The notes under the pieces are model-generated. The model was not told the origin of the DNA. It did no database searches and was given only the letters and a program-made list of their open reading frames with translations. Made by a program: the position numbers and the translations under genes. Below, in pieces: positions 1 to 64,000 of a stretch of DNA of 64,000 nt (position 1 is its first letter; each line of letters starts with the position of its first letter). This stretch comes from a virus. The stretch is taken from positions 1 through 64,000 of the IMG/VR virus record IMGVR_UViG_3300036760_000306, one strand, 5' to 3'.

Positions 1-1
1 C

Positions 2-3000
2 TTGGCCGATGACCTGATTGACCCAAGCCTCGGATTCGAGACTGAGCAACGGGTCCAGCTTCAGTACCGGATCCGTGTCGTGAAGGGCCTCGTGGGGCTT
101 ACCTCGAACCCCGACGGCTTCGACCCCGTGGTGGTCAAGGCTCAGGGCGCTGCCTCGACTCCGACCGCCTACACGTTCACGAACATGCGTCAAGCGTTGG
201 GTGATCCTGGCCTATGGAGAGCGGGCGACGGTACCCAGAATTCACTTGGGACCGTTGACGGCTACACGTACGCGATTCCGATCTCGGCGATTTTCCGCCG
301 CAACTCAGTGGTGTGGTTGGGTCAATCGAGTCAGAACCTCAACGGCGGGTTCAACCGTAACCCCACGGCGGTGGATCGTCTTGGGATCAAGACGTTCTCT
401 ACGGTTCCCACGCTTGCCGCCGACCTCTCGGCCGCTGCCACGTCGGCAACTTTAGTGTCGGCCACCAATTTGCCGATGCCCGCCACCCCCGCGACACCCG
501 TCACGATTCAAATCGGTGACGAGATCATGACCTACAGTTCGATCACGGGCACAACCGTGAACGGCTTGGTCCGTGGTCAGAACGGCACCTTGGCAGAGAT
601 CCACAAGTCGGGCCTCACCATCAAGGTCTTGTCTGGCCGTCCCGATGGGCTGTACTCGGATCAGATCGCGAACTCGGACATCCTTGATCTGCGGCACCTA
701 GTTAATCCTAACGGGATGGACTACACGGCGCTGCTCAAGTCGAACCTTGACAAGCTTCTGCGTGGTCAGCTCCGTGCCAACTGGAAGCGCTCCGGCGGTG
801 GTCCTCAGGGCAGCTTCGTTCACTACCAGGATGCGATCCAGTCCGCTGCTGTGTCGCTTGGCGTCACTCAACTCGATGCCCCCGATAACATCCGCATGGT
901 GTTCTCGGACGCCGCTACGATTCAGCCCGTAGAGCTTGTGGTAGAGCCTCGGGCCAGTGCTTATGGTCCCGGGCCTGGTGCGCCGATTAACGTAACCTGG
1001 TCATTGGCCCTTACGGCCAACACACTAGGCCGATCTTCAACGTTTGTTCCGACCAACGTTGATCAAGCCACCGTGGCTAATCAGTTTAGCCCGGGTGACG
1101 TGATTGTGGTCCCTGTGAACCAGCTCAAGAATGGGTTGCAAGCCGGTGCTACGGATCAGGTTCGTTGGCTCAATGATGGTGTGGTGGGCGCTGTCCAGTT
1201 ACGTCTGGATGGCGAAACTGGTGATCTCCCGTCCACCATGTACACGGTGACCCCTGCGGTACCGGCATTTGACGAGGATCTCACGATCACCTTGAGCAGC
1301 ACTTTCCCAGCGCAGCCTTCTATCCCGGGTGTGTCTCCGCGTTTGCTGCACATCCGAGCCCACATCGTCTACGGTGCGGGTCGGGGCCTTTCGCGTCGTC
1401 CTGATTCGTTGCACTCGATCAGCTACCTGAACCCTTCGGCAGATCTGTTGGTTCAGCAGGCTGGTGTCCCCTTGAGCAATAAGGGGTCGAGAGTCTCGTG
1501 GGCTCCTTTGTGGAGCAAGTACCGCAGCAGCGTGTTCAACAACGCTCTCCCGTCTACCGCCGAGATGTACTGTGACCTTGGCAGCAAGACCGTGATCGCT
1601 ACGCCTTTCCGGCGGGTCAACTTCACGCAGGGCTTGCTCACGATCGACGGTAATGCGGCCAACGCGCACCCCGATCCGACTCCGTTGGCCCCCACTTCGG
1701 GCACTACGCTTGCATTGAATAGCCAGTTCATCGTTGTCGGATCACACCCCAATACGGCTGTCGGGAACGCTTTGGTGATTTCGAGTGGCCCAGGAGCTGG
1801 TCGCTACACAATCATAGACTTGTCTTCCCCTACACAGATCCAAGTGGATCGTCCTATCCGAGCTAATGGTGGTGTGGTGGTTCCGTTCACCATCCACGCG
1901 GCACAAGGCTGCATGCCCGCGTTCACCAAGACGGGTGCCGCTAAGTGGGGCGCTACGGATCCTCTTGGTTTGTTCTGTAGCGAGAGTGCCGGGAACTTGG
2001 CTTTCAACAGCATCTATGTGTCTCTACCGAGACACTTGGTACCGGGCTGGGGGGAGCTTCATGTGCCCCTCCTCCATTCGGATACCTCAGCATTTGCTCA
2101 AGGCCTGAACTACATCACGAACAGCGGGACAGCAGGCCCAGGAACACACGACAACGCAGACAAGAACTACGTCAACTACAACCCCAACCCGACCTATACT
2201 TACGCGGCTTTCTCAACTGTAGACTTGAGCACACCTGGGTTACTGCCTGCTGCGTACAACACTCTAGTACCCCACGCGGGCAACAACTATGCGGGAATGC
2301 GCTTCTTCACAGACACCCGTGGGCTTGACCGTCAAGGGTTAGAGCTGCCGCCGTTCTATGGCGTGGCCCGTCTTTTTGCGGTTTATGAGGCTGCGGATTA
2401 CAAAGCAGTGGGATCTGCGTTCAATGATGCGACTCGCATACCTAATGGCGGCGGTGCAACGAATCTGCTGCGGCAAGCGATGCCGCAAGGATCTGGGCCA
2501 TCCTTCTGGGTTGAGATCGATTCCGATGGTGACTCTACGTTCATCTTGAACGCCAACGCGATTGATATCACGAAGTCCCCGAACCCGATTGCCAACTTCG
2601 GGGCTGGGAAGTACGTGATTGAAGCTTCCGTGTTCGGTTTCGATCGAGGCACTTTTGACTTGGGTTCGGAAGCCCGTTTGGTTATGTCTCGTCCTGGGGC
2701 AGGCGGCCCCGGATCTGGTAGTTGGACCACTGTAGGCACAGGCCCCGTAGATCAGGTTCCTGCAAACCGCCTCAACAACACCAACAAGTTGGTCGCAGGA
2801 CCCTCAGCGATCATCCCGGGCCCGGCTGAACCGTCGGACCAGATCCTCGTCAACTACTCCCGTACGCCTTACCAAGGCGATGCGTGGGGTTCTCAGACCA
2901 ACTACGCCGATATCCCGTACGCTCCAGGTCCACTGACCTCGGGCAATGCGTACCAGATCGACTCCACGGATCTAGATCCCAATGCCTTAACTCGACCCAA

Positions 3001-3862
3001 CCAGAAGGTCTTGGAGGTTCTAGCTTCCCTGAGCTTCTCCACGGACCTTGGGACTGGCCGCTACTCGGGAGACGCCACCACCACGACCCTAGATTTTAAG
3101 GACGTGGGTTACGAAGATCCGACGGTCTATCCGCCGACCTCGGGAATTGATCCTCGTCCCAAGGTGCTGCCCAACAACTTTGTGACAGCGGATTTGACGA
3201 ACATTGGGACTGAATACTTGGGCGCTTCAACTCGCTTGCCCTTGGGCGCTCTGTTCCGCGACAAGGACTTCCGAGGGCAGTCGTTCAGTGCTTTGCCATC
3301 CAGCTTGATTTACTCAGATCAGGTTGGTGCAGGCCCAGCAACCGGCCTTGCTCCGAGTCACTCAGGTGACCAGGACGAGGTGCTGCTCAACACCGCATCG
3401 TCGGGTGTGGGGTCCCCAGGCGACCTCTTGGTGCATGTGGACGGGGAGCAAGGCAACTACTCGCTCCTGACCAACTTCCGCGTGACCCGTGGTGGCTCAG
3501 TGTTCACGGCCTCAGGGGCGAACCCTGGTGGAACCGTGGCGTTGCAGAACCAGGCGTCGTTGGCTCAGACCAACCACGTCAACGTTTTGCAGGGCCGGGC
3601 TATGCTGGTCCGCAACACGGTCACGAACGTGGGGGCTACGGAAGTTTCGGCCGGAGATGAGCTGATGCTGCTCATCCTAACGACCGTCCAGCGTCCCGTG
3701 ATCAGCACCGTGGATCCCTCGGTAGTGCTCATCGGTACCAACGGTACTGGTGAGGGGTACTCGGCTGCCGACCTTTACCGTATCGAGGGTCACCCCTTGG
3801 TTCGCAACAACGTTCGAGTGAACCTGGATCCAGCGACTATCCCGCTGTCCAAGAGGGGTTGA
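2..3862 (+). CDS. Large virion structural protein, probably tail/baseplate (5' partial)
   Basis: The frame is open from the window edge for 1286 codons, so the true start may lie upstream; the TTG at position 2 is only the first possible start. The protein is rich in Gly, Thr, Pro and Asn, has few Cys and Lys, and has no signal peptide or membrane segment, as expected of a beta-rich phage tail or baseplate component. Around residues 145-205 there is a small beta module of the type seen in phage baseplate proteins (an IQIGDEIMTY-like strand followed by a GLVRGQNGT-like turn). Around 225-245 the pattern DQIANSDILDLRHLV resembles baseplate-associated proteins. I cannot assign an exact role. It ends 19 bases before the convergent minus-strand gene. 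Confidence 0.55.
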   Translation: MADDLIDPSLGFETEQRVQLQYRIRVVKGLVGLTSNPDGFDPVVVKAQGAASTPTAYTFTNMRQALGDPGLWRAGDGTQNSLGTVDGYTYAIPISAIFRRNSVVWLGQSSQNLNGGFNRNPTAVDRLGIKTFSTVPTLAADLSAAATSATLVSATNLPMPATPATPVTIQIGDEIMTYSSITGTTVNGLVRGQNGTLAEIHKSGLTIKVLSGRPDGLYSDQIANSDILDLRHLVNPNGMDYTALLKSNLDKLLRGQLRANWKRSGGGPQGSFVHYQDAIQSAAVSLGVTQLDAPDNIRMVFSDAATIQPVELVVEPRASAYGPGPGAPINVTWSLALTANTLGRSSTFVPTNVDQATVANQFSPGDVIVVPVNQLKNGLQAGATDQVRWLNDGVVGAVQLRLDGETGDLPSTMYTVTPAVPAFDEDLTITLSSTFPAQPSIPGVSPRLLHIRAHIVYGAGRGLSRRPDSLHSISYLNPSADLLVQQAGVPLSNKGSRVSWAPLWSKYRSSVFNNALPSTAEMYCDLGSKTVIATPFRRVNFTQGLLTIDGNAANAHPDPTPLAPTSGTTLALNSQFIVVGSHPNTAVGNALVISSGPGAGRYTIIDLSSPTQIQVDRPIRANGGVVVPFTIHAAQGCMPAFTKTGAAKWGATDPLGLFCSESAGNLAFNSIYVSLPRHLVPGWGELHVPLLHSDTSAFAQGLNYITNSGTAGPGTHDNADKNYVNYNPNPTYTYAAFSTVDLSTPGLLPAAYNTLVPHAGNNYAGMRFFTDTRGLDRQGLELPPFYGVARLFAVYEAADYKAVGSAFNDATRIPNGGGATNLLRQAMPQGSGPSFWVEIDSDGDSTFILNANAIDITKSPNPIANFGAGKYVIEASVFGFDRGTFDLGSEARLVMSRPGAGGPGSGSWTTVGTGPVDQVPANRLNNTNKLVAGPSAIIPGPAEPSDQILVNYSRTPYQGDAWGSQTNYADIPYAPGPLTSGNAYQIDSTDLDPNALTRPNQKVLEVLASLSFSTDLGTGRYSGDATTTTLDFKDVGYEDPTVYPPTSGIDPRPKVLPNNFVTADLTNIGTEYLGASTRLPLGALFRDKDFRGQSFSALPSSLIYSDQVGAGPATGLAPSHSGDQDEVLLNTASSGVGSPGDLLVHVDGEQGNYSLLTNFRVTRGGSVFTASGANPGGTVALQNQASLAQTNHVNVLQGRAMLVRNTVTNVGATEVSAGDELMLLILTTVQRPVISTVDPSVVLIGTNGTGEGYSAADLYRIEGHPLVRNNVRVNLDPATIPLSKRG

Positions 3863-3881
3863 ACCCCTCCGAAGCGAACTC

Positions 3882-4538
3882 CTACTTTTTCTTAGGTTTT
3901 GCGTCCGGCTTTGCGGCTTCTCCTGAAGGGAGGGCGGGCGCTTGCTTTGATACACGGGTGAGCAGGGGGGAGAGGGCCTTGTACCACTCCAGGTTCTCCG
4001 CGTTGGCGTCGGTTTTCTTGATCGTCGAGACGTCGAAAAGGGTTTCGATCTCTTGTGCACGCTGGATAGCGGTCAAGGCACCCTTGACCGCTCTTACTCC
4101 TGACCAGTTGAACACGTCCTCGCCATCCACAGAGGCCCTGACTGCTTGCTCTTTCGGAAGAGAGATGATGGTGCGCTTGTACTTCTTCTGCATCGCCTTA
4201 TTGTTCCCCGACACACGACGGCGAAGCTCCTGAGTTTTGGTGCCATCGGCCTTGGGGACTGCACTCAGTCCCGCGACCAACATACAGAGGTAAGTGTAGG
4301 GGATAGGCAACTTGGGGTAGTGCTTCGCGCAAAGATCAAGGGCATACATGATCTTCTCACCCTCATACCTCATTGCGGGGACGCTGAGCCTGCCGGTCTT
4401 GATGTCTTTTTGAAGACGTCCCAACACACCGGTTGGGTGGTGCAGCACTTTCGCGGTCGCTTGTTTGCCTTTCCGTCCACTATCAGCACCATCTGCGATT
4501 TCAGCCTGTACTCGACTCAGCAACTCTGCATTCTTCAT
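3882..4538 (-). CDS. Hypothetical protein, Lys-rich C-terminus
   Basis: A 218-residue soluble protein I do not recognise. The N-terminal half is mostly helical with alternating basic and hydrophobic residues. The tail is Pro/Ala/Lys rich and ends in KPKKK, suggesting nucleic-acid or acidic-partner contact. It is the last gene of a three-gene minus-strand operon: its ATG overlaps the stop of the J-domain gene by 4 bases (ATGA), so the two are probably translationally coupled. No catalytic motif was seen. Confidence 0.6.
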   Translation of the reverse strand: MKNAELLSRVQAEIADGADSGRKGKQATAKVLHHPTGVLGRLQKDIKTGRLSVPAMRYEGEKIMYALDLCAKHYPKLPIPYTYLCMLVAGLSAVPKADGTKTQELRRRVSGNNKAMQKKYKRTIISLPKEQAVRASVDGEDVFNWSGVRAVKGALTAIQRAQEIETLFDVSTIKKTDANAENLEWYKALSPLLTRVSKQAPALPSGEAAKPDAKPKKK

Positions 4539-5557
4539 GGCATAACTCCTTCGTGCTTTTGGTAGAGATCTTTGATTAGGTCGTAAGCATCTGTAATTGC
4601 ATGGAACATAGTTTCGTTACCGCCCCGATCGGGGTGCGCCTCTAAAGCGAGACGTTTGTACTTGGTTGAGACCAGCTTCAGATCGATCCTAAGACCGGAT
4701 TTAAATGGAACCAACTCTAACTGGTCGAAAGCCAGATTCAGAGCTTTACGATTGACGATCGCCTGCCCCATGGACTTGCGCATGATCGCTCGTTTAAAGT
4801 GAGAAGTGGTGAGCCTAAACTCCTCCAGGTAATCACGACGAAGGTGCAAACGTTCTTGTTCTGGTATGCGGTTTAGGTGAGCATCGACCCATACCGTGAA
4901 CTTCTCTCTAAGCTCTCGCATATCGGTATCAGAATCGGGCAGTGGTGCAGCTCGCGTAGCGGTATCAGAATCGGGCAGTGATGCAGCAACTTTACGTGGA
5001 GTCTTGGCCCGCTTAGTTTGAGTGGTTGCTGCCCTGGTTGCTGCCCTGGTTTCGTGGAGGGTGATGGCTTCATGCTCAAGCTGGTCGGCGAGGATTTTGG
5101 AGTAGAGCCCCATGCCTTTGTGACTCTTGACTTCTGAGATTCTCTTCTCGATTACAAGGAAAGCATCGTCTTTCGATAACCCGGACAGTTGGGCGTATTT
5201 GTTGCTCAACCCGATGAATCTGTATGCGTGCGAGATATTCTCGCCACCGCTATCCACCATCTTTAGCAAGCGTGCTTTGTTTTCCTCGGAGATCCCCGCA
5301 CGCATTACGACTCTGCGGTAGTTGTAGTCGTTAGTTGTAAAGACACCCAGAAGTTGCTCTAGGATGATGTGCGCCTCAGCTTTGAACCGTCCACCGTGCT
5401 TTTTGTGGTAACCGTCTAGGAACGCGGTCTCCATGTTGTACAGCTCTGCCTGAGTCATAGTTAGGGCACGTGCTCGATAATCTGACACCAATGCCAATAG
5501 CGGCGGTGTTAGATCACGTTTCAAGTTTCGTAGAACTTCTGTACGTTTTTGAACCAT
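4535..5557 (-). CDS. J-domain (DnaJ-like) protein
   Basis: 340 residues. The last ~60 form a J domain: a helix II-like stretch followed by the HPD tripeptide in EAHPDRGG and a helix III with YDLIKDLYQK. J domains stimulate Hsp70 ATPase activity, so the protein probably redirects host DnaK. The N-terminal ~250 residues are helical and unrecognised. The middle contains a short internal duplication (two PDSDT-containing segments, matching the repeated bases around 4920-4990). A C-terminal J domain is less common than an N-terminal one. The start is the ATG directly after the stop of the upstream gene. A second J-domain gene lies at 10061. Confidence 0.75.
   Translation of the reverse strand: MVQKRTEVLRNLKRDLTPPLLALVSDYRARALTMTQAELYNMETAFLDGYHKKHGGRFKAEAHIILEQLLGVFTTNDYNYRRVVMRAGISEENKARLLKMVDSGGENISHAYRFIGLSNKYAQLSGLSKDDAFLVIEKRISEVKSHKGMGLYSKILADQLEHEAITLHETRAATRAATTQTKRAKTPRKVAASLPDSDTATRAAPLPDSDTDMRELREKFTVWVDAHLNRIPEQERLHLRRDYLEEFRLTTSHFKRAIMRKSMGQAIVNRKALNLAFDQLELVPFKSGLRIDLKLVSTKYKRLALEAHPDRGGNETMFHAITDAYDLIKDLYQKHEGVMP
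4920..4990. repeat. Short direct repeat in J-domain gene
   Basis: The block GGTATCAGAATCGGGCAGTG occurs twice about 40 bases apart, encoding two copies of a PDSDT-containing peptide on the minus strand. A second micro-repeat (GTTGCTGCCCTG, twice) lies at about 5030-5053. This is a slippage-type expansion of a linker. Confidence 0.7.
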
Positions 5558-6889
5558 CTAAGTGTGTAGCCTGGCTTTGGTGCGCTTGGTCAACATAGGC
5601 CACCCAGTTTTTGTTGTAGTCTGAAACTTGTTGTTAACGTCCATAACCCACCCCCAACGCTTCAAGTTGGCCAAGTGTATATTCAGACTGTGCGCAGAAG
5701 TGCCCATCAACTCCGCAAGTTCGTTCTTATCTTTATCTGGGGCCCGTCTAATGGTTTGAAGTACACTGACAATGGTGCAGATGGGTTTTTGTAACAAATC
5801 ATGGTCCGGACCCAGATCTGCGATAAACTCATCCATCAGACGATCCGCAGCACTCCTGCGATCTTCTACTACCGGAACCTCAGCCTTGGGGGCCTGGTTC
5901 AGATCTATCCCCATATCTGTGAACGCCTGTTCCAAAGGACTCACCGGGGTAACCACGCGATACTTGCCGCGCTCCACAGCCTCAAAGACCTTGTTGCCGT
6001 ACTGGTCCACCGTGTTCGACATGACTACGCTGATATAGCTTTTCAGGTTCTTGCTGGGCGGTGGGCCTAGAGCGCGGAGGCCCTGGGCCATTTCACCAAG
6101 GGTCATAATTTTGTTGCCGAGCACGGCGACCATTTTCTGACCCATGGTCATGCTTCCGTCCGCCTTTTTGCGAGTCTTACGTTCGAGCGCTATCAGGTGA
6201 CGCTTGTTACGTTCAACGAGACCGGGAAGATTTTGTATTGAGATCAGGACTTCTGCAAGATGTCCCCCTAAGGCGTGGTTGTGTCTCTCAAATGCCTTAT
6301 TATGGGATCCTTCCGCGTCGTCCGCCTCTTCATCCGCGTTCTCATTTGGTGCGGTCTCGGCTTCGTTACGTAGGGCTTTACGTAGGATTTCGTTGACAGC
6401 AGCCAAAGTCAGGCCCTTAGGCGTGTTCTTGACTATCAAGGCCCGTTGCGAGGGGGTCAACTGGTCGTGGAGCCAATTAAACTCCTCTAAGGGGGTTAGA
6501 CTGACCGCTCTCGCAGTCTTCTGAACAACCTCCGTCCTAACATTCTGAATCCCGATCCACGCCTGCGAAGGTGAAGCCTGACCCTCGACCCACGCCTGCG
6601 AAGGTGAAGGTGAAGCCTGAACCTCAGCAGTTTCAACTACCTGAGCCTCAACGGCTTTGTACGGTGTATTCAAGGCCGTCAGGAGACTCTTGGCGAAATC
6701 CAAACCCTCTATGGGGTCGGCCAGCTTACCGGCCAGTTCCATAAAGAGGGCCGTAGAAAGTGACGCAGGTAACAGTACCCGAAGCTTCTTTTCTTCCTCA
6801 TGGCAGATCTTGATGGCTTCGATAAATTCCTCGCTTGCTGTTTGCAGTCGAAGCGCTTGGGACCCCATGTCATCTACGGTCGTCGGCAC
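5558..6889 (-). CDS. Winged-helix / HARE-HTH-like DNA-binding protein
   Basis: 443 residues. Residues ~245-310 form a domain clearly paralogous to one in the protein at 42534-43397: both share a TM-x(2)-(K/R)-(M/L)-V-(A/S)-V-(L/I)-G opening, a PP-(S/T)-(S/K)-(N/D)-LK-x-Y segment and an RGKY-x-VV ending. This resembles the HARE-HTH (HB1/ASXL-type) winged helix. Another winged helix is likely in the last ~90 residues (NELAELMGTSAHSLNIHLAN). The middle has an acidic linker and a duplicated SPSQAW segment. First gene of the minus operon. The start is uncertain: GTG at 6889 or ATG at 6868, neither with a strong ribosome-binding site. It is likely a phage regulator or nucleoid protein. Confidence 0.6.
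   Translation of the reverse strand: MPTTVDDMGSQALRLQTASEEFIEAIKICHEEEKKLRVLLPASLSTALFMELAGKLADPIEGLDFAKSLLTALNTPYKAVEAQVVETAEVQASPSPSQAWVEGQASPSQAWIGIQNVRTEVVQKTARAVSLTPLEEFNWLHDQLTPSQRALIVKNTPKGLTLAAVNEILRKALRNEAETAPNENADEEADDAEGSHNKAFERHNHALGGHLAEVLISIQNLPGLVERNKRHLIALERKTRKKADGSMTMGQKMVAVLGNKIMTLGEMAQGLRALGPPPSKNLKSYISVVMSNTVDQYGNKVFEAVERGKYRVVTPVSPLEQAFTDMGIDLNQAPKAEVPVVEDRRSAADRLMDEFIADLGPDHDLLQKPICTIVSVLQTIRRAPDKDKNELAELMGTSAHSLNIHLANLKRWGWVMDVNNKFQTTTKTGWPMLTKRTKARLHT
6560..6618. repeat. Direct repeat, linker of winged-helix gene
   Basis: The block CCACGCCTGCGAAGGTGAAG occurs twice within ~60 bases and encodes the duplicated SPSQAW linker peptide; AGGTGA is further repeated in the second copy. 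Confidence 0.65.
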
Positions 6890-7032
6890 ACCAGCATTAG
6901 ACTGATTTTATCGTCTGGAAGCAAGGCTGAATGCATCATTTTACTGGAAAAGCGGGAAAAAGCGTAGATAATCTGCTTTTTTTATTGGGCTTACCCGACT
7001 TGCCTACTGCTTTCTAGCCTAAGCGGTCTGGT
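6890..7032. promoter_or_regulatory. Divergent intergenic region
   Basis: 143 bases separate the minus operon from the long plus-strand block, so promoters for both directions are expected here. It is AT-rich compared with its surroundings. A GATAAT hexamer lies near 6967. It sits in the loop of an AAAAAGC...GCTTTTTTT inverted repeat (about 6957-6984) that could alternatively be a weak terminator. No TGGTGTAGT box (the motif seen before other genes) was found here. Confidence 0.35.
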
Positions 7033-7635
7033 TTGCTCGATGCCTCAGGCGGTGGTGTAGATCGTTGGTCGCAAATGCCCAGTCTCCAGCTCCAAACTCC
7101 GGTTCCGGTTTCCCAGCGGCCTGGGGAACATGTGCCCTTACTAGCGGGGAGTCCGCGTGGGGCGGCCTTGGGTTGGTCTAAAGGGTGGGAATTGCGCGAT
7201 ACTCTGCTGGTAATGACTCCAACGGCTACCTTGTACCTGTTTTTATTCAGGATTCCTTTACAGGAGTCTACTATTGTGGAGAACCTGCTCGCTGTCGGGG
7301 TTGGGGGTCTGAATATAGACCGAGGGAGGGTAAACGGACGTTGGCCTCCCAATGTTCTGCTAGTCCATCACTCTGAGTGCCGTACCGAGTGCTGCCTTGA
7401 ATGCCCTGTGTTCAAGCTAGATCAGCAGAGCGGGGTGTTGAAAAGCGGTGCTGTACGCCCGAATCAGTTGCGCAATAACTCTAGGCTAGCAACGAATGGG
7501 GGGTACCACGGGCGTTTTGGGGATTCATTTTTAATTGGGTATGGGGATGAGGGTGGGGCATCGCGGTTTTTCCCGCAATTCGAGTCCCTTATGCATTGCA
7601 TAGCTTGGGTTAGCGATCTCATTGCAACTGATTAA
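7033..7635 (+). CDS. DNA methyltransferase-family protein, short form without catalytic motif
   Basis: 200 residues with the family signatures of phage-type site-specific adenine methyltransferases: DASGG...VDRW near the start, GWELRDTLLVM at ~52-62, NIDRGRVNGRWPPNVLL at ~95-111, LDQQSGVLKSG, then GDEGGASRFFPQF close to the end. These segments belong to the substrate/DNA-recognition half of the family. The catalytic DPPY/NPPY motif is absent from this frame and from the bases upstream. The start is TTG with no good ribosome-binding site, chosen because homology-like sequence begins at residue 2. It may be a companion subunit, an inactive form or an unusual short enzyme. Confidence 0.55.
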   Translation: MLDASGGGVDRWSQMPSLQLQTPVPVSQRPGEHVPLLAGSPRGAALGWSKGWELRDTLLVMTPTATLYLFLFRIPLQESTIVENLLAVGVGGLNIDRGRVNGRWPPNVLLVHHSECRTECCLECPVFKLDQQSGVLKSGAVRPNQLRNNSRLATNGGYHGRFGDSFLIGYGDEGGASRFFPQFESLMHCIAWVSDLIATD

Positions 7636-7657
7636 TTTCCCTATTCATTAGGGGTGT

Positions 7658-7870
7658 ATGCCGCTTATCCATCGAAGTTACCTAGATCTCTCCATTGAGC
7701 AACGCAAGGCAGGGGCCAAGGTTGTGCGGGCTAGACTGCGGGCAGCTTTGGGCAACCCGAGTCTGACTCCCGCCCAAATCAAGCAACTTCAAGATCAGGT
7801 ACTCAAGATCAACATGTGGGAAGCCGGTACGCTAGCCCAGATGCCTGAACCTGTGCCCGAACCTGCCTGA
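7658..7870 (+). CDS. Small hypothetical protein
   Basis: 70 residues, predicted helical and charged, ending in a Pro/Glu repeat (PEPVPEPA). The sequence GGGGTGT precedes the ATG. No family recognised. It precedes three membrane/export genes and may be co-transcribed with them. Confidence 0.55.
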   Translation: MPLIHRSYLDLSIEQRKAGAKVVRARLRAALGNPSLTPAQIKQLQDQVLKINMWEAGTLAQMPEPVPEPA

Positions 7871-7907
7871 CTTTTCTCCCTATGGGTTGGTAGTGGAGAG
7901 GTGTCTC

Positions 7908-8303
7908 ATGGACGGTATAGCTGAATTCGTTAACACCAATCTGATCCCACACTGGCCGTTCGTGGCTGCCATGATGATCTTCATGATCATCGGCCAGGTC
8001 ATGTCAAAAAACATCTTTACGAGAGACGCCCACAAGACCAACAAGCCCGTATGGTTGTTCTGGTGGGGCCGCAAGACCTTGGCACTGCATCCAATCGTCG
8101 CTGGCCTGATCTTGGGTTTGGTCTGGCGTGATCCAGAAGCAGGTGTCAAAGGCTTGGCCGCCAGCATGGGGTACTTCGCGATGGCTGGTACTTTTTCTGT
8201 TTGGGCTTACGAAACGCTGAAAGGGCTTGCCAAGAAAGAAGGGATCGACCTGGATTTGCCCGGGGTCGATGACTCCACACCTCCTGCCCCTCCGGCGAGC
8301 TGA
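7908..8303 (+). CDS. Small multi-pass membrane protein (holin candidate)
   Basis: 131 residues with three likely membrane segments: ~11-30 (FVAAMMIFMIIGQVM), ~62-78 (PIVAGLILGLVW) and ~88-105 (MGYFAMAGTFSVWAY). The C-terminus is charged and Pro-rich. The start is the ATG at 7908, preceded by GGAGAGG at good spacing; the upstream GTG at 7887 has no such site. Size, topology and position before another membrane protein and an exported protein would fit a holin in a lysis cassette. No endolysin is visible in the window, so the role is only inferred. Confidence 0.55.
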   Translation: MDGIAEFVNTNLIPHWPFVAAMMIFMIIGQVMSKNIFTRDAHKTNKPVWLFWWGRKTLALHPIVAGLILGLVWRDPEAGVKGLAASMGYFAMAGTFSVWAYETLKGLAKKEGIDLDLPGVDDSTPPAPPAS

Positions 8304-8304
8304 G

Positions 8305-8889
8305 ATGCTTCAGGACCCTCCGGCAACCCCTCCGCCACCGATGCCCCCAGAACCCAAGGCCCCCGCTGAGCCTGGGTTCTGGCAGGTCGTAGGGGCCAAG
8401 CTAGCGGCTTTCGCCAAGTGGGCTGCCCGTGTGCTTGTGGCACCAGGGATCGCGTTGCTCCTGATTGTAGGGGCCATTGTGCTTGTGGCCCTGGGTATCA
8501 AGAACGTCCAGATCGGCGGCCTTCTCGGGATGCTCTTTGGCAAGAAGAAGCCAGAGCACACGGCGATCGATACCGCCAATTCGGTGCCCGAGGATCGCGT
8601 GGACGACAAGGGCAAGATCATCCCAATCGGTGAGCCTGACTCGAAGGGGATGACTCAAGCGGTCGTGGTGCCGATCCAGAACCCTGGGATCTTTGCGGAC
8701 CCGGATCACGTCACGTTCACCCCTCCGGGCGAGACCAAGCCGGTCGAGATCAAGCTACCGGATGGCGTCAAAGCCAAAGACGTTGAGAAGGTGATCGTCG
8801 TGAAGCCCACGAAGTTCGTGGTCACGGTGAAGGACACTTCTGGGATCTCGGCCAAGCATGTCGATGACTTGCTCAAAAAGTACGGCTGA
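8305..8889 (+). CDS. Single-pass membrane protein with Pro-rich N-terminus
   Basis: 194 residues. A Pro/Ala-rich N-terminus is followed by one strongly hydrophobic segment at ~45-68 (VLVAPGIALLLIVGAIVLVA) and a Gly-rich stretch, then ~120 soluble residues rich in Lys, Val and Asp. The ATG follows the previous stop by one base, so it is likely coupled. The soluble part probably faces one compartment as a beta domain. Possible spanin or membrane anchor role; not recognised. Confidence 0.5.
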   Translation: MLQDPPATPPPPMPPEPKAPAEPGFWQVVGAKLAAFAKWAARVLVAPGIALLLIVGAIVLVALGIKNVQIGGLLGMLFGKKKPEHTAIDTANSVPEDRVDDKGKIIPIGEPDSKGMTQAVVVPIQNPGIFADPDHVTFTPPGETKPVEIKLPDGVKAKDVEKVIVVKPTKFVVTVKDTSGISAKHVDDLLKKYG

Positions 8890-8901
8890 CGGGGGCCCTA
8901 G

Positions 8902-9543
8902 ATGCTGCATCTCTTGCCTTGGTTTCTACTTCTTCCAACCCTAACCTCAGCCCCCGTACCGGCGGCTCCGGCGGCCCCGGTGGTTGTTGAAGAGCCCTTG
9001 GGTCCTGCATGCCCAAGTGGTGCCTATACTTGCGTTGAGAACGCGGATTTGAAGACGTTTATCCTGCTCTTGCGGGAGCAGAAGTGCCGGGCTGAGACTT
9101 CTCCGACAGTCACCGCCGACTCCGTAGTGATCATAGCGGACCGGCAAGGGCGAGTCTACGGATCAGGTACAGGTCCCAAGCCCTACAAATTGCACATAAA
9201 ATGGTGCAACTACCAGCTCGATGCCGCGTCCGAGATCCATCTGGATGTGGCTCAGCGGGTCGAGCCCACGTGGGGCTTTAGGCTGCGGATCAAGGCCACC
9301 GCTGGTGTATTGGTGGCAGACGCTTTCTCAGCAGACAAGCTGTACGAGGCCCTTGATGGGGGCATCTTGGTCGAGCCGTTTTTCATTCAATGGGCCAACC
9401 TCAATGCGTTCGTTGGATTTCGTTCGTTTGGAGCTGGTGTTGGCGCTGACTTGACTCAGAACATGGGAGTGTACAGCGGGTATGCTCTAACCTGGGGCTC
9501 CTGGCGTTCCAATCCCTATCTGGGCGTATCGTTCGCTTTCTGA
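8902..9543 (+). CDS. Exported protein with outer-membrane-type C-terminus
   Basis: 213 residues. The first ~18 form a signal peptide (LLPWFLLLPTLTSAP), followed by an Ala/Pro linker. The ~37-90 region carries four Cys (PAC, YTC, QKC, KWC) that could form disulfides in the periplasm. The last ~60 residues alternate hydrophobic and polar positions, are rich in Gly and aromatics, and end in SFAF. A terminal Phe on such a strand is the recognition signal of the outer-membrane barrel assembly machinery, which suggests a Gram-negative host. It could act in lysis or in altering the infected cell surface. Confidence 0.5.
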   Translation: MLHLLPWFLLLPTLTSAPVPAAPAAPVVVEEPLGPACPSGAYTCVENADLKTFILLLREQKCRAETSPTVTADSVVIIADRQGRVYGSGTGPKPYKLHIKWCNYQLDAASEIHLDVAQRVEPTWGFRLRIKATAGVLVADAFSADKLYEALDGGILVEPFFIQWANLNAFVGFRSFGAGVGADLTQNMGVYSGYALTWGSWRSNPYLGVSFAF

Positions 9544-9552
9544 GAATATACT

Positions 9553-9996
9553 ATGAACGACTCAGCCGGGTTGCACATTTTGATGGATGCTAGGGTCGCT
9601 GACTCTAGTGTCTTTACCAGAGAGAAGTTGTGCCAACTCTTCAACCAACTCACCGTGGCTCTCCGGATGCAACCGTTAGGTGCCGTTCAAGTTTATGAAG
9701 TGCCCGTGGACCCACGAACCCTAGAGCGCGTTAAAGAGACAGGCGTTTTTGAGGATGAGGGCGGGATTTCCACCCTGCTCGCCATAACCACGAGTCATTT
9801 ATCTCTCCATGCTTGGCCGCTACAAAGGTACTTCGCCCTAGACACTTTTTCGTGTAAAGACTTCGATGCCGAGGCGGCCCTCGCCATCATACGCGACAGT
9901 ATTGGGGTGATCTCCGAGAACACTTTGATCGTCAAACGTCGTAAACCCTCGGAGGATACCACCCCCACTCGTGTGGTTCGGTACTTCCAAGTATGA
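9553..9996 (+). CDS. S-adenosylmethionine decarboxylase-family proenzyme
   Basis: 147 residues, close to the ~125-residue bacterial class Ib enzymes. These cleave themselves at a serine to make a pyruvoyl cofactor and give decarboxylated AdoMet for spermidine synthesis. TSHLSLHAWP at 80-89 matches the processing site: S81 would be the pyruvoyl precursor, H86 and C101 the processing and catalytic residues. The S81-to-C101 spacing of 20 equals S63-to-C83 in the Thermotoga enzyme. Odd points: the residue before the cleaved serine is Thr rather than Glu, and the Glu that follows WP in the known enzymes (ribose contact) is L90 here. The family is known to have changed substrate to ornithine or arginine in some bacteria, so the substrate is open. 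Confidence 0.8.
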   Translation: MNDSAGLHILMDARVADSSVFTREKLCQLFNQLTVALRMQPLGAVQVYEVPVDPRTLERVKETGVFEDEGGISTLLAITTSHLSLHAWPLQRYFALDTFSCKDFDAEAALAIIRDSIGVISENTLIVKRRKPSEDTTPTRVVRYFQV

Positions 9997-10060
9997 CTGC
10001 ATCTAGATTCAGAGAAAAACGAGTGAAAGCCCGTTACACTAACACCAAGTTGGCGGTGCC

Positions 10061-11194
10061 ATGAACCACTACGCATTCCTCTTGCTTGCGATGTCGATGG
10101 AGGAGGCCAAGGCCAAGCTTGGTTTCCCTCCGAACAGCAACCCCAGCCCTCAAGAGGTCAAGGAAGCGTACCGGCGCAAGGCGCTTGAGTCGCATCCTGA
10201 TCGGGGCGGGGACGAAGAAACCATCAAGGAGATCAACGTCGCGAAGGACATCCTGGACGGCAAGGCCCGGCCTACTTACGACCGGCGGCCTTCTCCATCC
10301 CCCGGCCCCTCCAGGACCCCGTGGCCCACGGAGGAACAGCAACGCGGCAAGCCGTACGAGCAGCCCAAGCCGAAGGAAGTCTCGTTCGATGATGCCCGAG
10401 CCAAGGCTGGGATCCCGAGCGGTGTGGAGTGGCTATTTGTCACCCCGGCACAACGGGGAATGGGGTATAGCTCGGACGAGTTCCACCGCAGTGATAACTG
10501 CTTCGTGGCCTACGGTCGCACGGACAGCAAGCACTGCTTTGTGACGTCCCGCCATTTTGTGTACCAGCAGTACATCATCGGTGCGGATCAGGGTGAAGAC
10601 ACCTGGACCATGGAGTCGTTCGAGTACCCCATCAAGGACGAGGCCAAGGAGAGCCAGAATCCTGCGTGGCTCTACGGGAACGTGGTGAGGGCGCTCAAGA
10701 GCCTGGACTTCAAGGGTAAGTTCAACTCGAAGGTGCTGGACGCCAAGGGTTGGAAGTTCGGGGACAGGCTACCGACCGGGGCTGAGACTTCCATCAAGCA
10801 CTGGCTCGTGAGCAGCGGGCAAGTTGCCGGGGATGCCCCCTCGGTGGCGGGGCGTAAGCAGGTTGTAGAGTTCCAGGTCGATAGCACGCTCATGGCGAAG
10901 CCTGGGTATTACGCGAACCCGAAGGCCACCTACAGCAGCGACTACTACAAGCTGACCATCCTTCTCAACGGTCGTCCCTTTGAGTTGAGTGAGCGGGACA
11001 CCTTGAAGTTCTTCACAGAGTTCAAGGGCGGCCTTCGCTGGATCTTCGGGGAATACTCGCACCACGGGGGCAAGAAGAACTTGACCCGCATGCCCAAAGG
11101 CAAAGCCGTCCTTCAATGGATGTCCCAGAACTTTAGTCTACCCTCTGAGGCCATGACGGGCCTTCAAGCGGCTGCCGACCAGATGAAGGGTTGA
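10061..11194 (+). CDS. J-domain protein with large C-terminal domain
   Basis: 377 residues. The N-terminal ~65 form a J domain with YRRKALESHPDRGGDEE (HPD motif) and the following helix. A Pro/Ser-rich linker (~75-110) joins it to a ~260-residue domain I do not recognise, rich in aromatic residues. The start could also be the ATG at 10091, which lies nearer the J domain. It would recruit a host Hsp70. The stop overlaps the region just before the metalloprotease gene (ATG 11197), indicating co-translation. Confidence 0.7.
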   Translation: MNHYAFLLLAMSMEEAKAKLGFPPNSNPSPQEVKEAYRRKALESHPDRGGDEETIKEINVAKDILDGKARPTYDRRPSPSPGPSRTPWPTEEQQRGKPYEQPKPKEVSFDDARAKAGIPSGVEWLFVTPAQRGMGYSSDEFHRSDNCFVAYGRTDSKHCFVTSRHFVYQQYIIGADQGEDTWTMESFEYPIKDEAKESQNPAWLYGNVVRALKSLDFKGKFNSKVLDAKGWKFGDRLPTGAETSIKHWLVSSGQVAGDAPSVAGRKQVVEFQVDSTLMAKPGYYANPKATYSSDYYKLTILLNGRPFELSERDTLKFFTEFKGGLRWIFGEYSHHGGKKNLTRMPKGKAVLQWMSQNFSLPSEAMTGLQAAADQMKG

Positions 11195-11196
11195 CC

Positions 11197-12312
11197 ATGG
11201 TGGATACCCTGAGTCGCCGAGTTGCGGAGCGGTGGTTAATCGCCAAGGCTTCTCGTGGTGTGACGTTGCAGCCTGAGTACGATAAGGCGCTCAAAGCGCT
11301 TGAGGGTGGTGACTACAAGCCCATCGTGGTTTTCGGTAAGAAGGTCATCGAGATCATCACGCCCGGTGGTGGGCTTTTGCCTGCGGACTGGTTCGGGGCT
11401 CTTGGGGTTGCGAAACGCAACGCAATTTCCACCCTCCGTAAGAAAATCCTCGCTTTTGACCCCGGGAGCTTCAACCCTGGGGATTTAGAAAAGCCCGGGA
11501 TACGAGCGTACCTCGTTATGGAGGTGCAGAGCTGGGGCAAGGCGATCCGTACCCTTGAAATCGCGACCGCTGTAGGCGATACGGAACGCGAGATCAAGCA
11601 CGGCCCTTTTACGGTTATCCCCGTTCCGGGTGTCACTCAGGCACAGCAGAACGCAGCGCTCGATGCGCTAGACGCAGCGGCAGACAAGATTCGGGCGAAG
11701 TTCCCCAAGGTGCTTTACGGCAAGATATTCTTGGCCACGCACCTTTCTCGCAAAACGGTGGCTCATTACGTCGTGGATAACGACACGGTTCACTTGGATG
11801 TCAACGCCAACAAGAAAATCGGGGACATCTACACGATTTGCCACGAGTTCGGGCATCGCTTTGACTACAAGTTCCTTGACCGGGATCTGAAGAACCAGTT
11901 TTGGAAGCTCTCGACCCGCAAGATCTACGAGGTCATTGAGTTCGATTCCAAGTTGCGTGAGCAGGTAGCTGACGAGGTGGTGTCTCTCGCGAACGAGAGA
12001 GTGTTGGGTAGGCCTTTACCGAAAATGTCTTCTGAGTTGGTTGCGTGGCTCAAGAGTCCGGATGGCCCGAACGACATTAAGCGTTCTATTGGTGAGTACC
12101 TGACCGGGAAAATGGACGAGAAAGTTCTCCACGCGGAAGCCAAGGGCAAAAAAGACGCCAAGGTTATGACCGACAAAGTGTTGCACGGGCCCCTTTATGT
12201 TACGGAGTACGGCAAGACCAACCCTGGTGAGAACTTTGCTGAGGCGTTTGCCCATTACGTGTTGGGTATGAACATGGCTCCCGAACTCGTGGAGATCCTG
12301 TCACAAGCCTAA
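11197..12312 (+). CDS. Putative zinc metallopeptidase with N-terminal RVAxRYLxA tag
   Basis: 371 residues. ICHEFGHRFDY near residue 215 is an HExxH zinc site, and ENFAEAFAHY about 130 residues later could supply the third ligand, as in gluzincin-like peptidases. The N-terminus carries SRRVAERWLIAK, one copy of the nine-residue module shared by about ten proteins here. The ATG at 11197 is preferred to the TTG at 11191 because AAGGG lies just upstream. The substrate is unknown. It may be a virion-packaged protease or a host-directed enzyme. Confidence 0.65.
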   Translation: MVDTLSRRVAERWLIAKASRGVTLQPEYDKALKALEGGDYKPIVVFGKKVIEIITPGGGLLPADWFGALGVAKRNAISTLRKKILAFDPGSFNPGDLEKPGIRAYLVMEVQSWGKAIRTLEIATAVGDTEREIKHGPFTVIPVPGVTQAQQNAALDALDAAADKIRAKFPKVLYGKIFLATHLSRKTVAHYVVDNDTVHLDVNANKKIGDIYTICHEFGHRFDYKFLDRDLKNQFWKLSTRKIYEVIEFDSKLREQVADEVVSLANERVLGRPLPKMSSELVAWLKSPDGPNDIKRSIGEYLTGKMDEKVLHAEAKGKKDAKVMTDKVLHGPLYVTEYGKTNPGENFAEAFAHYVLGMNMAPELVEILSQA

Positions 12313-12350
12313 GGATTCTTTTGTCACGTCCCTAGGGAGAGGTTGATCAG

Positions 12351-12674
12351 ATGACGAATCCAGCAAAAGCATTCCAAGAAGCCCTCGATCGTCAAAAGGT
12401 TGGCTCCAAGCAACTCGACCCCCGGGTCATCGAGCGTATTCGCCACTTGACCCACGGGAACCACACCTCTGAGTCTTACGTGGCAGGCGCTGAGGCGCTT
12501 GGAGAAAAGCACTTGGCGGACAAGTTCAAGCTCATCCAGCAGCTCGTCAAGCTTGAGGGGCACCGGCCTAGTGGGCTTGGTGACTACCAGTACAATTTGT
12601 ACCGGGAAATGATGACCCAGGCGGAGCGGACGCTTGACGAGGCGGCTTTCAAAGAGTTCTACGCTTCGTTCTGA
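12351..12674 (+). CDS. Small helical protein, MTNPxKAFQxAL family
   Basis: 107 residues, helical and highly charged. Its first twelve residues (MTNPAKAFQEAL) match those of the protein at 38276 (MTNPVKAFQAAL), while the rest differ, so the N-terminus looks like a shared module. GGGAGAGG precedes the ATG at 12351. Function unknown. Confidence 0.6.
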   Translation: MTNPAKAFQEALDRQKVGSKQLDPRVIERIRHLTHGNHTSESYVAGAEALGEKHLADKFKLIQQLVKLEGHRPSGLGDYQYNLYREMMTQAERTLDEAAFKEFYASF

Positions 12675-12691
12675 GGGCGCACTTCGGAACT

Positions 12692-12700
12692 TGGTGTAGT
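12692..12700 (+). promoter_or_regulatory. Extended -10-like promoter box
   Basis: TGGTGTAGT fits TGn plus a TATAAT-like hexamer (TGTAGT). It lies exactly 8 nt before the ATG of the SNF2-type helicase gene, leaving no room for a ribosome-binding site. The same box and spacing precede the genes at 40249, 43510, 48630 and 59379 (minus). Confidence 0.6.
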
Positions 12701-12708
12701 ACCGCTTC

Positions 12709-15700
12709 ATGGCGGCCCCTAAAGAAGATGTCGTAGGCAAGCACGAGAAGGCTTACGAGTTCCTGAAGCAGGTCCGGGCGAGCAAGACCGTTACGCTCAA
12801 ACCGACCGCTATGCTGCGGTCGGAGATCGTTGGGCTGGACGGCATGACGCAGCCGCTCAAGATCAGGTACTACCAGGTGCAGGCCATCATGCACCTCTTG
12901 ACCATGAAGCGCATGGTTCTTGGGGATGCCACCGGCACGGGCAAGTGTGTCACAGGTGATACCATGATCTTGACTGATCGTGGGTATGTACCGATTCGAG
13001 ACCTGGCTCCAGACGTTGAGCTACAGGCCGACACAGCTTACGAGATAGCACCTGTTTCGGTTTGGACAGGATCCGAGATGGCTCGGGTCAAATGTTTCTA
13101 CTGGAACGGTCTTGCAAAGACCCGACGCCTGCGGACTCACTCTGGGTTCGAGATTGAGGGTAGTCTAAACCACCCCGTGTTGGTGCGTAACACAGAGGGT
13201 GAAGAGGTTTTCAAACGGTTGGCGGATGTGGCGGTGGGCGACCAGTTGTGTGTCTCCAGGTCTCTTGCCCCCTTCCCAACAGCAGAGCCTAAACTCCCCC
13301 ACAACTCGGATTTGAATGGGCCAAGAACTAAACGGTACGCCGTTCCTGAATGCTTGAGCCCGTCACTGGCAAGGCTGTTAGGTTATGTTGTGGCTGAGGC
13401 ATGGAGCAATTCCTCAGCCAATCTAATTGTGACGCAGCACCGAGAGATAAACCCAGAGGCGCACGACGACATCCGTTCGCTGTTTCTTGAGTTGTTCGGT
13501 TGGTCTGGTAATCAAGCGGCCAAAACAAGAGACATGGATGTCAATGTGTCTAGCACGCACATTAGGCGCTTCTTTCTAGATTGCGGGGTACCCGAAACAA
13601 CATCGCACTTCAAAGACATCCCCTGGTGCATCGGGTCAGCCACACGAGAGTCAACTAGGCAATTCCTTCGTGGTCTGTTTGAGGGGGAGGGTTCAGTTGA
13701 TCTTAGTGCTGGTGGGTTAGAGTTTCCGTCCTCTTCGGAACGTTTGGCAAGGGGCGTGCATCTGCTGCTTCTTCGTTTTGGTATCGTCTCTGCCCTTCGA
13801 CCGAAGTACGTCAAAAAGTACAACCATGTGTACTGGCGCGTCACTATGTTTGGGGACGCCGCTCGATTGTTCGCATCAGAAATTGGGTTTGTCTCTACTC
13901 GCAAACAAGAAGCCCTGACCAAAGTTCTGAATCGCCCTAGCAATTCTAACAAAGATGTTGTGCCGCACACCGCTCGACAGGTGCAAGCTCTTAGGGCTGC
14001 CTTGCTGGCAAATGTGACTCGACATGGATCCAATGCTGTTCGCACTGGCTCAGGGTTAAAACCCTATGGGCGATCGTTCAACAGCACCCTCTCCCATATC
14101 GGTTTGAAGTACCGTAACCCAACCTTCAGGTTCCTGCGGGTCTTACTCCAAGCCGCCAAGGACAAGGGGTTAGAGGCTATTCCAGCTTATGCTGATTTAC
14201 ACCGCGTCGTAGCTAACCACCATTTCTACGAAGCCGTCTCAGAAGTTACGGACGGGGAAGACTATGTGATGGACCTTGAGGTCGATCACCCCAAGCACTG
14301 CTTCGTCGGGAATGGTCTGATTAACCACAACACCCTCGTCCTGATCGCGTCGCTTTGCTACGCCTGGGACAAGGAGCCGACCAACAAGGGCGTGGTGGTG
14401 TGCCCCAAGTCAGCTCTCCGCCAGTGGGAGGCCGAGTTCGTGAAGTTCTCGGTGGGCATCAAGACCTTCCTGGTGGATGGCTCCCCTCAGGAACGCAAGG
14501 CGGTCTACGAGGCCTTCCAGGCCCACCCAACGACCCCTGGGAGCGAGAAGGCGGTGCTCCTGATCGGTTACGCCCCGCTGGTCCGGGATTGGAACGTTGG
14601 GTCTACCAGGCCCTTGCTACCCAGCGGGCAGCCCAACATGAAGGTGCCCCAGACTCCCGGACTGCTCTCAGGCATCATGGGGTCCATCCCGAACCTGACC
14701 GTCACGTTTGACGAGGCCACTGCCTTCAAGAACACCAAGACCAAGACGTGGCAAGTCGCCTCTGAGCTGTCTGCGTACGCGAACCGTTGTTACGGCCTGA
14801 CCGCGACCCTGTTGAAGAACAACCTGATCGAGGGTTTCGCGATCTTCAAGGTCATCTACCCGCAGGTCTTCACCACCATCACGGCGTTCCTTCGGGATTA
14901 CTGTGTGACCAAGATGCAGCCCGTGGGCGGGGGCCGGAAGATCCCCATCGTGGTGGGGTACAAGAACTTGGAAGCGTTCCGAGCCCGCATCGACATGTTC
15001 TTCCTGGGCCGGGCCAAGCACCTGATCTCGGACGAGCTGCCCAAGCTCATCACCAAAGAAGTTCAGGTTGACCTGTCGGAGGCCGAAGACGCCAAGTACA
15101 TCGAGGCTTTGACCGGGATCCTTCAGTTGGGTGACGGGCAGATCAAGGACTACGAGGAACACAAGAAGCTCGTGGCCCTGATCTACTGCCAGCAGACCGT
15201 GGATTCGCTGTCCTTGCTCAAGTACAAGGAGGGTGATGAACTTGAGCTAGGGCTTTACCACGACGAAATCGTCAAGGTAGAGGGCGTGGGGTCCAAGGAG
15301 CAGGCGTTGCTGGACCTTTTGGCTGAGGAGTTCGATGACGAGAAGGTGATCGTCTACACACGCTTTGCCTCTCTCGTGCCCCGGCTTCAAGAGTTGTGCA
15401 AGAAGGAAGGCATCGAGTCGGTGGCGGTGACGGGTCAGGTGGTGGACACCAAGGCCAACCCGGCTCGTCAGAAGGCCCAGCAGGCCTTTCAGGACCTCAC
15501 CTCGAAGGTCCGGGTCATCTTCATCACGGACGCGGGCTCGGAGGCTATCAACCTTCAGGCGGCATCGGCCATGATCTTCTACAACGCCCCGTGGAGCTGG
15601 GGCAACTACGTCCAGCTTCTGGGTCGGCCGATCAGGATCGGGTCACCGCACCAGCACGTGGTGGCGGTGCATCTTGTGGCCCAGAGGCCTAAAGCCAAGG

Positions 15701-15900
15701 GCAAAGAGCGCAAAACCATCGACCACTACACGCTGGCGATCCTCCAGAAGAAGAAGGATTTGATCGACAAGGTGCTCGGGGAGTCAGCGGTGGGGGCCCT
15801 GGACTTCGATTCCGGGGAAAGTTTCGCTCATTTGCTCATGGGCGAGCTGCAAAAGTCAGTTCGTGGCCCAAGTGGTGTAACTAAGCCCCGTGCCACCTGA
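12709..15900 (+). CDS. SNF2-type DNA helicase/ATPase interrupted by an intein
   Basis: 1063 residues, of which 462 are an intein; the spliced protein is ~601. Walker A GDATGTGK-T is completed only after splicing. Motif II is DEAT (668-671). The C-terminal RecA lobe includes FITDAGSEAINLQ and a motif VI-like LLGRPIRIGSPHQH, typical of SNF2/RapA-type translocases. Such phage enzymes remodel replication forks or recombination intermediates, as UvsW does. It starts the replication block and overlaps the next gene by 11 bases. The TGGTGTAGT box sits 8 nt upstream of the ATG, suggesting a leaderless transcript. Confidence 0.85.
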   Translation: MAAPKEDVVGKHEKAYEFLKQVRASKTVTLKPTAMLRSEIVGLDGMTQPLKIRYYQVQAIMHLLTMKRMVLGDATGTGKCVTGDTMILTDRGYVPIRDLAPDVELQADTAYEIAPVSVWTGSEMARVKCFYWNGLAKTRRLRTHSGFEIEGSLNHPVLVRNTEGEEVFKRLADVAVGDQLCVSRSLAPFPTAEPKLPHNSDLNGPRTKRYAVPECLSPSLARLLGYVVAEAWSNSSANLIVTQHREINPEAHDDIRSLFLELFGWSGNQAAKTRDMDVNVSSTHIRRFFLDCGVPETTSHFKDIPWCIGSATRESTRQFLRGLFEGEGSVDLSAGGLEFPSSSERLARGVHLLLLRFGIVSALRPKYVKKYNHVYWRVTMFGDAARLFASEIGFVSTRKQEALTKVLNRPSNSNKDVVPHTARQVQALRAALLANVTRHGSNAVRTGSGLKPYGRSFNSTLSHIGLKYRNPTFRFLRVLLQAAKDKGLEAIPAYADLHRVVANHHFYEAVSEVTDGEDYVMDLEVDHPKHCFVGNGLINHNTLVLIASLCYAWDKEPTNKGVVVCPKSALRQWEAEFVKFSVGIKTFLVDGSPQERKAVYEAFQAHPTTPGSEKAVLLIGYAPLVRDWNVGSTRPLLPSGQPNMKVPQTPGLLSGIMGSIPNLTVTFDEATAFKNTKTKTWQVASELSAYANRCYGLTATLLKNNLIEGFAIFKVIYPQVFTTITAFLRDYCVTKMQPVGGGRKIPIVVGYKNLEAFRARIDMFFLGRAKHLISDELPKLITKEVQVDLSEAEDAKYIEALTGILQLGDGQIKDYEEHKKLVALIYCQQTVDSLSLLKYKEGDELELGLYHDEIVKVEGVGSKEQALLDLLAEEFDDEKVIVYTRFASLVPRLQELCKKEGIESVAVTGQVVDTKANPARQKAQQAFQDLTSKVRVIFITDAGSEAINLQAASAMIFYNAPWSWGNYVQLLGRPIRIGSPHQHVVAVHLVAQRPKAKGKERKTIDHYTLAILQKKKDLIDKVLGESAVGALDFDSGESFAHLLMGELQKSVRGPSGVTKPRAT
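12946..14331 (+). other. Intein in SNF2-type helicase (462 aa)
   Basis: Starts with Cys (CVTGDTMIL, block A), has GSLNHPVLV as block B and ends with YVMDLEVDHPKHC...LINHN (blocks F/G, HN). The +1 extein residue is Thr. It interrupts Walker A between GTGK and T. Two LAGLIDADG-type helices are visible (LARLLGYVVAEAWS and FLRGLFEGEGSV), so it probably encodes a homing endonuclease. The first motif lacks the usual acidic residue at the expected place (VVAEAWS), so activity is uncertain. Confidence 0.9.
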
Positions 15901-16780
15901 GGTCAACAGCGCAAACTGCCCGCTCTGCAAAGGGGCCCAATGGTTGTACGAGACAAACGGCGAGGAAGTGATTCCAGTCCGTTGTCGGTGCCTGGAGCGA
16001 AAGCTTCTGCACGACTTCCTGGGCCCGGAAATCTACCGAGCCCCTTGGGTCCCGTCGTCCCTGTACAACATCACGACCAACGAAGCTGGCGAGGTCGAGG
16101 GGGACCGGACAGAGGAGAATCTGTTTCTCAAGGGTTCGTGGGCCGTGGTTTGCCAGCACCTGCACTGGGCGCTTTCGGCCAAGCGTCTCTACAGCCCCAG
16201 GTTCAACTTCAAGATCGTGGGCAACGACAAGCTCCTGACCGTGTGGTTGGGTCTTGAGTCCTATACCCAGCGGTCAACCGCAACTCGCAACGAGATCGAG
16301 ACCAACAACAGTTTGGACGATCTTATCGGTAACGCCCCTCTCGTAATCATCCGCCTTGATGGTCTTGAGCACCATAACAAAGCGGCGGCCAACGTCTTGA
16401 AAGAGGCGCTCAAGGTCCGAGAGTTTGGTTACAAGCCCACGTGGATTGCCGAGTGCGGCCGTCGTTTTGGACCAGGGCATCCGTCCTACAATGAAGCGGT
16501 AGGGGACTACATTGCAGAATGCTTTGACATCGTGAATCTCAGCGATGAGGACCCTCAGACCAAAGCGCAGCAAGCGGCCCTCGATGCAGCGGCCCAAGAC
16601 ATTATGGAGTCCGGGGAAGTCTCGATGGGGGCCGATGTGGAAACCCCGCGTATTGTGGTCCCAGCCTCCAAGGAGCGGTTCTTTGCAGATCCCGAACCAG
16701 AGTCAGATCCTGACACTAAGCGGTATGTACCAGGTGGTAGGGGTAAACGTAACAAGGGCAAAGGCCAAGCGGAGCTTTAA
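15890..16780 (+). CDS. Zinc-finger protein, possible degenerate helicase loader
   Basis: 296 residues. The N-terminus has CPLCKG...VRCRCLE, a four-Cys zinc site like that at the start of many phage DnaC/IstB-type loaders. The middle has a Walker B-like strand (PLVIIRLDGLEHH), but no GxxxxGK[ST] loop is present. The tail is acidic, then basic. It sits directly before the DnaB-type helicase gene (overlap of one base), the usual place for a loader. I infer a loader or adaptor that has lost, or never had, ATP binding. GTG start overlapping the previous stop. Confidence 0.5.
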   Translation: MPPEVNSANCPLCKGAQWLYETNGEEVIPVRCRCLERKLLHDFLGPEIYRAPWVPSSLYNITTNEAGEVEGDRTEENLFLKGSWAVVCQHLHWALSAKRLYSPRFNFKIVGNDKLLTVWLGLESYTQRSTATRNEIETNNSLDDLIGNAPLVIIRLDGLEHHNKAAANVLKEALKVREFGYKPTWIAECGRRFGPGHPSYNEAVGDYIAECFDIVNLSDEDPQTKAQQAALDAAAQDIMESGEVSMGADVETPRIVVPASKERFFADPEPESDPDTKRYVPGGRGKRNKGKGQAEL

Positions 16781-19700
16781 TGCCTAAACGTCTACTCCGT
16801 TCTATCATCGAGTTCGACTCTGAGATCTCATCGGAGAACCTCGTCCGTAACTTTCAACGGTTGCGGAAAGCCGTTGACGTAGGGCAGCTCGATTGGGGTC
16901 GCCCTGAGGACGAGAAGCTCTACAAGTACGCGCTGGGTTTTTTCATTCAGCACTTTGAGCTACCGTCTGCTCAGACTTGCCTCGACTACTTCCAGAGCGT
17001 CAACAATGTTGAAGTTATCGAGCGCCTCAAGGACGTTCAGGTTGAGCGCCCGTACGCTCGCACGAATTTCGTGCACCTGCTGCGGACTCTGCAAGAAGAA
17101 CAGGCTCGTCTAAAGGCCGTCGCGTTGCTCAAAGAGACGCACGAGATCCTGATCAAGGGTATCGAGGACAAGAAATCTGGGGTGGTTCAAAAGGGCGTGG
17201 AGGACGCCATCCTGCACTTCACCAAGCGTGCGCAAGAGATCAGGGTCAACGAGCACAACGTTCAGATCCACGGTGACATCCGGCAGGACGCTGAGCGGAT
17301 GAAAGAGGAGTACACTACCGCCGAGAATGACAAGGGTAAGGTCATTGGCGTTCTCAGCGGTATCAACGAACTGGACGACTCATGCAAGGGGGCCAAGAAG
17401 GGTGAGCTGTGGATGCACGCTGCATTTCCAGGCGAACTCAAGTGCGTTGCTGGAGACGCTACCATCTTAGATCATGCGACCGGCATGGTACGCACAGTTC
17501 GTGAGATGTTCGAGTCAGGGGCCCTTCCTATTGTGACTGCTCTTGACCGTGAGGGTGAGACACACAAACTTGTGCAGGCTCAGACTTCACACCTTGTTGA
17601 AAACGGGGTCAGGGATGTCTACGAGTTAACGCTAGCTTCTGGCCGATCTCTCGGGGCGAGCAACAACCACAAAGTCTTCACCCCTAAGGGGTGGCAGCAG
17701 TTGGATGCGCTGAGTGCTGGTGATTGGGTGGCGGTGCCATCTATCATGCGGGCCGAACCCCCCAGAGCCTTCACAGATAGTGAGGTCAAAGCTGTTGGGT
17801 ACCTGATCGGGGATGGGGCGGTAGACTACTACATCACCCTCACTAACTCTTGCGAGGCTGTGCGAGAGGATTTCAAAGGCTGTCTTCGTGACTTTGGGCT
17901 GCAAGAAGGGGCGGCAGATTACATCACCCCTAACTTCACCGAAAACTTCCCGGAAGACAGAGCGCCCTATATCCGTGTCAGTCACAGCTCGGGTTTGGGG
18001 AGTGCTGCGGTCCCCACCTCAAGTCTACGCGCTCTCCTGGAAGAGCTGGGGGTCTGGGGTTGCACGTCCCACACAAAGCAAGTTCCGCAAGCGTTTCTAG
18101 GGCTTCCGGATGATCAGGTGGCGCTTTTGCTAGGCGCTCTTTGGGCAACCGACGGGTCATGTCACACAGGGGATCACGAGCGTGAGGATCGGGAGTCGCT
18201 GTGCTCGCGTAATGATATTTCTTACGCTTCGGTTAGCCGTGTTTTGTGCCTCGGGGTCCAAGCTCTACTTCTGCGTCTTGGTATCCAATCCACGGTTACA
18301 ACGATACATACGACCTACCGAGAGGGGCCCTACACGTTCTACTGTGTTCGTGTGGTGACCAACCCATCGAAGCGTGTCTTCGTGGAGCGGATCCAGGTTG
18401 TAGGTAAAGAAGATCGGTTCGCCGAACTTCAGCGTCGTTTACCTTCCACCGACAACCGACCCTTTCCGACCGATTTCATTCCGGAGGGTATGAAGATCCG
18501 CTGGGTTGGGGCGAACGGGGAACGGTGGCGTTACGCTACTAACACCAAAAACCGCCCGTCGGCGCAAGCGGACACCTTACGTCTTTTCACCGCTGACCCG
18601 ACTGTGGCGAAAGCCTTGGACGGGGACTTGGCATGGGAACAAGTGGCGTCTGTGCGGCTCCGTGGCCAGGAGATGACCTACGACCTTTCGGTTCCAGGGC
18701 ACCACTCGTTTGTGGTAAACGACATCGTTACGCATAACACGATGCTCGCCTCGAACTGGTGCTACAACGCGGTCACCCGATTCAAGAAGAACGTTGTGTA
18801 CGTCTCGTTTGAGATGCCTCGCGATCAGATCCGCCGCAACATCTACACGATTCACACTTCCAACGCCCGCTTCCTCAACCAGGGCCACCAAGGGATCGAT
18901 TACCGTAGCATCCGTGACGGTAATCTGACGAAGGCCGAGAAGGAGTTCTACTTCGACGGTGTGATCCCGGACTTCACCACAAACCCCACGTACGGCACGT
19001 TCGAGGTTGTGACCCCAGACCGTGAGTGGACCATGGAGGACGTGCGGTCTGAGATTGAGCTTCTCCACAAGGAATTCGAGGTCGGTCTCGTCGTGCTCGA
19101 CCACGGTCAGTGGATTGAGGCCAAGAAGGCCAAGAAGAACAAGGACTATACGATTGAGTTGAACTCGGTGATCACGGACGCCAAGCGTCTCGCTTTGAAC
19201 TTCGACCACAACTCGGGCATCCCTGTCTTGATGCTGTTCCAGATCAACCGTACCGGCAAAACGGACGCGGACAAAAACGAGGGCGTCTACAAGATGAACG
19301 CCCTCACATATGCCAACAACTGCCTAATAGACGGGACTATGGTGTCAACCGAGTATGGCTTGATACCCGTCTCTGCTGTGACCACAGGAACCCGTGTCTG
19401 GAGTTCCTGTGGTTGGAAAAACGTATTAGCTAACTACGCTAACGGTGTTCGTCCTGTTGTCGAAATCCGAACGGATCGCGGATTGGTAATTATAACAACA
19501 GCCGACCATAAGTTTAGGACGTTAGGCCCTGAGGGGGTGCAGTGGACCGCAGCGGTAGACCTCGTAGGGTCTTACGCTCTAGGGAACATTAATGTGCCTG
19601 TAGAGGGCAGAGCAGCAATTCTTCCTAGGTTAGAGTTTCACCCGTATGAGCACCTAGAACGTTCTGGGGCGGCTATTCAAGCACCGGAAATCTTGGACAA

Positions 19701-21072
19701 GAACCTGGCCTATCTACTAGGCGCACATGCGGGAGACGGTTCGTTAAGCTCTGGGAGCGTGGGCTTCTGCGGACACAAGTCAGAGAAGGCCGTGCTAGCT
19801 CGCCTTCAGACTAGCTTTAAAGAAGCCTTTAATCAGGACCTAGCACTCTGGTACGCCAAAGCCACGAAGACCTTCTACCTGGATATTGGGAGTCAACCCC
19901 TTGTCAGGTGGTTTAGAGCTATAGGCTCTGATCGCGGTGAAACCGGGATACCTCCTTGTGTTCTTGAATCTTCTACGGAGTGCCAGCGTGAGTTCCTGCG
20001 GGGTCTTTGGGACACGGACGGGCACATCAATACGCAAGGTGTGCTTTCTCTGGGTCAAAAGGCATCTAAGCGTAAGACTCTAGAGGACATGCAACTTGTA
20101 CTATTGTGCTTGGGAATTGATTCCTCAATTTCACACAAAATAGAAAAGTTGAACGGTAAGGAGTACCCACAGGAGGTACTCATCATACGCTCTCGCCGTA
20201 GTCGGGAACTGTTTGCATCTTTGGTAGGCTTCACTGAACCGCATAAGCAGCGTAGGTTGGAGCACTTTGTCAACAAATTTGCAGGTTCGGATCGTAGAGC
20301 CTCGCTAGAAGAGTGGCCGGTAGCCTCTATCTATCGTCGTATGCTGTTGAGGTACGGGTGGTTCACGAAAAAAGGAGTAGAACAGCTCAAGGCCATCAAT
20401 CTGTTTATTGGGTCTAGAAAGACATTACGGCTCAGTGCTATTGCCGATCAACTGTACGGTAGTCATGGGGGTAACGAAACCCGAAAAGCCTACAGTTTGA
20501 TGCAGACGTTGGTACGTAAAAAGCTTCTTGAGCGTACTGCTCGTGGGGTGTACATGGGTACTGTTGAGCATGAGCGCTTCTACTTTCCAAGAAAGTGTAA
20601 TGCAGCCTTTAGCAAGACCAAGCGGAACCCATTGGTGGCTCGCGGGGCCATTGAAGTCGCACTAAAGACTCTGGCTGTGCGTGGTATCAGTGACCCCGAT
20701 GTGGAGTTGTTAACCAGACTCTTGGCAAACACGGTGCCCCAACGAGTTGTGTCCGTAACCCACGCGGGTGAGGGGCAGGTCTATGACTTGGAGGTCACAG
20801 GAGATCATGAGTATGCGGCAGGCGGTCTTCTGGTACATAACTGCGAGAAGACCGCAGACGTGATCACCACCACGTATCTCAACACCGATATGCGTGCCGC
20901 TGGTATGACCAAGTTCACCAACCTCAAGAACCGGGACAACCCGCTCTTTGACCCGTTCTCGGCCAATGTGAACTTCGGGTGGCGTCGTATCTCTAGTGGT
21001 AAGCGGATGGAGCCACAGGGCTTCTCAGTGGACCTCATGTCTTCGTACCTGGGCGTTACGGAACAGGTCTAA
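16780..21072 (+). CDS. DnaB-type replicative helicase with two inteins
   Basis: 1430 residues; removing inteins of 432 and 507 leaves a ~491-residue helicase. N-terminal helical domain ~1-170; RecA-type core follows. Walker A reads AAFPGELK-T across intein 1 and lacks the usual Gly before Lys. VVYVSFEM and LVVLDHGQWI are the DnaB H1a and Walker B (H2) type motifs. MLFQINRTGK is H3-like. CEKTADVI after intein 2 is the arginine-finger-side (H4) region. It would be a hexameric fork helicase. It overlaps the loader-like gene upstream and the CHC2 primase-type gene downstream by one base each, so the three are an operon. Confidence 0.85.
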   Translation: MPKRLLRSIIEFDSEISSENLVRNFQRLRKAVDVGQLDWGRPEDEKLYKYALGFFIQHFELPSAQTCLDYFQSVNNVEVIERLKDVQVERPYARTNFVHLLRTLQEEQARLKAVALLKETHEILIKGIEDKKSGVVQKGVEDAILHFTKRAQEIRVNEHNVQIHGDIRQDAERMKEEYTTAENDKGKVIGVLSGINELDDSCKGAKKGELWMHAAFPGELKCVAGDATILDHATGMVRTVREMFESGALPIVTALDREGETHKLVQAQTSHLVENGVRDVYELTLASGRSLGASNNHKVFTPKGWQQLDALSAGDWVAVPSIMRAEPPRAFTDSEVKAVGYLIGDGAVDYYITLTNSCEAVREDFKGCLRDFGLQEGAADYITPNFTENFPEDRAPYIRVSHSSGLGSAAVPTSSLRALLEELGVWGCTSHTKQVPQAFLGLPDDQVALLLGALWATDGSCHTGDHEREDRESLCSRNDISYASVSRVLCLGVQALLLRLGIQSTVTTIHTTYREGPYTFYCVRVVTNPSKRVFVERIQVVGKEDRFAELQRRLPSTDNRPFPTDFIPEGMKIRWVGANGERWRYATNTKNRPSAQADTLRLFTADPTVAKALDGDLAWEQVASVRLRGQEMTYDLSVPGHHSFVVNDIVTHNTMLASNWCYNAVTRFKKNVVYVSFEMPRDQIRRNIYTIHTSNARFLNQGHQGIDYRSIRDGNLTKAEKEFYFDGVIPDFTTNPTYGTFEVVTPDREWTMEDVRSEIELLHKEFEVGLVVLDHGQWIEAKKAKKNKDYTIELNSVITDAKRLALNFDHNSGIPVLMLFQINRTGKTDADKNEGVYKMNALTYANNCLIDGTMVSTEYGLIPVSAVTTGTRVWSSCGWKNVLANYANGVRPVVEIRTDRGLVIITTADHKFRTLGPEGVQWTAAVDLVGSYALGNINVPVEGRAAILPRLEFHPYEHLERSGAAIQAPEILDKNLAYLLGAHAGDGSLSSGSVGFCGHKSEKAVLARLQTSFKEAFNQDLALWYAKATKTFYLDIGSQPLVRWFRAIGSDRGETGIPPCVLESSTECQREFLRGLWDTDGHINTQGVLSLGQKASKRKTLEDMQLVLLCLGIDSSISHKIEKLNGKEYPQEVLIIRSRRSRELFASLVGFTEPHKQRRLEHFVNKFAGSDRRASLEEWPVASIYRRMLLRYGWFTKKGVEQLKAINLFIGSRKTLRLSAIADQLYGSHGGNETRKAYSLMQTLVRKKLLERTARGVYMGTVEHERFYFPRKCNAAFSKTKRNPLVARGAIEVALKTLAVRGISDPDVELLTRLLANTVPQRVVSVTHAGEGQVYDLEVTGDHEYAAGGLLVHNCEKTADVITTTYLNTDMRAAGMTKFTNLKNRDNPLFDPFSANVNFGWRRISSGKRMEPQGFSVDLMSSYLGVTEQV
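17443..18738 (+). other. Intein 1 in DnaB-type helicase (432 aa)
   Basis: Begins Cys (CVAGDATIL), block B NNHKVFT, LAGLIDADG-type helices AVGYLIGDGAV and LLGALWATDGS, and ends TYDLSVPGHHSFV...IVTHN with Thr at +1. It splits Walker A directly before the Thr that follows the catalytic Lys. Both acidic LAGLIDADG residues are present, so an active homing endonuclease is plausible. Confidence 0.9.
19321..20841 (+). other. Intein 2 in DnaB-type helicase (507 aa)
   Basis: Begins Cys (CLIDGTMVS), block B TTADHKFRT, LAGLIDADG-type helices LAYLLGAHAGDGSL and FLRGLWDTDGHI, and ends VYDLEVTGDHEYA...LLVHN with Cys at +1. It interrupts the H4 region (YANN-CEKT). Between the endonuclease and the C-terminal splicing block it carries an extra ~100 residues with a winged-helix look (LRLSAIADQLYG...LVRKKLLERTARGVY), probably an added DNA-recognition domain. 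Confidence 0.88.
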
Positions 21073-21716
21073 TGGCTCGTGACTATGAGCGTGAAGCGTA
21101 TGCCGACCACGAGCGTGGTCTAGCGATCCAGGCGTGGTTTAAGGCTCGTGTAGCCAACATTCATAGCCACGTTTCGGCGGCCGACGTGCTTTCCCGCAAC
21201 GGAGTGTCGCTTCGCAAGAGCGGCGGCCAAGAGGAACAGATTTCATGCCCTTTCCACGGTGCAGACAAGCGCCCATCGGCCCGCTACTTCCCTGAGCACG
21301 GTGACAGTCTGTCCCACGTTTGGTGCTTCGTGTGCCACAAGAGGTGGGATGCTGTTGGCTTATGGAAGCAGTTTACGGGCGAAACCAAGTTCTCAACCCT
21401 GATCTTCAACTTGGAGAAGGCGTTTGGGATCACAGCCCCCGAATACAACATCGCCCCCGGGCCAGATGAGGACTACGACCCACTAAAGGAAGAAGTCGAG
21501 CGTTTGCTGGATGCCTGTGAGAACCGGCTTCGGGAGTACAAGGATTCCTTTGACATGACAGCACACCTGAAGGTTGGGTCCATCTTGGACCAGGTCAGGT
21601 TCGGGTTGGATCGGGGCGCAGTCACGCTGACAGAGGGTCGGGGTCGGTTGCAGCAGGTCCTAGCTAAGATTGGTCAAAAGGTACGTGCCGAGAAGACTTC
21701 AGCTACCGAGCGTTGA
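21072..21716 (+). CDS. CHC2 zinc-finger primase-type protein (no TOPRIM domain)
   Basis: 214 residues. CPFHGADKRPSARYF...HVWCFVCHKRWDAVG at ~59-95 is a CHC2 zinc finger of DnaG-type primases, which recognises the template start site. The remaining ~115 residues are helical. No TOPRIM or RNA-polymerase domain is present, and none is visible elsewhere in the window, so the catalytic half must be a separate gene, the host primase or absent. It follows the helicase with a TAATG overlap. Confidence 0.75.
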   Translation: MARDYEREAYADHERGLAIQAWFKARVANIHSHVSAADVLSRNGVSLRKSGGQEEQISCPFHGADKRPSARYFPEHGDSLSHVWCFVCHKRWDAVGLWKQFTGETKFSTLIFNLEKAFGITAPEYNIAPGPDEDYDPLKEEVERLLDACENRLREYKDSFDMTAHLKVGSILDQVRFGLDRGAVTLTEGRGRLQQVLAKIGQKVRAEKTSATER

Positions 21717-21717
21717 A

Positions 21718-22096
21718 ATGGGTTCCTTGGATCTGTACCTCATTTACGATGAGGGCGGTATTTGGGAGCTGGAGTGGCGCGAGCTTCAAGGGGTGCTGGA
21801 TCTCCCACAGGTGAGCAAAGAGGACATGGATCATGCGTTGCATGGTTGGACCAGACCCTTGGTAAACGCTTTGGGCCCACCCCCCAAGGGCATGTTGTTA
21901 AAGCTCCCGAAAACTGCTCGTAGATGTGCGCACGAAGCGACCTGTCCCTTCTACGACAAACGGCGGTGCGAGATTTTTCTCTCGAAGCTCCCGTGGTGTT
22001 TTGAGGCGGCGGGTTTGGAGGCCCCGAAACTTGTGGCCGAAGTGATCAAGCTTTGGCGTCAAGAGGTGTATGTGGTTCTGGTAAGGGAGCCGTTGG

Positions 22097-22119
<23 letters not shown>
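21718..22119 (+). CDS. Cys-containing hypothetical protein of the replication operon
   Basis: 133 residues. The middle has four Cys within ~25 residues (CAHEATC...RRC...PWC), suggesting a zinc or iron-sulfur site. The ATG follows the CHC2 gene stop by one base and the gene overlaps the polymerase gene by 23 bases. By position it may be a replication accessory protein. The family is not recognised. Confidence 0.6.
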
Positions 22120-25155
<3,036 letters not shown>

Positions 25156-25159
<4 letters not shown>

Positions 25160-25755
25160 CCCAACGACATGATCTATATGGTGAGTGCAACACGGTAGGG
25201 GCCCCGACCGAGGTTTTTACCGAGCAGTGTTGCAGGCACTGCATCAACCCGGAGTGCACTCGTAGTGCCTTTGGTAAGACCAAGTTCGACCAGCGGATTG
25301 GCACTTGGTACGACCGTCTGTTTGCCCATGTTCCCCGCATGGATCAGATGGATCCTCGGTTCGAGGGCATTGCGGCTCAGCGCTTCATGCTGATCAACCC
25401 TTCTCTAACCATCAACTCTACGGCTTCGTGGGTAGATCCCCGAGATTTGTCAGATCAGGTTGTGGTGCAGGATCCTCCAGTTCTTCCTGAACCGGTTAGG
25501 GAAGCTTCAGCACCCGCACAACCAACACCCAAAGCAGCACCCGAATTGCCAGAACCGACGGTTTCGCAACCGTCTACGGGGCGTTTGCCAACAAATCTGG
25601 TGACCGCCAACACAGCGGTACAGCAGGGGCGTATGCTTCAACCGCCACCGGGGGCCCCGAAACCGTCCAATTCTTGGGACGCGCCTGTTCCCACGACCGA
25701 CACCGATGGGGTCAAGGTGGTTAAATCGGGGGCTCGCGTGAAATTAGGCGGTTGA
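25156..25755 (+). CDS. Cys-rich N-terminus, Pro-rich tail; unknown
   Basis: 199 residues. The first ~40 residues contain a compact Cys cluster (EQCCRHCINPEC) plausible for zinc binding. From ~95 on the protein is a disordered Pro/Ala/Thr-rich tail ending in basic residues. The ATG overlaps the polymerase stop (ATGA). Likely a replication accessory protein by position only. Confidence 0.55.
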
Positions 25756-25769
25756 ATGGGGCTCTCAAA

Positions 25770-25778
25770 CGGTGTAGC
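25770..25778 (+). promoter_or_regulatory. Promoter-like box upstream of the DUF2997/Ycf35/Ycf46 module
   Basis: CGGTGTAGC resembles the TGGTGTAGT box. Here it lies 17 nt before the ATG, and a strong GGAGG ribosome-binding site sits between, so this transcript would have a short leader. It marks the start of the three-gene module. Confidence 0.4.
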
Positions 25779-25795
25779 TAGGGGGTGGAGGATTT

Positions 25796-25969
25796 ATGCG
25801 AGGTAAGACAACTATCAAGCCGGATGGCACGATCATCACTGAGGTTCTGGAGCGTGAGGGCCAGGACTGCAAAGAAGTCATGAGGCTGACCGAGCGCATT
25901 GGTCAACAGGTCGGTGAGGAAATCACGGGACCTGATTGCGACCCCAACAACGAAACCACCATCGGCTAA
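25796..25969 (+). CDS. DUF2997-like small protein
   Basis: 57 residues. The pattern IKPDGTIITEVLEREGQDC near the start followed by a helical half is that of DUF2997 proteins, which are typically found beside DUF1257 (Ycf35) and Ycf46-type AAA+ genes; both follow here. GTGGAGGATTT before the ATG is a strong ribosome-binding site. Molecular role unknown; probably a partner or regulator of the ATPase. Confidence 0.65.
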   Translation: MRGKTTIKPDGTIITEVLEREGQDCKEVMRLTERIGQQVGEEITGPDCDPNNETTIG

Positions 25970-25990
25970 GGCTGAGAAAGAAGAAACGTT

Positions 25991-26317
25991 ATGTCACGAC
26001 GCATTTACTCGAAGACTTCGATCACGGACAAAGATCTGGCTCTGCAAGCATTGAAGCAGGCTGGCATCCAGTACCAGGATCAAGGCAAAACTATCCTCTT
26101 CACGTCGGGTGAGATGGCCAACGCCACCTTGGACTTGACCACGGGCACCATCTCCGGTGATTCTGACTTCGGCCACACGAAAGAGGGTTTGGTTGGGCTG
26201 CTTCGCCAGCACTACTCCGAGGCTCAGATCAAGCGTGAATACGCGAAGCTGGGTACAACCATCGACGAACGACAGACCGATGGGCAGGACGTTGTGCTCA
26301 TGTGGCACATGGCGTGA
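25991..26317 (+). CDS. DUF1257 (Ycf35-like) protein
   Basis: 108 residues, close to the family length. It starts with the typical MSRRIYSKTSITDKDLALQA pattern, with the GYxY-like middle replaced by DLTTGTISGDSDFGH, and ends with a conserved-looking Tyr-rich helix (LLRQHYSEAQIKREY). Ycf35 is encoded in algal plastids and cyanobacteria and its role is not settled. Its place between DUF2997 and the Ycf46-like ATPase supports the call. Confidence 0.7.
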   Translation: MSRRIYSKTSITDKDLALQALKQAGIQYQDQGKTILFTSGEMANATLDLTTGTISGDSDFGHTKEGLVGLLRQHYSEAQIKREYAKLGTTIDERQTDGQDVVLMWHMA

Positions 26318-26583
26318 CCCGGGACGAAATTGCCGAACTTTTCGAGGACGAAAACCCTGAGGCTCTTTTGGCCGATGGGTTTGACGCCGCCTTTGTTGGC
26401 ATGGCACGTCGTTGCGGACAACCAACACTCGCTGTATACGACTACCGCTTGGGGATCAAGGTGCTGATGGAGCGCGAGGGTATGTCGCACGATGAGGCGG
26501 AGGAGTGGATGGAATTCAATGTCGTGGGTGCTTGGGTCGGGGAAAACACCCCAATGTGGCTCGTGATACCAGAGCCGGTGTAG
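26314..26583 (+). CDS. Conserved phage hypothetical protein
   Basis: 89 residues, GTG start overlapping the previous stop (GTGA). The core DGFDAAFVGMARRCGQ and EFNVVGAWVGE segments belong to a small protein family common in tailed phages, of unknown function. Acidic overall, no metal site. Whether it takes part in the Ycf35/Ycf46 module or merely sits inside it cannot be told. Confidence 0.65.
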   Translation: MTRDEIAELFEDENPEALLADGFDAAFVGMARRCGQPTLAVYDYRLGIKVLMEREGMSHDEAEEWMEFNVVGAWVGENTPMWLVIPEPV

Positions 26584-26584
26584 T
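26576..26584 (+). promoter_or_regulatory. Promoter-like box before Ycf46-like AAA+ gene
   Basis: CGGTGTAGT, containing the stop codon of the preceding gene, lies 5 nt before ATG 26590 and exactly 8 nt before ATG 26593. The fixed 8-nt spacing elsewhere suggests the second ATG is the real start. Confidence 0.5.
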
Positions 26585-26589
26585 GCGTC

Positions 26590-28137
26590 ATGATGCTTCC
26601 AGAACTAGCGTTCCATATCAAGACGTTCACGCGGCTCATCTACTTCGTCACCCCCGAAGAAGATCGCTTCCTCATTCAGCTTCAGAACGCGATGAAGGCT
26701 CACACGCCGCACGTGAAAGTCTACAATGCGGCGTTCGGTCTTATCCCGTTGACGCAGCTCATTGGTGATTGGGCCAGCAAAGCGCATGCGATCGATGGAG
26801 GCACGAATGGTATCCATGATGCCCTCATTGCGATCTACAAAGAGCCAACCCCTACGGATGCCAAGTTCTACGTCATCACGGATCCAGAACGGTGGTTGAA
26901 GGACGAACACGTTCAGCGTCGCATCCTGAACATCTTGCATCAAGTCCACAACGACACCAGCACCGTGAAAGTGCTGATCTGTGTGGGAAGTCACCGCTTC
27001 GTTCCCGAGAAACTCGCAAGGTACACAGAGGTTGTCCAAGACACCGGGCTGTCCTCAGACGAGATCTTGGGGGTCGTAACCGCGACATGCAGCCTACTCA
27101 AGATCGAACCCCCTGAGGACACCGATCGTGTGTTCAAGAGTATGACGGGTTTCGAGATACAGGCGGCTCTCATTCAGACCAAGCGGAGGGCTCGGTTTGC
27201 TGATCCCAAGCTGCTGTCCGAGTATCGGTTCAAGCAACTCCGTAAGACCGACCTGGTTCACTACATCGACACCTCTGACTACACTTTCGAGTCCGTGGGT
27301 GGGGTGGGCCGCTTCAAAAACTGGGTCAGCAAAATGAAGTCAGCTTGGACCCCAGAGGGCCAGGCGTTCGGGCTTGAGCCGCCCAAGGGTGTGCTGGCCG
27401 TCGGGGTTTGGGGTACTGGTAAGTCCCTGTCGATCAAGGCCCTGGGGCAAGCTTGGGGCCTTCCCGTGGTGCAACTGGACATGGGCCGTTTGAGGTCTTC
27501 TCGTGTGGGTGAGTCTGAGTCCAACGTGTTCCAGGCGATCAAGATCATCGAGGCGGTGGCTCCCTGTATAATCTGGATCGATGAGGCTGAAAAGAGCCTA
27601 TCGGGTGGGCAATCCTCAGGTCAAACGGACTCAGGGACCACGAGCCGTATGATCGGGGCTCTTTCGACTTGGATGCAGGAAACCAAAGCTCCTGTGTGCA
27701 TAGCGATGACCGCGAACTCGCTCAAGACCTTACCTGTTGAATTCGTGAACCGTATGGACGAGCGCTGGTTTTTTGATTTGCCGTCCCAAGAGGATCGCAT
27801 TGACATCCTCAAGATCCACCTGAAGAAGCGCAAGCAAGACCCTCGCAACTACAACCTCGCGTTGCTGGCCGAAAAGGCTGAGTCTATGGTGGGGCGTGAG
27901 ATCGAGCAATGCTTGAAGGCGGCCATGACCTTGAGCTTCGTGGGGGGTCATTCCATCCTTGATGAGACTATTCTTGGCAATGAGCTAGAGCACAAGCCTC
28001 GAATTGTTCGCACGATGGCGGACGAGATCAAGGAAACCCTCGATTGGGTGGGCTTTGATCCGAAGGTCGATGACGGGGTACGGGCACGTTTTGCGGCCGA
28101 TCCCAAGGGTCAGGATCGCAAGTTCGCGGTGGCGTGA
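26590..28137 (+). CDS. Ycf46-like AAA+ ATPase
   Basis: 515 residues. N-terminal ~220 residues (TRLIYFVTPEEDRFL...) match the Ycf46-type regulatory domain. The AAA+ core has Walker A GVWGTGKS (272-279), Walker B IIWIDEAEKS (D331/E332), sensor 1 MTAN and a following VNRMDERWFFDLP segment with a likely arginine finger. ESVGGVGRFKNW and LDMGRLRSSRVGESE are hallmarks of the Ycf46 branch. The partner genes DUF2997 and DUF1257 lie just upstream. A hexameric remodelling ATPase is expected; the substrate is unknown. Confidence 0.85.
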   Translation: MMLPELAFHIKTFTRLIYFVTPEEDRFLIQLQNAMKAHTPHVKVYNAAFGLIPLTQLIGDWASKAHAIDGGTNGIHDALIAIYKEPTPTDAKFYVITDPERWLKDEHVQRRILNILHQVHNDTSTVKVLICVGSHRFVPEKLARYTEVVQDTGLSSDEILGVVTATCSLLKIEPPEDTDRVFKSMTGFEIQAALIQTKRRARFADPKLLSEYRFKQLRKTDLVHYIDTSDYTFESVGGVGRFKNWVSKMKSAWTPEGQAFGLEPPKGVLAVGVWGTGKSLSIKALGQAWGLPVVQLDMGRLRSSRVGESESNVFQAIKIIEAVAPCIIWIDEAEKSLSGGQSSGQTDSGTTSRMIGALSTWMQETKAPVCIAMTANSLKTLPVEFVNRMDERWFFDLPSQEDRIDILKIHLKKRKQDPRNYNLALLAEKAESMVGREIEQCLKAAMTLSFVGGHSILDETILGNELEHKPRIVRTMADEIKETLDWVGFDPKVDDGVRARFAADPKGQDRKFAVA

Positions 28138-28139
28138 GC

Positions 28140-28214
28140 ATGTCTGTTTTTAATTGGCTGTTCGAGCAGGGGACCGCTTCTCCAAACCTACGTGCCCTGG
28201 AGGCAGTTCATTGA
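28140..28214 (+). CDS. Possible tiny ORF (24 aa)
   Basis: MSVFNWLFEQGT... runs 24 codons from an ATG two bases after the AAA+ stop. No ribosome-binding site, no homology seen; it fills the only gap between two genes and could be translated by coupling. Listed for completeness. Confidence 0.2.
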   Translation: MSVFNWLFEQGTASPNLRALEAVH

Positions 28215-28226
28215 GGAGCGCGACGC

Positions 28227-29399
28227 ATGCCTGACTTCCTAGCCAAAGTTGATGTATCGGTCCTGACCGTGGCGAACCCGGTTGCCAGGACGCTCCTGGC
28301 TGCTCGAACGGTCATCCGAACCGTTCCGGAGATCCAAGCGCTGTTCCAGGCGGCTGCGGCGGCTCACGAGAAGGGGTGGACCGCTGGGCAGCTCGCCGAC
28401 GCCCTGTACGTCCAGTTGCCCGAGTACCTCTTGGACCCGGTGGACCTCTGGGAAACCTGCCTGTACCTCGCTGACGAGTTCTTCCAACTGGGGGAGCACA
28501 CGTTGCTCGTGTCCGCAGACACGGGGCTCGCAATCGCCAGAGTCCAAGAGGACGACATCTACCTGCCTGCCCCTGTTTCCCGTGAAACAGAGGATGGGTC
28601 GGTACGACTGGCTCAACCGCTACCCCGTCTACGCCCTGACCTGGAGGGTCTGATCGTTCAGTGGCAGTTCGACCGAGCCCAGGACCGGAAGGTGGTTCAA
28701 GGGCTGGCGGTCAAACTGCCGAGTTCTGAGCTACTGGCCCAAGAGGGGGACAACCGGCTCCTGCAAGTCACCCAGGACGGACGGAAAAGCATCGTAGACC
28801 GCTTGCGGGCTGAGCTTCCCACAATCCTTGAGAATGTGCCCGGGGTGAGTGGGGCATTGCTCAGTCTGTGCAAGTTTTGTACAACCGAGGAAGTACCTGA
28901 AGGTTTTTTGCCCTGTGCCCCTTCTATGGCGTTGGTCAGGGTGATCCGTCCGGTGGTTGACCCGTTGGCGGCCAACCTGCGACAGGACGCCTACACGGCG
29001 TTGCTTGGTCAGATCAGGTCCGGGTGGGTCCGAGACATCGCCCGAGTGTTGTCTGGGCTCGTGCATGGCTTACGGGAGGTCCAGGACGCCTCGGTGCTGG
29101 ATGCGTTGCCGGGGAGTCTGTGGATCTGCGAGCCCAACACGGCGATGGCGCTTCGTGGGAAGGTGGTGCTGCCCGTGCCTGGGGCCTCCACCACGTTGGT
29201 TCATGCCTGGCTTGACACGCCGGTCGCGTATATCTGCCCCCGAGAGGACTCGTACGCTTGCTTGTCCCGAGAGTTCTTGGGTCGCTGGGAAGTCGGTGCG
29301 GCCTTCGAGTTTTCGCTGCACCTGAATCCGCAGGCTTTCTCGGCATACCGCCTCAAGGACGTGCCCGAGTCAGGGCTTTCGGTAGAGGTGATGGCGTGA
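28227..29399 (+). CDS. Hypothetical protein (390 aa)
   Basis: Soluble protein without recognised family. It is rich in Leu, Val and Ala, with mostly helical N-terminal ~110 residues and a mixed C-terminal part; an isolated CKFC pair is present near 220. A GAGGAG ribosome-binding site 8 nt before the ATG supports the start. Its stop overlaps the GTG of the next gene, so they are coupled. Confidence 0.6.
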   Translation: MPDFLAKVDVSVLTVANPVARTLLAARTVIRTVPEIQALFQAAAAAHEKGWTAGQLADALYVQLPEYLLDPVDLWETCLYLADEFFQLGEHTLLVSADTGLAIARVQEDDIYLPAPVSRETEDGSVRLAQPLPRLRPDLEGLIVQWQFDRAQDRKVVQGLAVKLPSSELLAQEGDNRLLQVTQDGRKSIVDRLRAELPTILENVPGVSGALLSLCKFCTTEEVPEGFLPCAPSMALVRVIRPVVDPLAANLRQDAYTALLGQIRSGWVRDIARVLSGLVHGLREVQDASVLDALPGSLWICEPNTAMALRGKVVLPVPGASTTLVHAWLDTPVAYICPREDSYACLSREFLGRWEVGAAFEFSLHLNPQAFSAYRLKDVPESGLSVEVMA

Positions 29400-29608
29400 G
29401 CTATTACTCTATCGTAGTTTTCGCAACTACCTCTAGGCAGTACCAGGACCCCATGATTTTCATTGAGCCCGGGATGAACGTCTTTACGGTGACCACCGAC
29501 GCGATTGATGCTCTGGTGGCTAGCCTAAAGGCAGACGGGCATCGTATCGATGAGGTGAATCAGCTTGACGGGTCGGAAGCACACGTCGTCGGCCGACTTA
29601 GCTCGTGA
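29396..29608 (+). CDS. Small hypothetical protein
   Basis: 70 residues from a GTG that overlaps the upstream stop (GTGA). Predicted alpha/beta with no Cys; no family recognised. It overlaps the next frame by 44 bases, which lowers confidence for one of the two. Confidence 0.45.
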   Translation: MSYYSIVVFATTSRQYQDPMIFIEPGMNVFTVTTDAIDALVASLKADGHRIDEVNQLDGSEAHVVGRLSS

Positions 29609-29858
29609 GGCGTTGCTGCAACATCTCCGACGGGAGCCGTCACGAATCCTGTACGCAGGCCCTATCACTCTTTGGCTCCGAGGCGGTTACAGCTTGGAGC
29701 GTGTAGAAATGCTCCTGGAGGGCTTGGTGACCGAGGGCATCCTCCGGTACGCCACGCCCAAGGAGCTTGCCACTGCTTCGCTGTGTCTTGGTTATTTCTT
29801 GACCCCCGGGGGTGTTGATAAATTACCACCGGAAGATCGTTCCTACGGGGTGACGTGA
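29565..29858 (+). CDS. Small winged-helix-like protein
   Basis: 97 residues from TTG. The pattern LQHLRREPSRILYAGPITLWLRG followed by VEMLLEGLVTEGILRYAT resembles a winged helix (helix, turn, helix, two-stranded wing). It may bind DNA. The TTG start and 44-base overlap are unusual for this genome, so the start is uncertain. Confidence 0.45.
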   Translation: MTGRKHTSSADLAREALLQHLRREPSRILYAGPITLWLRGGYSLERVEMLLEGLVTEGILRYATPKELATASLCLGYFLTPGGVDKLPPEDRSYGVT

Positions 29859-29860
29859 CT

Positions 29861-29869
29861 CGGTGTATA
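29861..29869 (+). promoter_or_regulatory. Promoter-like box (CGGTGTATA)
   Basis: A variant of the recurring box, closer to TATAAT in the hexamer (TGTATA), 11 nt before the ATG at 29881. The same variant precedes the RNase HII gene on the minus strand. Confidence 0.4.
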
Positions 29870-29880
29870 CCGGGGGTGCG

Positions 29881-30560
29881 ATGCTTGCCTATTTAGTAAC
29901 GAACCTGGCTACGGGTTCCAAATATATTGGGATCACGAAGTTTTCTTTGCGAGAACGCTGGTCCGGGCATCGTTCGTCTGCAAGACCTGGTGGCCCCTCA
30001 ACCCCTATAGCTAGGGCTTTGAGAAAGTACGGGGAAGCAGCCTTCCGTATTGAGGTAATCGCGTGCATGTTTCAGAAGGTGGGTACAACGTCACACGTGG
30101 GGGTGATGGTGCCCTTGGTCGTCCTGTTTCTGAAGAGACTAGGAAGAAGCATTCCGAGGCAGGTAAACGACAGACAGCGAACCCGGATACACGAGCGGCT
30201 ATGTCACGTTTAGCAACGATACAATGGGCATCTCCAGCATTGCGTAAACAGCAATCGCTGCGGCACAAAGGTAAGGTAATTAGCGATGCACAGAGGCTAA
30301 AGCTTTCGGTAGCGGGTAGGGGTAGAGTTGTTGGGGCAGAGACGAGAGCCAAGATTGCGGCTGCGCTTCGAGGGAAATCGCGTCCAGAACATGTGGTTGC
30401 TGCCGTTCGTGCTGCACAGACGGGGAAGAAGCATTCCATAGAGACACGTACGAAGATGTCTCTGTCCAAAAAGGGGGTTCTTAAAAGCGAGGCCCATAGA
30501 ATGGCCATACGAGAGAGTTTGATACGCTTAGCTGTTGAACGTAAGGGGGTACCCTCATGA
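29881..30560 (+). pseudogene. Broken GIY-YIG homing endonuclease
   Basis: Frame 1 (29881-~30066) encodes a GIY-YIG domain: AYLVTNLATGSKYIGIT, an RERWSGHR helix and IARALRKYGEAAFRIEVIA. The sequence then switches frame. From ~30066 another frame continues with HVSEGGYNVTRGGDG and a long tail of NUMOD3-type DNA-binding repeats (S-E-E-T-R-K-K-H, AETRAKIAAALRGKS, IETRTKMSLSKKG) to 30560. Compared with intact relatives, the segment between the beta sheet and the GYN motif is also missing, so the lesion is a deletion plus frameshift near 30065. It lies between a small gene and the deoxyribonucleotidase. Confidence 0.75.
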
Positions 30561-31111
30561 GGCGCAAACGCCTGCTAGTCGATGTTGATGAAGTCTTGGC
30601 TGACTTCTGTACCCCTGTGTTCGATCTTGCCGAGAAGCTGTTTGGCAAGAAGCTGACCTCGGCGGACTTCGACACCTGGGATCTCTTTGACTACTTTCCG
30701 AAAGCTGAGCGCAAGGCCCTCTTCAATGCGATGGAGCAGCCCGGCTACTGCACATCTTTGCCACCCCTTCCGGGATCCCTTGAGGCGATCCAAGAGTTGC
30801 GGAACTACGTGGACGTGTACGTGGTGACGAGCCCGTTCCCTAGCCCCACCTGGGTCTCGGAACGCTACGCCTGGCTACACGAACACTTCAACTTCAAGCC
30901 GAGTGAAGTGATCACCACAAGCTCCAAGTTCGTGGTCGTTGGAGATGCGTTTCTCGATGACCGCCCCGACAACGTGGTGGATTGGTTGGAACACCACCCT
31001 CAGAAGACCGGGATGCTTTGGCACACTCCGAACACGACTAAAGTGGTCGAGCACAACCATCTGCGGGTGTACTCGTGGGAACAGGTTATCCAGAAAGTAA
31101 AAGCACTATGA
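30557..31111 (+). CDS. 5'(3')-deoxyribonucleotidase-like HAD phosphatase
   Basis: 184 residues, typical length. DVDEVLADF (D9, D11) is HAD motif I with the nucleophile and acid/base. VYVVTSPFPSP holds motif II (Thr/Ser), and VVVGDAFLDDRPDN carries the motif III/IV acidic residues. Members dephosphorylate deoxynucleoside monophosphates, and phage copies tune the dNTP pool or remove host-type nucleotides. It overlaps the following ThyX-like gene by 4 bases, which supports a role in thymidylate metabolism. Confidence 0.8.
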   Translation: MRRKRLLVDVDEVLADFCTPVFDLAEKLFGKKLTSADFDTWDLFDYFPKAERKALFNAMEQPGYCTSLPPLPGSLEAIQELRNYVDVYVVTSPFPSPTWVSERYAWLHEHFNFKPSEVITTSSKFVVVGDAFLDDRPDNVVDWLEHHPQKTGMLWHTPNTTKVVEHNHLRVYSWEQVIQKVKAL

Positions 31112-32391
31112 GCGACATCTACGTCAACGACGAACTGCATCCTGAAGACAACGCGATGCTTCAAGCATTGTACTCCCGCAGCCCGCAGTCAGTGATCAAG
31201 CACCTGGAGAAGGTGAAGCTTGCGGGCTCTGGCAACTTCATGGGCCAATACTATGTTGGGTACGGGCACCAATCGATCGGGGACTGCGGGACCACCACGC
31301 TCTACGTGGAGTACGTCTCGATGCTGGCCGCCAAAGCGATCCAGGATTCCCCGCTCTACAATGGGCAGGAAGCCTCTACCCGCTACCTCGACATGTCCAA
31401 GCAGCCGGTCTTGAACCCTCTTGGGACACTTGAGGGTATGGCGATTCAAGACGCTTGGATGGAGTTCTACGTGTCAGCGATGGAGCCGACCATCCAGCAC
31501 CTGCACGCGACCTACCCGCTCAAGGAAGGGGAAGACGCCAAGCAATACGAGAAGGCCATCAAGGCTCGGGCGTTCGATGTGTTGCGGAGCTTCTTGCCCG
31601 CCGGGTGTACCACGCTTGTGTCTTGGCACACGACGCTTCGGCATGCCGCCGACCACCTGAGCAACCTCAGGCACTACCCGTTGGCTGAGGTCAGGGGTCT
31701 GGCGGACTCCATGCTGACGAGCCTCCAAGAGCGGTACCCGCACAGCTTCGGGCAAAAGCGCTACGAGGACACTGAGCAGTACCTGGCTGCCGCTGGGGAA
31801 CAGCACCTCTACAACCCCTTTACCCACACAGAAGCGGTGCATTGTAAGTCTAGCATTAAGCATGAGGCTTTGCAGATCCCGGTGATTACGGGGAGGCCGC
31901 CTAAGACGCGGTTGCCCCACTACCTTGATGATCTGGGGCAGATCAGGTATAAATTCCTGCTTGACTTCGGCAGTTTCCGCGACCTTCAACGACACCGCAA
32001 CGGTGTCTGTCGGATGCCTCTACTTTCCACGAAGTGGCGCTTCAACGAATGGTACTTGGAGCAACTGCCCCTGAGTCTTCGGGACCAAGCTGTGATCCTG
32101 ATCGGGCGTCAGACACTAGCGATTGATCGTCTTGACGCCCCTCCAGAAGAAAAGCAGCATTATGTTGCGATGGGCTTTAACGTCCCGTGTAAGGTGACCC
32201 GAGGGTTGCCGGGGACACTCTACCTGATCGAGCTTCGCACAGGCAAAATGATACATCCCACGATGCGTCATGTGGCTCAAGAAATGGCTCAAACGCTTCA
32301 AAACCTGTACCCCACGTTGCCGATCTACGCGGACATGAGTCCGGATGATTGGGACATTCGGCGTGGTGCTCAAGACATTGTGGCCAAGTAG
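31108..32391 (+). CDS. ThyX-like flavin-dependent thymidylate synthase, fused duplicate form
   Basis: 427 residues, nearly twice canonical ThyX (~220-250). The N-terminal half has the conserved YGHQSIGD and GQEASTRYLDM (the E-x-S-x-R-Y end of the ThyX motif) but no RHR. The C-terminal half has FGSFRDLQRHRNG (the RHR part) but lacks E-x-S-x-R-Y. ThyX active sites form between subunits, so the two halves may act as a pseudo-dimer with complementary motif parts. It would make dTMP from dUMP using FAD and methylene-tetrahydrofolate. It follows the deoxyribonucleotidase with an ATGA overlap. Confidence 0.75.
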   Translation: MSDIYVNDELHPEDNAMLQALYSRSPQSVIKHLEKVKLAGSGNFMGQYYVGYGHQSIGDCGTTTLYVEYVSMLAAKAIQDSPLYNGQEASTRYLDMSKQPVLNPLGTLEGMAIQDAWMEFYVSAMEPTIQHLHATYPLKEGEDAKQYEKAIKARAFDVLRSFLPAGCTTLVSWHTTLRHAADHLSNLRHYPLAEVRGLADSMLTSLQERYPHSFGQKRYEDTEQYLAAAGEQHLYNPFTHTEAVHCKSSIKHEALQIPVITGRPPKTRLPHYLDDLGQIRYKFLLDFGSFRDLQRHRNGVCRMPLLSTKWRFNEWYLEQLPLSLRDQAVILIGRQTLAIDRLDAPPEEKQHYVAMGFNVPCKVTRGLPGTLYLIELRTGKMIHPTMRHVAQEMAQTLQNLYPTLPIYADMSPDDWDIRRGAQDIVAK

Positions 32392-32427
32392 GCACTTATT
32401 CTTCGATACATCAAGCAAGGATGAACT

Positions 32428-33228
32428 GTGGATAGTAAAGTGATTGCACCGCTTTCAGACGAGCGTCGTACGGAACTCTTGGCCCGACTCTTGATCGAGC
32501 CATCGGACACCAAGCTAGCGCTGGAATTCGGGATCTCACGCAAAACGCTCTGGCGCATGCGCCAGGCACAGAAGAATCCTGCATCGCCTGTACCCACGGC
32601 TGTGATGACGCCGCCTGCCCCAGGGGCAGCGGTGAAGTTACCGCCTGTGGTGATCCCGCCCATCAAGGTGCCCAAGGTAGCGGTCCCGAAGGTCCCGAAG
32701 TCGCCCGTTACACCTAAGACACCGACACCTGAAGCTGTGGTGACGTCTGAAATCGTGACCCCAGAAGTGGTTCCGGAAGTTGTAAAAGCGGTTCCGACCC
32801 TTGTCCCGCCTTTCCCCGAGGATCCGCGTCCCAAGGTAGACGTAGAGCCTGTGTACCTAAACACGTTCTTCGCCATCCAGCTTCTTCGTGGTGAGTCCCA
32901 CAAGCAGGTGGCGAATGTGGTCTTGACCGAAGCTGAAGCCAAGGGTGTTCTGTTCCGAAAGCTTCAAGTTTTGGACATTGTGTCAGTGGGCACTACGGCT
33001 TTCGTGAGATTCCGAGGGGATCTGCCCAATGCCTTCGCTGTGGTCAAGACACTACAAGATCGGGCGATTATCGTGATTAACGCCGATGGTACTTACACGG
33101 TGACGTTCCCGAACGGTAAAAGCGGCAAGTTCCCCGGGTCGGCCATGTGCAGCTCGCCCAAGGTTGGTTTTGGTCACACGTACGCGGGGACAAGAATCAA
33201 GAGATGGAAGCAGCAGTTCGCGGCCTGA
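32428..33228 (+). CDS. HTH protein with long Pro/Val linker
   Basis: 266 residues. Residues ~14-48 form a helix-turn-helix (LARLLIEPSDTKLALEFGISRKTLWRMR, recognition helix SRKTLWRM). A low-complexity Pro-Val-Lys-Thr linker (~50-135) leads to a ~120-residue C-terminal domain of beta character ending in basic residues. GTG start after AAGGAT. Probably a regulator or DNA-binding structural protein; not recognised. Confidence 0.55.
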   Translation: MDSKVIAPLSDERRTELLARLLIEPSDTKLALEFGISRKTLWRMRQAQKNPASPVPTAVMTPPAPGAAVKLPPVVIPPIKVPKVAVPKVPKSPVTPKTPTPEAVVTSEIVTPEVVPEVVKAVPTLVPPFPEDPRPKVDVEPVYLNTFFAIQLLRGESHKQVANVVLTEAEAKGVLFRKLQVLDIVSVGTTAFVRFRGDLPNAFAVVKTLQDRAIIVINADGTYTVTFPNGKSGKFPGSAMCSSPKVGFGHTYAGTRIKRWKQQFAA

Positions 33229-33255
33229 CTTTCCTCCTATGGATCTGCACTGTAG

Positions 33256-33633
33256 ATGGGCAGCGCTAGCAAGCCGTTTGGTGTGGTTTACCTGATCACG
33301 AATACTGTGAACGGGAAGGTCTACGTTGGGCAGACGACTGTTGGCGTCTCTAAGCGCTGGAAGGGGCACAAAGACGAGGCCCGTAAAGGTAGCGAATGCC
33401 GAGATGGGTATAGGCGGGGTGCCCCTGGAAACTCGACAGCGGTAGACGAAGGCATCTTACGAGTTGCTCTTCAAGGGTTGACTTCAATACAGTACGACGC
33501 ACAACGCCGCTCCAAGGTATTGGACGCTCGGTTCGTCTCTTCCAATGCTTTTCCAAGAGTGTATGGAAAGACATTTATGGAAGTGCGGGATGGGGTCAGA
33601 GACCCCCGGCAAACCAAACGGAGAGCAGCATGA
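33256..33633 (+). pseudogene. Truncated GIY-YIG endonuclease
   Basis: 125 residues. The N-terminal half is a good GIY-YIG start: GVVYLITNTVNGKVYVGQTT followed by SKRWKGHKDEARKG. The expected ALRKYG/F segment with the catalytic Glu and any DNA-binding tail are missing, and residues after ~75 look unlike the family. The next gene begins before its end. Probably a decayed homing endonuclease, the second in 4 kb. Confidence 0.55.
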
Positions 33634-34391
33634 AAGTGGCCGCCATTCAATTTTGCCCAACCTTCAAGGATGTCCCGAGCAATCTTCGACGTTTGGCTGC
33701 TTTAACTATGAAGGCGGCACAGGCTGGTGCGAAGCTTTGCGTGTTGCCAGAGCTTTGTACTACAGGGTATTCCATGATGGGTAAGGCTGAGGCGGAGCCT
33801 TTGGCAGAGGTTATTGGCGACTTCAAACCAGGGGGTAGCGGCACTTCTAGTATGGATGTGTTCCACGCTATAGCTAAAAAGTATAGCACTCATATTGTCT
33901 GGGGCCTGGTCGAAAAGAGTTGCGGATCTGGTAAGCTTCACAATTCTCAAGTTTTGATGTGTCCAGACGGTTCTTTTGAGACTACGGCCAAAGTAAATTT
34001 TTTTGGGAATGACTTCTTGTGGGCTACAGAAGGAAGGGCTAATCCTCCGATTCGTAAGATTGCAGTTGACGGGAAAGATTACAAAGTTGGACTTTTAATT
34101 TGCCGAGATGTGCGGGACAAAAAAGACGACAATTGGAAATCCTTCTACGAAAAGGGCGACGCCGATGTGGTCGCTCTCTCTTGTGCTTGGGGTAAGAGTT
34201 CTTTTCCTGCGACGGCGTGGATGGACTTTGCGGAAGAAAACAGCACTACGTTGATAGTGAGTAACCGCTATGGTGTAGAGGAGAATAACGACTTTGGTGC
34301 TGGCGGTATCGGTATCATCTCACCCGATGGTACCGTGCAATGTGAGGGCCTTGTGTGGGGTCAGGATTGCATCGTCTACGGGGAAGTCTAA
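33630..34391 (+). CDS. Nitrilase-superfamily amidohydrolase
   Basis: 253 residues, typical length. The catalytic triad is visible: E41 in VLPELCTTGY, K121 in TAKVNFFG and C158 in LLICRDVRD. The superfamily hydrolyses C-N bonds; members include N-carbamoylputrescine amidase, omega-amidase and glutaminase domains of NAD synthetase. K121 is in KVNFFG instead of the common KxHL, so the substrate cannot be set. GGAG precedes the ATG, which overlaps the GIY-YIG remnant. Its codon use looks more AT-rich than neighbours, hinting at separate acquisition. No signal peptide, so cytoplasmic. Confidence 0.75.
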   Translation: MKVAAIQFCPTFKDVPSNLRRLAALTMKAAQAGAKLCVLPELCTTGYSMMGKAEAEPLAEVIGDFKPGGSGTSSMDVFHAIAKKYSTHIVWGLVEKSCGSGKLHNSQVLMCPDGSFETTAKVNFFGNDFLWATEGRANPPIRKIAVDGKDYKVGLLICRDVRDKKDDNWKSFYEKGDADVVALSCAWGKSSFPATAWMDFAEENSTTLIVSNRYGVEENNDFGAGGIGIISPDGTVQCEGLVWGQDCIVYGEV

Positions 34392-34393
34392 AG

Positions 34394-34903
34394 ATGACGA
34401 CTCTGGCTCAACGTGTTGTTGATCGTTACTTGACGGCTAACGCCCCAGGAGAATACTACCCTAAGTATTGGATTGAGGATTTCGTGCATGAGAAGACTGT
34501 GCGTCGATTGACGTTACCCAACACAAATTGGGGCATCGCAATTGCACATAGCGAACGTTTGCAGGTTATCTGGGCGGACATCGTAGTTCGTTTCAAGCTC
34601 AAACAGAAGTTGACTCGGGAGCACCCGGACAACAAAGAAGATTGGAACGCCGCTGAGGGTGCCCTAGAGGCGTTCTTCAAAAGCGACACTGAAACTGCGG
34701 GTGTCATCTGCCAGGAGCTGTTCGACAAGGAACTACCCTATGCTCTTGGTGAGCGCATTGGCGCAATTATTCGTAGGGGACTCACGCGCAAAGAAGTCTC
34801 TACTCTAGCGAGCCTTCTCAGTGGATCTCGTACAAAGGATATCCTAGAGGGTATGGCTAAGTTATTACTAGGGGCTGCGGTATCACACTTATTTGGGCGC
34901 TGA
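34394..34903 (+). CDS. Hypothetical protein with N-terminal RVAxRYLxA tag
   Basis: 169 residues. TLAQRVVDRYLTAN at 3-16 is a clear copy of the shared module. The rest is a helical domain without known motif (a NWGIAIAHSERLQVIWADIVVRF segment and a C-terminal GSRTKDILEGMAKLL helix). The ATG is two bases after the nitrilase stop. If the tag is a head-targeting signal, this would be an internal virion protein. Confidence 0.6.
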   Translation: MTTLAQRVVDRYLTANAPGEYYPKYWIEDFVHEKTVRRLTLPNTNWGIAIAHSERLQVIWADIVVRFKLKQKLTREHPDNKEDWNAAEGALEAFFKSDTETAGVICQELFDKELPYALGERIGAIIRRGLTRKEVSTLASLLSGSRTKDILEGMAKLLLGAAVSHLFGR

Positions 34904-34925
34904 CGTATGCCCCTAGGCGGCAACC

Positions 34926-35168
34926 ATGGCTGAAATCAAAAAAGTTTGGGTTGTCACGGATCCGACACCCGATTCGGGAATCGTGGACATCTTGTTTGAG
35001 GCAACCCCCAGGAAACTCGCCGATTACATCCGAGGTTCTCGGACTACGGACTGGGAGAGTGAGAGCACCAAGCTGTACGACGACAAGGCGTCTGCCACCG
35101 CAGACGCCAATAAGCGCCTAAAAGATCGGGATCAACGGCGAGAGGCCGCTCTCGCCTGGAAAGTTTGA
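34926..35168 (+). CDS. Small hypothetical protein
   Basis: 80 residues, charged, alpha/beta with VWVVTDPTPDSGIVDILFEA at the start and a basic helical end. No family recognised. CGGCAACC precedes the ATG without a clear ribosome-binding site. Confidence 0.5.
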   Translation: MAEIKKVWVVTDPTPDSGIVDILFEATPRKLADYIRGSRTTDWESESTKLYDDKASATADANKRLKDRDQRREAALAWKV

Positions 35169-35174
35169 CGCTGC

Positions 35175-35183
35175 CGGTGTAGT
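35175..35183 (+). promoter_or_regulatory. Promoter-like box before clpX
   Basis: CGGTGTAGT, 11 nt before the ClpX ATG; no ribosome-binding site lies between. Variant of the recurring leaderless-type promoter. Confidence 0.5.
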
Positions 35184-35194
35184 GTACCCGGGCT

Positions 35195-37516
35195 ATGCCG
35201 AGAGAGCCCCAAATACCCCGTTGCAACTTCTGTGGTCGCCCTCGCAATGAGGTCAAGCACCTCATTGGAGCGCCGGACGGGGCGAACATTTGTAACGGCT
35301 GTATCACCGTTACCTCAGCAACTATCGCTGATGTCGAGCGCAAGGCCCCAGGGCCAGGGACCAAGGTCTCGGGACCGCTCAAGAAGCCCAGAGAAATCAC
35401 AGCATTCGTGGATGAGCATGTAATTGGCCAGGATGCGGCCAAGCGGGAAATTGCCATCGCGGTCTACGAGCACTACCGCCGTCGGGAAGTGGATAAGAGC
35501 AAGAACGGCGTGATCATGCTCGACGGGGAAGCGGTCGAGATCGAGAAGTCCAACATTCTGTTGCTTGGCCCGAGTGGGTGTCACAGGAAGGGCCAACTGA
35601 TCCTCATGTGGGACGGCACCCTACAAAAGGTGGAAAAAATCCGCAAAGGCGATCGTCTTATGGGGCCTGATAGCACCCCCAGGTTGGTCCAAGAGTTACA
35701 CAGCGGTGTTCAGAGTATGTTCCAAGTTACCCCTGTAAAAGGGGAGCCGTGGGTTGTCAATCAGGGGCACATTCTAACTTTGATCCGAACAAGTCGCAAG
35801 AGTCACGGCCAGTATCGGAAAGTCGCTGAGTTGGTGGACGTTTCGGTAGAAGACTGGTTGAGCTGGTCTAAAACGCAGAAGGCAGCCCACAAGTTGCTTC
35901 GAGTGGGTGTCACGTTTAGGGCCAACACCCAAGCACTGCCCTTAGAGCCCTACTTCTTGGGGGTGCTCCTTGGGGACGGTGCTATCACTAGCACTCCTAG
36001 AGTCACAACTGTAGACCCGGAGATTCTGGCTGAGTTGTTCCGTCAAGCAGAGCGGTACGGGTTGAAGGTAGTTCTGTGCAAGCAGAAAGCGAAGTGCCCT
36101 TCGTACAATATCTGTGGGACAAAGGGCGGTAAGCCCAAAGAAAACCCGATCACGGGTAAGCTACGGTCTTTGGGTTTGGCGGGGAAGTCCTGCGGGTTCA
36201 AATTCATACCTCAAATTTACCGGACTGCCTCTGAGGATGATCGCTTACAGCTCCTAGCTGGCCTCCTAGACACTGACGGTCATTTAGGCTGCAATGGCTT
36301 CGACTTCATCAGTAAAGCTAGGCTTCTTGCAGAAGGGGTGGCTTTCATCGCCAGAAGTTTAGGTTTAGCTGCCTATCTAAGGCTCTCTAAAAAGAGGTCA
36401 CAGCGAGGTACAGAAGGCACTTACTACCGTGTCTCTATCTCGGGGGACACTGATCGCATACCCACCCGTATCCCCCGTAAAGTAGCAACCCGTCGTAAGC
36501 AGACTAAGAGCGTGCTTCACACAGGCTTCACTGTAGCCGCTTTACCGCCTGAAAAATTCTACGGTTTTAGCGTTAACCGGGATCACCGTTACCTGCTTGG
36601 GGACTTTACCGTCACCCATAATTCAGGCAAGACGCACATTGCCCGAACGATTGCCCGGTTGCTGGACGTGCCGTTCTACGTCGGGGACGCCACGAAGCTC
36701 ACGAGTGCGGGCTACGTCGGGGAGGACGTGGAGTCGCTGCTTCAGGGGCTCCTGGCGGACGCTCAGAACGATATTGAGAAGGCACAGTGGGGCATCATCT
36801 TCCTGGACGAGTTTGACAAGCTCGCCCGCAAGGCTGGGTACGGTGCGTCTGGGATGCGGGACGTGACGGGGGAAGGGGTCCAGCAGGCGTTGCTCAAGCT
36901 CATCGAGGGTGGGCAGGTCGCGGTCCCCCGGGGCATGGGCTCCAGGGCGGTGTCTGGGATGACGCCCTCTGACGTGGTGGACACCCGGAACATCCTGTTC
37001 ATCTGTGCTGGGTCTTTTGCGGGTATCGAGCCCGTGATCGAACGCAGGCTCAACAAGTCCACGGGCCTTGGGTTTGGCAAAGAGCACCGGAAGCAGCACG
37101 CCAAGTCCGATCTGTACCGTGAGGTCCGGGTCGAGGACATTGAGGAATTCGGTCTGATTCCGGAGATCGTGGGCCGTCTGCCTGTGATCACCAGTACCCT
37201 GGAGTTGACCGAGGATGAGCTGATCCGCATCCTGACCGAGCCCAAGAATGCGATTTGCAAGCAGTTCCGGGCCCTGTTCTCGTTGGATGGGATCGACCTC
37301 CAGTTCGACCCCGAGGCATTGCGGGCGGTGGCTCAGAAGGCTCGGAAGCGGTCCACGGGTGCCCGAGCGTTGCGGGCTATCCTCAAGGAAGTGCTCAAGC
37401 CCTACTCGTACGAGGCCCCCGACAACCTGGACATTGCGGTTATCCGCATTACCCAGGAAGCTGTCGAGACTCCCGGGAAGGCTCTTGTGATGCGAAAAGG
37501 GGTTGGGACGGCTTAG
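35195..37516 (+). CDS. clpX: ClpX-type AAA+ unfoldase with intein
   Basis: 773 residues, 348 of them intein; the spliced protein is ~425, the size of bacterial ClpX. The N-terminal zinc domain has C10, C13, C33 and C36. Walker A GPSG-SGKT is split by the intein; Walker B is IIFLDEFDK; the pore loop is GYVGEDVES. The loop STGLGFGKEHR keeps the L/I-G-F tripeptide that docks on ClpP. No ClpP gene is visible, so it may capture host ClpP to redirect proteolysis or act alone in virion remodelling. Confidence 0.9.
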   Translation: MPREPQIPRCNFCGRPRNEVKHLIGAPDGANICNGCITVTSATIADVERKAPGPGTKVSGPLKKPREITAFVDEHVIGQDAAKREIAIAVYEHYRRREVDKSKNGVIMLDGEAVEIEKSNILLLGPSGCHRKGQLILMWDGTLQKVEKIRKGDRLMGPDSTPRLVQELHSGVQSMFQVTPVKGEPWVVNQGHILTLIRTSRKSHGQYRKVAELVDVSVEDWLSWSKTQKAAHKLLRVGVTFRANTQALPLEPYFLGVLLGDGAITSTPRVTTVDPEILAELFRQAERYGLKVVLCKQKAKCPSYNICGTKGGKPKENPITGKLRSLGLAGKSCGFKFIPQIYRTASEDDRLQLLAGLLDTDGHLGCNGFDFISKARLLAEGVAFIARSLGLAAYLRLSKKRSQRGTEGTYYRVSISGDTDRIPTRIPRKVATRRKQTKSVLHTGFTVAALPPEKFYGFSVNRDHRYLLGDFTVTHNSGKTHIARTIARLLDVPFYVGDATKLTSAGYVGEDVESLLQGLLADAQNDIEKAQWGIIFLDEFDKLARKAGYGASGMRDVTGEGVQQALLKLIEGGQVAVPRGMGSRAVSGMTPSDVVDTRNILFICAGSFAGIEPVIERRLNKSTGLGFGKEHRKQHAKSDLYREVRVEDIEEFGLIPEIVGRLPVITSTLELTEDELIRILTEPKNAICKQFRALFSLDGIDLQFDPEALRAVAQKARKRSTGARALRAILKEVLKPYSYEAPDNLDIAVIRITQEAVETPGKALVMRKGVGTA
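35579..36622 (+). other. Intein in ClpX (348 aa)
   Basis: Begins Cys (CHRKGQLILMWDG), block B WVVNQGHIL, LAGLIDADG-type helices YFLGVLLGDGAI and LLAGLLDTDGHL, ends YGFSVNRDHRYLLGDFTVTHN with Ser at +1. It sits inside Walker A between GPSG and SGKT. The acidic residues of both endonuclease motifs are kept. Confidence 0.9.
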
Positions 37517-37540
37517 AGCTTTTGTGCTTTCTCGTAAGGC

Positions 37541-38227
37541 ATGGATGCTATTTCGTTGATTGCGTTGCGTATCGCCGCTCGGTTCCAGAAGATTGCGTAC
37601 CAAGAAGGCAAGTTCTTGGGGCGGGATTGCCGCCTGACTTGGAGCAGGCACGGTTGGACCCTCGAAGAGCTGCCGATCAAGGGCAAGAAGAAGCTCAAGG
37701 TAGCGTCGTTGCAGAACCCCGTTACCATGGGTTGGGCTAACTTCGATGCCTACATTGACGCGAACATTCTGCAAGATGCCAGACTGAGTGCTTCGGATTC
37801 GTACGATAGCATCAAGCAGAAGATGCTTGATGCCTACGAGTTGGCGGCAGAGGTGTCCATCAACAAGATGACTCCCGATCAGGCCAAGAAGACGCTTTGG
37901 CTTCGTGAACTTAAGTGGTACGAGGATGAGGTTCACTACCTCAAGATCACCCCCGAGAACACGGAACCGTTCGAGGCCGAAGGTAAAGATTACACGATCA
38001 AGGTCACGTGGACCAAGTTTTCGACCTACTCCCCGGACTCTGACTTCCAGCAATCGGATCCGCACTACACGCAGTACGCAGAGTCCTCGGCCCAAGGGGC
38101 ACGTAGGCTGTACCAGATCTTGAAGGCTGACCCGAATGCTCTCAAGAGCGTCCCTTGGAAGAACCTGGGCGACTGGCTCACCAAGAACAAGGTCTCGTAC
38201 AAGATTCATTTCTCACAGTGGGGCTGA
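37541..38227 (+). CDS. Hypothetical protein with N-terminal tag-like segment
   Basis: 228 residues. ALRIAARFQKIA at ~9-20 is a divergent copy of the shared module. The rest is alpha/beta with many aromatic and charged residues; no catalytic motif seen. Its last ~12 codons are part of a tandem duplication continuing into the next gene's leader. Confidence 0.55.
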   Translation: MDAISLIALRIAARFQKIAYQEGKFLGRDCRLTWSRHGWTLEELPIKGKKKLKVASLQNPVTMGWANFDAYIDANILQDARLSASDSYDSIKQKMLDAYELAAEVSINKMTPDQAKKTLWLRELKWYEDEVHYLKITPENTEPFEAEGKDYTIKVTWTKFSTYSPDSDFQQSDPHYTQYAESSAQGARRLYQILKADPNALKSVPWKNLGDWLTKNKVSYKIHFSQWG

Positions 38228-38281
38228 GGCCAAATGACGTACAAGATTCATTTCTCACAGTGGAGCTGAAACCAAATGACG
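38201..38281 (+). repeat. Tandem duplication at a gene junction (~42 bp unit)
   Basis: Two adjacent copies of TACAAGATTCATTTCTCACAG followed by TGG(G/A)GCTGA(G/A)(G/A)CCAAATGAC. The first copy ends the gene at 37541; the second supplies the leader and ATG of the gene at 38276. A third partial copy of the last part (AGTGGGACTGAGGCCAAATGAC) lies at 38751-38772 before the gene at 38769. Confidence 0.8.
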
Positions 38282-38734
38282 AACCCAGTAAAAGCATTTC
38301 AAGCAGCATTATCGGCCCACCAAAAGAGGGCCAGTGGTGGTGCTCAAGACCTAGTTACCATTGTTGAAGACGAGTTTGCTAGGATCGCCAAGGTTAACGA
38401 TGCCTTGAAAGTCATCTGGGATCAACAGCTCCCGAACTTGGATGATGCGGTTCAACAGGGTACTGATGCTCTAGCTGACCATGAAGCCAAGTGGCTCATC
38501 TGGGGAGTGGACAAGGACGGCGAAGAGTTCGAGGCAACTATTGACCTATGGGTATCCGGGTCGGGTCGGGGCAAGCTGTATGGTGTTTACCGTCTGGATA
38601 CCCCCACGGTCATGCAAAGCCATATGGGCGAGAACCTGGTCGGTCCTGCTGAGCGGGACCCAAAGAAGCTCCTACCTGTTCTAAGCGGTCCCAGAGGTTA
38701 CGGCCTTACGCGCCTTTCATGGGACCGTCAGTGA
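38276..38734 (+). CDS. Hypothetical protein, MTNPxKAFQxAL family
   Basis: 152 residues; the first twelve match the N-terminus of the protein at 12351. The following part is alpha/beta (WLIWGVDKDGEEFEATIDLWV). It begins after a tandem duplication that copied the preceding gene's end. Function unknown. Confidence 0.6.
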   Translation: MTNPVKAFQAALSAHQKRASGGAQDLVTIVEDEFARIAKVNDALKVIWDQQLPNLDDAVQQGTDALADHEAKWLIWGVDKDGEEFEATIDLWVSGSGRGKLYGVYRLDTPTVMQSHMGENLVGPAERDPKKLLPVLSGPRGYGLTRLSWDRQ

Positions 38735-38768
38735 AATTAACGGCACCCAACAGTGGGACTGAGGCCAA

Positions 38769-40187
38769 ATGACAATCGAAACAACCGCCGAACTAGTCCT
38801 ATCCCGCTTTGAGGAAGGCAAACCAGCCGATCCAACGGAGAACATGAGTCCTGAGGACGCCAAGACGTGGCGTGAGCAGACGGATGAGCACAAGGACGAG
38901 TTCAAGGCTGCGGCCAAGAAGCCTTCGCGCCCTTCGGTTGAGGAAACGCCGGAGGAGAAGCGCTTCACCCGTGAGCGTGAGCAGGTAGAGGAAGCGCTCT
39001 CAGCTCTGCGTGAAGGGATTGCGGACCGCTTCCCTATTCCGGAAGATCGTAGGCACCCTCCAGAAGCGCGTGAGGTGCTCAACCATTACCTTCTTGCAGA
39101 CCGTCTGCAACACAAAGCCTTCATGCAGTCCGTGGGCGGCAATTCAGACGAGCCGTCGGTCCAACGGGAAATGTTTAGCCTCTTGGCTAAAGCGGAGGCG
39201 GAGATCAAAAAGGCTAAGCGCTTGCTGGCCGAGGTGCCGTCCGAGAAGAAGGCTGCTGCGTCTTCCGTGGTGACCCGTTTCCTGACGGCGGATCAGGACA
39301 AAGCGGCCCCTGAGCAGGTGGACAAGTATTTCGAGCAGGTCAAGAAGGACAACCCGTCTTACGATGACTCGCAGGCCTACGCGACAGCGTGGTCCATCTA
39401 CTGCAAGCACAAGAACCCGGGTTCAGATTCGTGTCACCAGGACGAGTACCTGACGGGCAAGACGGCAGGGGACCGCTATTTGGAGGCAGCCTGGAAGGCC
39501 CCCGCGATCAATCAAGCACTCGCCAAGCTGATTGCCAAGAAGGTGGATCGCCATTTCGTCTCGGACCTCTTGAACGAGAAGCTTTCAGGGCGTAGCTGGG
39601 AAACCAAGCTGAAAGAGGCTATTGGAAAGGCTGTGGCCCCCACGCAAATGCGTGATCAGGTTGAAGCCCAGCCTGCGATCAAGAAGTGGTTGGCGGATCT
39701 CTCGGACTCGGAGCTTTCAAAGATCCGGGACCTGGTTGAGGAGACGCTCAACCACGGTAAGGCTGAACAGTATAAGTCCAAACCGGAGGCTTGGAAAACG
39801 GCCGACGCCAAAACGGCAGGGTTCGGCTACGGTGTTGCCACGTTGACCGTGTTGTTCGTTGAGGGCCGTAAGCCCGTCCCGTTCAACATCGACACCATCC
39901 AAGACATCAACCACATCACGATCCCGATCATCGGGGACGATGGTGAGGAACACGACGTCCAACTCAAGGTCGTGAGGCACCAGTCGTCTGGGCCGCTGAC
40001 CCAACCGCAAGAGAAGTTGGGCTGGAAGCGTGAAGTCCTGGTGGAGATACAACACCCGGTGGATGAGGGTGGCTCGCCTCAGACCTCAGCCCGTGCGGCA
40101 CTCACGGCCTTGGCTCAGGTGGGCAAGCAGCACGGCTTCAGGGTTGAGCCGGTGCAGCGTGGCTACAAGCCCGAGACTCGCAAATAG
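38769..40187 (+). CDS. Multidomain protein with three RVAxRYLxA-type segments
   Basis: 472 residues. AELVLSRFEEG (7-17), SSVVTRFLTAD (165-175) and TAGDRYLEAAW (232-242) resemble the shared module and split the protein into three parts of ~155, ~60 and ~230 residues. Between the second and third copies lies a domain common in phage proteins (VDKYFEQVKKDNP...YATAWSIYCKHKNPG...CHQDEYL). The C-terminal third is predicted beta-rich. The arrangement suggests a polyprotein cut near each copy. Confidence 0.6.
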   Translation: MTIETTAELVLSRFEEGKPADPTENMSPEDAKTWREQTDEHKDEFKAAAKKPSRPSVEETPEEKRFTREREQVEEALSALREGIADRFPIPEDRRHPPEAREVLNHYLLADRLQHKAFMQSVGGNSDEPSVQREMFSLLAKAEAEIKKAKRLLAEVPSEKKAAASSVVTRFLTADQDKAAPEQVDKYFEQVKKDNPSYDDSQAYATAWSIYCKHKNPGSDSCHQDEYLTGKTAGDRYLEAAWKAPAINQALAKLIAKKVDRHFVSDLLNEKLSGRSWETKLKEAIGKAVAPTQMRDQVEAQPAIKKWLADLSDSELSKIRDLVEETLNHGKAEQYKSKPEAWKTADAKTAGFGYGVATLTVLFVEGRKPVPFNIDTIQDINHITIPIIGDDGEEHDVQLKVVRHQSSGPLTQPQEKLGWKREVLVEIQHPVDEGGSPQTSARAALTALAQVGKQHGFRVEPVQRGYKPETRK

Positions 40188-40231
40188 GCGACCGAAGGTT
40201 ACGAGTTCTAGGTAGCGTCCTAGGGATCTCT

Positions 40232-40240
40232 TGGTGTAGT
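40232..40240 (+). promoter_or_regulatory. Extended -10-like promoter box
   Basis: TGGTGTAGT exactly 8 nt before the ATG of the DUF1848 gene; identical to the boxes at 12692 and 48613. Confidence 0.6.
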
Positions 40241-40248
40241 CTGCGCTC

Positions 40249-41070
40249 ATGCCTTTCAGTGGTATCGCAGAACGTATTCCCTACAGTCTGTCCCGTTGGA
40301 CGGATGTCCCCAGCTCAAAGTGGCGTTGGTTCGAGGCTTGCCTTGATTCCAAGAAGATGGTGGCGTTTGACCCCAGGACCAGTGCCCCTGGGGTTTGGTC
40401 GCTATCTCCTGAAGACACGTTGGGCCTGGTGTTCTGGACCAAGAACCCCGCCACCTTGATCCAGAATCGGGCTCGCTTGGCTCCGTACGATGTCACGGTC
40501 CATATGACGGCCACTGGTTGGTCCGAAGTGGAGAAGGGTGCCCCGTCCTTAGAGGAAGCAGGCGAGTTGCTCGTACAGACCGCCAAGATCTTCCCCAAGA
40601 CGTACTGGCGGTTCAGCCCCATCCCGATTCTACCGGATGCCGAGCTGTTCAGCCGGTTCCATAGGCTTCTCGGGTTTGCAGCCCTTGCGGGCCTCAAGCA
40701 GGTCTTTGTGTCGTTCCTCCAAGAGAATGACAAACTCCCAGAATCCCGAACCCCAGAATCCCGGTTCGACATCTTGAACGTGTTGGCGGACGAGGCCTAT
40801 GGTTTTGGGGTGCAGGTGGTGCTGTGTAAGGACGACCGCACTTTCGAGGACTGGGGTGGCGCACGGTTCACCACCGAGGCATGTGTGCAGCCTGGGGACT
40901 TCGGCGGCCAAGATTGCGTACACCTGGAAGATTGTGGTTGCGTTTTGATGGTGGATCCTTTCACCGTCAATGAATCGTGTTCTTTTGCCTGCCACTACTG
41001 CTACGCCTCGGACAAAAGCCTATCTGCTAAAAAGCGGAACACGACCCGCAGCTTGCACGTGGTGCGATGA
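40249..41070 (+). CDS. DUF1848 radical-SAM-like protein
   Basis: 273 residues. FWTKNPATLI and FSPIPILP are typical of DUF1848, and the C-terminus has CSFACHYCYA, a CX3CX2C cluster as in radical-SAM enzymes, preceded by other Cys (CVHLEDCGC). The family is related to spore photoproduct lyase-type proteins but lacks an established reaction. Here the cluster is near the C-terminus, as usual for DUF1848. A leaderless-type promoter precedes it. Confidence 0.75.
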   Translation: MPFSGIAERIPYSLSRWTDVPSSKWRWFEACLDSKKMVAFDPRTSAPGVWSLSPEDTLGLVFWTKNPATLIQNRARLAPYDVTVHMTATGWSEVEKGAPSLEEAGELLVQTAKIFPKTYWRFSPIPILPDAELFSRFHRLLGFAALAGLKQVFVSFLQENDKLPESRTPESRFDILNVLADEAYGFGVQVVLCKDDRTFEDWGGARFTTEACVQPGDFGGQDCVHLEDCGCVLMVDPFTVNESCSFACHYCYASDKSLSAKKRNTTRSLHVVR

Positions 41071-41339
41071 TCGAGATCCCCGCAGAGCTTGGTGACGACT
41101 CCGCCGACTTCTCCGATGAAGAAGTTGCTCTTGCGGTGGCGTTGCCGTCAGTGGATCGCGTGCTTGAGCATTTGCGTGCCCTGCGTTGTCCGCAGTGCGA
41201 GCAAGCCATGGCTCCGATCGAACATGCACTACGTCGGCGTGTCCCAACATTGTACTGGCGAATGCGTGTGCGGTGTGCGGCACAGCATGACCCCGTGTTG
41301 GTGATCATCCGTGCTGACTGGTTGTACGAATCCTTTTGA
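41067..41339 (+). CDS. Small CxxC protein
   Basis: 90 residues; RCPQCEQAM in the middle and a later Cys/His pair (RCAAQH) may bind zinc. The ATG overlaps the DUF1848 stop (ATGA), so it is translationally coupled and may assist it. Not recognised. Confidence 0.55.
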   Translation: MIEIPAELGDDSADFSDEEVALAVALPSVDRVLEHLRALRCPQCEQAMAPIEHALRRRVPTLYWRMRVRCAAQHDPVLVIIRADWLYESF

Positions 41340-41364
41340 TCTTCGGCTAAAGGGAGGTGTCCAG

Positions 41365-41757
41365 ATGTCTTGCGGTTGCCAAAGTTCTCCGTGTTCCTGT
41401 GCCGGTGAGTGTCCGACACCGCCGACAACGAAATGTGATCGCTACGTTGCTGGCTCGAAGAATGTTTGGGTCGAACGTGGTTGTAGCCCGAACGACGTGA
41501 ACGCACTGGGTGTCTGCATGTTGGATACGATGACAAACGAGGACGTCATCTACACACTTGAGCGTGATGAGCAGGCACGTGCAGATCTACTGCAAATCAC
41601 GTCTGATCCGGTTCTTCTAGAGTTGGCCAAAACGATCCCTCGCTTGCCAGTTGTGGAGCAGGCCGACATAGAGCAAGCGGAACTTAATCAGCCGCACAAC
41701 TCGGGCTCGATCCCATTCTACTCCATCTTTCGCGGGCAACCTCCGTTCGCACAATGA
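41365..41757 (+). CDS. Cys-rich N-terminus protein
   Basis: 130 residues. Seven Cys lie in the first ~25 residues (SCGCQSSPCSCAGEC...KC). The rest is helical (MTNEDVIYTLERDEQARADLL). The ATG at 41365 is chosen because of the GGGAGG ribosome-binding site just upstream. Function unknown. Confidence 0.55.
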   Translation: MSCGCQSSPCSCAGECPTPPTTKCDRYVAGSKNVWVERGCSPNDVNALGVCMLDTMTNEDVIYTLERDEQARADLLQITSDPVLLELAKTIPRLPVVEQADIEQAELNQPHNSGSIPFYSIFRGQPPFAQ

Positions 41758-42131
41758 ACCGGCACCTGTCGCGTCGAGGTCAAGCAGCAACGGCTGCTAA
41801 CGTATCGAAAGCTCTCGTAGCGGTTCAGTCGTTGCAGGATCTTTCATCCGTTGTCGAACGTCTCAACCTTTTTCTCTCCGAAGCCGACAAGCTCGAAGTG
41901 CGGCTCGCAGAAGCACAGTCCGCAGTACAGGCGGCTCAAGCCGAGAACGTATTGCTTCGTGATGCGTTGGAGAAGCAGCGCCAAACATTCTTGCGCATGT
42001 TTGCTCAAGGCATGGGCATCTCGCTGAAGGATGTTCTTTCGATGGAACAGGCCATACAGGAACAGAACACCGATGCCAACACGCCTTCTGAACCAAGTGC
42101 AACGCCCCGAGAAACGGATTCAGGCACCTGA
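41754..42131 (+). CDS. Coiled-coil protein
   Basis: 125 residues. ~20-90 shows heptad spacing of Leu/Val with many Glu, Gln and Lys (SVVERLNLFLSEADKLEVRLAE), pointing to a coiled coil. The ATG overlaps the previous stop. No family recognised. Confidence 0.5.
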   Translation: MNRHLSRRGQAATAANVSKALVAVQSLQDLSSVVERLNLFLSEADKLEVRLAEAQSAVQAAQAENVLLRDALEKQRQTFLRMFAQGMGISLKDVLSMEQAIQEQNTDANTPSEPSATPRETDSGT

Positions 42132-42315
42132 GCGCAGCGCAGACTGGAAACAGCTTCTCACCAAAGCGATTCAGCAAGCTGAAGCATCTGGGGACCGGAG
42201 ACTTGAGGGGTTAAAACGCGCCCTGGTGGACGGTCAAGCCGAACGCCATTTGCGTCGTTTGGGGATCATTCATGACGTGGATCTGAGTCGTGAATTCCCC
42301 GTTCAAACCCCGTAA
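42073..42315 (+). CDS. Small basic helical protein
   Basis: 80 residues from ATG 42073, overlapping the previous gene by 59 bases. Rich in Arg and Leu (WKQLLTKAIQQAEASGDRRLEGLKRAL). Not recognised; the long overlap is unusual here, so one of the two starts may be wrong. Confidence 0.4.
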   Translation: MPTRLLNQVQRPEKRIQAPERSADWKQLLTKAIQQAEASGDRRLEGLKRALVDGQAERHLRRLGIIHDVDLSREFPVQTP

Positions 42316-42384
42316 CCTAATGTTTTCGGTAGTTTACGGAAGCTGATCTGCCTCCGGATCAGCTTCCGTAAAAACGACATTAGG
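42316..42384. repeat. Long inverted repeat (16 bp perfect stem plus outer 8 bp)
   Basis: TTTACGGAAGCTGATC (42333-42348) pairs perfectly with GATCAGCTTCCGTAAA (42357-42372) across an 8-nt loop. Outside it CCTAATGT (42316-42323) pairs with ACATTAGG (42377-42384). No T-run follows on either strand, so it is not a typical intrinsic terminator. A second small inverted repeat, AACCTAA-AGAG-TTAGGTT, follows at ~42433. The 218-base region 42316-42533 has no gene. Confidence 0.8.
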
Positions 42385-42533
42385 TCAGGGGTTCTTGTGT
42401 TGAATTTGATGTAATGTCGGTTGCAGCCCCTAACCTAAAGAGTTAGGTTGGGTTAGTTAGTCAAAAAAACGGCTCGGAGGTGACTACCGAAGCCCTTGGG
42501 GCAAGCGCCCCAACATCGGATGGAGACAGATAT

Positions 42534-43397
42534 ATGTTGAACGAATTAAACAAACTTCGTGTGAAGGTAGCCACTGACCTGGCCACGTCTGCGAAGAAAA
42601 AACAGGCGGCTGAGGCAGCGTTCCTGAAAGCGAAAGCGGACTACGATAGGGCTTTCGCTGAACACGCCACGGTGATCGAGGTCAGCGAGAAGTTGCAACA
42701 GAGCTTCCCCGTTTCGGTCATCGCGAAGGCAAAGGGCAAGCCGGGTCCGAAGGCCAAGGCGGCTACGGCTCCGAAGGTGAAGGGTAAGCCGGGTCCGAAG
42801 CCCAAGGTGAAGGCCGCTGCGGCTCCGAAGGCGAAGGGTAAGCCTGGGCCGAAGCCCAAGGCAGTTGCGGCTCCGAAGGCTCCGAAGGCGAAGGGCAAGC
42901 CTGGGCCGAAGCCCAAGGTGAAGGCAGCGACCGATGCAGGTCCGAAGAAGTTGACCATGGTCGAGCGTCTCGTTTCTGTGATTGGCAGCAATGTCCTGTC
43001 CATCGACGAGATCGTTCAGGGTGTCATCGCAGCGGGCAACCCCCCGACCAGCAAGGACCTGAAGGGGTATACCAGCCAAGTCCTGAGTTCTGCGATCGTC
43101 AAGGACACCGAAGACAAGGTCTTCATGCCGGTGAGTCGTGGCAAGTATTGCGTGGTTGCCAACTACAAGGGTCCGAAGGCAGCGGCGGCTAAGGCTCCGA
43201 AGGCCCCGAAGGCGGCTAAGGCTCCGAAGGCGGCTAAGGCTCCGAAGGCAGCGGCCCCTGTTGCTGTGAAGGCAGCGGCCCCTGTTGCTGTGAAGGCCCC
43301 GGCTCCCGAAGATCAGAGCCCTGCGGATAAGCTCCTTGCGGACCTTGCTGCGATGGGTGTGGAGCCGGAGCCGTTTGCTCCGGCCCCGTTATCCTGA
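42534..43397 (+). CDS. H1-like Lys/Ala/Pro-rich protein with HARE-HTH-like domain
   Basis: 287 residues. An N-terminal helical segment (~1-60) is followed by four repeats of KGKPGPKPK type (AT-hook/histone-H1-like), then a winged-helix HARE-HTH-like domain (~140-205: LTMVERLVSVIG, PPTSKDLKGY, RGKYCVV), then an APKAAKAPKAAK tail and an ADKLLADLAAMG helix. The domain is paralogous to that in the protein at 5558-6889. It probably coats or compacts phage DNA or acts as an architectural regulator. ATG 42534 has GGAGA upstream; a GTG at 42480 is an alternative start. Confidence 0.65.
   Translation: MLNELNKLRVKVATDLATSAKKKQAAEAAFLKAKADYDRAFAEHATVIEVSEKLQQSFPVSVIAKAKGKPGPKAKAATAPKVKGKPGPKPKVKAAAAPKAKGKPGPKPKAVAAPKAPKAKGKPGPKPKVKAATDAGPKKLTMVERLVSVIGSNVLSIDEIVQGVIAAGNPPTSKDLKGYTSQVLSSAIVKDTEDKVFMPVSRGKYCVVANYKGPKAAAAKAPKAPKAAKAPKAAKAPKAAAPVAVKAAAPVAVKAPAPEDQSPADKLLADLAAMGVEPEPFAPAPLS
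42730..42945 (+). repeat. Tandem repeats encoding KGKPGPKPK units
   Basis: Four imperfect units of ~45-60 bases built around AAGGGTAAGCCGGGTCCGAAG. A second low-complexity tract (GCTCCGAAGGCGGCTAAG units) lies at ~43190-43300. Copy number probably varies by recombination or slippage. Confidence 0.8.
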
Positions 43398-43413
43398 AGA
43401 AGTAAGCGCAGTA

Positions 43414-43469
43414 AAAGACGGCAGAACGCGACACGGACCCTCCTGAAGCCATCGCGTTCTGCCGTCTTT
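43414..43469 (+). terminator. Strong hairpin, likely transcription terminator
   Basis: AAAGACGGCAGAACGCGA (43414-43431) pairs perfectly over 18 bp with 43452-43469, loop 20 nt. It lies 17 bases after the H1-like gene and ends in CTTTCGTT, a short T-rich tail. It would end the upstream transcript just before the promoter box at 43493. Confidence 0.65.
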
Positions 43470-43492
43470 CGTTAAAGACCCTACGAGCCGCC

Positions 43493-43501
43493 TGGTGTAG
43501 A
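43493..43501 (+). promoter_or_regulatory. Extended -10-like promoter box
   Basis: TGGTGTAGA, 8 nt before ATG 43510, just downstream of the terminator-like hairpin. Confidence 0.55.
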
Positions 43502-43509
43502 GCCAAGCA

Positions 43510-44016
43510 ATGGACGTAGGTGATCTACTTGAGGGGTGTGGCAAGTTTTGGTTGGTCCGCAGGACTGAGCCGCACCTATGGGTCCTTGAGGCCCAGGGTA
43601 ACCACGGCTACGTCCAGCCTGTGTGTCCGCCCTGGGATCAGTTTACACGACTGTGTAACCCGTCACAGGATTGGCCTGCCGTTACGTTGCCCCAGGTGCG
43701 GCACGGGATTCTGGCAACTGTCACCCGGGCCGACTTTTCCGACCCTCAACTTCTGGGCCACCTGAAAGATTGGGTCCGGATGGGTGTGTTTCAGATTGGA
43801 GGAGCGCTGTACTTGAACCCAGCGTTGGGGCTCGGTTTCCGAGACCGCCTGATCGTGACCTACCAGGATGGGGGCACCGCTTCTGTGGACATCCCCAGGG
43901 ACTTCCAACCCCTCAAGGTAAAGACGGCTCGTTTGACCCCGCAGCCTGCCCCAAAACCGAAAACGCCCCCGGTATCGTTGTTCGGCCGCTTATTGGCAGA
44001 TGGCGACGACGAATGA
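43510..44016 (+). CDS. Hypothetical protein
   Basis: 168 residues, mainly beta-type with many Trp/Leu/Val and a Pro-rich end leading to VSLFGRLLADGDDE. No family recognised. First gene after a terminator and a leaderless-type promoter box; its stop overlaps the YkgJ gene start. Confidence 0.55.
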   Translation: MDVGDLLEGCGKFWLVRRTEPHLWVLEAQGNHGYVQPVCPPWDQFTRLCNPSQDWPAVTLPQVRHGILATVTRADFSDPQLLGHLKDWVRMGVFQIGGALYLNPALGLGFRDRLIVTYQDGGTASVDIPRDFQPLKVKTARLTPQPAPKPKTPPVSLFGRLLADGDDE

Positions 44017-44624
44017 AACGGCACCTCCCCATCATGGTCGAGCGAGCAATCGCTGAGGTAAAGGCGCTCCAAACCGAAGTGGGGTCTGGGTTCGAGGGCC
44101 AGGTAAGACAAGAACGAGCTGTCTCTTGCAAAGTCGGTTGCTCGAACTGCTGTCACCACCCGTTCCTGGTCACTCTCCCCGAGGGCTTGTTGCTGTACCG
44201 TTGGCTCTCAACCCACGGTCGTTGGACCCCTTCTTTACGTAAGCGTATCGAAGAGACTCGCGACAAGACTCTAGGGTTGGCGTTCCGCGTGTGGTTGCTG
44301 AGCAATATCCCGTGCCCGCTTTTGGAGGACCACAAGTGCTTGGCATACGAAGCTCGCCCATTGCACTGCCGGACGACATTCTCAAGGGGTGATCCAGAGA
44401 TGTGCCACCCACATGAACTCGGGTCCAGTGCGGGTATTATCCCCAACACCGAGGTCATCATAAGTTACAACAACCAACTGCTGGCTCTGCTCAAGCGCCT
44501 GGGCCTTCAAGGCTCTCTCATGCCTCTCGCTGAGGCCGTTTTGATTGGCGAGGCCGTCGATTCGGGTAAAATCGAAATCGAAGAATCCGCCCTTCAGCAT
44601 GCAAAGGATCTGTTCGGTGCCTAA
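44013..44624 (+). CDS. YkgJ-type cysteine-cluster protein
   Basis: 203 residues. CKVGCSNCCHHPF followed by IPCPLLEDHKCLAYEARPLHCR is the Cys pattern of the YkgJ/UPF0153 family, thought to bind a zinc or iron-sulfur cluster. ATGA overlap with the previous gene. The catalytic role is unknown in the family. Confidence 0.75.
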   Translation: MKRHLPIMVERAIAEVKALQTEVGSGFEGQVRQERAVSCKVGCSNCCHHPFLVTLPEGLLLYRWLSTHGRWTPSLRKRIEETRDKTLGLAFRVWLLSNIPCPLLEDHKCLAYEARPLHCRTTFSRGDPEMCHPHELGSSAGIIPNTEVIISYNNQLLALLKRLGLQGSLMPLAEAVLIGEAVDSGKIEIEESALQHAKDLFGA

Positions 44625-44907
44625 TACTTGTTGCGTATGCGAGAACCCTTTTACAGAGGGCAAGTCCTTCACGCTGACTCCCGAAGAAAGGGAAGCCATT
44701 GGTCCCGACGCCCCTCAAGAGATCCACTATTGCAAGCATTGCCTTAGGGTGATGGAGGACAAGGAATCTGGTGCCCAGTTGCTCAAGGGGCTCTACGAGA
44801 TGCAGTTGGCGGCCCGTGGTGTACCTAATGCCAAAGCGATCTCGGAACGCTTTCACACTGAACTGCTTGCCAAGGCAAAACAGGGCACGCTAAGGAAGAT
44901 GCACTGA
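44617..44907 (+). CDS. Small two-CxxC zinc protein
   Basis: 96 residues. CCVCENPF at the start and HYCKHCLRV at ~40 form two CxxC knuckles. The rest is helical. GTG 44617 is chosen because AAAGGA lies upstream and it overlaps the previous stop by 8 bases; ATG 44599 is the alternative. Not recognised further. Confidence 0.55.
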   Translation: MPNTCCVCENPFTEGKSFTLTPEEREAIGPDAPQEIHYCKHCLRVMEDKESGAQLLKGLYEMQLAARGVPNAKAISERFHTELLAKAKQGTLRKMH

Positions 44908-44908
44908 A

Positions 44909-45595
44909 ATGGAAACCATCACAGTCGAACACCACTTGAAAGCCTTTCGCGAGCTAAACGGTGAAGAAGCGTGGCGCAGTGAAGTCCATCGCTTGGCTCT
45001 GGCGGGGATCTGCACGGGCCCCAAGCACGAAGCCTTCTGGCAGGAGTTCACCAAGGACTTCGAGTGGCTCGATTGGGCGGCCTTGAAGCAGCAGGCGGTG
45101 GGCCAGACATCACCCCGGAGTCCTGGATCAGGTCCAATGCGACCTGATCAGATGATGGCGGAGATGCTTCGCAAGCAGATGCCGGGGATCAAGACGCAGG
45201 CTCAGTACGATGCGGTGGTAGGCTCGCTTGATGCCGTGCGACTCGTGGTCAACGCCATCCTGGAGGGCGGTGGATCCAAAGAGGCAGAAGCTCGCCAGGC
45301 CCTGGAGATGACCTTCACGGTTCTGGCGAAAGCCACCGAGGTCACCAACAAACTTGAAGATAGTCCTGAAGCGGCCAGTAGCCCTGCGGCCGAGAAGTTC
45401 AAGGCCCCGCCTGCCCAGTTCCAGGAGCAAGAAGTGTACTCCAAGCTCATGGGTGAGCTTGAGACGCTCGGGACGCTGGACGCCCTGAACTTCTGGTACG
45501 GGCAGACCAAGCCGGAACGTGATCGTGTGGTGACCCAGAGCCTCCGGAACTCCCTCATGGACTCGATCCGGGCGAAACGCAACGGTCTTGTGTGA
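44909..45595 (+). CDS. Hypothetical helical protein
   Basis: 228 residues, helical with a disordered Ser/Pro/Ala section (~68-80, ~150-165). Met-rich region MMAEMLRKQMPG. No motif recognised. Its stop overlaps the following GTG. Confidence 0.55.
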   Translation: METITVEHHLKAFRELNGEEAWRSEVHRLALAGICTGPKHEAFWQEFTKDFEWLDWAALKQQAVGQTSPRSPGSGPMRPDQMMAEMLRKQMPGIKTQAQYDAVVGSLDAVRLVVNAILEGGGSKEAEARQALEMTFTVLAKATEVTNKLEDSPEAASSPAAEKFKAPPAQFQEQEVYSKLMGELETLGTLDALNFWYGQTKPERDRVVTQSLRNSLMDSIRAKRNGLV

Positions 45596-45966
45596 AGGTT
45601 CTGGTCTTCGGATCCCGTGAGTGGCACTGGGATGGGGTGATTTTTCGGGTGCTTTCCAGGCTCCCCCCAGATACCATCTTGGTGAACGGGTACGCTCCTG
45701 GGGCGGACAAGATCGCGGACTCAATGGGCCGCAAGCTTGGGTTCGAGGTCCGGCCCTACCCGGCTGACTGGGACAAGTTGGGGCCAGCGGCGGGCCCGAT
45801 CCGAAACGCTGCGATGCTCACCGGGGAGCATCCGGACCCGCAGGGCATCAAGATCGACAAGGGGTTCGGGTTCTCAACGGGCCGCCAAAACAAAGGCACT
45901 CACGACATGGCTGAGAAGCTATGGGATGCTGGGATCAGGTTTGAGATTTTGTTTCCGCCAGGTTAG
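45592..45966 (+). CDS. DUF2493 / SLOG-family protein
   Basis: 124 residues. VFGSREW at the start, NGYAPGADKIAD, then DWDKLGPAAGPIRNAAML and KGTHDMAEK are signatures of DUF2493, a Rossmann-like SLOG family (YspA/YpsA-like) believed to bind nucleotide-derived ligands. SLOG proteins occur in bacterial conflict systems as sensors of cyclic or ADP-ribose-type ligands; a phage copy could bind such a signal. GTG start overlaps the preceding stop. A 9-residue copy of its C-terminus (RFEILFPPG) reappears at 46670-46696. Confidence 0.75.
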   Translation: MKVLVFGSREWHWDGVIFRVLSRLPPDTILVNGYAPGADKIADSMGRKLGFEVRPYPADWDKLGPAAGPIRNAAMLTGEHPDPQGIKIDKGFGFSTGRQNKGTHDMAEKLWDAGIRFEILFPPG

Positions 45967-45975
45967 TCTTGGGTG

Positions 45976-46239
45976 ATGATGGGGCAAGTGATGGTGAGGA
46001 AAACCCTACTTGAGGTTCCTGGTTCGATGCTTGACGCGGCCATGTTGCCTTATGTGAAGAAGTGGTCCGAGCCGCCAAAGGCTCTTGAGGTTTTAGAGGT
46101 GCTGGACCACTGCATCAATGGGGCATTAGCGTCTGGGTTGGTGATCCAGCTCTTGCAGCAAGAGTACGACGACGCTTTGAAGCGGGAAGATCTTTTACAC
46201 GGGCAACTGGTGCCTTTGGCTACGTGGAGAGACGCCTAG
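45976..46239 (+). CDS. Small hypothetical protein
   Basis: 87 residues, helical (VLEVLDHCINGALASGLVIQLLQQEY). Several alternative starts (GTG 45973, ATG 45976/45979/45991). Not recognised. Confidence 0.45.
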   Translation: MMGQVMVRKTLLEVPGSMLDAAMLPYVKKWSEPPKALEVLEVLDHCINGALASGLVIQLLQQEYDDALKREDLLHGQLVPLATWRDA

Positions 46240-46249
46240 GCAACTACGG

Positions 46250-46630
46250 ATGACCTTCCACATTCGACATAGCGATACCCGCTTTCATACGACTATGTGT
46301 GGGATCCCGTTGTCCTTTCGTGGCCCCATTCTTGGGCAGGATCCCAACTGTGTGTCTTGCGAACTTGCCGGGAAGGCTTGGGATCGGAAGATGGCTCAAG
46401 CGTACGTTGAGTATTGGCGGAAGTACCCAAGAACTAGAATTCACCGTTGGGCGGATCATTGGGCACACTTTGGGGACGGTGATTACGAGGTCTTAGACTG
46501 GTTCCCTATCGGGGTGGCTACGGCGGGTCTTGGCATTCCGGTGGTGATGGCTATGAAACGAGTGGCGCGTGTAGTGCTACGCTTTCAAAAACCCATTAAG
46601 CGCCCGCCTTTCATTCCGCCGGATGCGTAA
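46250..46630 (+). CDS. Hypothetical protein with C-terminal hydrophobic segment
   Basis: 126 residues; an early CGIPL...CVSCEL Cys set, then Trp-rich part and a hydrophobic stretch ~85-105 (GVATAGLGIPVVMAM) that may be a membrane segment. Not recognised. It is the last plus-strand gene before a rearranged stretch. Confidence 0.45.
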   Translation: MTFHIRHSDTRFHTTMCGIPLSFRGPILGQDPNCVSCELAGKAWDRKMAQAYVEYWRKYPRTRIHRWADHWAHFGDGDYEVLDWFPIGVATAGLGIPVVMAMKRVARVVLRFQKPIKRPPFIPPDA

Positions 46631-46648
46631 ATCGTCGGGCCTCCGGTA

Positions 46649-46945
46649 CCTACGATCCGCTGACTCATCCGTTTCGAGATTCTGTTTCCGCCTGGACCTT
46701 TGAACAGAAGCCTTTGAGCCCTGGGGTTAGCTCGCCCCGATCGAGCATGTGATCGGTCTCAATGCGCTCCTCCGAAGTACGACCTTCGTCCCTGCAAGGG
46801 TAGCATCGCCCTGTGCCCAGATGGTGATCAAGGGTCGCATGCGTGCATAGGCAGGTTTGCTGAAGGGTTGCTACACCACTTAGGGCCGACGGTACGTGGG
46901 CGGGTTCTCTCGCATGAAGCGGTCTACGATCCGCTGACTCATCCG
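46649..46945. repeat. 22-bp direct repeat CTACGATCCGCTGACTCATCCG
   Basis: The block starting CTACGATCCGCTGACTCATC occurs at 46650-46671 and 46924-46945. On the minus strand it encodes MSQRIV, the beginning of a tag-like segment. It flanks the Cys/His fragment and may mark a recombination or deletion event. Confidence 0.7.
46665..46865 (-). pseudogene. Fragment of a small Cys/His protein
   Basis: The minus frame reads CLCTHATLDHHLGTGRCYPC, a C-x-C-x-H...C-x2-C zinc pattern typical of tiny phage proteins, then a helical tail to a stop at 46665. No in-frame start codon is found close to the motif, and the plausible beginning lies inside the neighbouring minus gene. I take it as a 5'-truncated remnant. 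Confidence 0.35.
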
Positions 46946-47167
46946 GTCCGCGATGGTAGTCTCGATGTGCCGCTCTCGGGCCTTCTCGCTCGTGAAGGCC
47001 AGGTGCCACAAGGGTTTGTCACCCTTCTTGGCGAACACGATGGCGTACGGTCGGCCCCCAGCCTCGTACTCCCACACCAGCAGGTCGGAGCCTGGGGGCG
47101 TATAGGGCTTCATGCCTCGGGTCTTGGGCGGCAGGTAACTCCGGTCGTAGCTGTGCCTTGTGCTCAC
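46880..47167 (-). CDS. Small protein ending in a tag-like segment
   Basis: ~95 residues from GTG 47167 (alternative ATG 47113, 77 residues). Core VWEYEAGGRPYAIVFAKKGDKPLWHLAF is a compact beta domain I do not recognise. The C-terminus has MSQRIVDRFMREN, like the shared RVAxRYLxA module. The lone minus gene in a plus block, next to remnants on both sides. Confidence 0.45.
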   Translation of the reverse strand: MSTRHSYDRSYLPPKTRGMKPYTPPGSDLLVWEYEAGGRPYAIVFAKKGDKPLWHLAFTSEKARERHIETTIADRMSQRIVDRFMRENPPTYRRP

Positions 47168-47189
47168 GCTTTCACTGTTCACAAGGTTA

Positions 47190-47387
47190 GAACCGATACA
47201 CTTCGGAACTTCCTTTTCTGGCACACGCACTACTGCGTCTCTTGACCGTATTGACAACGACTTGGGGTACACACTAAACAACGTTCAATGGGTATCCAAA
47301 AGCATCAACCTTATGCGTCGGACCCTAACGATACCGGAGTTCAGGGTTTGGTGTAAGAAGGTGGCAGAATGGCAATCACGTATTTAA
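47190..47387 (+). pseudogene. 3' remnant of an HNH-type homing endonuclease
   Basis: TASLDRIDNDLGYTLNNVQWVSKSINLMRR...TIPEFRVWC matches the second half of HNH endonucleases of the ASLDRID type: the D/H-containing strand, the N-V-x-W-V segment and the N-x-M-K-like helix. The preceding Cys-rich/His half is missing. The fragment ends inside the start of the macro-domain gene. Confidence 0.65.
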
Positions 47388-47896
47388 ATGGAGACGCTAC
47401 GAAACCCACCCTCAGCAAAGGGGAAACAGGGCTGCTGGTACACATATGCAACAATGTCGGTGGATTCGGGAAAGGCTTCGTGCTCGCTATCTCGAAACGT
47501 TGGCCGTACCCCGAGCGGGAGTACCGGCGTTGGCACCGAGAGGGCTCCGACTTGCTGGCCGGGAAGTTCCAGCTCGGGGCCATTCAGGTTGTTCCGGTGC
47601 AGGGTGATCCGCCACTCTCTGTGGTCAACATGATCGCCCAAGAGGGTTACGGGAAGGGCAACCGGAACCGGCATCGTAGTAGTGAACCGGACTCCCGACC
47701 CCCGATCAGGTACGATGCCTTGGAGCAGTGCTTGACTGAGGTCGGGTACTTGGTCAAGAGTGGTCCGGCTCAAGGTGCTTCCGTGCATATGCCTCGCATC
47801 GGCTGTGGGCTCGCGGGCGCGACTTGGGGCGAGGTGGAGCCCATCATTGAGCGAACCCTGAGCCACGTTCAGGTGTTCGTGTACGATCTGCTATGA
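47369..47896 (+). CDS. Macro-domain protein
   Basis: 175 residues, a single macro domain. LNGDATKP (adenine-contact Asp), HICNNVGGFGKGF (loop 1) and HMPRIGCGLAGATW (phosphate loop) are visible. Macro domains bind or hydrolyse ADP-ribose, its esters on proteins, or ADP-ribose 1''-phosphate. A phage copy could reverse ADP-ribosylation, recycle by-products, or remove ADP-ribose-type defence signals. The start ATG overlaps the HNH remnant; AAGGTGG lies upstream. Confidence 0.8.
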   Translation: MAITYLNGDATKPTLSKGETGLLVHICNNVGGFGKGFVLAISKRWPYPEREYRRWHREGSDLLAGKFQLGAIQVVPVQGDPPLSVVNMIAQEGYGKGNRNRHRSSEPDSRPPIRYDALEQCLTEVGYLVKSGPAQGASVHMPRIGCGLAGATWGEVEPIIERTLSHVQVFVYDLL

Positions 47897-48063
47897 TGCT
47901 GCCTGACATTGACTGCCCCCGGTGCCACCACGCTATGACTCAGCATTACGTGGGTGAAGGCTGGGGACCGCCAGAGTATAAGTGCTGGGAACGCGAACAT
48001 CCCTACGAAAACGGTCGCTGCGGGTGCCGCTACCAACCACCGGATCACTTGCTCAAGGACTAA
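47893..48063 (+). CDS. Tiny Cys-rich zinc protein
   Basis: 56 residues. CPRCHHAM, YKCWE and GRCGCRY give five Cys in two pairs plus one, fitting a zinc ribbon. The ATG overlaps the macro-domain stop (ATGA). Not recognised; likely translated together with the macro-domain protein. Confidence 0.55.
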   Translation: MMLPDIDCPRCHHAMTQHYVGEGWGPPEYKCWEREHPYENGRCGCRYQPPDHLLKD

Positions 48064-48090
48064 CTCTTTTGTGTTACCTGTGAGTAAGCC

Positions 48091-48603
48091 ATGTACACGT
48101 ACCGCCGGACAGCAGCCGCACGTTCACCCCAACCGGAGTTGACCGCGTTGCTTGAGAAAGCGATCGAGGTTCACTCTCAGCAGCAGAGGTGGATCGATCG
48201 CTTTCCCGCCATCCTGCGTGAGTCGAGGAAAGAATCGCTAGACCTTCCTGAAGGTCTGGTTTGGCAAGACCTCTTTGTGCCCTACTGGCGGGAACTATAC
48301 GCCTGGGAAAACGAGCTGTCGGAACTCTCGTACCAGGCTGAGGGCTTGGAGTACCCCAAGGGTTCTGCCAACTCAGCTTTGCGGCGGACGATTGAGAACG
48401 CCCTTAGCAGGCATTCTACCCCCGATAAGGCCAAGACTGAGTACGCTACCGCCAAGATACACTTCGAGTTCTCTACGAAGTTGAACCGGAAGGACCACAT
48501 CGCGTACGAGGTCCAGCGTTTGGAAACTTGGGCCATGGCCTTTGAGGCGTGGACTCACGAAGCCAAGCGCACTCTCGTGGCTTCTATGAAGTTCACCCGC
48601 TAG
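48091..48603 (+). CDS. Hypothetical protein
   Basis: 170 residues, helical and aromatic-rich; YRRTAAARS near the start is a weak echo of the shared tag but lacks the R-[YFW]-L core. No family recognised. Confidence 0.5.
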   Translation: MYTYRRTAAARSPQPELTALLEKAIEVHSQQQRWIDRFPAILRESRKESLDLPEGLVWQDLFVPYWRELYAWENELSELSYQAEGLEYPKGSANSALRRTIENALSRHSTPDKAKTEYATAKIHFEFSTKLNRKDHIAYEVQRLETWAMAFEAWTHEAKRTLVASMKFTR

Positions 48604-48612
48604 GCCTTTCGG

Positions 48613-48621
48613 TGGTGTAGT
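48613..48621 (+). promoter_or_regulatory. Extended -10-like promoter box
   Basis: TGGTGTAGT, exactly 8 nt before ATG 48630; no ribosome-binding site between. Confidence 0.6.
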
Positions 48622-48629
48622 CTGCCCTC

Positions 48630-49580
48630 ATGGCACTACCCCTCGAAAAACTCCAAGCGGTCCAGACCATCATCTCGCATGCCAACTGTGCTGACGGTAC
48701 GGCGGCGGCGATGTTCCTGCACGACGTTCTGCCCGCCGCTAAGGTCATCTTTTTGCAGTACGGGACCGAGGCGTACCGGAATCTCAAGGCTGAGCCCGGG
48801 ATGCTTTTCTGCGACTTCTCGCCCCACCCCGAAACGTACCAGCAGTTCATTGACGCGGGGGCCCTCATCCTTGACCACCACAAGACAGCACGAGGTGTGG
48901 TGGAGGCGTTCGGTGAGAACGGTGTGTTTGGGGATGAGGAAACTGAGCCAGGTGTAGCAGGAGCTACTCTCGCCTATCGTCACGTCTGGAGCCCACTACG
49001 TGGGCAGTGCACGCAAGCCTCGTTTGCAAACGACTTTGCCCGTTTGGCGGGCATTCGTGACACATGGCAGAATCAGAGCCCTGAATGGTTGGCGGCGTGC
49101 GCACAGGGGGAGCTGCTTCGTTTCATGGGCACAGAACGGCTTCTCAGCGTACCATTCATGAAGCTCTCTGAGTCTTGGGACCGTGACTTTAAATGGATCG
49201 GCGAAGTCCTGTTGGAACAGAACGTTCGGTCGGTGAGGGCAGTGATCAAGGGGGCTGTCCGATTCACCAGTGATAAAGGCACCCGAGTCGTGATGTTCGA
49301 TTCTACCAAACTCTCAAGTGACGCCGCAGAAGCGCTTGGAAGCGAAGCTGATCTCGTGATCGGCTTCGGGTACGTCCAGGATGACGTTACAACCCAGCCC
49401 AAGATGATCGTGTCTACACGCTCACACACGATCTTCGATTGTGCCGCGTTCGCCCTGCGGTTTGGCGGGGGCGGCCACACCAAAGCAGCGGGCTTTAGTG
49501 TGGCCATCTATCAGAGTTCCATGAACCCTTACGAGATCGTTCGAGGTCTGCTGGAAAGCTATGAACTAGGTGGTCTATGA
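48630..49580 (+). CDS. DHH-family phosphoesterase (RecJ/NrnA-like)
   Basis: 316 residues. SHANCADGTAAA (H17, D22), CDFSPHPE and LILDHHKTA are the DHH-domain metal motifs; FGGGGHTKAAGF near 285 is the DHHA1 signature. The family cleaves short oligonucleotides, 3'-phosphoadenosine phosphate or cyclic dinucleotides. A phage enzyme could finish degradation of host nucleic acid or remove cyclic-dinucleotide signals. Preceded by a leaderless-type promoter box. Confidence 0.8.
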   Translation: MALPLEKLQAVQTIISHANCADGTAAAMFLHDVLPAAKVIFLQYGTEAYRNLKAEPGMLFCDFSPHPETYQQFIDAGALILDHHKTARGVVEAFGENGVFGDEETEPGVAGATLAYRHVWSPLRGQCTQASFANDFARLAGIRDTWQNQSPEWLAACAQGELLRFMGTERLLSVPFMKLSESWDRDFKWIGEVLLEQNVRSVRAVIKGAVRFTSDKGTRVVMFDSTKLSSDAAEALGSEADLVIGFGYVQDDVTTQPKMIVSTRSHTIFDCAAFALRFGGGGHTKAAGFSVAIYQSSMNPYEIVRGLLESYELGGL

Positions 49581-49594
49581 ACCACCATATCGTG

Positions 49595-49761
49595 TAGTGT
49601 GTTTGGTGCTGAAAGAACTCAAAAACCGGATCGGTAGGTAGGGACTCAGGATCCCTACTTCGAGTTGCTGTTGGAGCAGTTTAAAGCGTCAGTTCAACCA
49701 GGTTGATAATCCATGTGTGCCGTGGGCTTAACGAAGCGCTCTGAGCGCCGTATGCCTAAAG
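49595..49761 (+). ncRNA. Possible small RNA after an orphan promoter-like box
   Basis: The 180-base gap 49581-49761 has no convincing gene. TCGTGTAGT (49592-49600) resembles the promoter box but no gene starts 8 nt later. Downstream are two clear hairpins: GTAGGGA-CTCAGGA-TCCCTAC (~49636-49656) and GCGCT-CTG-AGCGC (~49737-49749). It could be a small RNA or a structured leader of the following gene. It does not fit a tRNA fold. Confidence 0.25.
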
Positions 49762-50238
49762 ATGAAGCAGGATTCCCAGCCCGCTGATCCAGCAGCTTCA
49801 CCCCCTGTCGTGCCGTTCTTGCCGTTGTTTTCCTACGGTACGCTGCGCCACCCCGAGGTTCAACTGCACCTGTTCGGCCGGACTGTGAAGTCGGAAGATG
49901 CCGTACTTCACGGTTATCGGGTGGTTGCGGGACCCGATGGCTACTTCTTCATTGAACAGGACGAGACCACAGAGACTGCCGGAGAACTTCTGTTCTTGAC
50001 TCAGGAGCAGGTCTATCGCGCCGATCAATGGGAGGAAGTTCCTCTCTATGTGCGAAGCAGGGTCACGGTCCAGCTCAGCAACGGGGACTCCGTGAGCGCC
50101 TGGGCCTACTTTCGGCCAGAGATGACCGGTATGCTGCAACAGCGTGTGGCTCACCGCTTCCTGATCGCCTCGTTCAAGCCGGGCGACTACATCTTGTTCG
50201 GGAAATTCCGGAACAAGCGGGCTCGCGTGATCATATGA
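49762..50238 (+). CDS. Gamma-glutamylcyclotransferase-like protein with C-terminal tag
   Basis: 158 residues. LFSYGTLRHPEVQ is the YGTL phosphate-loop-like motif of the GGCT/AIG2 fold. YRADQWEEVPLYVRSRV supplies the D-x-x-E segment with the catalytic Glu. The family makes 5-oxoproline from gamma-glutamyl amines. After the fold comes QQRVAHRFLIAS (127-137), a strong copy of the shared module, here C-terminal. It overlaps the next large gene by 4 bases. Confidence 0.7.
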   Translation: MKQDSQPADPAASPPVVPFLPLFSYGTLRHPEVQLHLFGRTVKSEDAVLHGYRVVAGPDGYFFIEQDETTETAGELLFLTQEQVYRADQWEEVPLYVRSRVTVQLSNGDSVSAWAYFRPEMTGMLQQRVAHRFLIASFKPGDYILFGKFRNKRARVII

Positions 50239-52754
50239 CCCCCGAGGCCATTCTGGAGTCACAGCAGTTGGAAGCGGCGGAACGGGCTCTCGTTCAGAGG
50301 GTGGCCCAGCGCTACTTTGAAGGCTCTCGGACACTAGTGGGCGGTCGTCTAGCTCTTCCCATTAAAATGGCTAATGGTATCAATAACTGGGCCAAGGCAG
50401 TCTTTGGGGCCTGGGTTGTAGCGCACACTAAAAAAAGCCTTCTGACCGCTACAATGCCAAAAAGGCAAGCTGAACTTCAGAAGGTGCTCAACGCTGCCAA
50501 ACAAGATGCTAAAGGGCGGGCACCAGTCCCTCCCGATCAGGTGACCAAGACGTTTCGAGTGGCCCTCGATGATTTGCCGTCCGGGTATCCGGTAGACCGC
50601 ATGACGAAGATGCTGAGTGCGCTCCCAGTGACCCTGGACTTCACTGGGAAGCCCTACCCGCACGAGGGTGCTTACACGGCGGGTTACTTCGATGTTGAGT
50701 CTCGCGACCTTGTCTTACACCTTCATGGTACTCTGAACCCACCCTCTGATGTTACGGATTATCAATTCCGTCTAGGGGAGATGCAGACCGTTCTAGAGCA
50801 TGAACTACGGCATATGGTGCAAACCTTGCTTGGTGACGCCTTGGGGAAATCTATACTCAAGGATGACTGGGAAGTGGGCTCCCCTCACAGGTCGGACCCA
50901 GACCATGAGTTACTAAAGAAACACCCTGAGGATCAGTATTTCTTGGAGCCTTGGGAATTCCATACTTGGGTTGGACAGGCAAAAGATCTGTTTCTTAATC
51001 AAGTTAGCTTTCGTCCCGAGTACCTGAAAAAGCTCTATAGTGACGAGGAGGTGGTGCTGGAACCGACACGAAAAGAGTTCAATCTTTTCGTTGGTGATCC
51101 AAAGCCGACTCCAGCGGGAGTCCAGAATCAAGGGGTTTACACCTCTCCGTTTTTTGCGGCCTTGTGGCGGCACGATCGTAAACGTTGGCAAAGAGCGGTT
51201 GCCGAGTTATGGCAACAACTTTCATCGGAGCGGGCTCTCGTCCACAAGGTGGCTCAGCGCTACCTCGAAGCGACTGTCCCTCGGTACGTGTACCATTGGA
51301 CGAAAGCGAAGGCTCTACCCAGTATTTTAAGCAGGGGGCTTCTCCCCATGCCCTCCCCTGCCGCAGAAGGACGGGTTGTTTGGTTGTCAGCCAACCCTGA
51401 CAAATGGCGGGAGTTCGTGGAGAAGCAACACGAGGCACCTGGGAACGAAGCGGTACTACTACGCATCCCTGCAAGTGCAATTCCTGACTTGCAGGGATTG
51501 AAGCAGTCTCCGAACACCTTTGTCACAAACCGACGCATACCGCCAAGTGCTATTGAGGTCGTAACACCCAAGGAAGCGGCGACCGCAGCAAGGTTTAGGC
51601 GTCTGGCCCGTGAGGTACGGATCGTCATCGATCGTGATGCCACGCTTGTAGTCCGGGCCAAGCACCACGACACCTCGATAGTTGGAACCTTTGAATCAAC
51701 GGTCTCTCTGTACCGGATCTTTGACGGTGAAGAATTGGTGCGGTTGGCTCGATCAGGACGTTTCACCGGAGGCACCTACTCGGTTGGTTCAGAACGCGCC
51801 CACGGTGCTAGTTGGGGCGAGAACATCTCCGAGATAATCGGGTGGGGCAACCGTCAACGCGGTCACCGGCTTGGCGACGACTTGTTCTTGGCCAAGATCG
51901 ACGCTTCGGGCCGACGCTTTTACCACATGACCCCGGAGGTCGAGTTTCAACCTGAAGGTGAGTCCCTACAACCCGCCACCATGGATGTATCGAAGTGCAG
52001 CACCGGCCTTGGATGCAGTGTGGTCGATGTCCTGTTCAATGACGCGACGTTCTACCGCGTAGATCCGGGTGGGCAGATTGAACCGCTGTCCGATCAAGAA
52101 CTCCACAGCTACATGAAAGCACGGCCCCAGAAGGATGTGGATCTTCGAGCGGTCAGTCGCGTCATGCACTCCGGCACCATCTACGGGGTTGATGTTAATG
52201 TGGTGCTCGACCAAGAAGCACCCGATCACGAGCTACAGCCGCCATCCCCCTACTACCGCACTTGGTATGTAGAAGTGACGAGGGTGCCCGCCGAAGAGAC
52301 GGTGATCCTGAAGGGTGCCAAGACCCTAGAGCTTGCGGTCCATAAGGCTAAGAATCTCTTGAAGGGTACCACCGCTGATGATTGGCAGGGTGCTCGCCCT
52401 GTGTCCTTACTACCCAAGGCAGCCATGGATGTATGGCGCAAGCGTGAGCAGATCTGGCAGCAACGAGCCCGTTTGCAAAGAACGGCATCTGGGGGAGTAT
52501 CGACGGCAACCAACAGCTTCAATACTAAGCCAGGTAAACGGGTGACCCTGAGTGCCTATCACTCCCTCGCGGGTGACTTTGAAGGTGTAGCGGAATCCGC
52601 TGTGCCTTATGTGTACGCCCCCAAGAAGTTCAAAGAACTGGCTCCCACCATCTATGCAGCGGTGGCGAAATGGTTCAAGGGGGCACACGTCCGATATGCT
52701 GGGGATTCCTTTGCTAGCAATCCCATAGGGGAAGTCGAGGCGGCGCTGTGGTGA
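50235..52754 (+). CDS. Multidomain protein: metallopeptidase plus two ADP-ribosyltransferase-like domains
   Basis: 839 residues. LVQRVAQRYFEGS (20-31) and VHKVAQRYLEAT (337-347) are two copies of the shared module. The first part has LEHELRHMVQ, an HExxH zinc site (H189, E190, H193). Directly after the second copy, RYVYHWTKAKALPSIL...RVVWLSANP (~350-400) looks like an ADP-ribosyltransferase/KptA-type fold. A further part from ~490 (SLYRIFDGEELVRLA...GGTYSVG...ASWGE) is also ART-like. The ~240-residue end is unrecognised. The layout recalls T4 Alt, a head-packaged, processed and injected ADP-ribosyltransferase. ART assignments rest on patterns only. Confidence 0.55.
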   Translation: MTPEAILESQQLEAAERALVQRVAQRYFEGSRTLVGGRLALPIKMANGINNWAKAVFGAWVVAHTKKSLLTATMPKRQAELQKVLNAAKQDAKGRAPVPPDQVTKTFRVALDDLPSGYPVDRMTKMLSALPVTLDFTGKPYPHEGAYTAGYFDVESRDLVLHLHGTLNPPSDVTDYQFRLGEMQTVLEHELRHMVQTLLGDALGKSILKDDWEVGSPHRSDPDHELLKKHPEDQYFLEPWEFHTWVGQAKDLFLNQVSFRPEYLKKLYSDEEVVLEPTRKEFNLFVGDPKPTPAGVQNQGVYTSPFFAALWRHDRKRWQRAVAELWQQLSSERALVHKVAQRYLEATVPRYVYHWTKAKALPSILSRGLLPMPSPAAEGRVVWLSANPDKWREFVEKQHEAPGNEAVLLRIPASAIPDLQGLKQSPNTFVTNRRIPPSAIEVVTPKEAATAARFRRLAREVRIVIDRDATLVVRAKHHDTSIVGTFESTVSLYRIFDGEELVRLARSGRFTGGTYSVGSERAHGASWGENISEIIGWGNRQRGHRLGDDLFLAKIDASGRRFYHMTPEVEFQPEGESLQPATMDVSKCSTGLGCSVVDVLFNDATFYRVDPGGQIEPLSDQELHSYMKARPQKDVDLRAVSRVMHSGTIYGVDVNVVLDQEAPDHELQPPSPYYRTWYVEVTRVPAEETVILKGAKTLELAVHKAKNLLKGTTADDWQGARPVSLLPKAAMDVWRKREQIWQQRARLQRTASGGVSTATNSFNTKPGKRVTLSAYHSLAGDFEGVAESAVPYVYAPKKFKELAPTIYAAVAKWFKGAHVRYAGDSFASNPIGEVEAALW

Positions 52755-55700
52755 TCCAAGCACGAGTAGCAGAGCGCTTCGTTAGGGTGTCGGCGTACTC
52801 CGAAGACACCCTAGAGGTTGTTGCGGCCGGTCTTGCTCTACTGATCGCACAGAACTACATCGTCACCAATCCCTTCTTCGATGAGAAGGAGATCCGAACC
52901 TACCTGCTGTTGCGCAAGCAGTTCCACGGGGACTTCGTTCAAGCGTGCCTGGACCTGGCGAATGCCTTTGAAGAGGGCCAGTTCGGGCAGAGCGTGCAAC
53001 CGGCTGTCCCAGCTCTACGGGCTATTGGGCATCTTGGGGTCAAGCAGGATCAGCAAGCGATCCGACAACTCGCGAGAGCATTCCGAGGACTCAAGCACCT
53101 CAAGTACAAGGATGTCGAGAACCCGAAGCTCATGCGGCTCATCCTGATGGCCCGCAGACTTGATGTCACCGCCCCGATCGACGCATGGTCGTCCGGTGGC
53201 AGGGATATCAAGGATTTCCTGGAGAACCTGGTCAAGATCCCAGCAGTGCCCACGAGGCTCCGAACACTTCTTCGTAAAGTCATTAAGATGCCTGTGCCCG
53301 GCAGTACACTCACCGAGAACGCCAATCCGGGTGCTTGGTTTGAGATGCCTGCTGAGGAGAAGCAGAATCTTCGGGAGTTGACTGAGAAAGTTGAACAAGA
53401 GCAGCTTGACATCTGGGAGAAGCACAAAGACTCGGATGCCAATGAGCGCATGGCCGCTTACCAGAGTGCGGCTCGACGGCTCCAGAAGATTCAGAGCATC
53501 GCGGGTGTGAACGTTGGGATCATCAAACGCGAGGATAAGGTCCCGCTCGATGCCTTGCTGAAGAAAGAGTCGGGGCTCGAAACCGATGGGCCTACCGAGT
53601 ACACGCGACTCAAGCTTGAGGACTATATCAAGAAGATGGGTACCTACGGTGCCCAACGGAAAGAAGGCGACCCCCTTCCTCGTGAGATCAGCAAGCTGCT
53701 GACCAGCCTTCGTAAGGCTAAGACGTTCCCAACGATGCAGCGCGTGATCAAAGACGCGGTGGATCGTCAAGTGCTGGGCCGTGGGGCTGTCGAGGACGTG
53801 GACCAAATCCTCAAGCAGGCGAACAAGAACCGGGCGTTGAAAGAGGGCAAGCCCCTTACGCCACTTCAGTTCAGCCCACAAACATTGGAGCAGTTCAAGG
53901 CAGCGCACGACACGGGACCTGTGGAGTTCGACCCTGACTTCACGGAAGACGAGAAGCAGCAGTTGCTGGGCCGGGTTTCACGGGCCATCAGTGACTTGGA
54001 GGGTGTCTACGGGGAGGGCTTCTGCGGTAAGCATGCCAAGAAACTCGCGTTCCGTTTCAACAAAGGGTACAGCGGGATGGCATCCGCTCACTACTTCACG
54101 TGGGACGATCGCAAAACGTGGCAACCCAGGGTGACGTTCGGTCCGGAGTACGAAGGACTCTTGGCTCACGAGCTGTCGCACTACCTTGAGGACTTGCTGG
54201 CGTACCAGATCCAGAAGCAGACTGAACCTGAGCGTATCGAGGCCCTCAAGATCAAAGGGATCGAGGGCGGCCCGGGTGTTCTGTTTTCCAACACAGGCGT
54301 ACCCTTGAGTCGCTTCGCTGAGGCGGGTTCCCTGGCGAGCTATCGGGACCACCTGGGCAAGACGATCCCAGAGTTCGTTGATTTCATCGACGCTGTACTG
54401 GCCACACCGGACTACAAGCGCTGGGAGGACAAGCTTGGATCGGCTTACGACTCAGCGCTGCCCAAGGCGATCAAGGCGCTGACCGGCATGAACTATTACG
54501 ACCTGCCCAAAGATCACCCGTATTACAGTCTGATCGACAAAGCACGGTACCGCTCTGATCTACCGCCGGAAGTAAACGCCGAGGCACAGAAGCAGTACAA
54601 GGCTATGATGGGCGGCGACGATCGCAAGCTCAGTTACTACAACAGCTCCACCGAGGTTTGGGCCCGGATGTGCGAGCAGTACGTATACAACCGGCTTATC
54701 GACGCGGGGATCTCAAATCCGTGGCTCACTCAGATGAACTACGAGGATGATGTTTTCATGGACGAGAAGACCTTCGATACCAAGCTACGTCCTATCATGG
54801 ACAAGATCTTTGCCAAGCTGAAAGGCCGTAAGCTTATTGCAGGAGTTCCGATGAGCCCCCTACGTGAACGACTAGCGGACCGCTTCCTACTCGTGGCCCG
54901 AGTGGCGGCCCGCTACAAAGAGGCAAAGTACAAGAGCAAAAAAGTAGTGCCCAAAGCCAGCGGCAAAGGCACTACTGAGGTGTTGGTCTACTCGGATCGG
55001 CAGATAGCCCTACGTAAAAGCAAGAAAAGCAAGCGCCTTCAGAAGCTCAGTGGGCACATCGACAAGATGATGGCCAAGGTCAAGAAGGACTTGACCTCTA
55101 GTGATCAGAAGACTGCACGTGTTGCGCTCGCCATAATGTTGATTAATGAAACGTACGAGCGCGTTGGAAATGATACGAGTGCTGCGGGCGAGAACTCAGA
55201 CACGGATTCCACCCCGCACCTTGGGGTGACCGGGTGGTCAAAAAAGAACATCAAGTTCACGGGCGGTAAAGCCAAGATCTCCTACCGTGGCAAGAGTTCT
55301 GTAGACCATGTGAAAATCGTGGAAGACCCGGCGACGGTCAAGGCACTCAAAAAAGCCTATGACGAATGTGAAGGGGACAAGGACTGCATCTTCCACTGGG
55401 CAGATGGGAAAGTCACGGCCAAAGAAGTCAACGAGGAGTTACGATCCTTTGGGGATTTGACTGCCAAGGATTTGAGGGGGTGGCACGCCAACAGGCTCAT
55501 GAAAGAAGAGCTGGCTAAGGTACGAAAAGGCAAGCTACCCGAGGATAAGAAGGAGCGGGAGAAAAAGCTCAAGGATGAGTGGAAGAAAGCCTTGGAGGTC
55601 ACGGCGGAGGAAATCCAGCACGAACCTGGCACCCTTCAGGGACAATACCTGGTAGACTCAATGCGTGAACAATACCTGAAGGACGGTACCATAATCGAAC

Positions 55701-55933
55701 GTTTGGATAAGACCGCCATGCTTGACAACTGCGTAATTGACAGCCCCGCATCGGTCTTTGACCAAGTTGGGATCAAGCGGGGTGACCATTACACGATCAC
55801 CTGTGATGGTTGCGGAGCTGTGACTCGTTGTCGTTGTGATGGACCTAGAATTGAGGCTCACGTTCCTTCGTGTCCCGAGTGTGCCCCGAGTGCTCTTTCT
55901 GTCCGCTATCAAGTCTCAGAAGGTGCTGGGTAG
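52748..55933 (+). CDS. Metallopeptidase fused to DNA topoisomerase IB, zinc-ribbon tail
   Basis: 1061 residues (GTG 52748 or 52751). N-terminal ARVAERFVRVS is the shared tag. Residues ~1-450 are helical. LLAHELSHYLED (H474, E475, H478) is a zinc protease site. ERLADRFLLVARVAARYKEAK (~708-727) holds two tag copies. After it comes a topoisomerase IB with the full catalytic set: R805 (ERVGND), K849 (YRGKS), R910 (AKDLRGW), H958 (IQHEPG) and Y967 (GQYLVD). The H-to-Y spacing of 9 equals H265/Y274 of vaccinia enzyme. A Cys-rich tail (CDGCG...CRC...CPEC) ends it. ATG 54851 with AGGAG upstream could start the topoisomerase alone. Confidence 0.8.
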   Translation: MVIQARVAERFVRVSAYSEDTLEVVAAGLALLIAQNYIVTNPFFDEKEIRTYLLLRKQFHGDFVQACLDLANAFEEGQFGQSVQPAVPALRAIGHLGVKQDQQAIRQLARAFRGLKHLKYKDVENPKLMRLILMARRLDVTAPIDAWSSGGRDIKDFLENLVKIPAVPTRLRTLLRKVIKMPVPGSTLTENANPGAWFEMPAEEKQNLRELTEKVEQEQLDIWEKHKDSDANERMAAYQSAARRLQKIQSIAGVNVGIIKREDKVPLDALLKKESGLETDGPTEYTRLKLEDYIKKMGTYGAQRKEGDPLPREISKLLTSLRKAKTFPTMQRVIKDAVDRQVLGRGAVEDVDQILKQANKNRALKEGKPLTPLQFSPQTLEQFKAAHDTGPVEFDPDFTEDEKQQLLGRVSRAISDLEGVYGEGFCGKHAKKLAFRFNKGYSGMASAHYFTWDDRKTWQPRVTFGPEYEGLLAHELSHYLEDLLAYQIQKQTEPERIEALKIKGIEGGPGVLFSNTGVPLSRFAEAGSLASYRDHLGKTIPEFVDFIDAVLATPDYKRWEDKLGSAYDSALPKAIKALTGMNYYDLPKDHPYYSLIDKARYRSDLPPEVNAEAQKQYKAMMGGDDRKLSYYNSSTEVWARMCEQYVYNRLIDAGISNPWLTQMNYEDDVFMDEKTFDTKLRPIMDKIFAKLKGRKLIAGVPMSPLRERLADRFLLVARVAARYKEAKYKSKKVVPKASGKGTTEVLVYSDRQIALRKSKKSKRLQKLSGHIDKMMAKVKKDLTSSDQKTARVALAIMLINETYERVGNDTSAAGENSDTDSTPHLGVTGWSKKNIKFTGGKAKISYRGKSSVDHVKIVEDPATVKALKKAYDECEGDKDCIFHWADGKVTAKEVNEELRSFGDLTAKDLRGWHANRLMKEELAKVRKGKLPEDKKEREKKLKDEWKKALEVTAEEIQHEPGTLQGQYLVDSMREQYLKDGTIIERLDKTAMLDNCVIDSPASVFDQVGIKRGDHYTITCDGCGAVTRCRCDGPRIEAHVPSCPECAPSALSVRYQVSEGAG
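54841..54853 (+). promoter_or_regulatory. Possible internal translation start for topoisomerase IB
   Basis: AGGAG at 54841-54845 lies 5 nt before the in-frame ATG 54851. Starting there gives a ~360-residue protein that begins with the tag and contains the whole topoisomerase domain plus zinc tail. Confidence 0.45.
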
Positions 55934-55956
55934 GGAGGTTAAGGAGATGCTCCTTG

Positions 55957-56136
55957 GTGAACCGGGGAATGGCGTCCAAAGTCCTGACTCGTTACCTCAC
56001 GGCCAGGGATGACCAAGGGGTGCATCGTTGGTCCGAAGAGGACCGGCGAAAAGCCAGTGAAGTTGAAAAAGAACTCAAACAGCTAAAGCAGACTATCGGT
56101 AAGCTTGCATCCGACCTTTTGCGGCTAGACCGCTAG
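55957..56136 (+). CDS. Small tag-bearing coiled-coil protein
   Basis: ~59 residues from GTG 55957 (TTG 55954 and ATG 55969 are alternatives; AAGGAG at 55941 favours the first two). SKVLTRYLTARD is a clear copy of the shared module; the rest is a short coiled coil (VEKELKQLKQTIGKL). Essentially a tag plus a helix, which makes it a minimal example of the module's carrier. Confidence 0.55.
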   Translation: MNRGMASKVLTRYLTARDDQGVHRWSEEDRRKASEVEKELKQLKQTIGKLASDLLRLDR

Positions 56137-56169
56137 ACAGTCGTTTTCTAGTTATGCGCAACCTCAGGC

Positions 56170-56382
56170 ATGACCAACAAAAAGAAGATGCTCTTGGCCG
56201 GTGTGTTGCTCCTACTGGGTGGCGCTGCCGCAGCGTACAAGCCCGTGGCCTCTACCGCGAAGGCAAAGGAAGCCTGCAAAGATCTGCCGTCGTGTCAGGC
56301 AAGTTGTAGCAGCCCCTGTTTTTGCAACAGGTCCTGCTTCATCACTTGGTGCTGGGGGCCGTGGTACTGTCAGTGCGGCTGA
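56170..56382 (+). CDS. Secreted Cys-rich small peptide
   Basis: 70 residues. Lys-rich start and hydrophobic core (KMLLAGVLLLLGGAAAA) form a signal peptide. The mature ~45 residues contain nine Cys (36, 42, 46, 50, 52, 56, 61, 67, 69), consistent with a disulfide- or metal-bound knot; an odd count leaves one free or for lipid/dimer formation. Function unknown: it could act in the periplasm or outside the host. Confidence 0.55.
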   Translation: MTNKKKMLLAGVLLLLGGAAAAYKPVASTAKAKEACKDLPSCQASCSSPCFCNRSCFITWCWGPWYCQCG

Positions 56383-56392
56383 TCAGTCGCAC

Positions 56393-56710
56393 CTAGAACT
56401 CATCGCATTTGATGGGGCAGCTCGGGCCGCGTGGGGAGGCCCCGCAGGTTGGGCACGGGCTCTGTGGCTTGACGTAATCAGGTACAGTGTGAACCGGGGC
56501 TGAGGCTTCGACCCACACGACCCTGGTCTTGTCGTCATGTCCGTGGATCGCCACCACGTCATCGATGGTGGCGTACATACCCATGGAGGATCGCTTGGCG
56601 AGCCAGTGGATCACGCATTCGCGATTCGTGAACTCAACACCTTCGGCAACAACACCTGTGCCGCTGACGCCTGAGGAATCTTCGTCACGATGAAGCTGAA
56701 AGAGCCGCAT
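56393..56710 (-). CDS. Conserved hypothetical (FxLxRDEDxSGxSG family)
   Basis: 105 residues from ATG 56710, which has AGGAG 8 nt upstream. LFQLHRDEDSSGVSGTGVVAEG and DDVVAIHGHDDKTRVVW are the conserved core of a small family found in phages and bacteria without known function. The C-terminus adds a CPTCGASPRGPSC zinc motif. Convergent with the Cys-rich peptide gene. Confidence 0.7.
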   Translation of the reverse strand: MRLFQLHRDEDSSGVSGTGVVAEGVEFTNRECVIHWLAKRSSMGMYATIDDVVAIHGHDDKTRVVWVEASAPVHTVPDYVKPQSPCPTCGASPRGPSCPIKCDEF

Positions 56711-56715
56711 TTGGA

Positions 56716-57666
56716 TTACTCCTGGATACGAGTCGAACCGCACCCGCACACAACCTCAGCATAACTATAGAAGGCTCCGCAATCGGCGCATTCAAGAGGA
56801 AACGAGGCAGGCATATAGTTGCGGACCGGGACATCGATCTTCAGGTTCTTTGGCTGCCCAACTATAACTAGCTCGTTGACCTTCCCTCGCTTGTCTCCCT
56901 TCGAGTTGACGTTACGCTTAGCGCCCACGGTGTGCAAAGCAAAGCCTTCATACAATTCGTGCACAAGAGGAGCATCCGAGTTTGACTGCACGCACATGAC
57001 CCCGCGATCCACAAGCTTACGGAACAGCTCGGCAAGTTCCCGTTGTTCGTCAGGCCCAAACTGCCCTGCGTAGGCTGTGAAACTGGCGGTTTCCGAGACG
57101 GGTACGTAGGGCGGATCAAAGTACACGAGATCCCCAGCTTGGGCATCATGCACTGCCTCAGCGAATCCGCCGACCCGTAGGGTGGCAAAGCGTTGAAGGG
57201 TCTCTTGGCACGCCTCAATGTTGTGGCGGTCGTAGAGGCTGGGGTTGTCGTACTTACCGTAGGGGGCGTTGAACTTCCCCGAGCGGTTGACCCGGTAGAG
57301 GCCGTTGAAGCACGTCCGGTTCAGGTAGAGGGTGCGGGCCGCCTTCTCGACTGGATCCTCGTACTCCACCGCACGGATTCGCTTGAACTGCTGTTCCGTG
57401 TTCCAGTCCTGGTCTAGCTTGTATTGGTCAAGACGACGCAGTAGCTCTGGGAGTTGGTCGCGGACCACTTGATAGCAGTTGATCAGCTCGGGGTTGAAGT
57501 CGTTGAGTATGGCTTGGCGGAAACGCCGCCGGTCGGCGAAGTGGAAGAACACTGCTCCGCCACCTACGAAGGGCTCGTAAAAAGTCAGACTCTTGTGGGT
57601 AATGAGCTTGGAGAGCTTACCCAGTAACTGTGTCTTACCGCCAACATATTTAACGAATGGCTTCAA
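56716..57666 (-). CDS. D12-class DNA adenine methyltransferase (Dam)
   Basis: 316 residues. KYVGGKTQLL near the start (AdoMet-binding motif I region), YEPFVGGGAVFF, and LVYFDPPYVPV (catalytic DPPY) are the D12/Dam motifs. RTCFNGLYRVNRSGKFN is the typical target-recognition part; GATC is the usual target but is not proven here. An extra C-terminal zinc ribbon (CADCGAFYSY...CGCG) is not part of usual Dam. Start is TTG overlapping the end of a homing-endonuclease remnant. Confidence 0.85.
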   Translation of the reverse strand: MKPFVKYVGGKTQLLGKLSKLITHKSLTFYEPFVGGGAVFFHFADRRRFRQAILNDFNPELINCYQVVRDQLPELLRRLDQYKLDQDWNTEQQFKRIRAVEYEDPVEKAARTLYLNRTCFNGLYRVNRSGKFNAPYGKYDNPSLYDRHNIEACQETLQRFATLRVGGFAEAVHDAQAGDLVYFDPPYVPVSETASFTAYAGQFGPDEQRELAELFRKLVDRGVMCVQSNSDAPLVHELYEGFALHTVGAKRNVNSKGDKRGKVNELVIVGQPKNLKIDVPVRNYMPASFPLECADCGAFYSYAEVVCGCGSTRIQE

Positions 57667-57667
57667 C

Positions 57668-57946
57668 GTCTTGCTCCGTGCTTAATCCTACTGATCTGTG
57701 AGTCCCGGACGCCGAATCGAATAGCTAGTTCCTTTCCTGGTAGAGTGCTTGCACGGATTAGTGCAACATATATTCAGTCTGAAGCAACAAATTCCTATGC
57801 TTCCCACCCCTAAGAACTGCGAGATGTGTGTGGTACCGGTTGCGTAAGCGTTTTCCGTTACCGATGTACCGCCGCCCATTCACATGGTTTACGATCGCGT
57901 AAATGCCAGGACTCAACGCGAGATTGTTAGGGACTTCAAATCTCAT
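57668..57946 (-). pseudogene. Decayed GIY-YIG homing endonuclease
   Basis: The minus strand begins with a good GIY-YIG domain (PGIYAIVNHVNGRRYIGNG, RLRNRYHTHL) and reaches a stop after ~62 residues. In another frame, just before the Dam start, comes ELAIRFGVRDSQISRIKHGARR, the C-terminal helix-turn-helix common in GIY-YIG and HNH homing enzymes. The middle with the catalytic Glu is gone. So both ends survive around a deletion and frameshift. Confidence 0.7.
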
Positions 57947-58324
57947 TCACTCGTCCTCAGCATCTGCCAACGTCTCGGCCTCAGCGGTCACGGCCTGAAG
58001 GAAGTCTTGGAAGAAAGACTGCCAGGCGAGTACCACGGGGATTTCCCCACGCTCTTTGCTCCACGCCTCGTAGGCACTGATGACCCCTGGGCCCACCGCT
58101 TGAAAGAACAGGGCACGTAAGTGGTTGTCGGTAGCAAGGGACCGCTTCAGGACGGTCTGGGCAGCCGTCAGAAACAACGCCGTGGAGTCACCCCCGACTT
58201 CGCAGCCCTTCTCGAAAGCATCCTTCGTGAGGGCCAACAGGGCCTCTTGGGCTTGCGCTGGTGGGATGCTGGCCGCCACCATGAGCTGGTACGCGGGGTC
58301 GAAAGTGGGGAGGTCAGTGTTCAT
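57947..58324 (-). CDS. Hypothetical helical protein
   Basis: 125 residues, Ala/Leu-rich helices with an acidic end. Its stop is directly followed by the ATG of the GIY-YIG remnant, suggesting the element inserted at the end of this gene. Not recognised. Confidence 0.55.
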   Translation of the reverse strand: MNTDLPTFDPAYQLMVAASIPPAQAQEALLALTKDAFEKGCEVGGDSTALFLTAAQTVLKRSLATDNHLRALFFQAVGPGVISAYEAWSKERGEIPVVLAWQSFFQDFLQAVTAEAETLADAEDE

Positions 58325-58391
58325 CGAGGGCCTCGAAAATGGCGAGGTCTTGTGATCGTCTCAGGGCCAACAGGAGGTAAGGCTAGTACGG

Positions 58392-59018
58392 TTAGCATCT
58401 GGACATCTTTCGCATTGGTGCATAGGTCATCCTATGTGCTGGGCTTGGGCCTAAACTAGTTAGTCCAGTTAGATGCTTAGTTGTACCGTACCCGGCAGAA
58501 CTTGATAAGTCGTACCCAGGGTATTGACGATCTAGCTCATCCATAATCCTATCATGTTGGACCTTGGCCACAATTGACGCTGCTCCAACGACTTGAAGTA
58601 GTGCATCTGCCTTTGGTAACGTGTAGGAGCCTAAGACGCTGCGTATACCGTCAATAATGCACAGAGGCGTTTCTGTTACCCCTTGCTTGGAGTGCTCCGC
58701 TAATGCCCCAGTGATTGCCCTGGAATGCGCTTCTACGAATGCTCGACCAGCCCCAAGTGAATCAAATTCATCCGCATACATGTGTACTACGTGATAGGTA
58801 ATCGATTTGATGAGCTGCGGGTATAGGTACTCACGAGCTGTGCGGGTCAACTTCTTGGAATCTGTGACCCCAGGCATGCTCCAACTTCTTGGCGCAATAG
58901 CGGCACACACGGAAAGCGGACCTGCCCAGCTCCCCAAACCCACTTCATCACTACCAAGGATAAATTGATGGGTCTCAATCTTGGCTTGAAGCAATGGTGG
59001 GATCAGGGGTGGTGTCAT
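58392..59018 (-). CDS. rnhB: Ribonuclease HII
   Basis: 208 residues, normal length. GSDEVGLGSWAGPL gives D24/E25, IIDG gives D123 and KADALLQVVGAASIVAKVQHDR gives D138, completing the DEDD metal site. AGYGTTKH matches the conserved Y-G-T-x-x-H. The usual GRG of the first motif is GLG here. It removes RNA from DNA hybrids, such as primers or misinserted ribonucleotides, and complements the phage polymerase, which has no 5'-nuclease. Confidence 0.9.
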   Translation of the reverse strand: MTPPLIPPLLQAKIETHQFILGSDEVGLGSWAGPLSVCAAIAPRSWSMPGVTDSKKLTRTAREYLYPQLIKSITYHVVHMYADEFDSLGAGRAFVEAHSRAITGALAEHSKQGVTETPLCIIDGIRSVLGSYTLPKADALLQVVGAASIVAKVQHDRIMDELDRQYPGYDLSSSAGYGTTKHLTGLTSLGPSPAHRMTYAPMRKMSRC

Positions 59019-59025
59019 ACCTACC

Positions 59026-59034
59026 TATACACCG
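59026..59034 (-). promoter_or_regulatory. Promoter-like box before RNase HII
   Basis: CGGTGTATA on the minus strand, 7 nt before the RNase HII ATG; same variant as at 29861. Confidence 0.45.
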
Positions 59035-59049
59035 AAGCAATCTGGAGTG

Positions 59050-59379
59050 TCACCGGAGGCCATGGAGTAACCTGTCTACCCGCTCGGGTTCTCGTTTCCT
59101 GAGTTCCGCTTCGACTCGGCTGTAGAACGTGGCCCGGTTCAGCATCCGGTGCCGCACGGTGGAGATCAGGCCCCCGCCCATCCGGAGGGCGCTGAAGGTG
59201 ATGGTCAAGAACGAAACCATCGCCAGCGTGCTCAGGCGTTCGACCTGGAGCTTGGCGAGGATTAGGTCCGCATCGGGCGCGAGTTCCCCAAGCTCAGGGC
59301 TCATTCTCTCGTAGATGGCATCGACCAACGAGTCGTCGGACCCTTGCCACGTGTAAATCGTCTCAACCCACTCATCCAT
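59050..59379 (-). CDS. Hypothetical protein with hydrophobic centre
   Basis: 109 residues; central hydrophobic helix (LSTLAMVSFLTITFSALRMGGG) may be a membrane segment; Arg-rich C-terminus. Not recognised. Preceded by the promoter box with 8-nt spacing. Confidence 0.55.
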   Translation of the reverse strand: MDEWVETIYTWQGSDDSLVDAIYERMSPELGELAPDADLILAKLQVERLSTLAMVSFLTITFSALRMGGGLISTVRHRMLNRATFYSRVEAELRKREPERVDRLLHGLR

Positions 59380-59387
59380 GGGGCGAG

Positions 59388-59396
59388 ACTACACCA
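59388..59396 (-). promoter_or_regulatory. Extended -10-like promoter box (minus strand)
   Basis: TGGTGTAGT on the minus strand, exactly 8 nt before ATG 59379. It shows that the same promoter architecture works in both orientations. Confidence 0.6.
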
Positions 59397-59399
59397 GAA

Positions 59400-60992
59400 T
59401 CAACTGCTCAACGTGTGGTTGTGGCCGTTCTGCGTGTGGTTGTGCCCAGTATCCGTAACCCCATGGCTGTGCCCAGAATCGGAGACGGTGACTCCGGTGG
59501 CGCTGGACCCTAAAGTATGGGTGTGCTGTGTCTGCGTTAAATTCAATGAATAGACGTACCACACATCAATGCCGTGATTACCGTGGTGGTTGCCCGTAAC
59601 ATCGAAAGTACCATTCACCGTATCCGTTGCTGCAAACGTTCTAACCTCACCGTCAACGCTGACCTTTAAAAATGCTGTCACGTTGTCATTTGGCACCCCG
59701 AAGGACGCGCCTAACTCGATAGTTACGCTAGTCCCACCACCCACCGGGGCGCTATTCACGTAGTTGGTGACGAAAAAGAAGGCTTTGGCACCCACGACAA
59801 CGCCCCCGCCAACCGGCTTGGTGAACACCTCTGCTAGAGCGCTACCGTTACGACCTGTGCCATTAATCGTGACTGTGCCGCCCGCCCAACCTGCGGGAAA
59901 CGTTACGTCCATGGTCCGGGGCACGCCGGGCTGTGCAGTGGGCACACTACTGGCGGCGGGTTGAGCGATGGTACCCTGAGTAAGTCCATCGGCTTCAACA
60001 GTGTTCAGGGCATACCACCCCGTCAACGTAACCGCATTGTTTACGGGAGTCGTGGAGCCCACCGTGTGGGTGTGTCCAGGATCCGTGACAGCGGTAACGG
60101 CCGTACCCGAGTTGATCGAGAGTCCGGTGGCACTTGAGTTGTTCGTAGGCGTGGTCGAGTTGACCGTGAGAGGATCCGAACCGCCTGCATGTGTCGCAGA
60201 GTGCGCAGTAGGAGTACGAGCGTTTGAAAGCCTAGGGTCGTTGCCAGCCGTAACTGTGTTGGCTGCGGAGCCGTAAGGGACTTCTTCCCATGTTGTGTTT
60301 GCGGCGTTTCGTTTGAGAAACCCATTTGCAAGCTTTGCAGGGAGTGCGTCTGCTTGTAAGCCCACAACCGAAGGAGCCGGGTAAACACCCGCTAAATCGC
60401 CACTAGCGGGACCAACAGGAGGCCCACCGCCAAAGACTATCGGAGCGTGGGTCCACTGGTTTAGAAACGAATCGTAAAGTAGGACATCCCCGTTGCTCGG
60501 GGGCGGCGCTTCGATTGGAATGCCCTCAAGACCCACGACGGTGGGGTTTGGGTAGGTTCCGAATAGATCCCCACCAGCAGGCCCAACCGGCGGACTTCCT
60601 GCAACCCAGTTAACACCGTCCGACCAATAGGGACCGTTATCGGTTGTGTTCCAGATCACGGTTCCGGAGGGGTACCCAGAAGCGGCGGGGAGAGTCAGAG
60701 TCGTGTACGCCTCGGGCGTAACGAACATTTGAGCGATGATGACGCCGACCTGGTGGAACTTCCGGATCGTGCCTGCCTCAAACGAAAGCAAAGATCGGCT
60801 GGATCCAGCGATGTCGATGAAGCCGCCTACAGGGACATAGCAGGCAACTTTGCGGTTCTGGTTCTCGTACCCAACGTCCAAGTCATTGATCAGGACCGGG
60901 TTCGTGTTGGGACGCCCGTCAGCCATCAAACCCGTATGCGTCAACCGAATCAGGAGGACGGGACGAGGCGCTGGGTTCGGCGTCGGGGGCAT
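59400..60992 (-). CDS. Tail fibre / receptor-binding-type protein
   Basis: 530 residues from ATG 60992 (an in-frame upstream extension to 61091 is possible). Two repeats of GPAGGDLFGTYPNPTVVGL type (second copy GPASGDLAGVYPAPSVVGL) are typical of phage fibre shafts. Thr/Ser/Asn-rich beta segments follow, and the end has many H-x-H pairs (GHTHTVG, QHTHTLG, GHNHTQNGHNHT), as in metal-binding fibre tips. It would contact the host surface. It is the only fibre gene seen. Confidence 0.7.
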   Translation of the reverse strand: MPPTPNPAPRPVLLIRLTHTGLMADGRPNTNPVLINDLDVGYENQNRKVACYVPVGGFIDIAGSSRSLLSFEAGTIRKFHQVGVIIAQMFVTPEAYTTLTLPAASGYPSGTVIWNTTDNGPYWSDGVNWVAGSPPVGPAGGDLFGTYPNPTVVGLEGIPIEAPPPSNGDVLLYDSFLNQWTHAPIVFGGGPPVGPASGDLAGVYPAPSVVGLQADALPAKLANGFLKRNAANTTWEEVPYGSAANTVTAGNDPRLSNARTPTAHSATHAGGSDPLTVNSTTPTNNSSATGLSINSGTAVTAVTDPGHTHTVGSTTPVNNAVTLTGWYALNTVEADGLTQGTIAQPAASSVPTAQPGVPRTMDVTFPAGWAGGTVTINGTGRNGSALAEVFTKPVGGGVVVGAKAFFFVTNYVNSAPVGGGTSVTIELGASFGVPNDNVTAFLKVSVDGEVRTFAATDTVNGTFDVTGNHHGNHGIDVWYVYSLNLTQTQHTHTLGSSATGVTVSDSGHSHGVTDTGHNHTQNGHNHTLSS

Positions 60993-61048
60993 ACCAGGGC
61001 TTTTGACAAGAACAAAAACCCCGGATCCCCTAATCGTCCCCGCTAGGC

Positions 61049-61399
61049 ATGGACAAGGATCTGGACCGCTGGAATCGCAAACAAGCGGCATACCGTCGTA
61101 GAAAAGCCCTACAAGAGCGGGCCATCAATCATTTGGGCGGTAAGTGCCAGATTTGCGGTTACGCCAAGTGCCTGGCAGCCTTGGACATGCACCACACCGA
61201 TCCTATGGGTAAGGACTTCAACATCTCAGCGGGCTTGACCTCGTGGGAACGTGTTCTACCTGAGCTGGAGAAATGCGTGCTTTTGTGCTCAAACTGCCAT
61301 CGGGAAGTCCATGATGGGCTTCACCCCGGGTATCTCGAACTCGATGGTGTTTGGGGTTCTAGGTACGACACCGAACTGGAAACCGAGGACCTTCATTAG
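61049..61399 (+). CDS. HNH endonuclease
   Basis: 116 residues. CQICGYAKC, LDMHHTDP and LLCSNCHREVH are the zinc knuckles and HNH catalytic core, intact. The N-terminus is basic and helical. It is transcribed opposite to its surroundings, between the fibre gene and minus-strand genes, and the acireductone dioxygenase gene begins on the next base. Probably a free-standing homing endonuclease. Confidence 0.85.
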   Translation: MDKDLDRWNRKQAAYRRRKALQERAINHLGGKCQICGYAKCLAALDMHHTDPMGKDFNISAGLTSWERVLPELEKCVLLCSNCHREVHDGLHPGYLELDGVWGSRYDTELETEDLH

Positions 61400-61834
61400 A
61401 TGCTTGCCTATTGGTTGAATGCTCAAGAGTGCCTGGATCTCCCGCTTGCTGAACTGCGGCGGAACGGGATTGTGTACGAGTCGATTCCTGTTCAGGACCC
61501 TTGGCCACATTTGAATCGAATCAAAGCGGAGCATGGGTATGTGGCTGAAGACCTGGTGGACTTGAACGCGACTCGACCGGACTTCGAGAACCTAGGCCGA
61601 GCGTTCAAGCGTGAACACTCTCACGAAGAAGATGAGGTCCGCTTCATCGTCTCAGGGAATGGCACTTTCGACATCCGGTCAAACGACGACTGCTGGATGC
61701 GAGTTTGGGTTGAGCCTGGGGACCTGATCATCATCCCGGCTGGCCGTCACCACCTGTTTCATTTGACCAGCGAAGGCATCGAGGCCATCCGGCTGTTCAA
61801 GAACGAGGCGGGTTGGGTGCCTAGCTATCGTTAG
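61400..61834 (+). CDS. Acireductone dioxygenase-family cupin
   Basis: 144 residues, a little shorter than bacterial enzymes (~180). EHSHEEDEVRFIVSG gives H73, H75 and E79, and PAGRHHLFHL gives H117; spacing equals H96/H98/E102/H140 of the Klebsiella enzyme, so the metal site is complete. The C-terminal RLF...GWVPSYR is also a family signature. The enzyme converts acireductone to the keto-acid precursor of methionine (Fe form) in the salvage of methylthioadenosine, the by-product of spermidine synthesis. It follows the HNH gene without a gap and converges on the next minus gene. Confidence 0.85.
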   Translation: MLAYWLNAQECLDLPLAELRRNGIVYESIPVQDPWPHLNRIKAEHGYVAEDLVDLNATRPDFENLGRAFKREHSHEEDEVRFIVSGNGTFDIRSNDDCWMRVWVEPGDLIIIPAGRHHLFHLTSEGIEAIRLFKNEAGWVPSYR

Positions 61835-62235
61835 CGACCCCAGCTAAGCCTAGCTGAGTACGACATCGTTACCACTATGTCGTAAGCTTCCGATGGATCT
61901 TGAGTTGAACCCATGAAAGAAGCGGTAACGGTAACGTACCAACCGCCTTTTGAGAACGGAATTTCAAAGGTCCATTGTTTGCCGCTGGTCAGGCTGGGCG
62001 AATTTCTGTTGCTATAGTATTCTGCCCGGTAGTTCTGGATGGGGATCCCAGCAGCAGAGAGTCTGTCGAAGATCGCTGTAATCGGCTTCCAGTCGCTATC
62101 TCTGTGGACCCCGCTTGTCCCCGTCTGGGTAAGCTTCCTCAAGTAGGTTTCTGCCCGAGCCCTGGTCAAGCCTTCTAGGCCCTGATCTTGAGCTTGCAGG
62201 TAACGGAGGGCTACTTTTTGAGTGGTAGGGTCCAT
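61831..62235 (-). CDS. Hypothetical protein with N-terminal RVAxRYLxA tag
   Basis: 134 residues from ATG 62235. TQKVALRYLQAQD (5-17) is the shared module. The rest is a helical part followed by beta strands (WYVTVTASFMG, YDIVVTMSY) of unknown fold. A copy on the opposite strand to most other tag carriers. Confidence 0.6.
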   Translation of the reverse strand: MDPTTQKVALRYLQAQDQGLEGLTRARAETYLRKLTQTGTSGVHRDSDWKPITAIFDRLSAAGIPIQNYRAEYYSNRNSPSLTSGKQWTFEIPFSKGGWYVTVTASFMGSTQDPSEAYDIVVTMSYSARLSWGR

Positions 62236-62262
62236 GTACACCACTGTCGGGACAACAATGCC

Positions 62263-63105
62263 TTATTTCTGAACAGTGCTGACCATCCCCAGGGGCTCAT
62301 CCGAAAGCTCGAACCGCATCACCTGCTCGAACCCGACCGGGACTCGCAGGAATGGCCCATCGAGGTACAGGGTGGCGTCGGTCGTGAGGCTGGTGAACGT
62401 GAACTTGTCGCCCAGCCAGACCAAGGAGCCCGTTTCGGTTTCGGAGCAGACCTCACGTAGGACGGTCTGGAGCTGCTTTGAGAGAAGAGGCAGCACTTTA
62501 CCGCCCGAGGACCTGATAGCCCCTGTGGAGCCCGCCCCGGTGCCCACCCAGAGCCCTGAGCAGGCGTAGCGAATCTTCCCCGGGGGTGCAATCCGGGTCA
62601 TGGCCGCCGGACACGTGTGGCTGAACAGGGCCTCATTGAGCACCCGGCGGCTCACCACTTGCTTGCCCACCGTCACGGACATCCTGGGGATCCAGGTGAC
62701 CTTGCGGTCCTCCGATAGCGCCTTCTTGAGCGCCTTGGTCAGCAGGTGCTTCTTCTCGAAGATCTGACAGAAGCGGCCCTTGCTGAATACCGGGTCACTG
62801 TTGATCGCGAACAGGAAGGCCTTTGGGCCAATGTTGTGGCTCGCCGACAAGACCGTGCCATCTCCGCCCACGGTAATCACGAGATCCCCGTGACCCGCTT
62901 TGAACCTCTGCCCAGCACCTTCCACGACCCAAGGCTTCACCCCGAGTTCAGACAGAACCGCGATGGTGAGATTCACGGTACGGACGTGACGGGCGTGGGA
63001 GCCCTCCATGCGGATCCTCGATACCTCGCTGAGCTTACCAAATTGGGCACGGTTTAGGCGGTATTGCTCCCAGGTGGACTGCTTCTTGACGAGGATGACT
63101 CTCAC
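62263..63105 (-). CDS. NAD kinase
   Basis: 280 residues, typical length. ITVGGDGTVLSAS (GGDGT 80-84), VLNEALF (N157/E158) and LWVGTGAGSTG are the three NAD/ATP-binding motifs. It makes NADP from NAD. A phage copy could raise NADPH for nucleotide synthesis, or protect the nicotinamide dinucleotide pool from NAD-degrading defences. GTG start. Confidence 0.85.
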   Translation of the reverse strand: MRVILVKKQSTWEQYRLNRAQFGKLSEVSRIRMEGSHARHVRTVNLTIAVLSELGVKPWVVEGAGQRFKAGHGDLVITVGGDGTVLSASHNIGPKAFLFAINSDPVFSKGRFCQIFEKKHLLTKALKKALSEDRKVTWIPRMSVTVGKQVVSRRVLNEALFSHTCPAAMTRIAPPGKIRYACSGLWVGTGAGSTGAIRSSGGKVLPLLSKQLQTVLREVCSETETGSLVWLGDKFTFTSLTTDATLYLDGPFLRVPVGFEQVMRFELSDEPLGMVSTVQK

Positions 63106-63156
63106 CAGAACCGCTTTTCAGGGGCCTTCTCAGCCTTTGCTTCGATTTCGTCCACT

Positions 63157-63390
63157 TCAGCTCCTACGTGTAGAACCAAAACCACCCTGGAAGAGCGCGT
63201 TGGGGTGCAGTTGAACACCGTCAAGTAGGAGGGGTTTTCGGTCGGGCATGATCTTGTAGACGGGAAGCCCGAGGTGAGCACGCAGCGAGGTCATCTCGGA
63301 TGCCGCTTTGCTCACGGTGAAGTGCGTGATTTCAGCGTCCCCTGACTTACCAGGGGACAGGATATCGACCATCTTGGGGAACAATGTCAT
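63157..63390 (-). CDS. Small hypothetical protein
   Basis: 77 residues. The segment DAEITHFTVSKAASEMTSLRA resembles the beginning of a larger phage/bacterial family, but the sequence ends soon after, so it may be truncated. Not assigned. Confidence 0.4.
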   Translation of the reverse strand: MTLFPKMVDILSPGKSGDAEITHFTVSKAASEMTSLRAHLGLPVYKIMPDRKPLLLDGVQLHPNALFQGGFGSTRRS

Positions 63391-63420
63391 GCCGATACCA
63401 CACTTGGACTCGGGAAAACT

Positions 63421-63852
63421 CTAGGCTTTGGTGACGATTTCACCAGACGACACCAAGGTTGCCTTCCCCATCAAGGTCTTGTTGTAGACGACCCGCCGGT
63501 CCCCATTCGAGGGGATGTCGAAGAAGAAACTATGCGCGTCCGTGCTACTGCGGAACACATCATAGACGATTCGAGGCGTACCCTCGCCGCATCCTAAAGC
63601 CTCTGCAACTTTCTGAAGGAGATCCGGTTCCTGCTGTAGAACCGACTTGCGTTCCTCCAGGCAGAATTGCCACTCGTGGGAGTGGCTAGCCGACCTGAAG
63701 GCATACATAATTTCGTAGAGCTGGCCCTCAACTCGGACCAAAGAGCCGGGCTGCCACCTAAGCTTAGGCGGTTTGCCCGTTTGCACCGCCATGCGGCCTC
63801 TACCTTCGGGACCCCGAAGGGTCATCATAGGGGGCAACTGAATCTTTTTCAT
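63421..63852 (-). CDS. Hypothetical protein
   Basis: 143 residues, beta-rich (GSLVRVEGQLYEIMYAF). Not recognised. Its ATG lies one base after the stop of the small basic gene upstream. Confidence 0.5.
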   Translation of the reverse strand: MKKIQLPPMMTLRGPEGRGRMAVQTGKPPKLRWQPGSLVRVEGQLYEIMYAFRSASHSHEWQFCLEERKSVLQQEPDLLQKVAEALGCGEGTPRIVYDVFRSSTDAHSFFFDIPSNGDRRVVYNKTLMGKATLVSSGEIVTKA

Positions 63853-63853
63853 C

Positions 63854-63994
63854 CTACGAGTGCTCTACCAGCTCTTTACGGAGCCGATCTTTCATTCGGC
63901 GCTTGCGCCGGTCACGCATCACTCCAGCCTTACGGCCACGAGCGATCACAGCAACCGAGTTACGAACCTCATTGCTCTTTACTTTGGTTGCCAT
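63854..63994 (-). CDS. Small very basic protein
   Basis: 46 residues, ATG 63994. More than a third Arg/Lys (IARGRKAGVMRDRRKRRMKDRLRKEL). It could bind nucleic acid or be structural. Complete within the window; the operon probably continues beyond the right edge. Confidence 0.5.
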   Translation of the reverse strand: MATKVKSNEVRNSVAVIARGRKAGVMRDRRKRRMKDRLRKELVEHS

Positions 63995-64000
63995 GCCGTT

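What the first reader, a model, noticed from the sequence alone, without database searches (positions are those of the whole stretch)
11218..62217. A nine-residue module (RVAxRYLxA) recurs in about ten unrelated proteins
Copies, written [RK]-[VI]-[AV]-x-R-[YFW]-[LFM]-x-[AG] with variants, are at 11218-11244, 34412-34438, 37568-37594, 38793-38819, 39264-39290, 39462-39488, 46907-46933(-), 50143-50169, 50298-50324, 51246-51272, 52763-52789, 54869-54895, 54899-54925, 55978-56004 and 62191-62217(-). Most are at N-termini; others are internal, exactly where domains change, or near a C-terminus. The carriers share no fold. T4 internal head proteins and Alt carry short N-terminal capsid-targeting sequences that the prohead protease removes, and phiKZ-type heads have similar propeptides. 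I infer a head-targeting/processing tag marking a set of injected proteins.
Basis: partly seen in the sequence, partly recalled or inferred. Interest (0 to 1): 0.93.

Follow-up and report, generated by a model that had tools for sequence, protein, structure and literature searches.

The report
Head-targeting-like tag on phage effectors
A nine-residue helical peptide (consensus LA-x-RVAxR[YF]LxA) really does recur on many otherwise different proteins of this huge phage and its relatives, and it most likely acts as an address label that loads anti-host enzymes into the virus head so that they enter the cell with the DNA.

Summary
All 15 sites read as stated. A profile of them finds the motif far above chance in this phage, in a 76%-identical relative (208 kb) and in two far more distant huge phages (485 and 529 kb). 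Tunturi_5, a cultured jumbo phage with homologous portal and protease, shows none. Conservation is confined to nine columns plus L(-2) and A/S(-1). Copies sit at N-termini, C-termini and domain junctions. Orthologs keep them while flanks change, and cargo is swapped within 7 bp of one copy. Carriers are enriched for zincin metallopeptidases (6/12 against 14/650 other proteins in held-out phages). Others are topoisomerase IB, ADP-ribosyltransferase, GNAT or kinase proteins, the repertoire of injected 'polyvalent' proteins. The link to the head is contextual: the gene beside the portal or protease encodes a long charged protein carrying the tag in four of six phages and fused to topoisomerase IB in two; elsewhere the topoisomerase is separate and tagged. 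A second N-terminal tag in the 485 kb phage matches segments of these head-operon proteins. I judge it a core/capsid-targeting sequence that works like T4's CTS, homology not shown. Proteolytic removal is not supported. No virion proteomics exists.

The parts
11218..11244 (+). Tag RVAERWLIA at residue 8 of zincin metallopeptidase gene 11197-12312 (HEFGH)
   Evidence: conserved in W01 and G002 orthologs at 48-49% identity
34412..34438 (+). Tag RVVDRYLTA at residue 7 of 34394-34903 (169 aa, no family)
37568..37594 (+). Tag RIAARFQKI at residue 10 of 37541-38227
   Evidence: kept in G001 (RVAARFGRI) and in a 47% identical G002 ortholog (RVAAKFLQG)
38793..38819 (+). Tag-like LVLSRFEEG at residue 9 of 38769-40187; ambiguous, overlaps a separate repeated module
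39264..39290 (+). Internal tag SVVTRFLTA in 38769-40187
   Evidence: kept in G001
39462..39488 (+). Internal tag TAGDRYLEA in 38769-40187, absent from the G001 ortholog by an exact 7-residue indel
46907..46933 (-). Tag RIVDRFMRE near the C-terminus of 46880-47077(-)
   Evidence: kept in G001 (RIVDRFLRE)
50143..50169 (+). Tag RVAHRFLIA in a short reading frame ending at 50238; in G001 and the 417 kb phage it heads an intact protein
50298..50324 (+). Tag RVAQRYFEG near the N-terminus of the likely gene 50235-52754, before a HELRH (zincin) region; homology to G001 ends 7 bp after it
51246..51272 (+). Internal tag KVAQRYLEA in 50235-52754 before a region that looks ADP-ribosyltransferase-like by eye (no Pfam match); near-copy of the 50298 tag DNA (84%)
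52763..52789 (+). Tag RVAERFVRV at residue 6 of 52748-55933, polyvalent-type protein: HELSH, LPD1, topoisomerase IB
54869..54895 (+). Tag RLADRFLLV at the LPD1/TopoIB junction of 52748-55933
54899..54925 (+). Second, tandem copy RVAARYKEA, merging with the N-terminal edge of the TopoIB domain
55978..56004 (+). Tag KVLTRYLTA at residue 8 of the small ORF 55957-56136
62191..62217 (-). Tag KVALRYLQA near the N-terminus of ORF 61831-62244(-), ATG at about 62235; not kept by my gene caller

Best explanation
The motif is a short amphipathic helix that works as a core/capsid-targeting sequence in a clade of uncultured huge tailed phages. During head assembly it is recognised by the internal core of the prohead; the long charged protein encoded beside the portal and prohead protease, which carries the same helix, is the best candidate partner. 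Any domain joined to the tag is thereby loaded into the prohead, packed with the DNA and ejected into the host. Because the tag works at either end or between domains, cargo domains can be shuffled around it. Shown here: recurrence, modular behaviour, carrier repertoire and head-operon context. Inferred: binding to the core, packaging and injection. Removal by the prohead protease is possible but not indicated.
For: Held-out recurrence with a jumbo-phage negative control. Carriers enriched for zincins, Fisher 2.8e-7 in held-out phages, plus LPD1, TopoIB, ART-PolyVal, GNAT and kinase domains, which Iyer et al. infer to be packaged and injected (PMC5512222). Tag in the portal/protease-adjacent protein in four of six phages: 5 hits >=13 against 0.06 shuffled. 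TopoIB fused to that protein in W01 and the 249 kb phage, separate and tagged elsewhere. A second W01 tag matches head-operon proteins of three other phages, 0.05 expected.
Against: No virion proteomics for any member; G000 and G001 records lack the head genes. Many carriers are encoded far from the head operon. Two of the six core-like proteins have no tag hit >=13. The zincin association could reflect any shared destination, not only the head. The portal-adjacent protein is called core-like from position and composition only.
Confidence: 0.6

Rival explanations
1. The helix is a docking or degron motif for a non-virion hub, such as the phage-encoded ClpX, another chaperone or an intracellular phage compartment. 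Tagged effectors are gathered or turned over in the cell, not packaged.
For: Zf-ClpX matches occur in 5 of 8 tag-bearing records, and in the window the ClpX gene 35195-37516 lies between two carriers. Short helices at either terminus are typical docking motifs.
Against: No ClpX zinc-finger match in W01, which has the tag; host ClpX could substitute. No chimallin match in the records searched. It does not explain the tag in the portal-adjacent protein or the TopoIB fusions.
Confidence: 0.17
2. The motif is a protease processing site, cut by the prohead protease or by the zincins themselves, that releases individual domains from polyproteins.
For: Copies lie at domain junctions and both ends; Iyer et al. 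propose processing of polyvalent proteins by zincins; many carriers are zincins.
Against: Nine conserved positions with strict R and an aromatic look like a binding helix, not a short cleavage motif; tags at extreme termini would free nothing; [AS]xE 23% against 12% background, LxxE 3% against 11%.
Confidence: 0.1
3. The tag is a spreading recombination or linker element: short homologous DNA that promotes domain shuffling, with little function of the peptide itself.
For: Near-identical DNA copies at 50298 and 51226-51275 and homology ending at the tag.
Against: Most copies share peptide but little DNA, across phages of 47-64% G+C; the same peptide is kept in orthologs at 48% identity and is absent from a related jumbo phage.
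Confidence: 0.08
4. Chance recurrence of an easy amphipathic pattern.
For: Loose variants do occur in shuffles (about 7 at score >=8 in G000), and several listed copies are weak.
Against: 12 against 0.05 and 7 against 0.25 in held-out phages at >=16; 16 of 24 database hits begin ORFs >=150 aa against 0 of 6 for a permuted pattern.
Confidence: 0.02

Closest known systems
T4 capsid targeting sequence (CTS) of internal proteins and Alt
   Same: About ten residues, on otherwise diverse proteins that are packaged in the core and injected (PMC9026906, PMC3012670)
   Different: T4 CTS is an N-terminal propeptide cleaved by gp21 after L/I-x-E; this tag is also C-terminal and interdomain, has another sequence, no visible cleavage motif, and no S77 protease was found
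Propeptides of phiKZ/SPN3US-type giant phage head proteins
   Same: Thought to target internal proteins into the head (PMC5694885, PMC10052503)
   Different: Mostly 111-254 residues and cleaved after Glu; no recurring nine-residue helix
Polyvalent proteins (Iyer et al. 2017)
   Same: The carriers have the same domain kinds: zincins, LPD1, ART-PolyVal, multidomain architecture
   Different: The passages of that paper that I read do not describe a shared short tag (only parts were read)
Encapsulation peptides of bacterial microcompartments
   Same: Short helices joined to cargo through a disordered linker that load diverse enzymes into a protein shell (PMC12339742)
   Different: Unrelated shells; a resemblance in principle only
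Phage P1 Dar proteins
   Same: DarA/Hdf are internal proteins needed for packaging of further injected proteins (PMC12810830), like the proposed core hub
   Different: No shared tag known to me; different proteins

Membership tests
T4-type capsid targeting sequence | Short shared sequence on several otherwise different proteins | tested here: met
T4-type capsid targeting sequence | Strictly N-terminal position | tested here: not met
   C-terminal and internal copies in all four phages
T4-type capsid targeting sequence | Removed by the prohead protease at a short Glu-ending motif | tested here: inconclusive
   No conserved cleavage motif next to the tag; weak [AS]xE excess
T4-type capsid targeting sequence | S77 prohead protease in the phage | tested here: not met
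   No PF03420 match in G000, G001 or W01; W01 has a phrog_18299-type protease
T4-type capsid targeting sequence | Carriers found in virions and injected | not testable with these tools
   No proteomics for any tag-bearing phage
Polyvalent proteins (carriers) | Domains named for polyvalent proteins (LPD1, ART-PolyVal) with zincin peptidases and multidomain build | tested here: met
   for some carriers only
ClpX degron | ClpX encoded by all tag-bearing phages | tested here: not met
   5 of 8 records; none in W01; host ClpX not excluded
Nucleus-forming phage sorting signal | Chimallin in the genome | tested here: not met
   No match in G000, G001, G002 or W01; G000 and G001 are fragments

The most novel reading that the evidence does not exclude
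A head-loading address code: these huge phages use at least two different short helices (LAxRVAxR[YF]LxA, and LRSKLIRLAHxNPxLRxxLLPLL in the 485 kb phage), each resembling a segment of the head-core protein, as portable and repeatable tags, so that any effector domain or a train of domains separated by tags can be packed into the head and delivered.
Probability: 0.4. Interest if true: 0.85.

Novelty: new variant of a known kind. Interest (0 to 1): 0.72.

Why it matters
If right, a nine-residue sequence lets one list the predicted injected effectors of uncultured huge phages from sequence alone, which is otherwise very hard. It predicts sets of anti-host or anti-defence enzymes (metallopeptidases, ADP-ribosyltransferases, acetyltransferases, topoisomerase IB delivered with the genome). 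It would also extend T4's single, N-terminal, cleaved targeting peptide to a position-independent, modular loading tag, possibly useful for packaging foreign proteins into large heads.

Tried and rejected
Chance: rejected by held-out phages and the permuted-pattern control. An earlier permuted control carried about 9 bits more content and was discarded as invalid. Unbiased gapped k-mer counts put RVxxRY patterns near the top in G000 but not uniquely, and not in the other phages. KTA[AST] as a junction or cleavage motif: modest only in G002. Phage nucleus: no chimallin hit. S77 protease and Terminase_6N family searches were negative or uninformative. A Foldseek search with the zincin model gave no significant hit (best E 0.13), although many top hits are metallopeptidases. 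A PHROGs scan of the G001 structural module found only weak, mostly tail hits. Weak Pfam hits of zincin carriers to metallopeptidase models such as ATLF are below cut-off and reflect the HExxH site only. In the Tunturi_5 paper the terms for virion mass spectrometry and SDS-PAGE did not occur.

Full report
OBSERVATION. The window is part of a 116,457-base virus record. I fetched the rest of that record and made crude gene calls (hexamer score plus start signal, not a curated annotation). One more strong copy lies outside the window, RVAYRYREA at residue 6 of 96481-97011(-).

INDEPENDENT TEST. A profile of the 15 copies was applied to phages not used to build it: G001 (IMGVR_UViG_3300022744_000022, 208 kb, 76% identical in the topoisomerase protein), W01 (LR745208.1, 485 kb) and G002 (IMGVR_UViG_3300035182_002586, 529 kb). 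At score >=16 real against shuffled counts are 12/0.05, 7/0.25 and 7/0.4. Eleven of 23 W01+G002 carriers (>=14) have the tag within the first 16 residues (p 2e-7). Tunturi_5, a cultured 309 kb jumbo phage with homologous portal and protease, shows no excess (0 at >=14, 0.7 expected); 50 kb of CcrColossus gives none and 50 kb of phiKZ one. A whole-collection scan for ATG plus RVAxR[YF][LF]xA at three spacings found 24 places; 16 begin ORFs of at least 150 aa, against 0 of 6 for a permuted pattern of equal content at one spacing. Several lie on contigs of 249-529 kb.

ANATOMY. Over 37 largely non-redundant copies, information is confined to nine columns plus L at -2 and A/S at -1; nothing else is conserved. 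These copies were picked with the profile, so the core columns are partly circular, but the sharp fall outside them is not. Consensus: LAx[RK]VAxR[YF]LxA. Hydrophobic positions recur at helix spacing (moment 0.42 against 0.25 for random segments). In two AlphaFold2 models the tag is a low-confidence helix outside the well-predicted domain. Copies are at N-termini, at extreme C-termini (G001: HVVSRYLHArqq*, KVAERFREAlkr*; G002_300057: RVLKRYLGAvrgg*), at both ends of one protein (G002_9784, G002_335722) and between domains. Tandem copies about ten residues apart recur in three phages (W01_64700, W01_462951, G002_299120, window 54869-54925).

MODULARITY. The tag stays while its surroundings change. 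Orthologs of 11197-12312 at 48-49% identity keep it behind different N-termini. At 50298 the DNA matches G001 up to 7 bp after the tag, and then the two phages carry different cargo, both with HExxH; a second copy of the tag DNA, 84% identical, sits at 51226-51275. At 39462 the G001 ortholog lacks exactly seven residues of the tag. Corrections to the list: 50143 is in another frame because of a 100-bp deletion; 54899 merges with the TopoIB edge; 38793 overlaps another repeated module.

CARRIERS. In W01+G002, 6 of 12 carriers (>=150 aa, score >=16) have HExxH against 14 of 650 others (Fisher 2.8e-7); in all four phages it is 12 of 24 against 17 of 840 (orthologs are counted separately, so the second figure is inflated). 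Named domains among carriers are LPD1 and topoisomerase IB, ART-PolyVal, HAD_SAK_1 and a Zeta-toxin-like kinase, GNAT and weak Peptidase_Mx1. This is the repertoire of polyvalent proteins that Iyer et al. infer to be packaged and injected (PMC5512222).

LINK TO THE HEAD. W01's head operon holds MCP, maturation protease, portal and TerL. Homologous portal and protease occur in six tag-bearing phages: W01, G002 and the contigs of 417 kb (G003), 249 kb (G004), 363 kb (G005) and 393 kb (G006). Next to the portal, or in G002 next to the protease, each has a charged protein with a shared segment (RLVxPSPKxKPPRxDLRR). In W01 and G004 topoisomerase IB is fused in front of this segment, followed by the tag (KVATTYLEA; RVASRYLLA). 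Elsewhere the topoisomerase is a separate protein bearing tags (window, G001, G002_9784, L108). Fusion in some genomes and tagging in others suggests one destination (inference). The six core-like proteins hold 5 tag hits >=13 against 0.06 shuffled, but G005 and G006 hold none. W01 also has a second tag, LRSKLIRLAHENPALRPHLLPLL, mostly at N-termini of about ten proteins. A profile of it finds, above score 12 in the other phages, only head-operon proteins: the C-termini of the core-like proteins of G005 and G002, and two proteins of G006 (0.05 expected; full proteomes searched for G000, G001 and G002, head regions only for the rest).

MECHANISM. Most likely the helix docks cargo onto the internal core of the prohead, as the T4 CTS does (PMC9026906; PMC3012670); cargo is packed with DNA and ejected. 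Shown: recurrence, modularity, carrier bias, head-operon context. Inferred: binding, packaging, injection. Removal by a protease is not indicated ([AS]xE 23% against 12%, LxxE 3% against 11%). The main rival is a non-virion hub such as ClpX, encoded in 5 of 8 records but not found in W01; a chimallin-type compartment is not found in the records searched.

LITERATURE AND NOVELTY. Searches for a tag of this kind in jumbo or huge phages found T4 CTS and SPN3US propeptide papers only. The library is open-access full text, so this is not proof of absence. The tag works like a CTS but fails two CTS features tested here (strictly N-terminal; S77 protease), so it is filed as a new variant of a known kind, not as a member of the T4 family.

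Noticed in passing
LR745208.1 (W01) genes at 14562, 20283, 226101, 274678, 351543, 351838, 390001, 398171, 431502, 433279: A second recurring tag, LRSKLIRLAHENPALRPHLLPLLKEA, mostly N-terminal, on about ten different proteins; it resembles C-terminal segments of head-operon proteins in other huge phages.
   Followed up: partly
window 35195-37516, 12709-15900, 16780-21072: ClpX and SNF2-helicase genes carry intein/homing-endonuclease insertions that the close relative G001 lacks; the 1430-aa protein is also about 500 aa longer than its G001 ortholog.
   Followed up: no
window 38769-40187; G002 52308-53165(-); LR745208.1 near 463 kb: A module PxxVDxYxxxxKxxxPSYxxxQAxATAWSIYCKxxNPGSDSCHxDEYL recurs just before tags in different proteins.
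   Followed up: no
record 96481-97011(-); G001 160377-161456(-); G002 373731-374846(-); L081: Tag followed by another repeated segment, FPSxxALxxYLKxHPxADKxxHxV, in four phages.
   Followed up: no
window 12351-12674 and 38276-38734: Two proteins start with the same N-terminus, MTNPxKAFQxAL; a further recurrent start YTYRRAA is at 48091 and in G001.
   Followed up: no
window 10061-11194: DnaJ-domain protein (PF00226, 3.7e-8) directly upstream of the tagged zincin gene.
   Followed up: no
W01 401416-402081(-), 403540-404118(-); G003 core protein C-terminus: A helical segment LDxIAxxxQENHExxGxxxxxA is shared by proteins between portal and protease, possibly a scaffold element.
   Followed up: no
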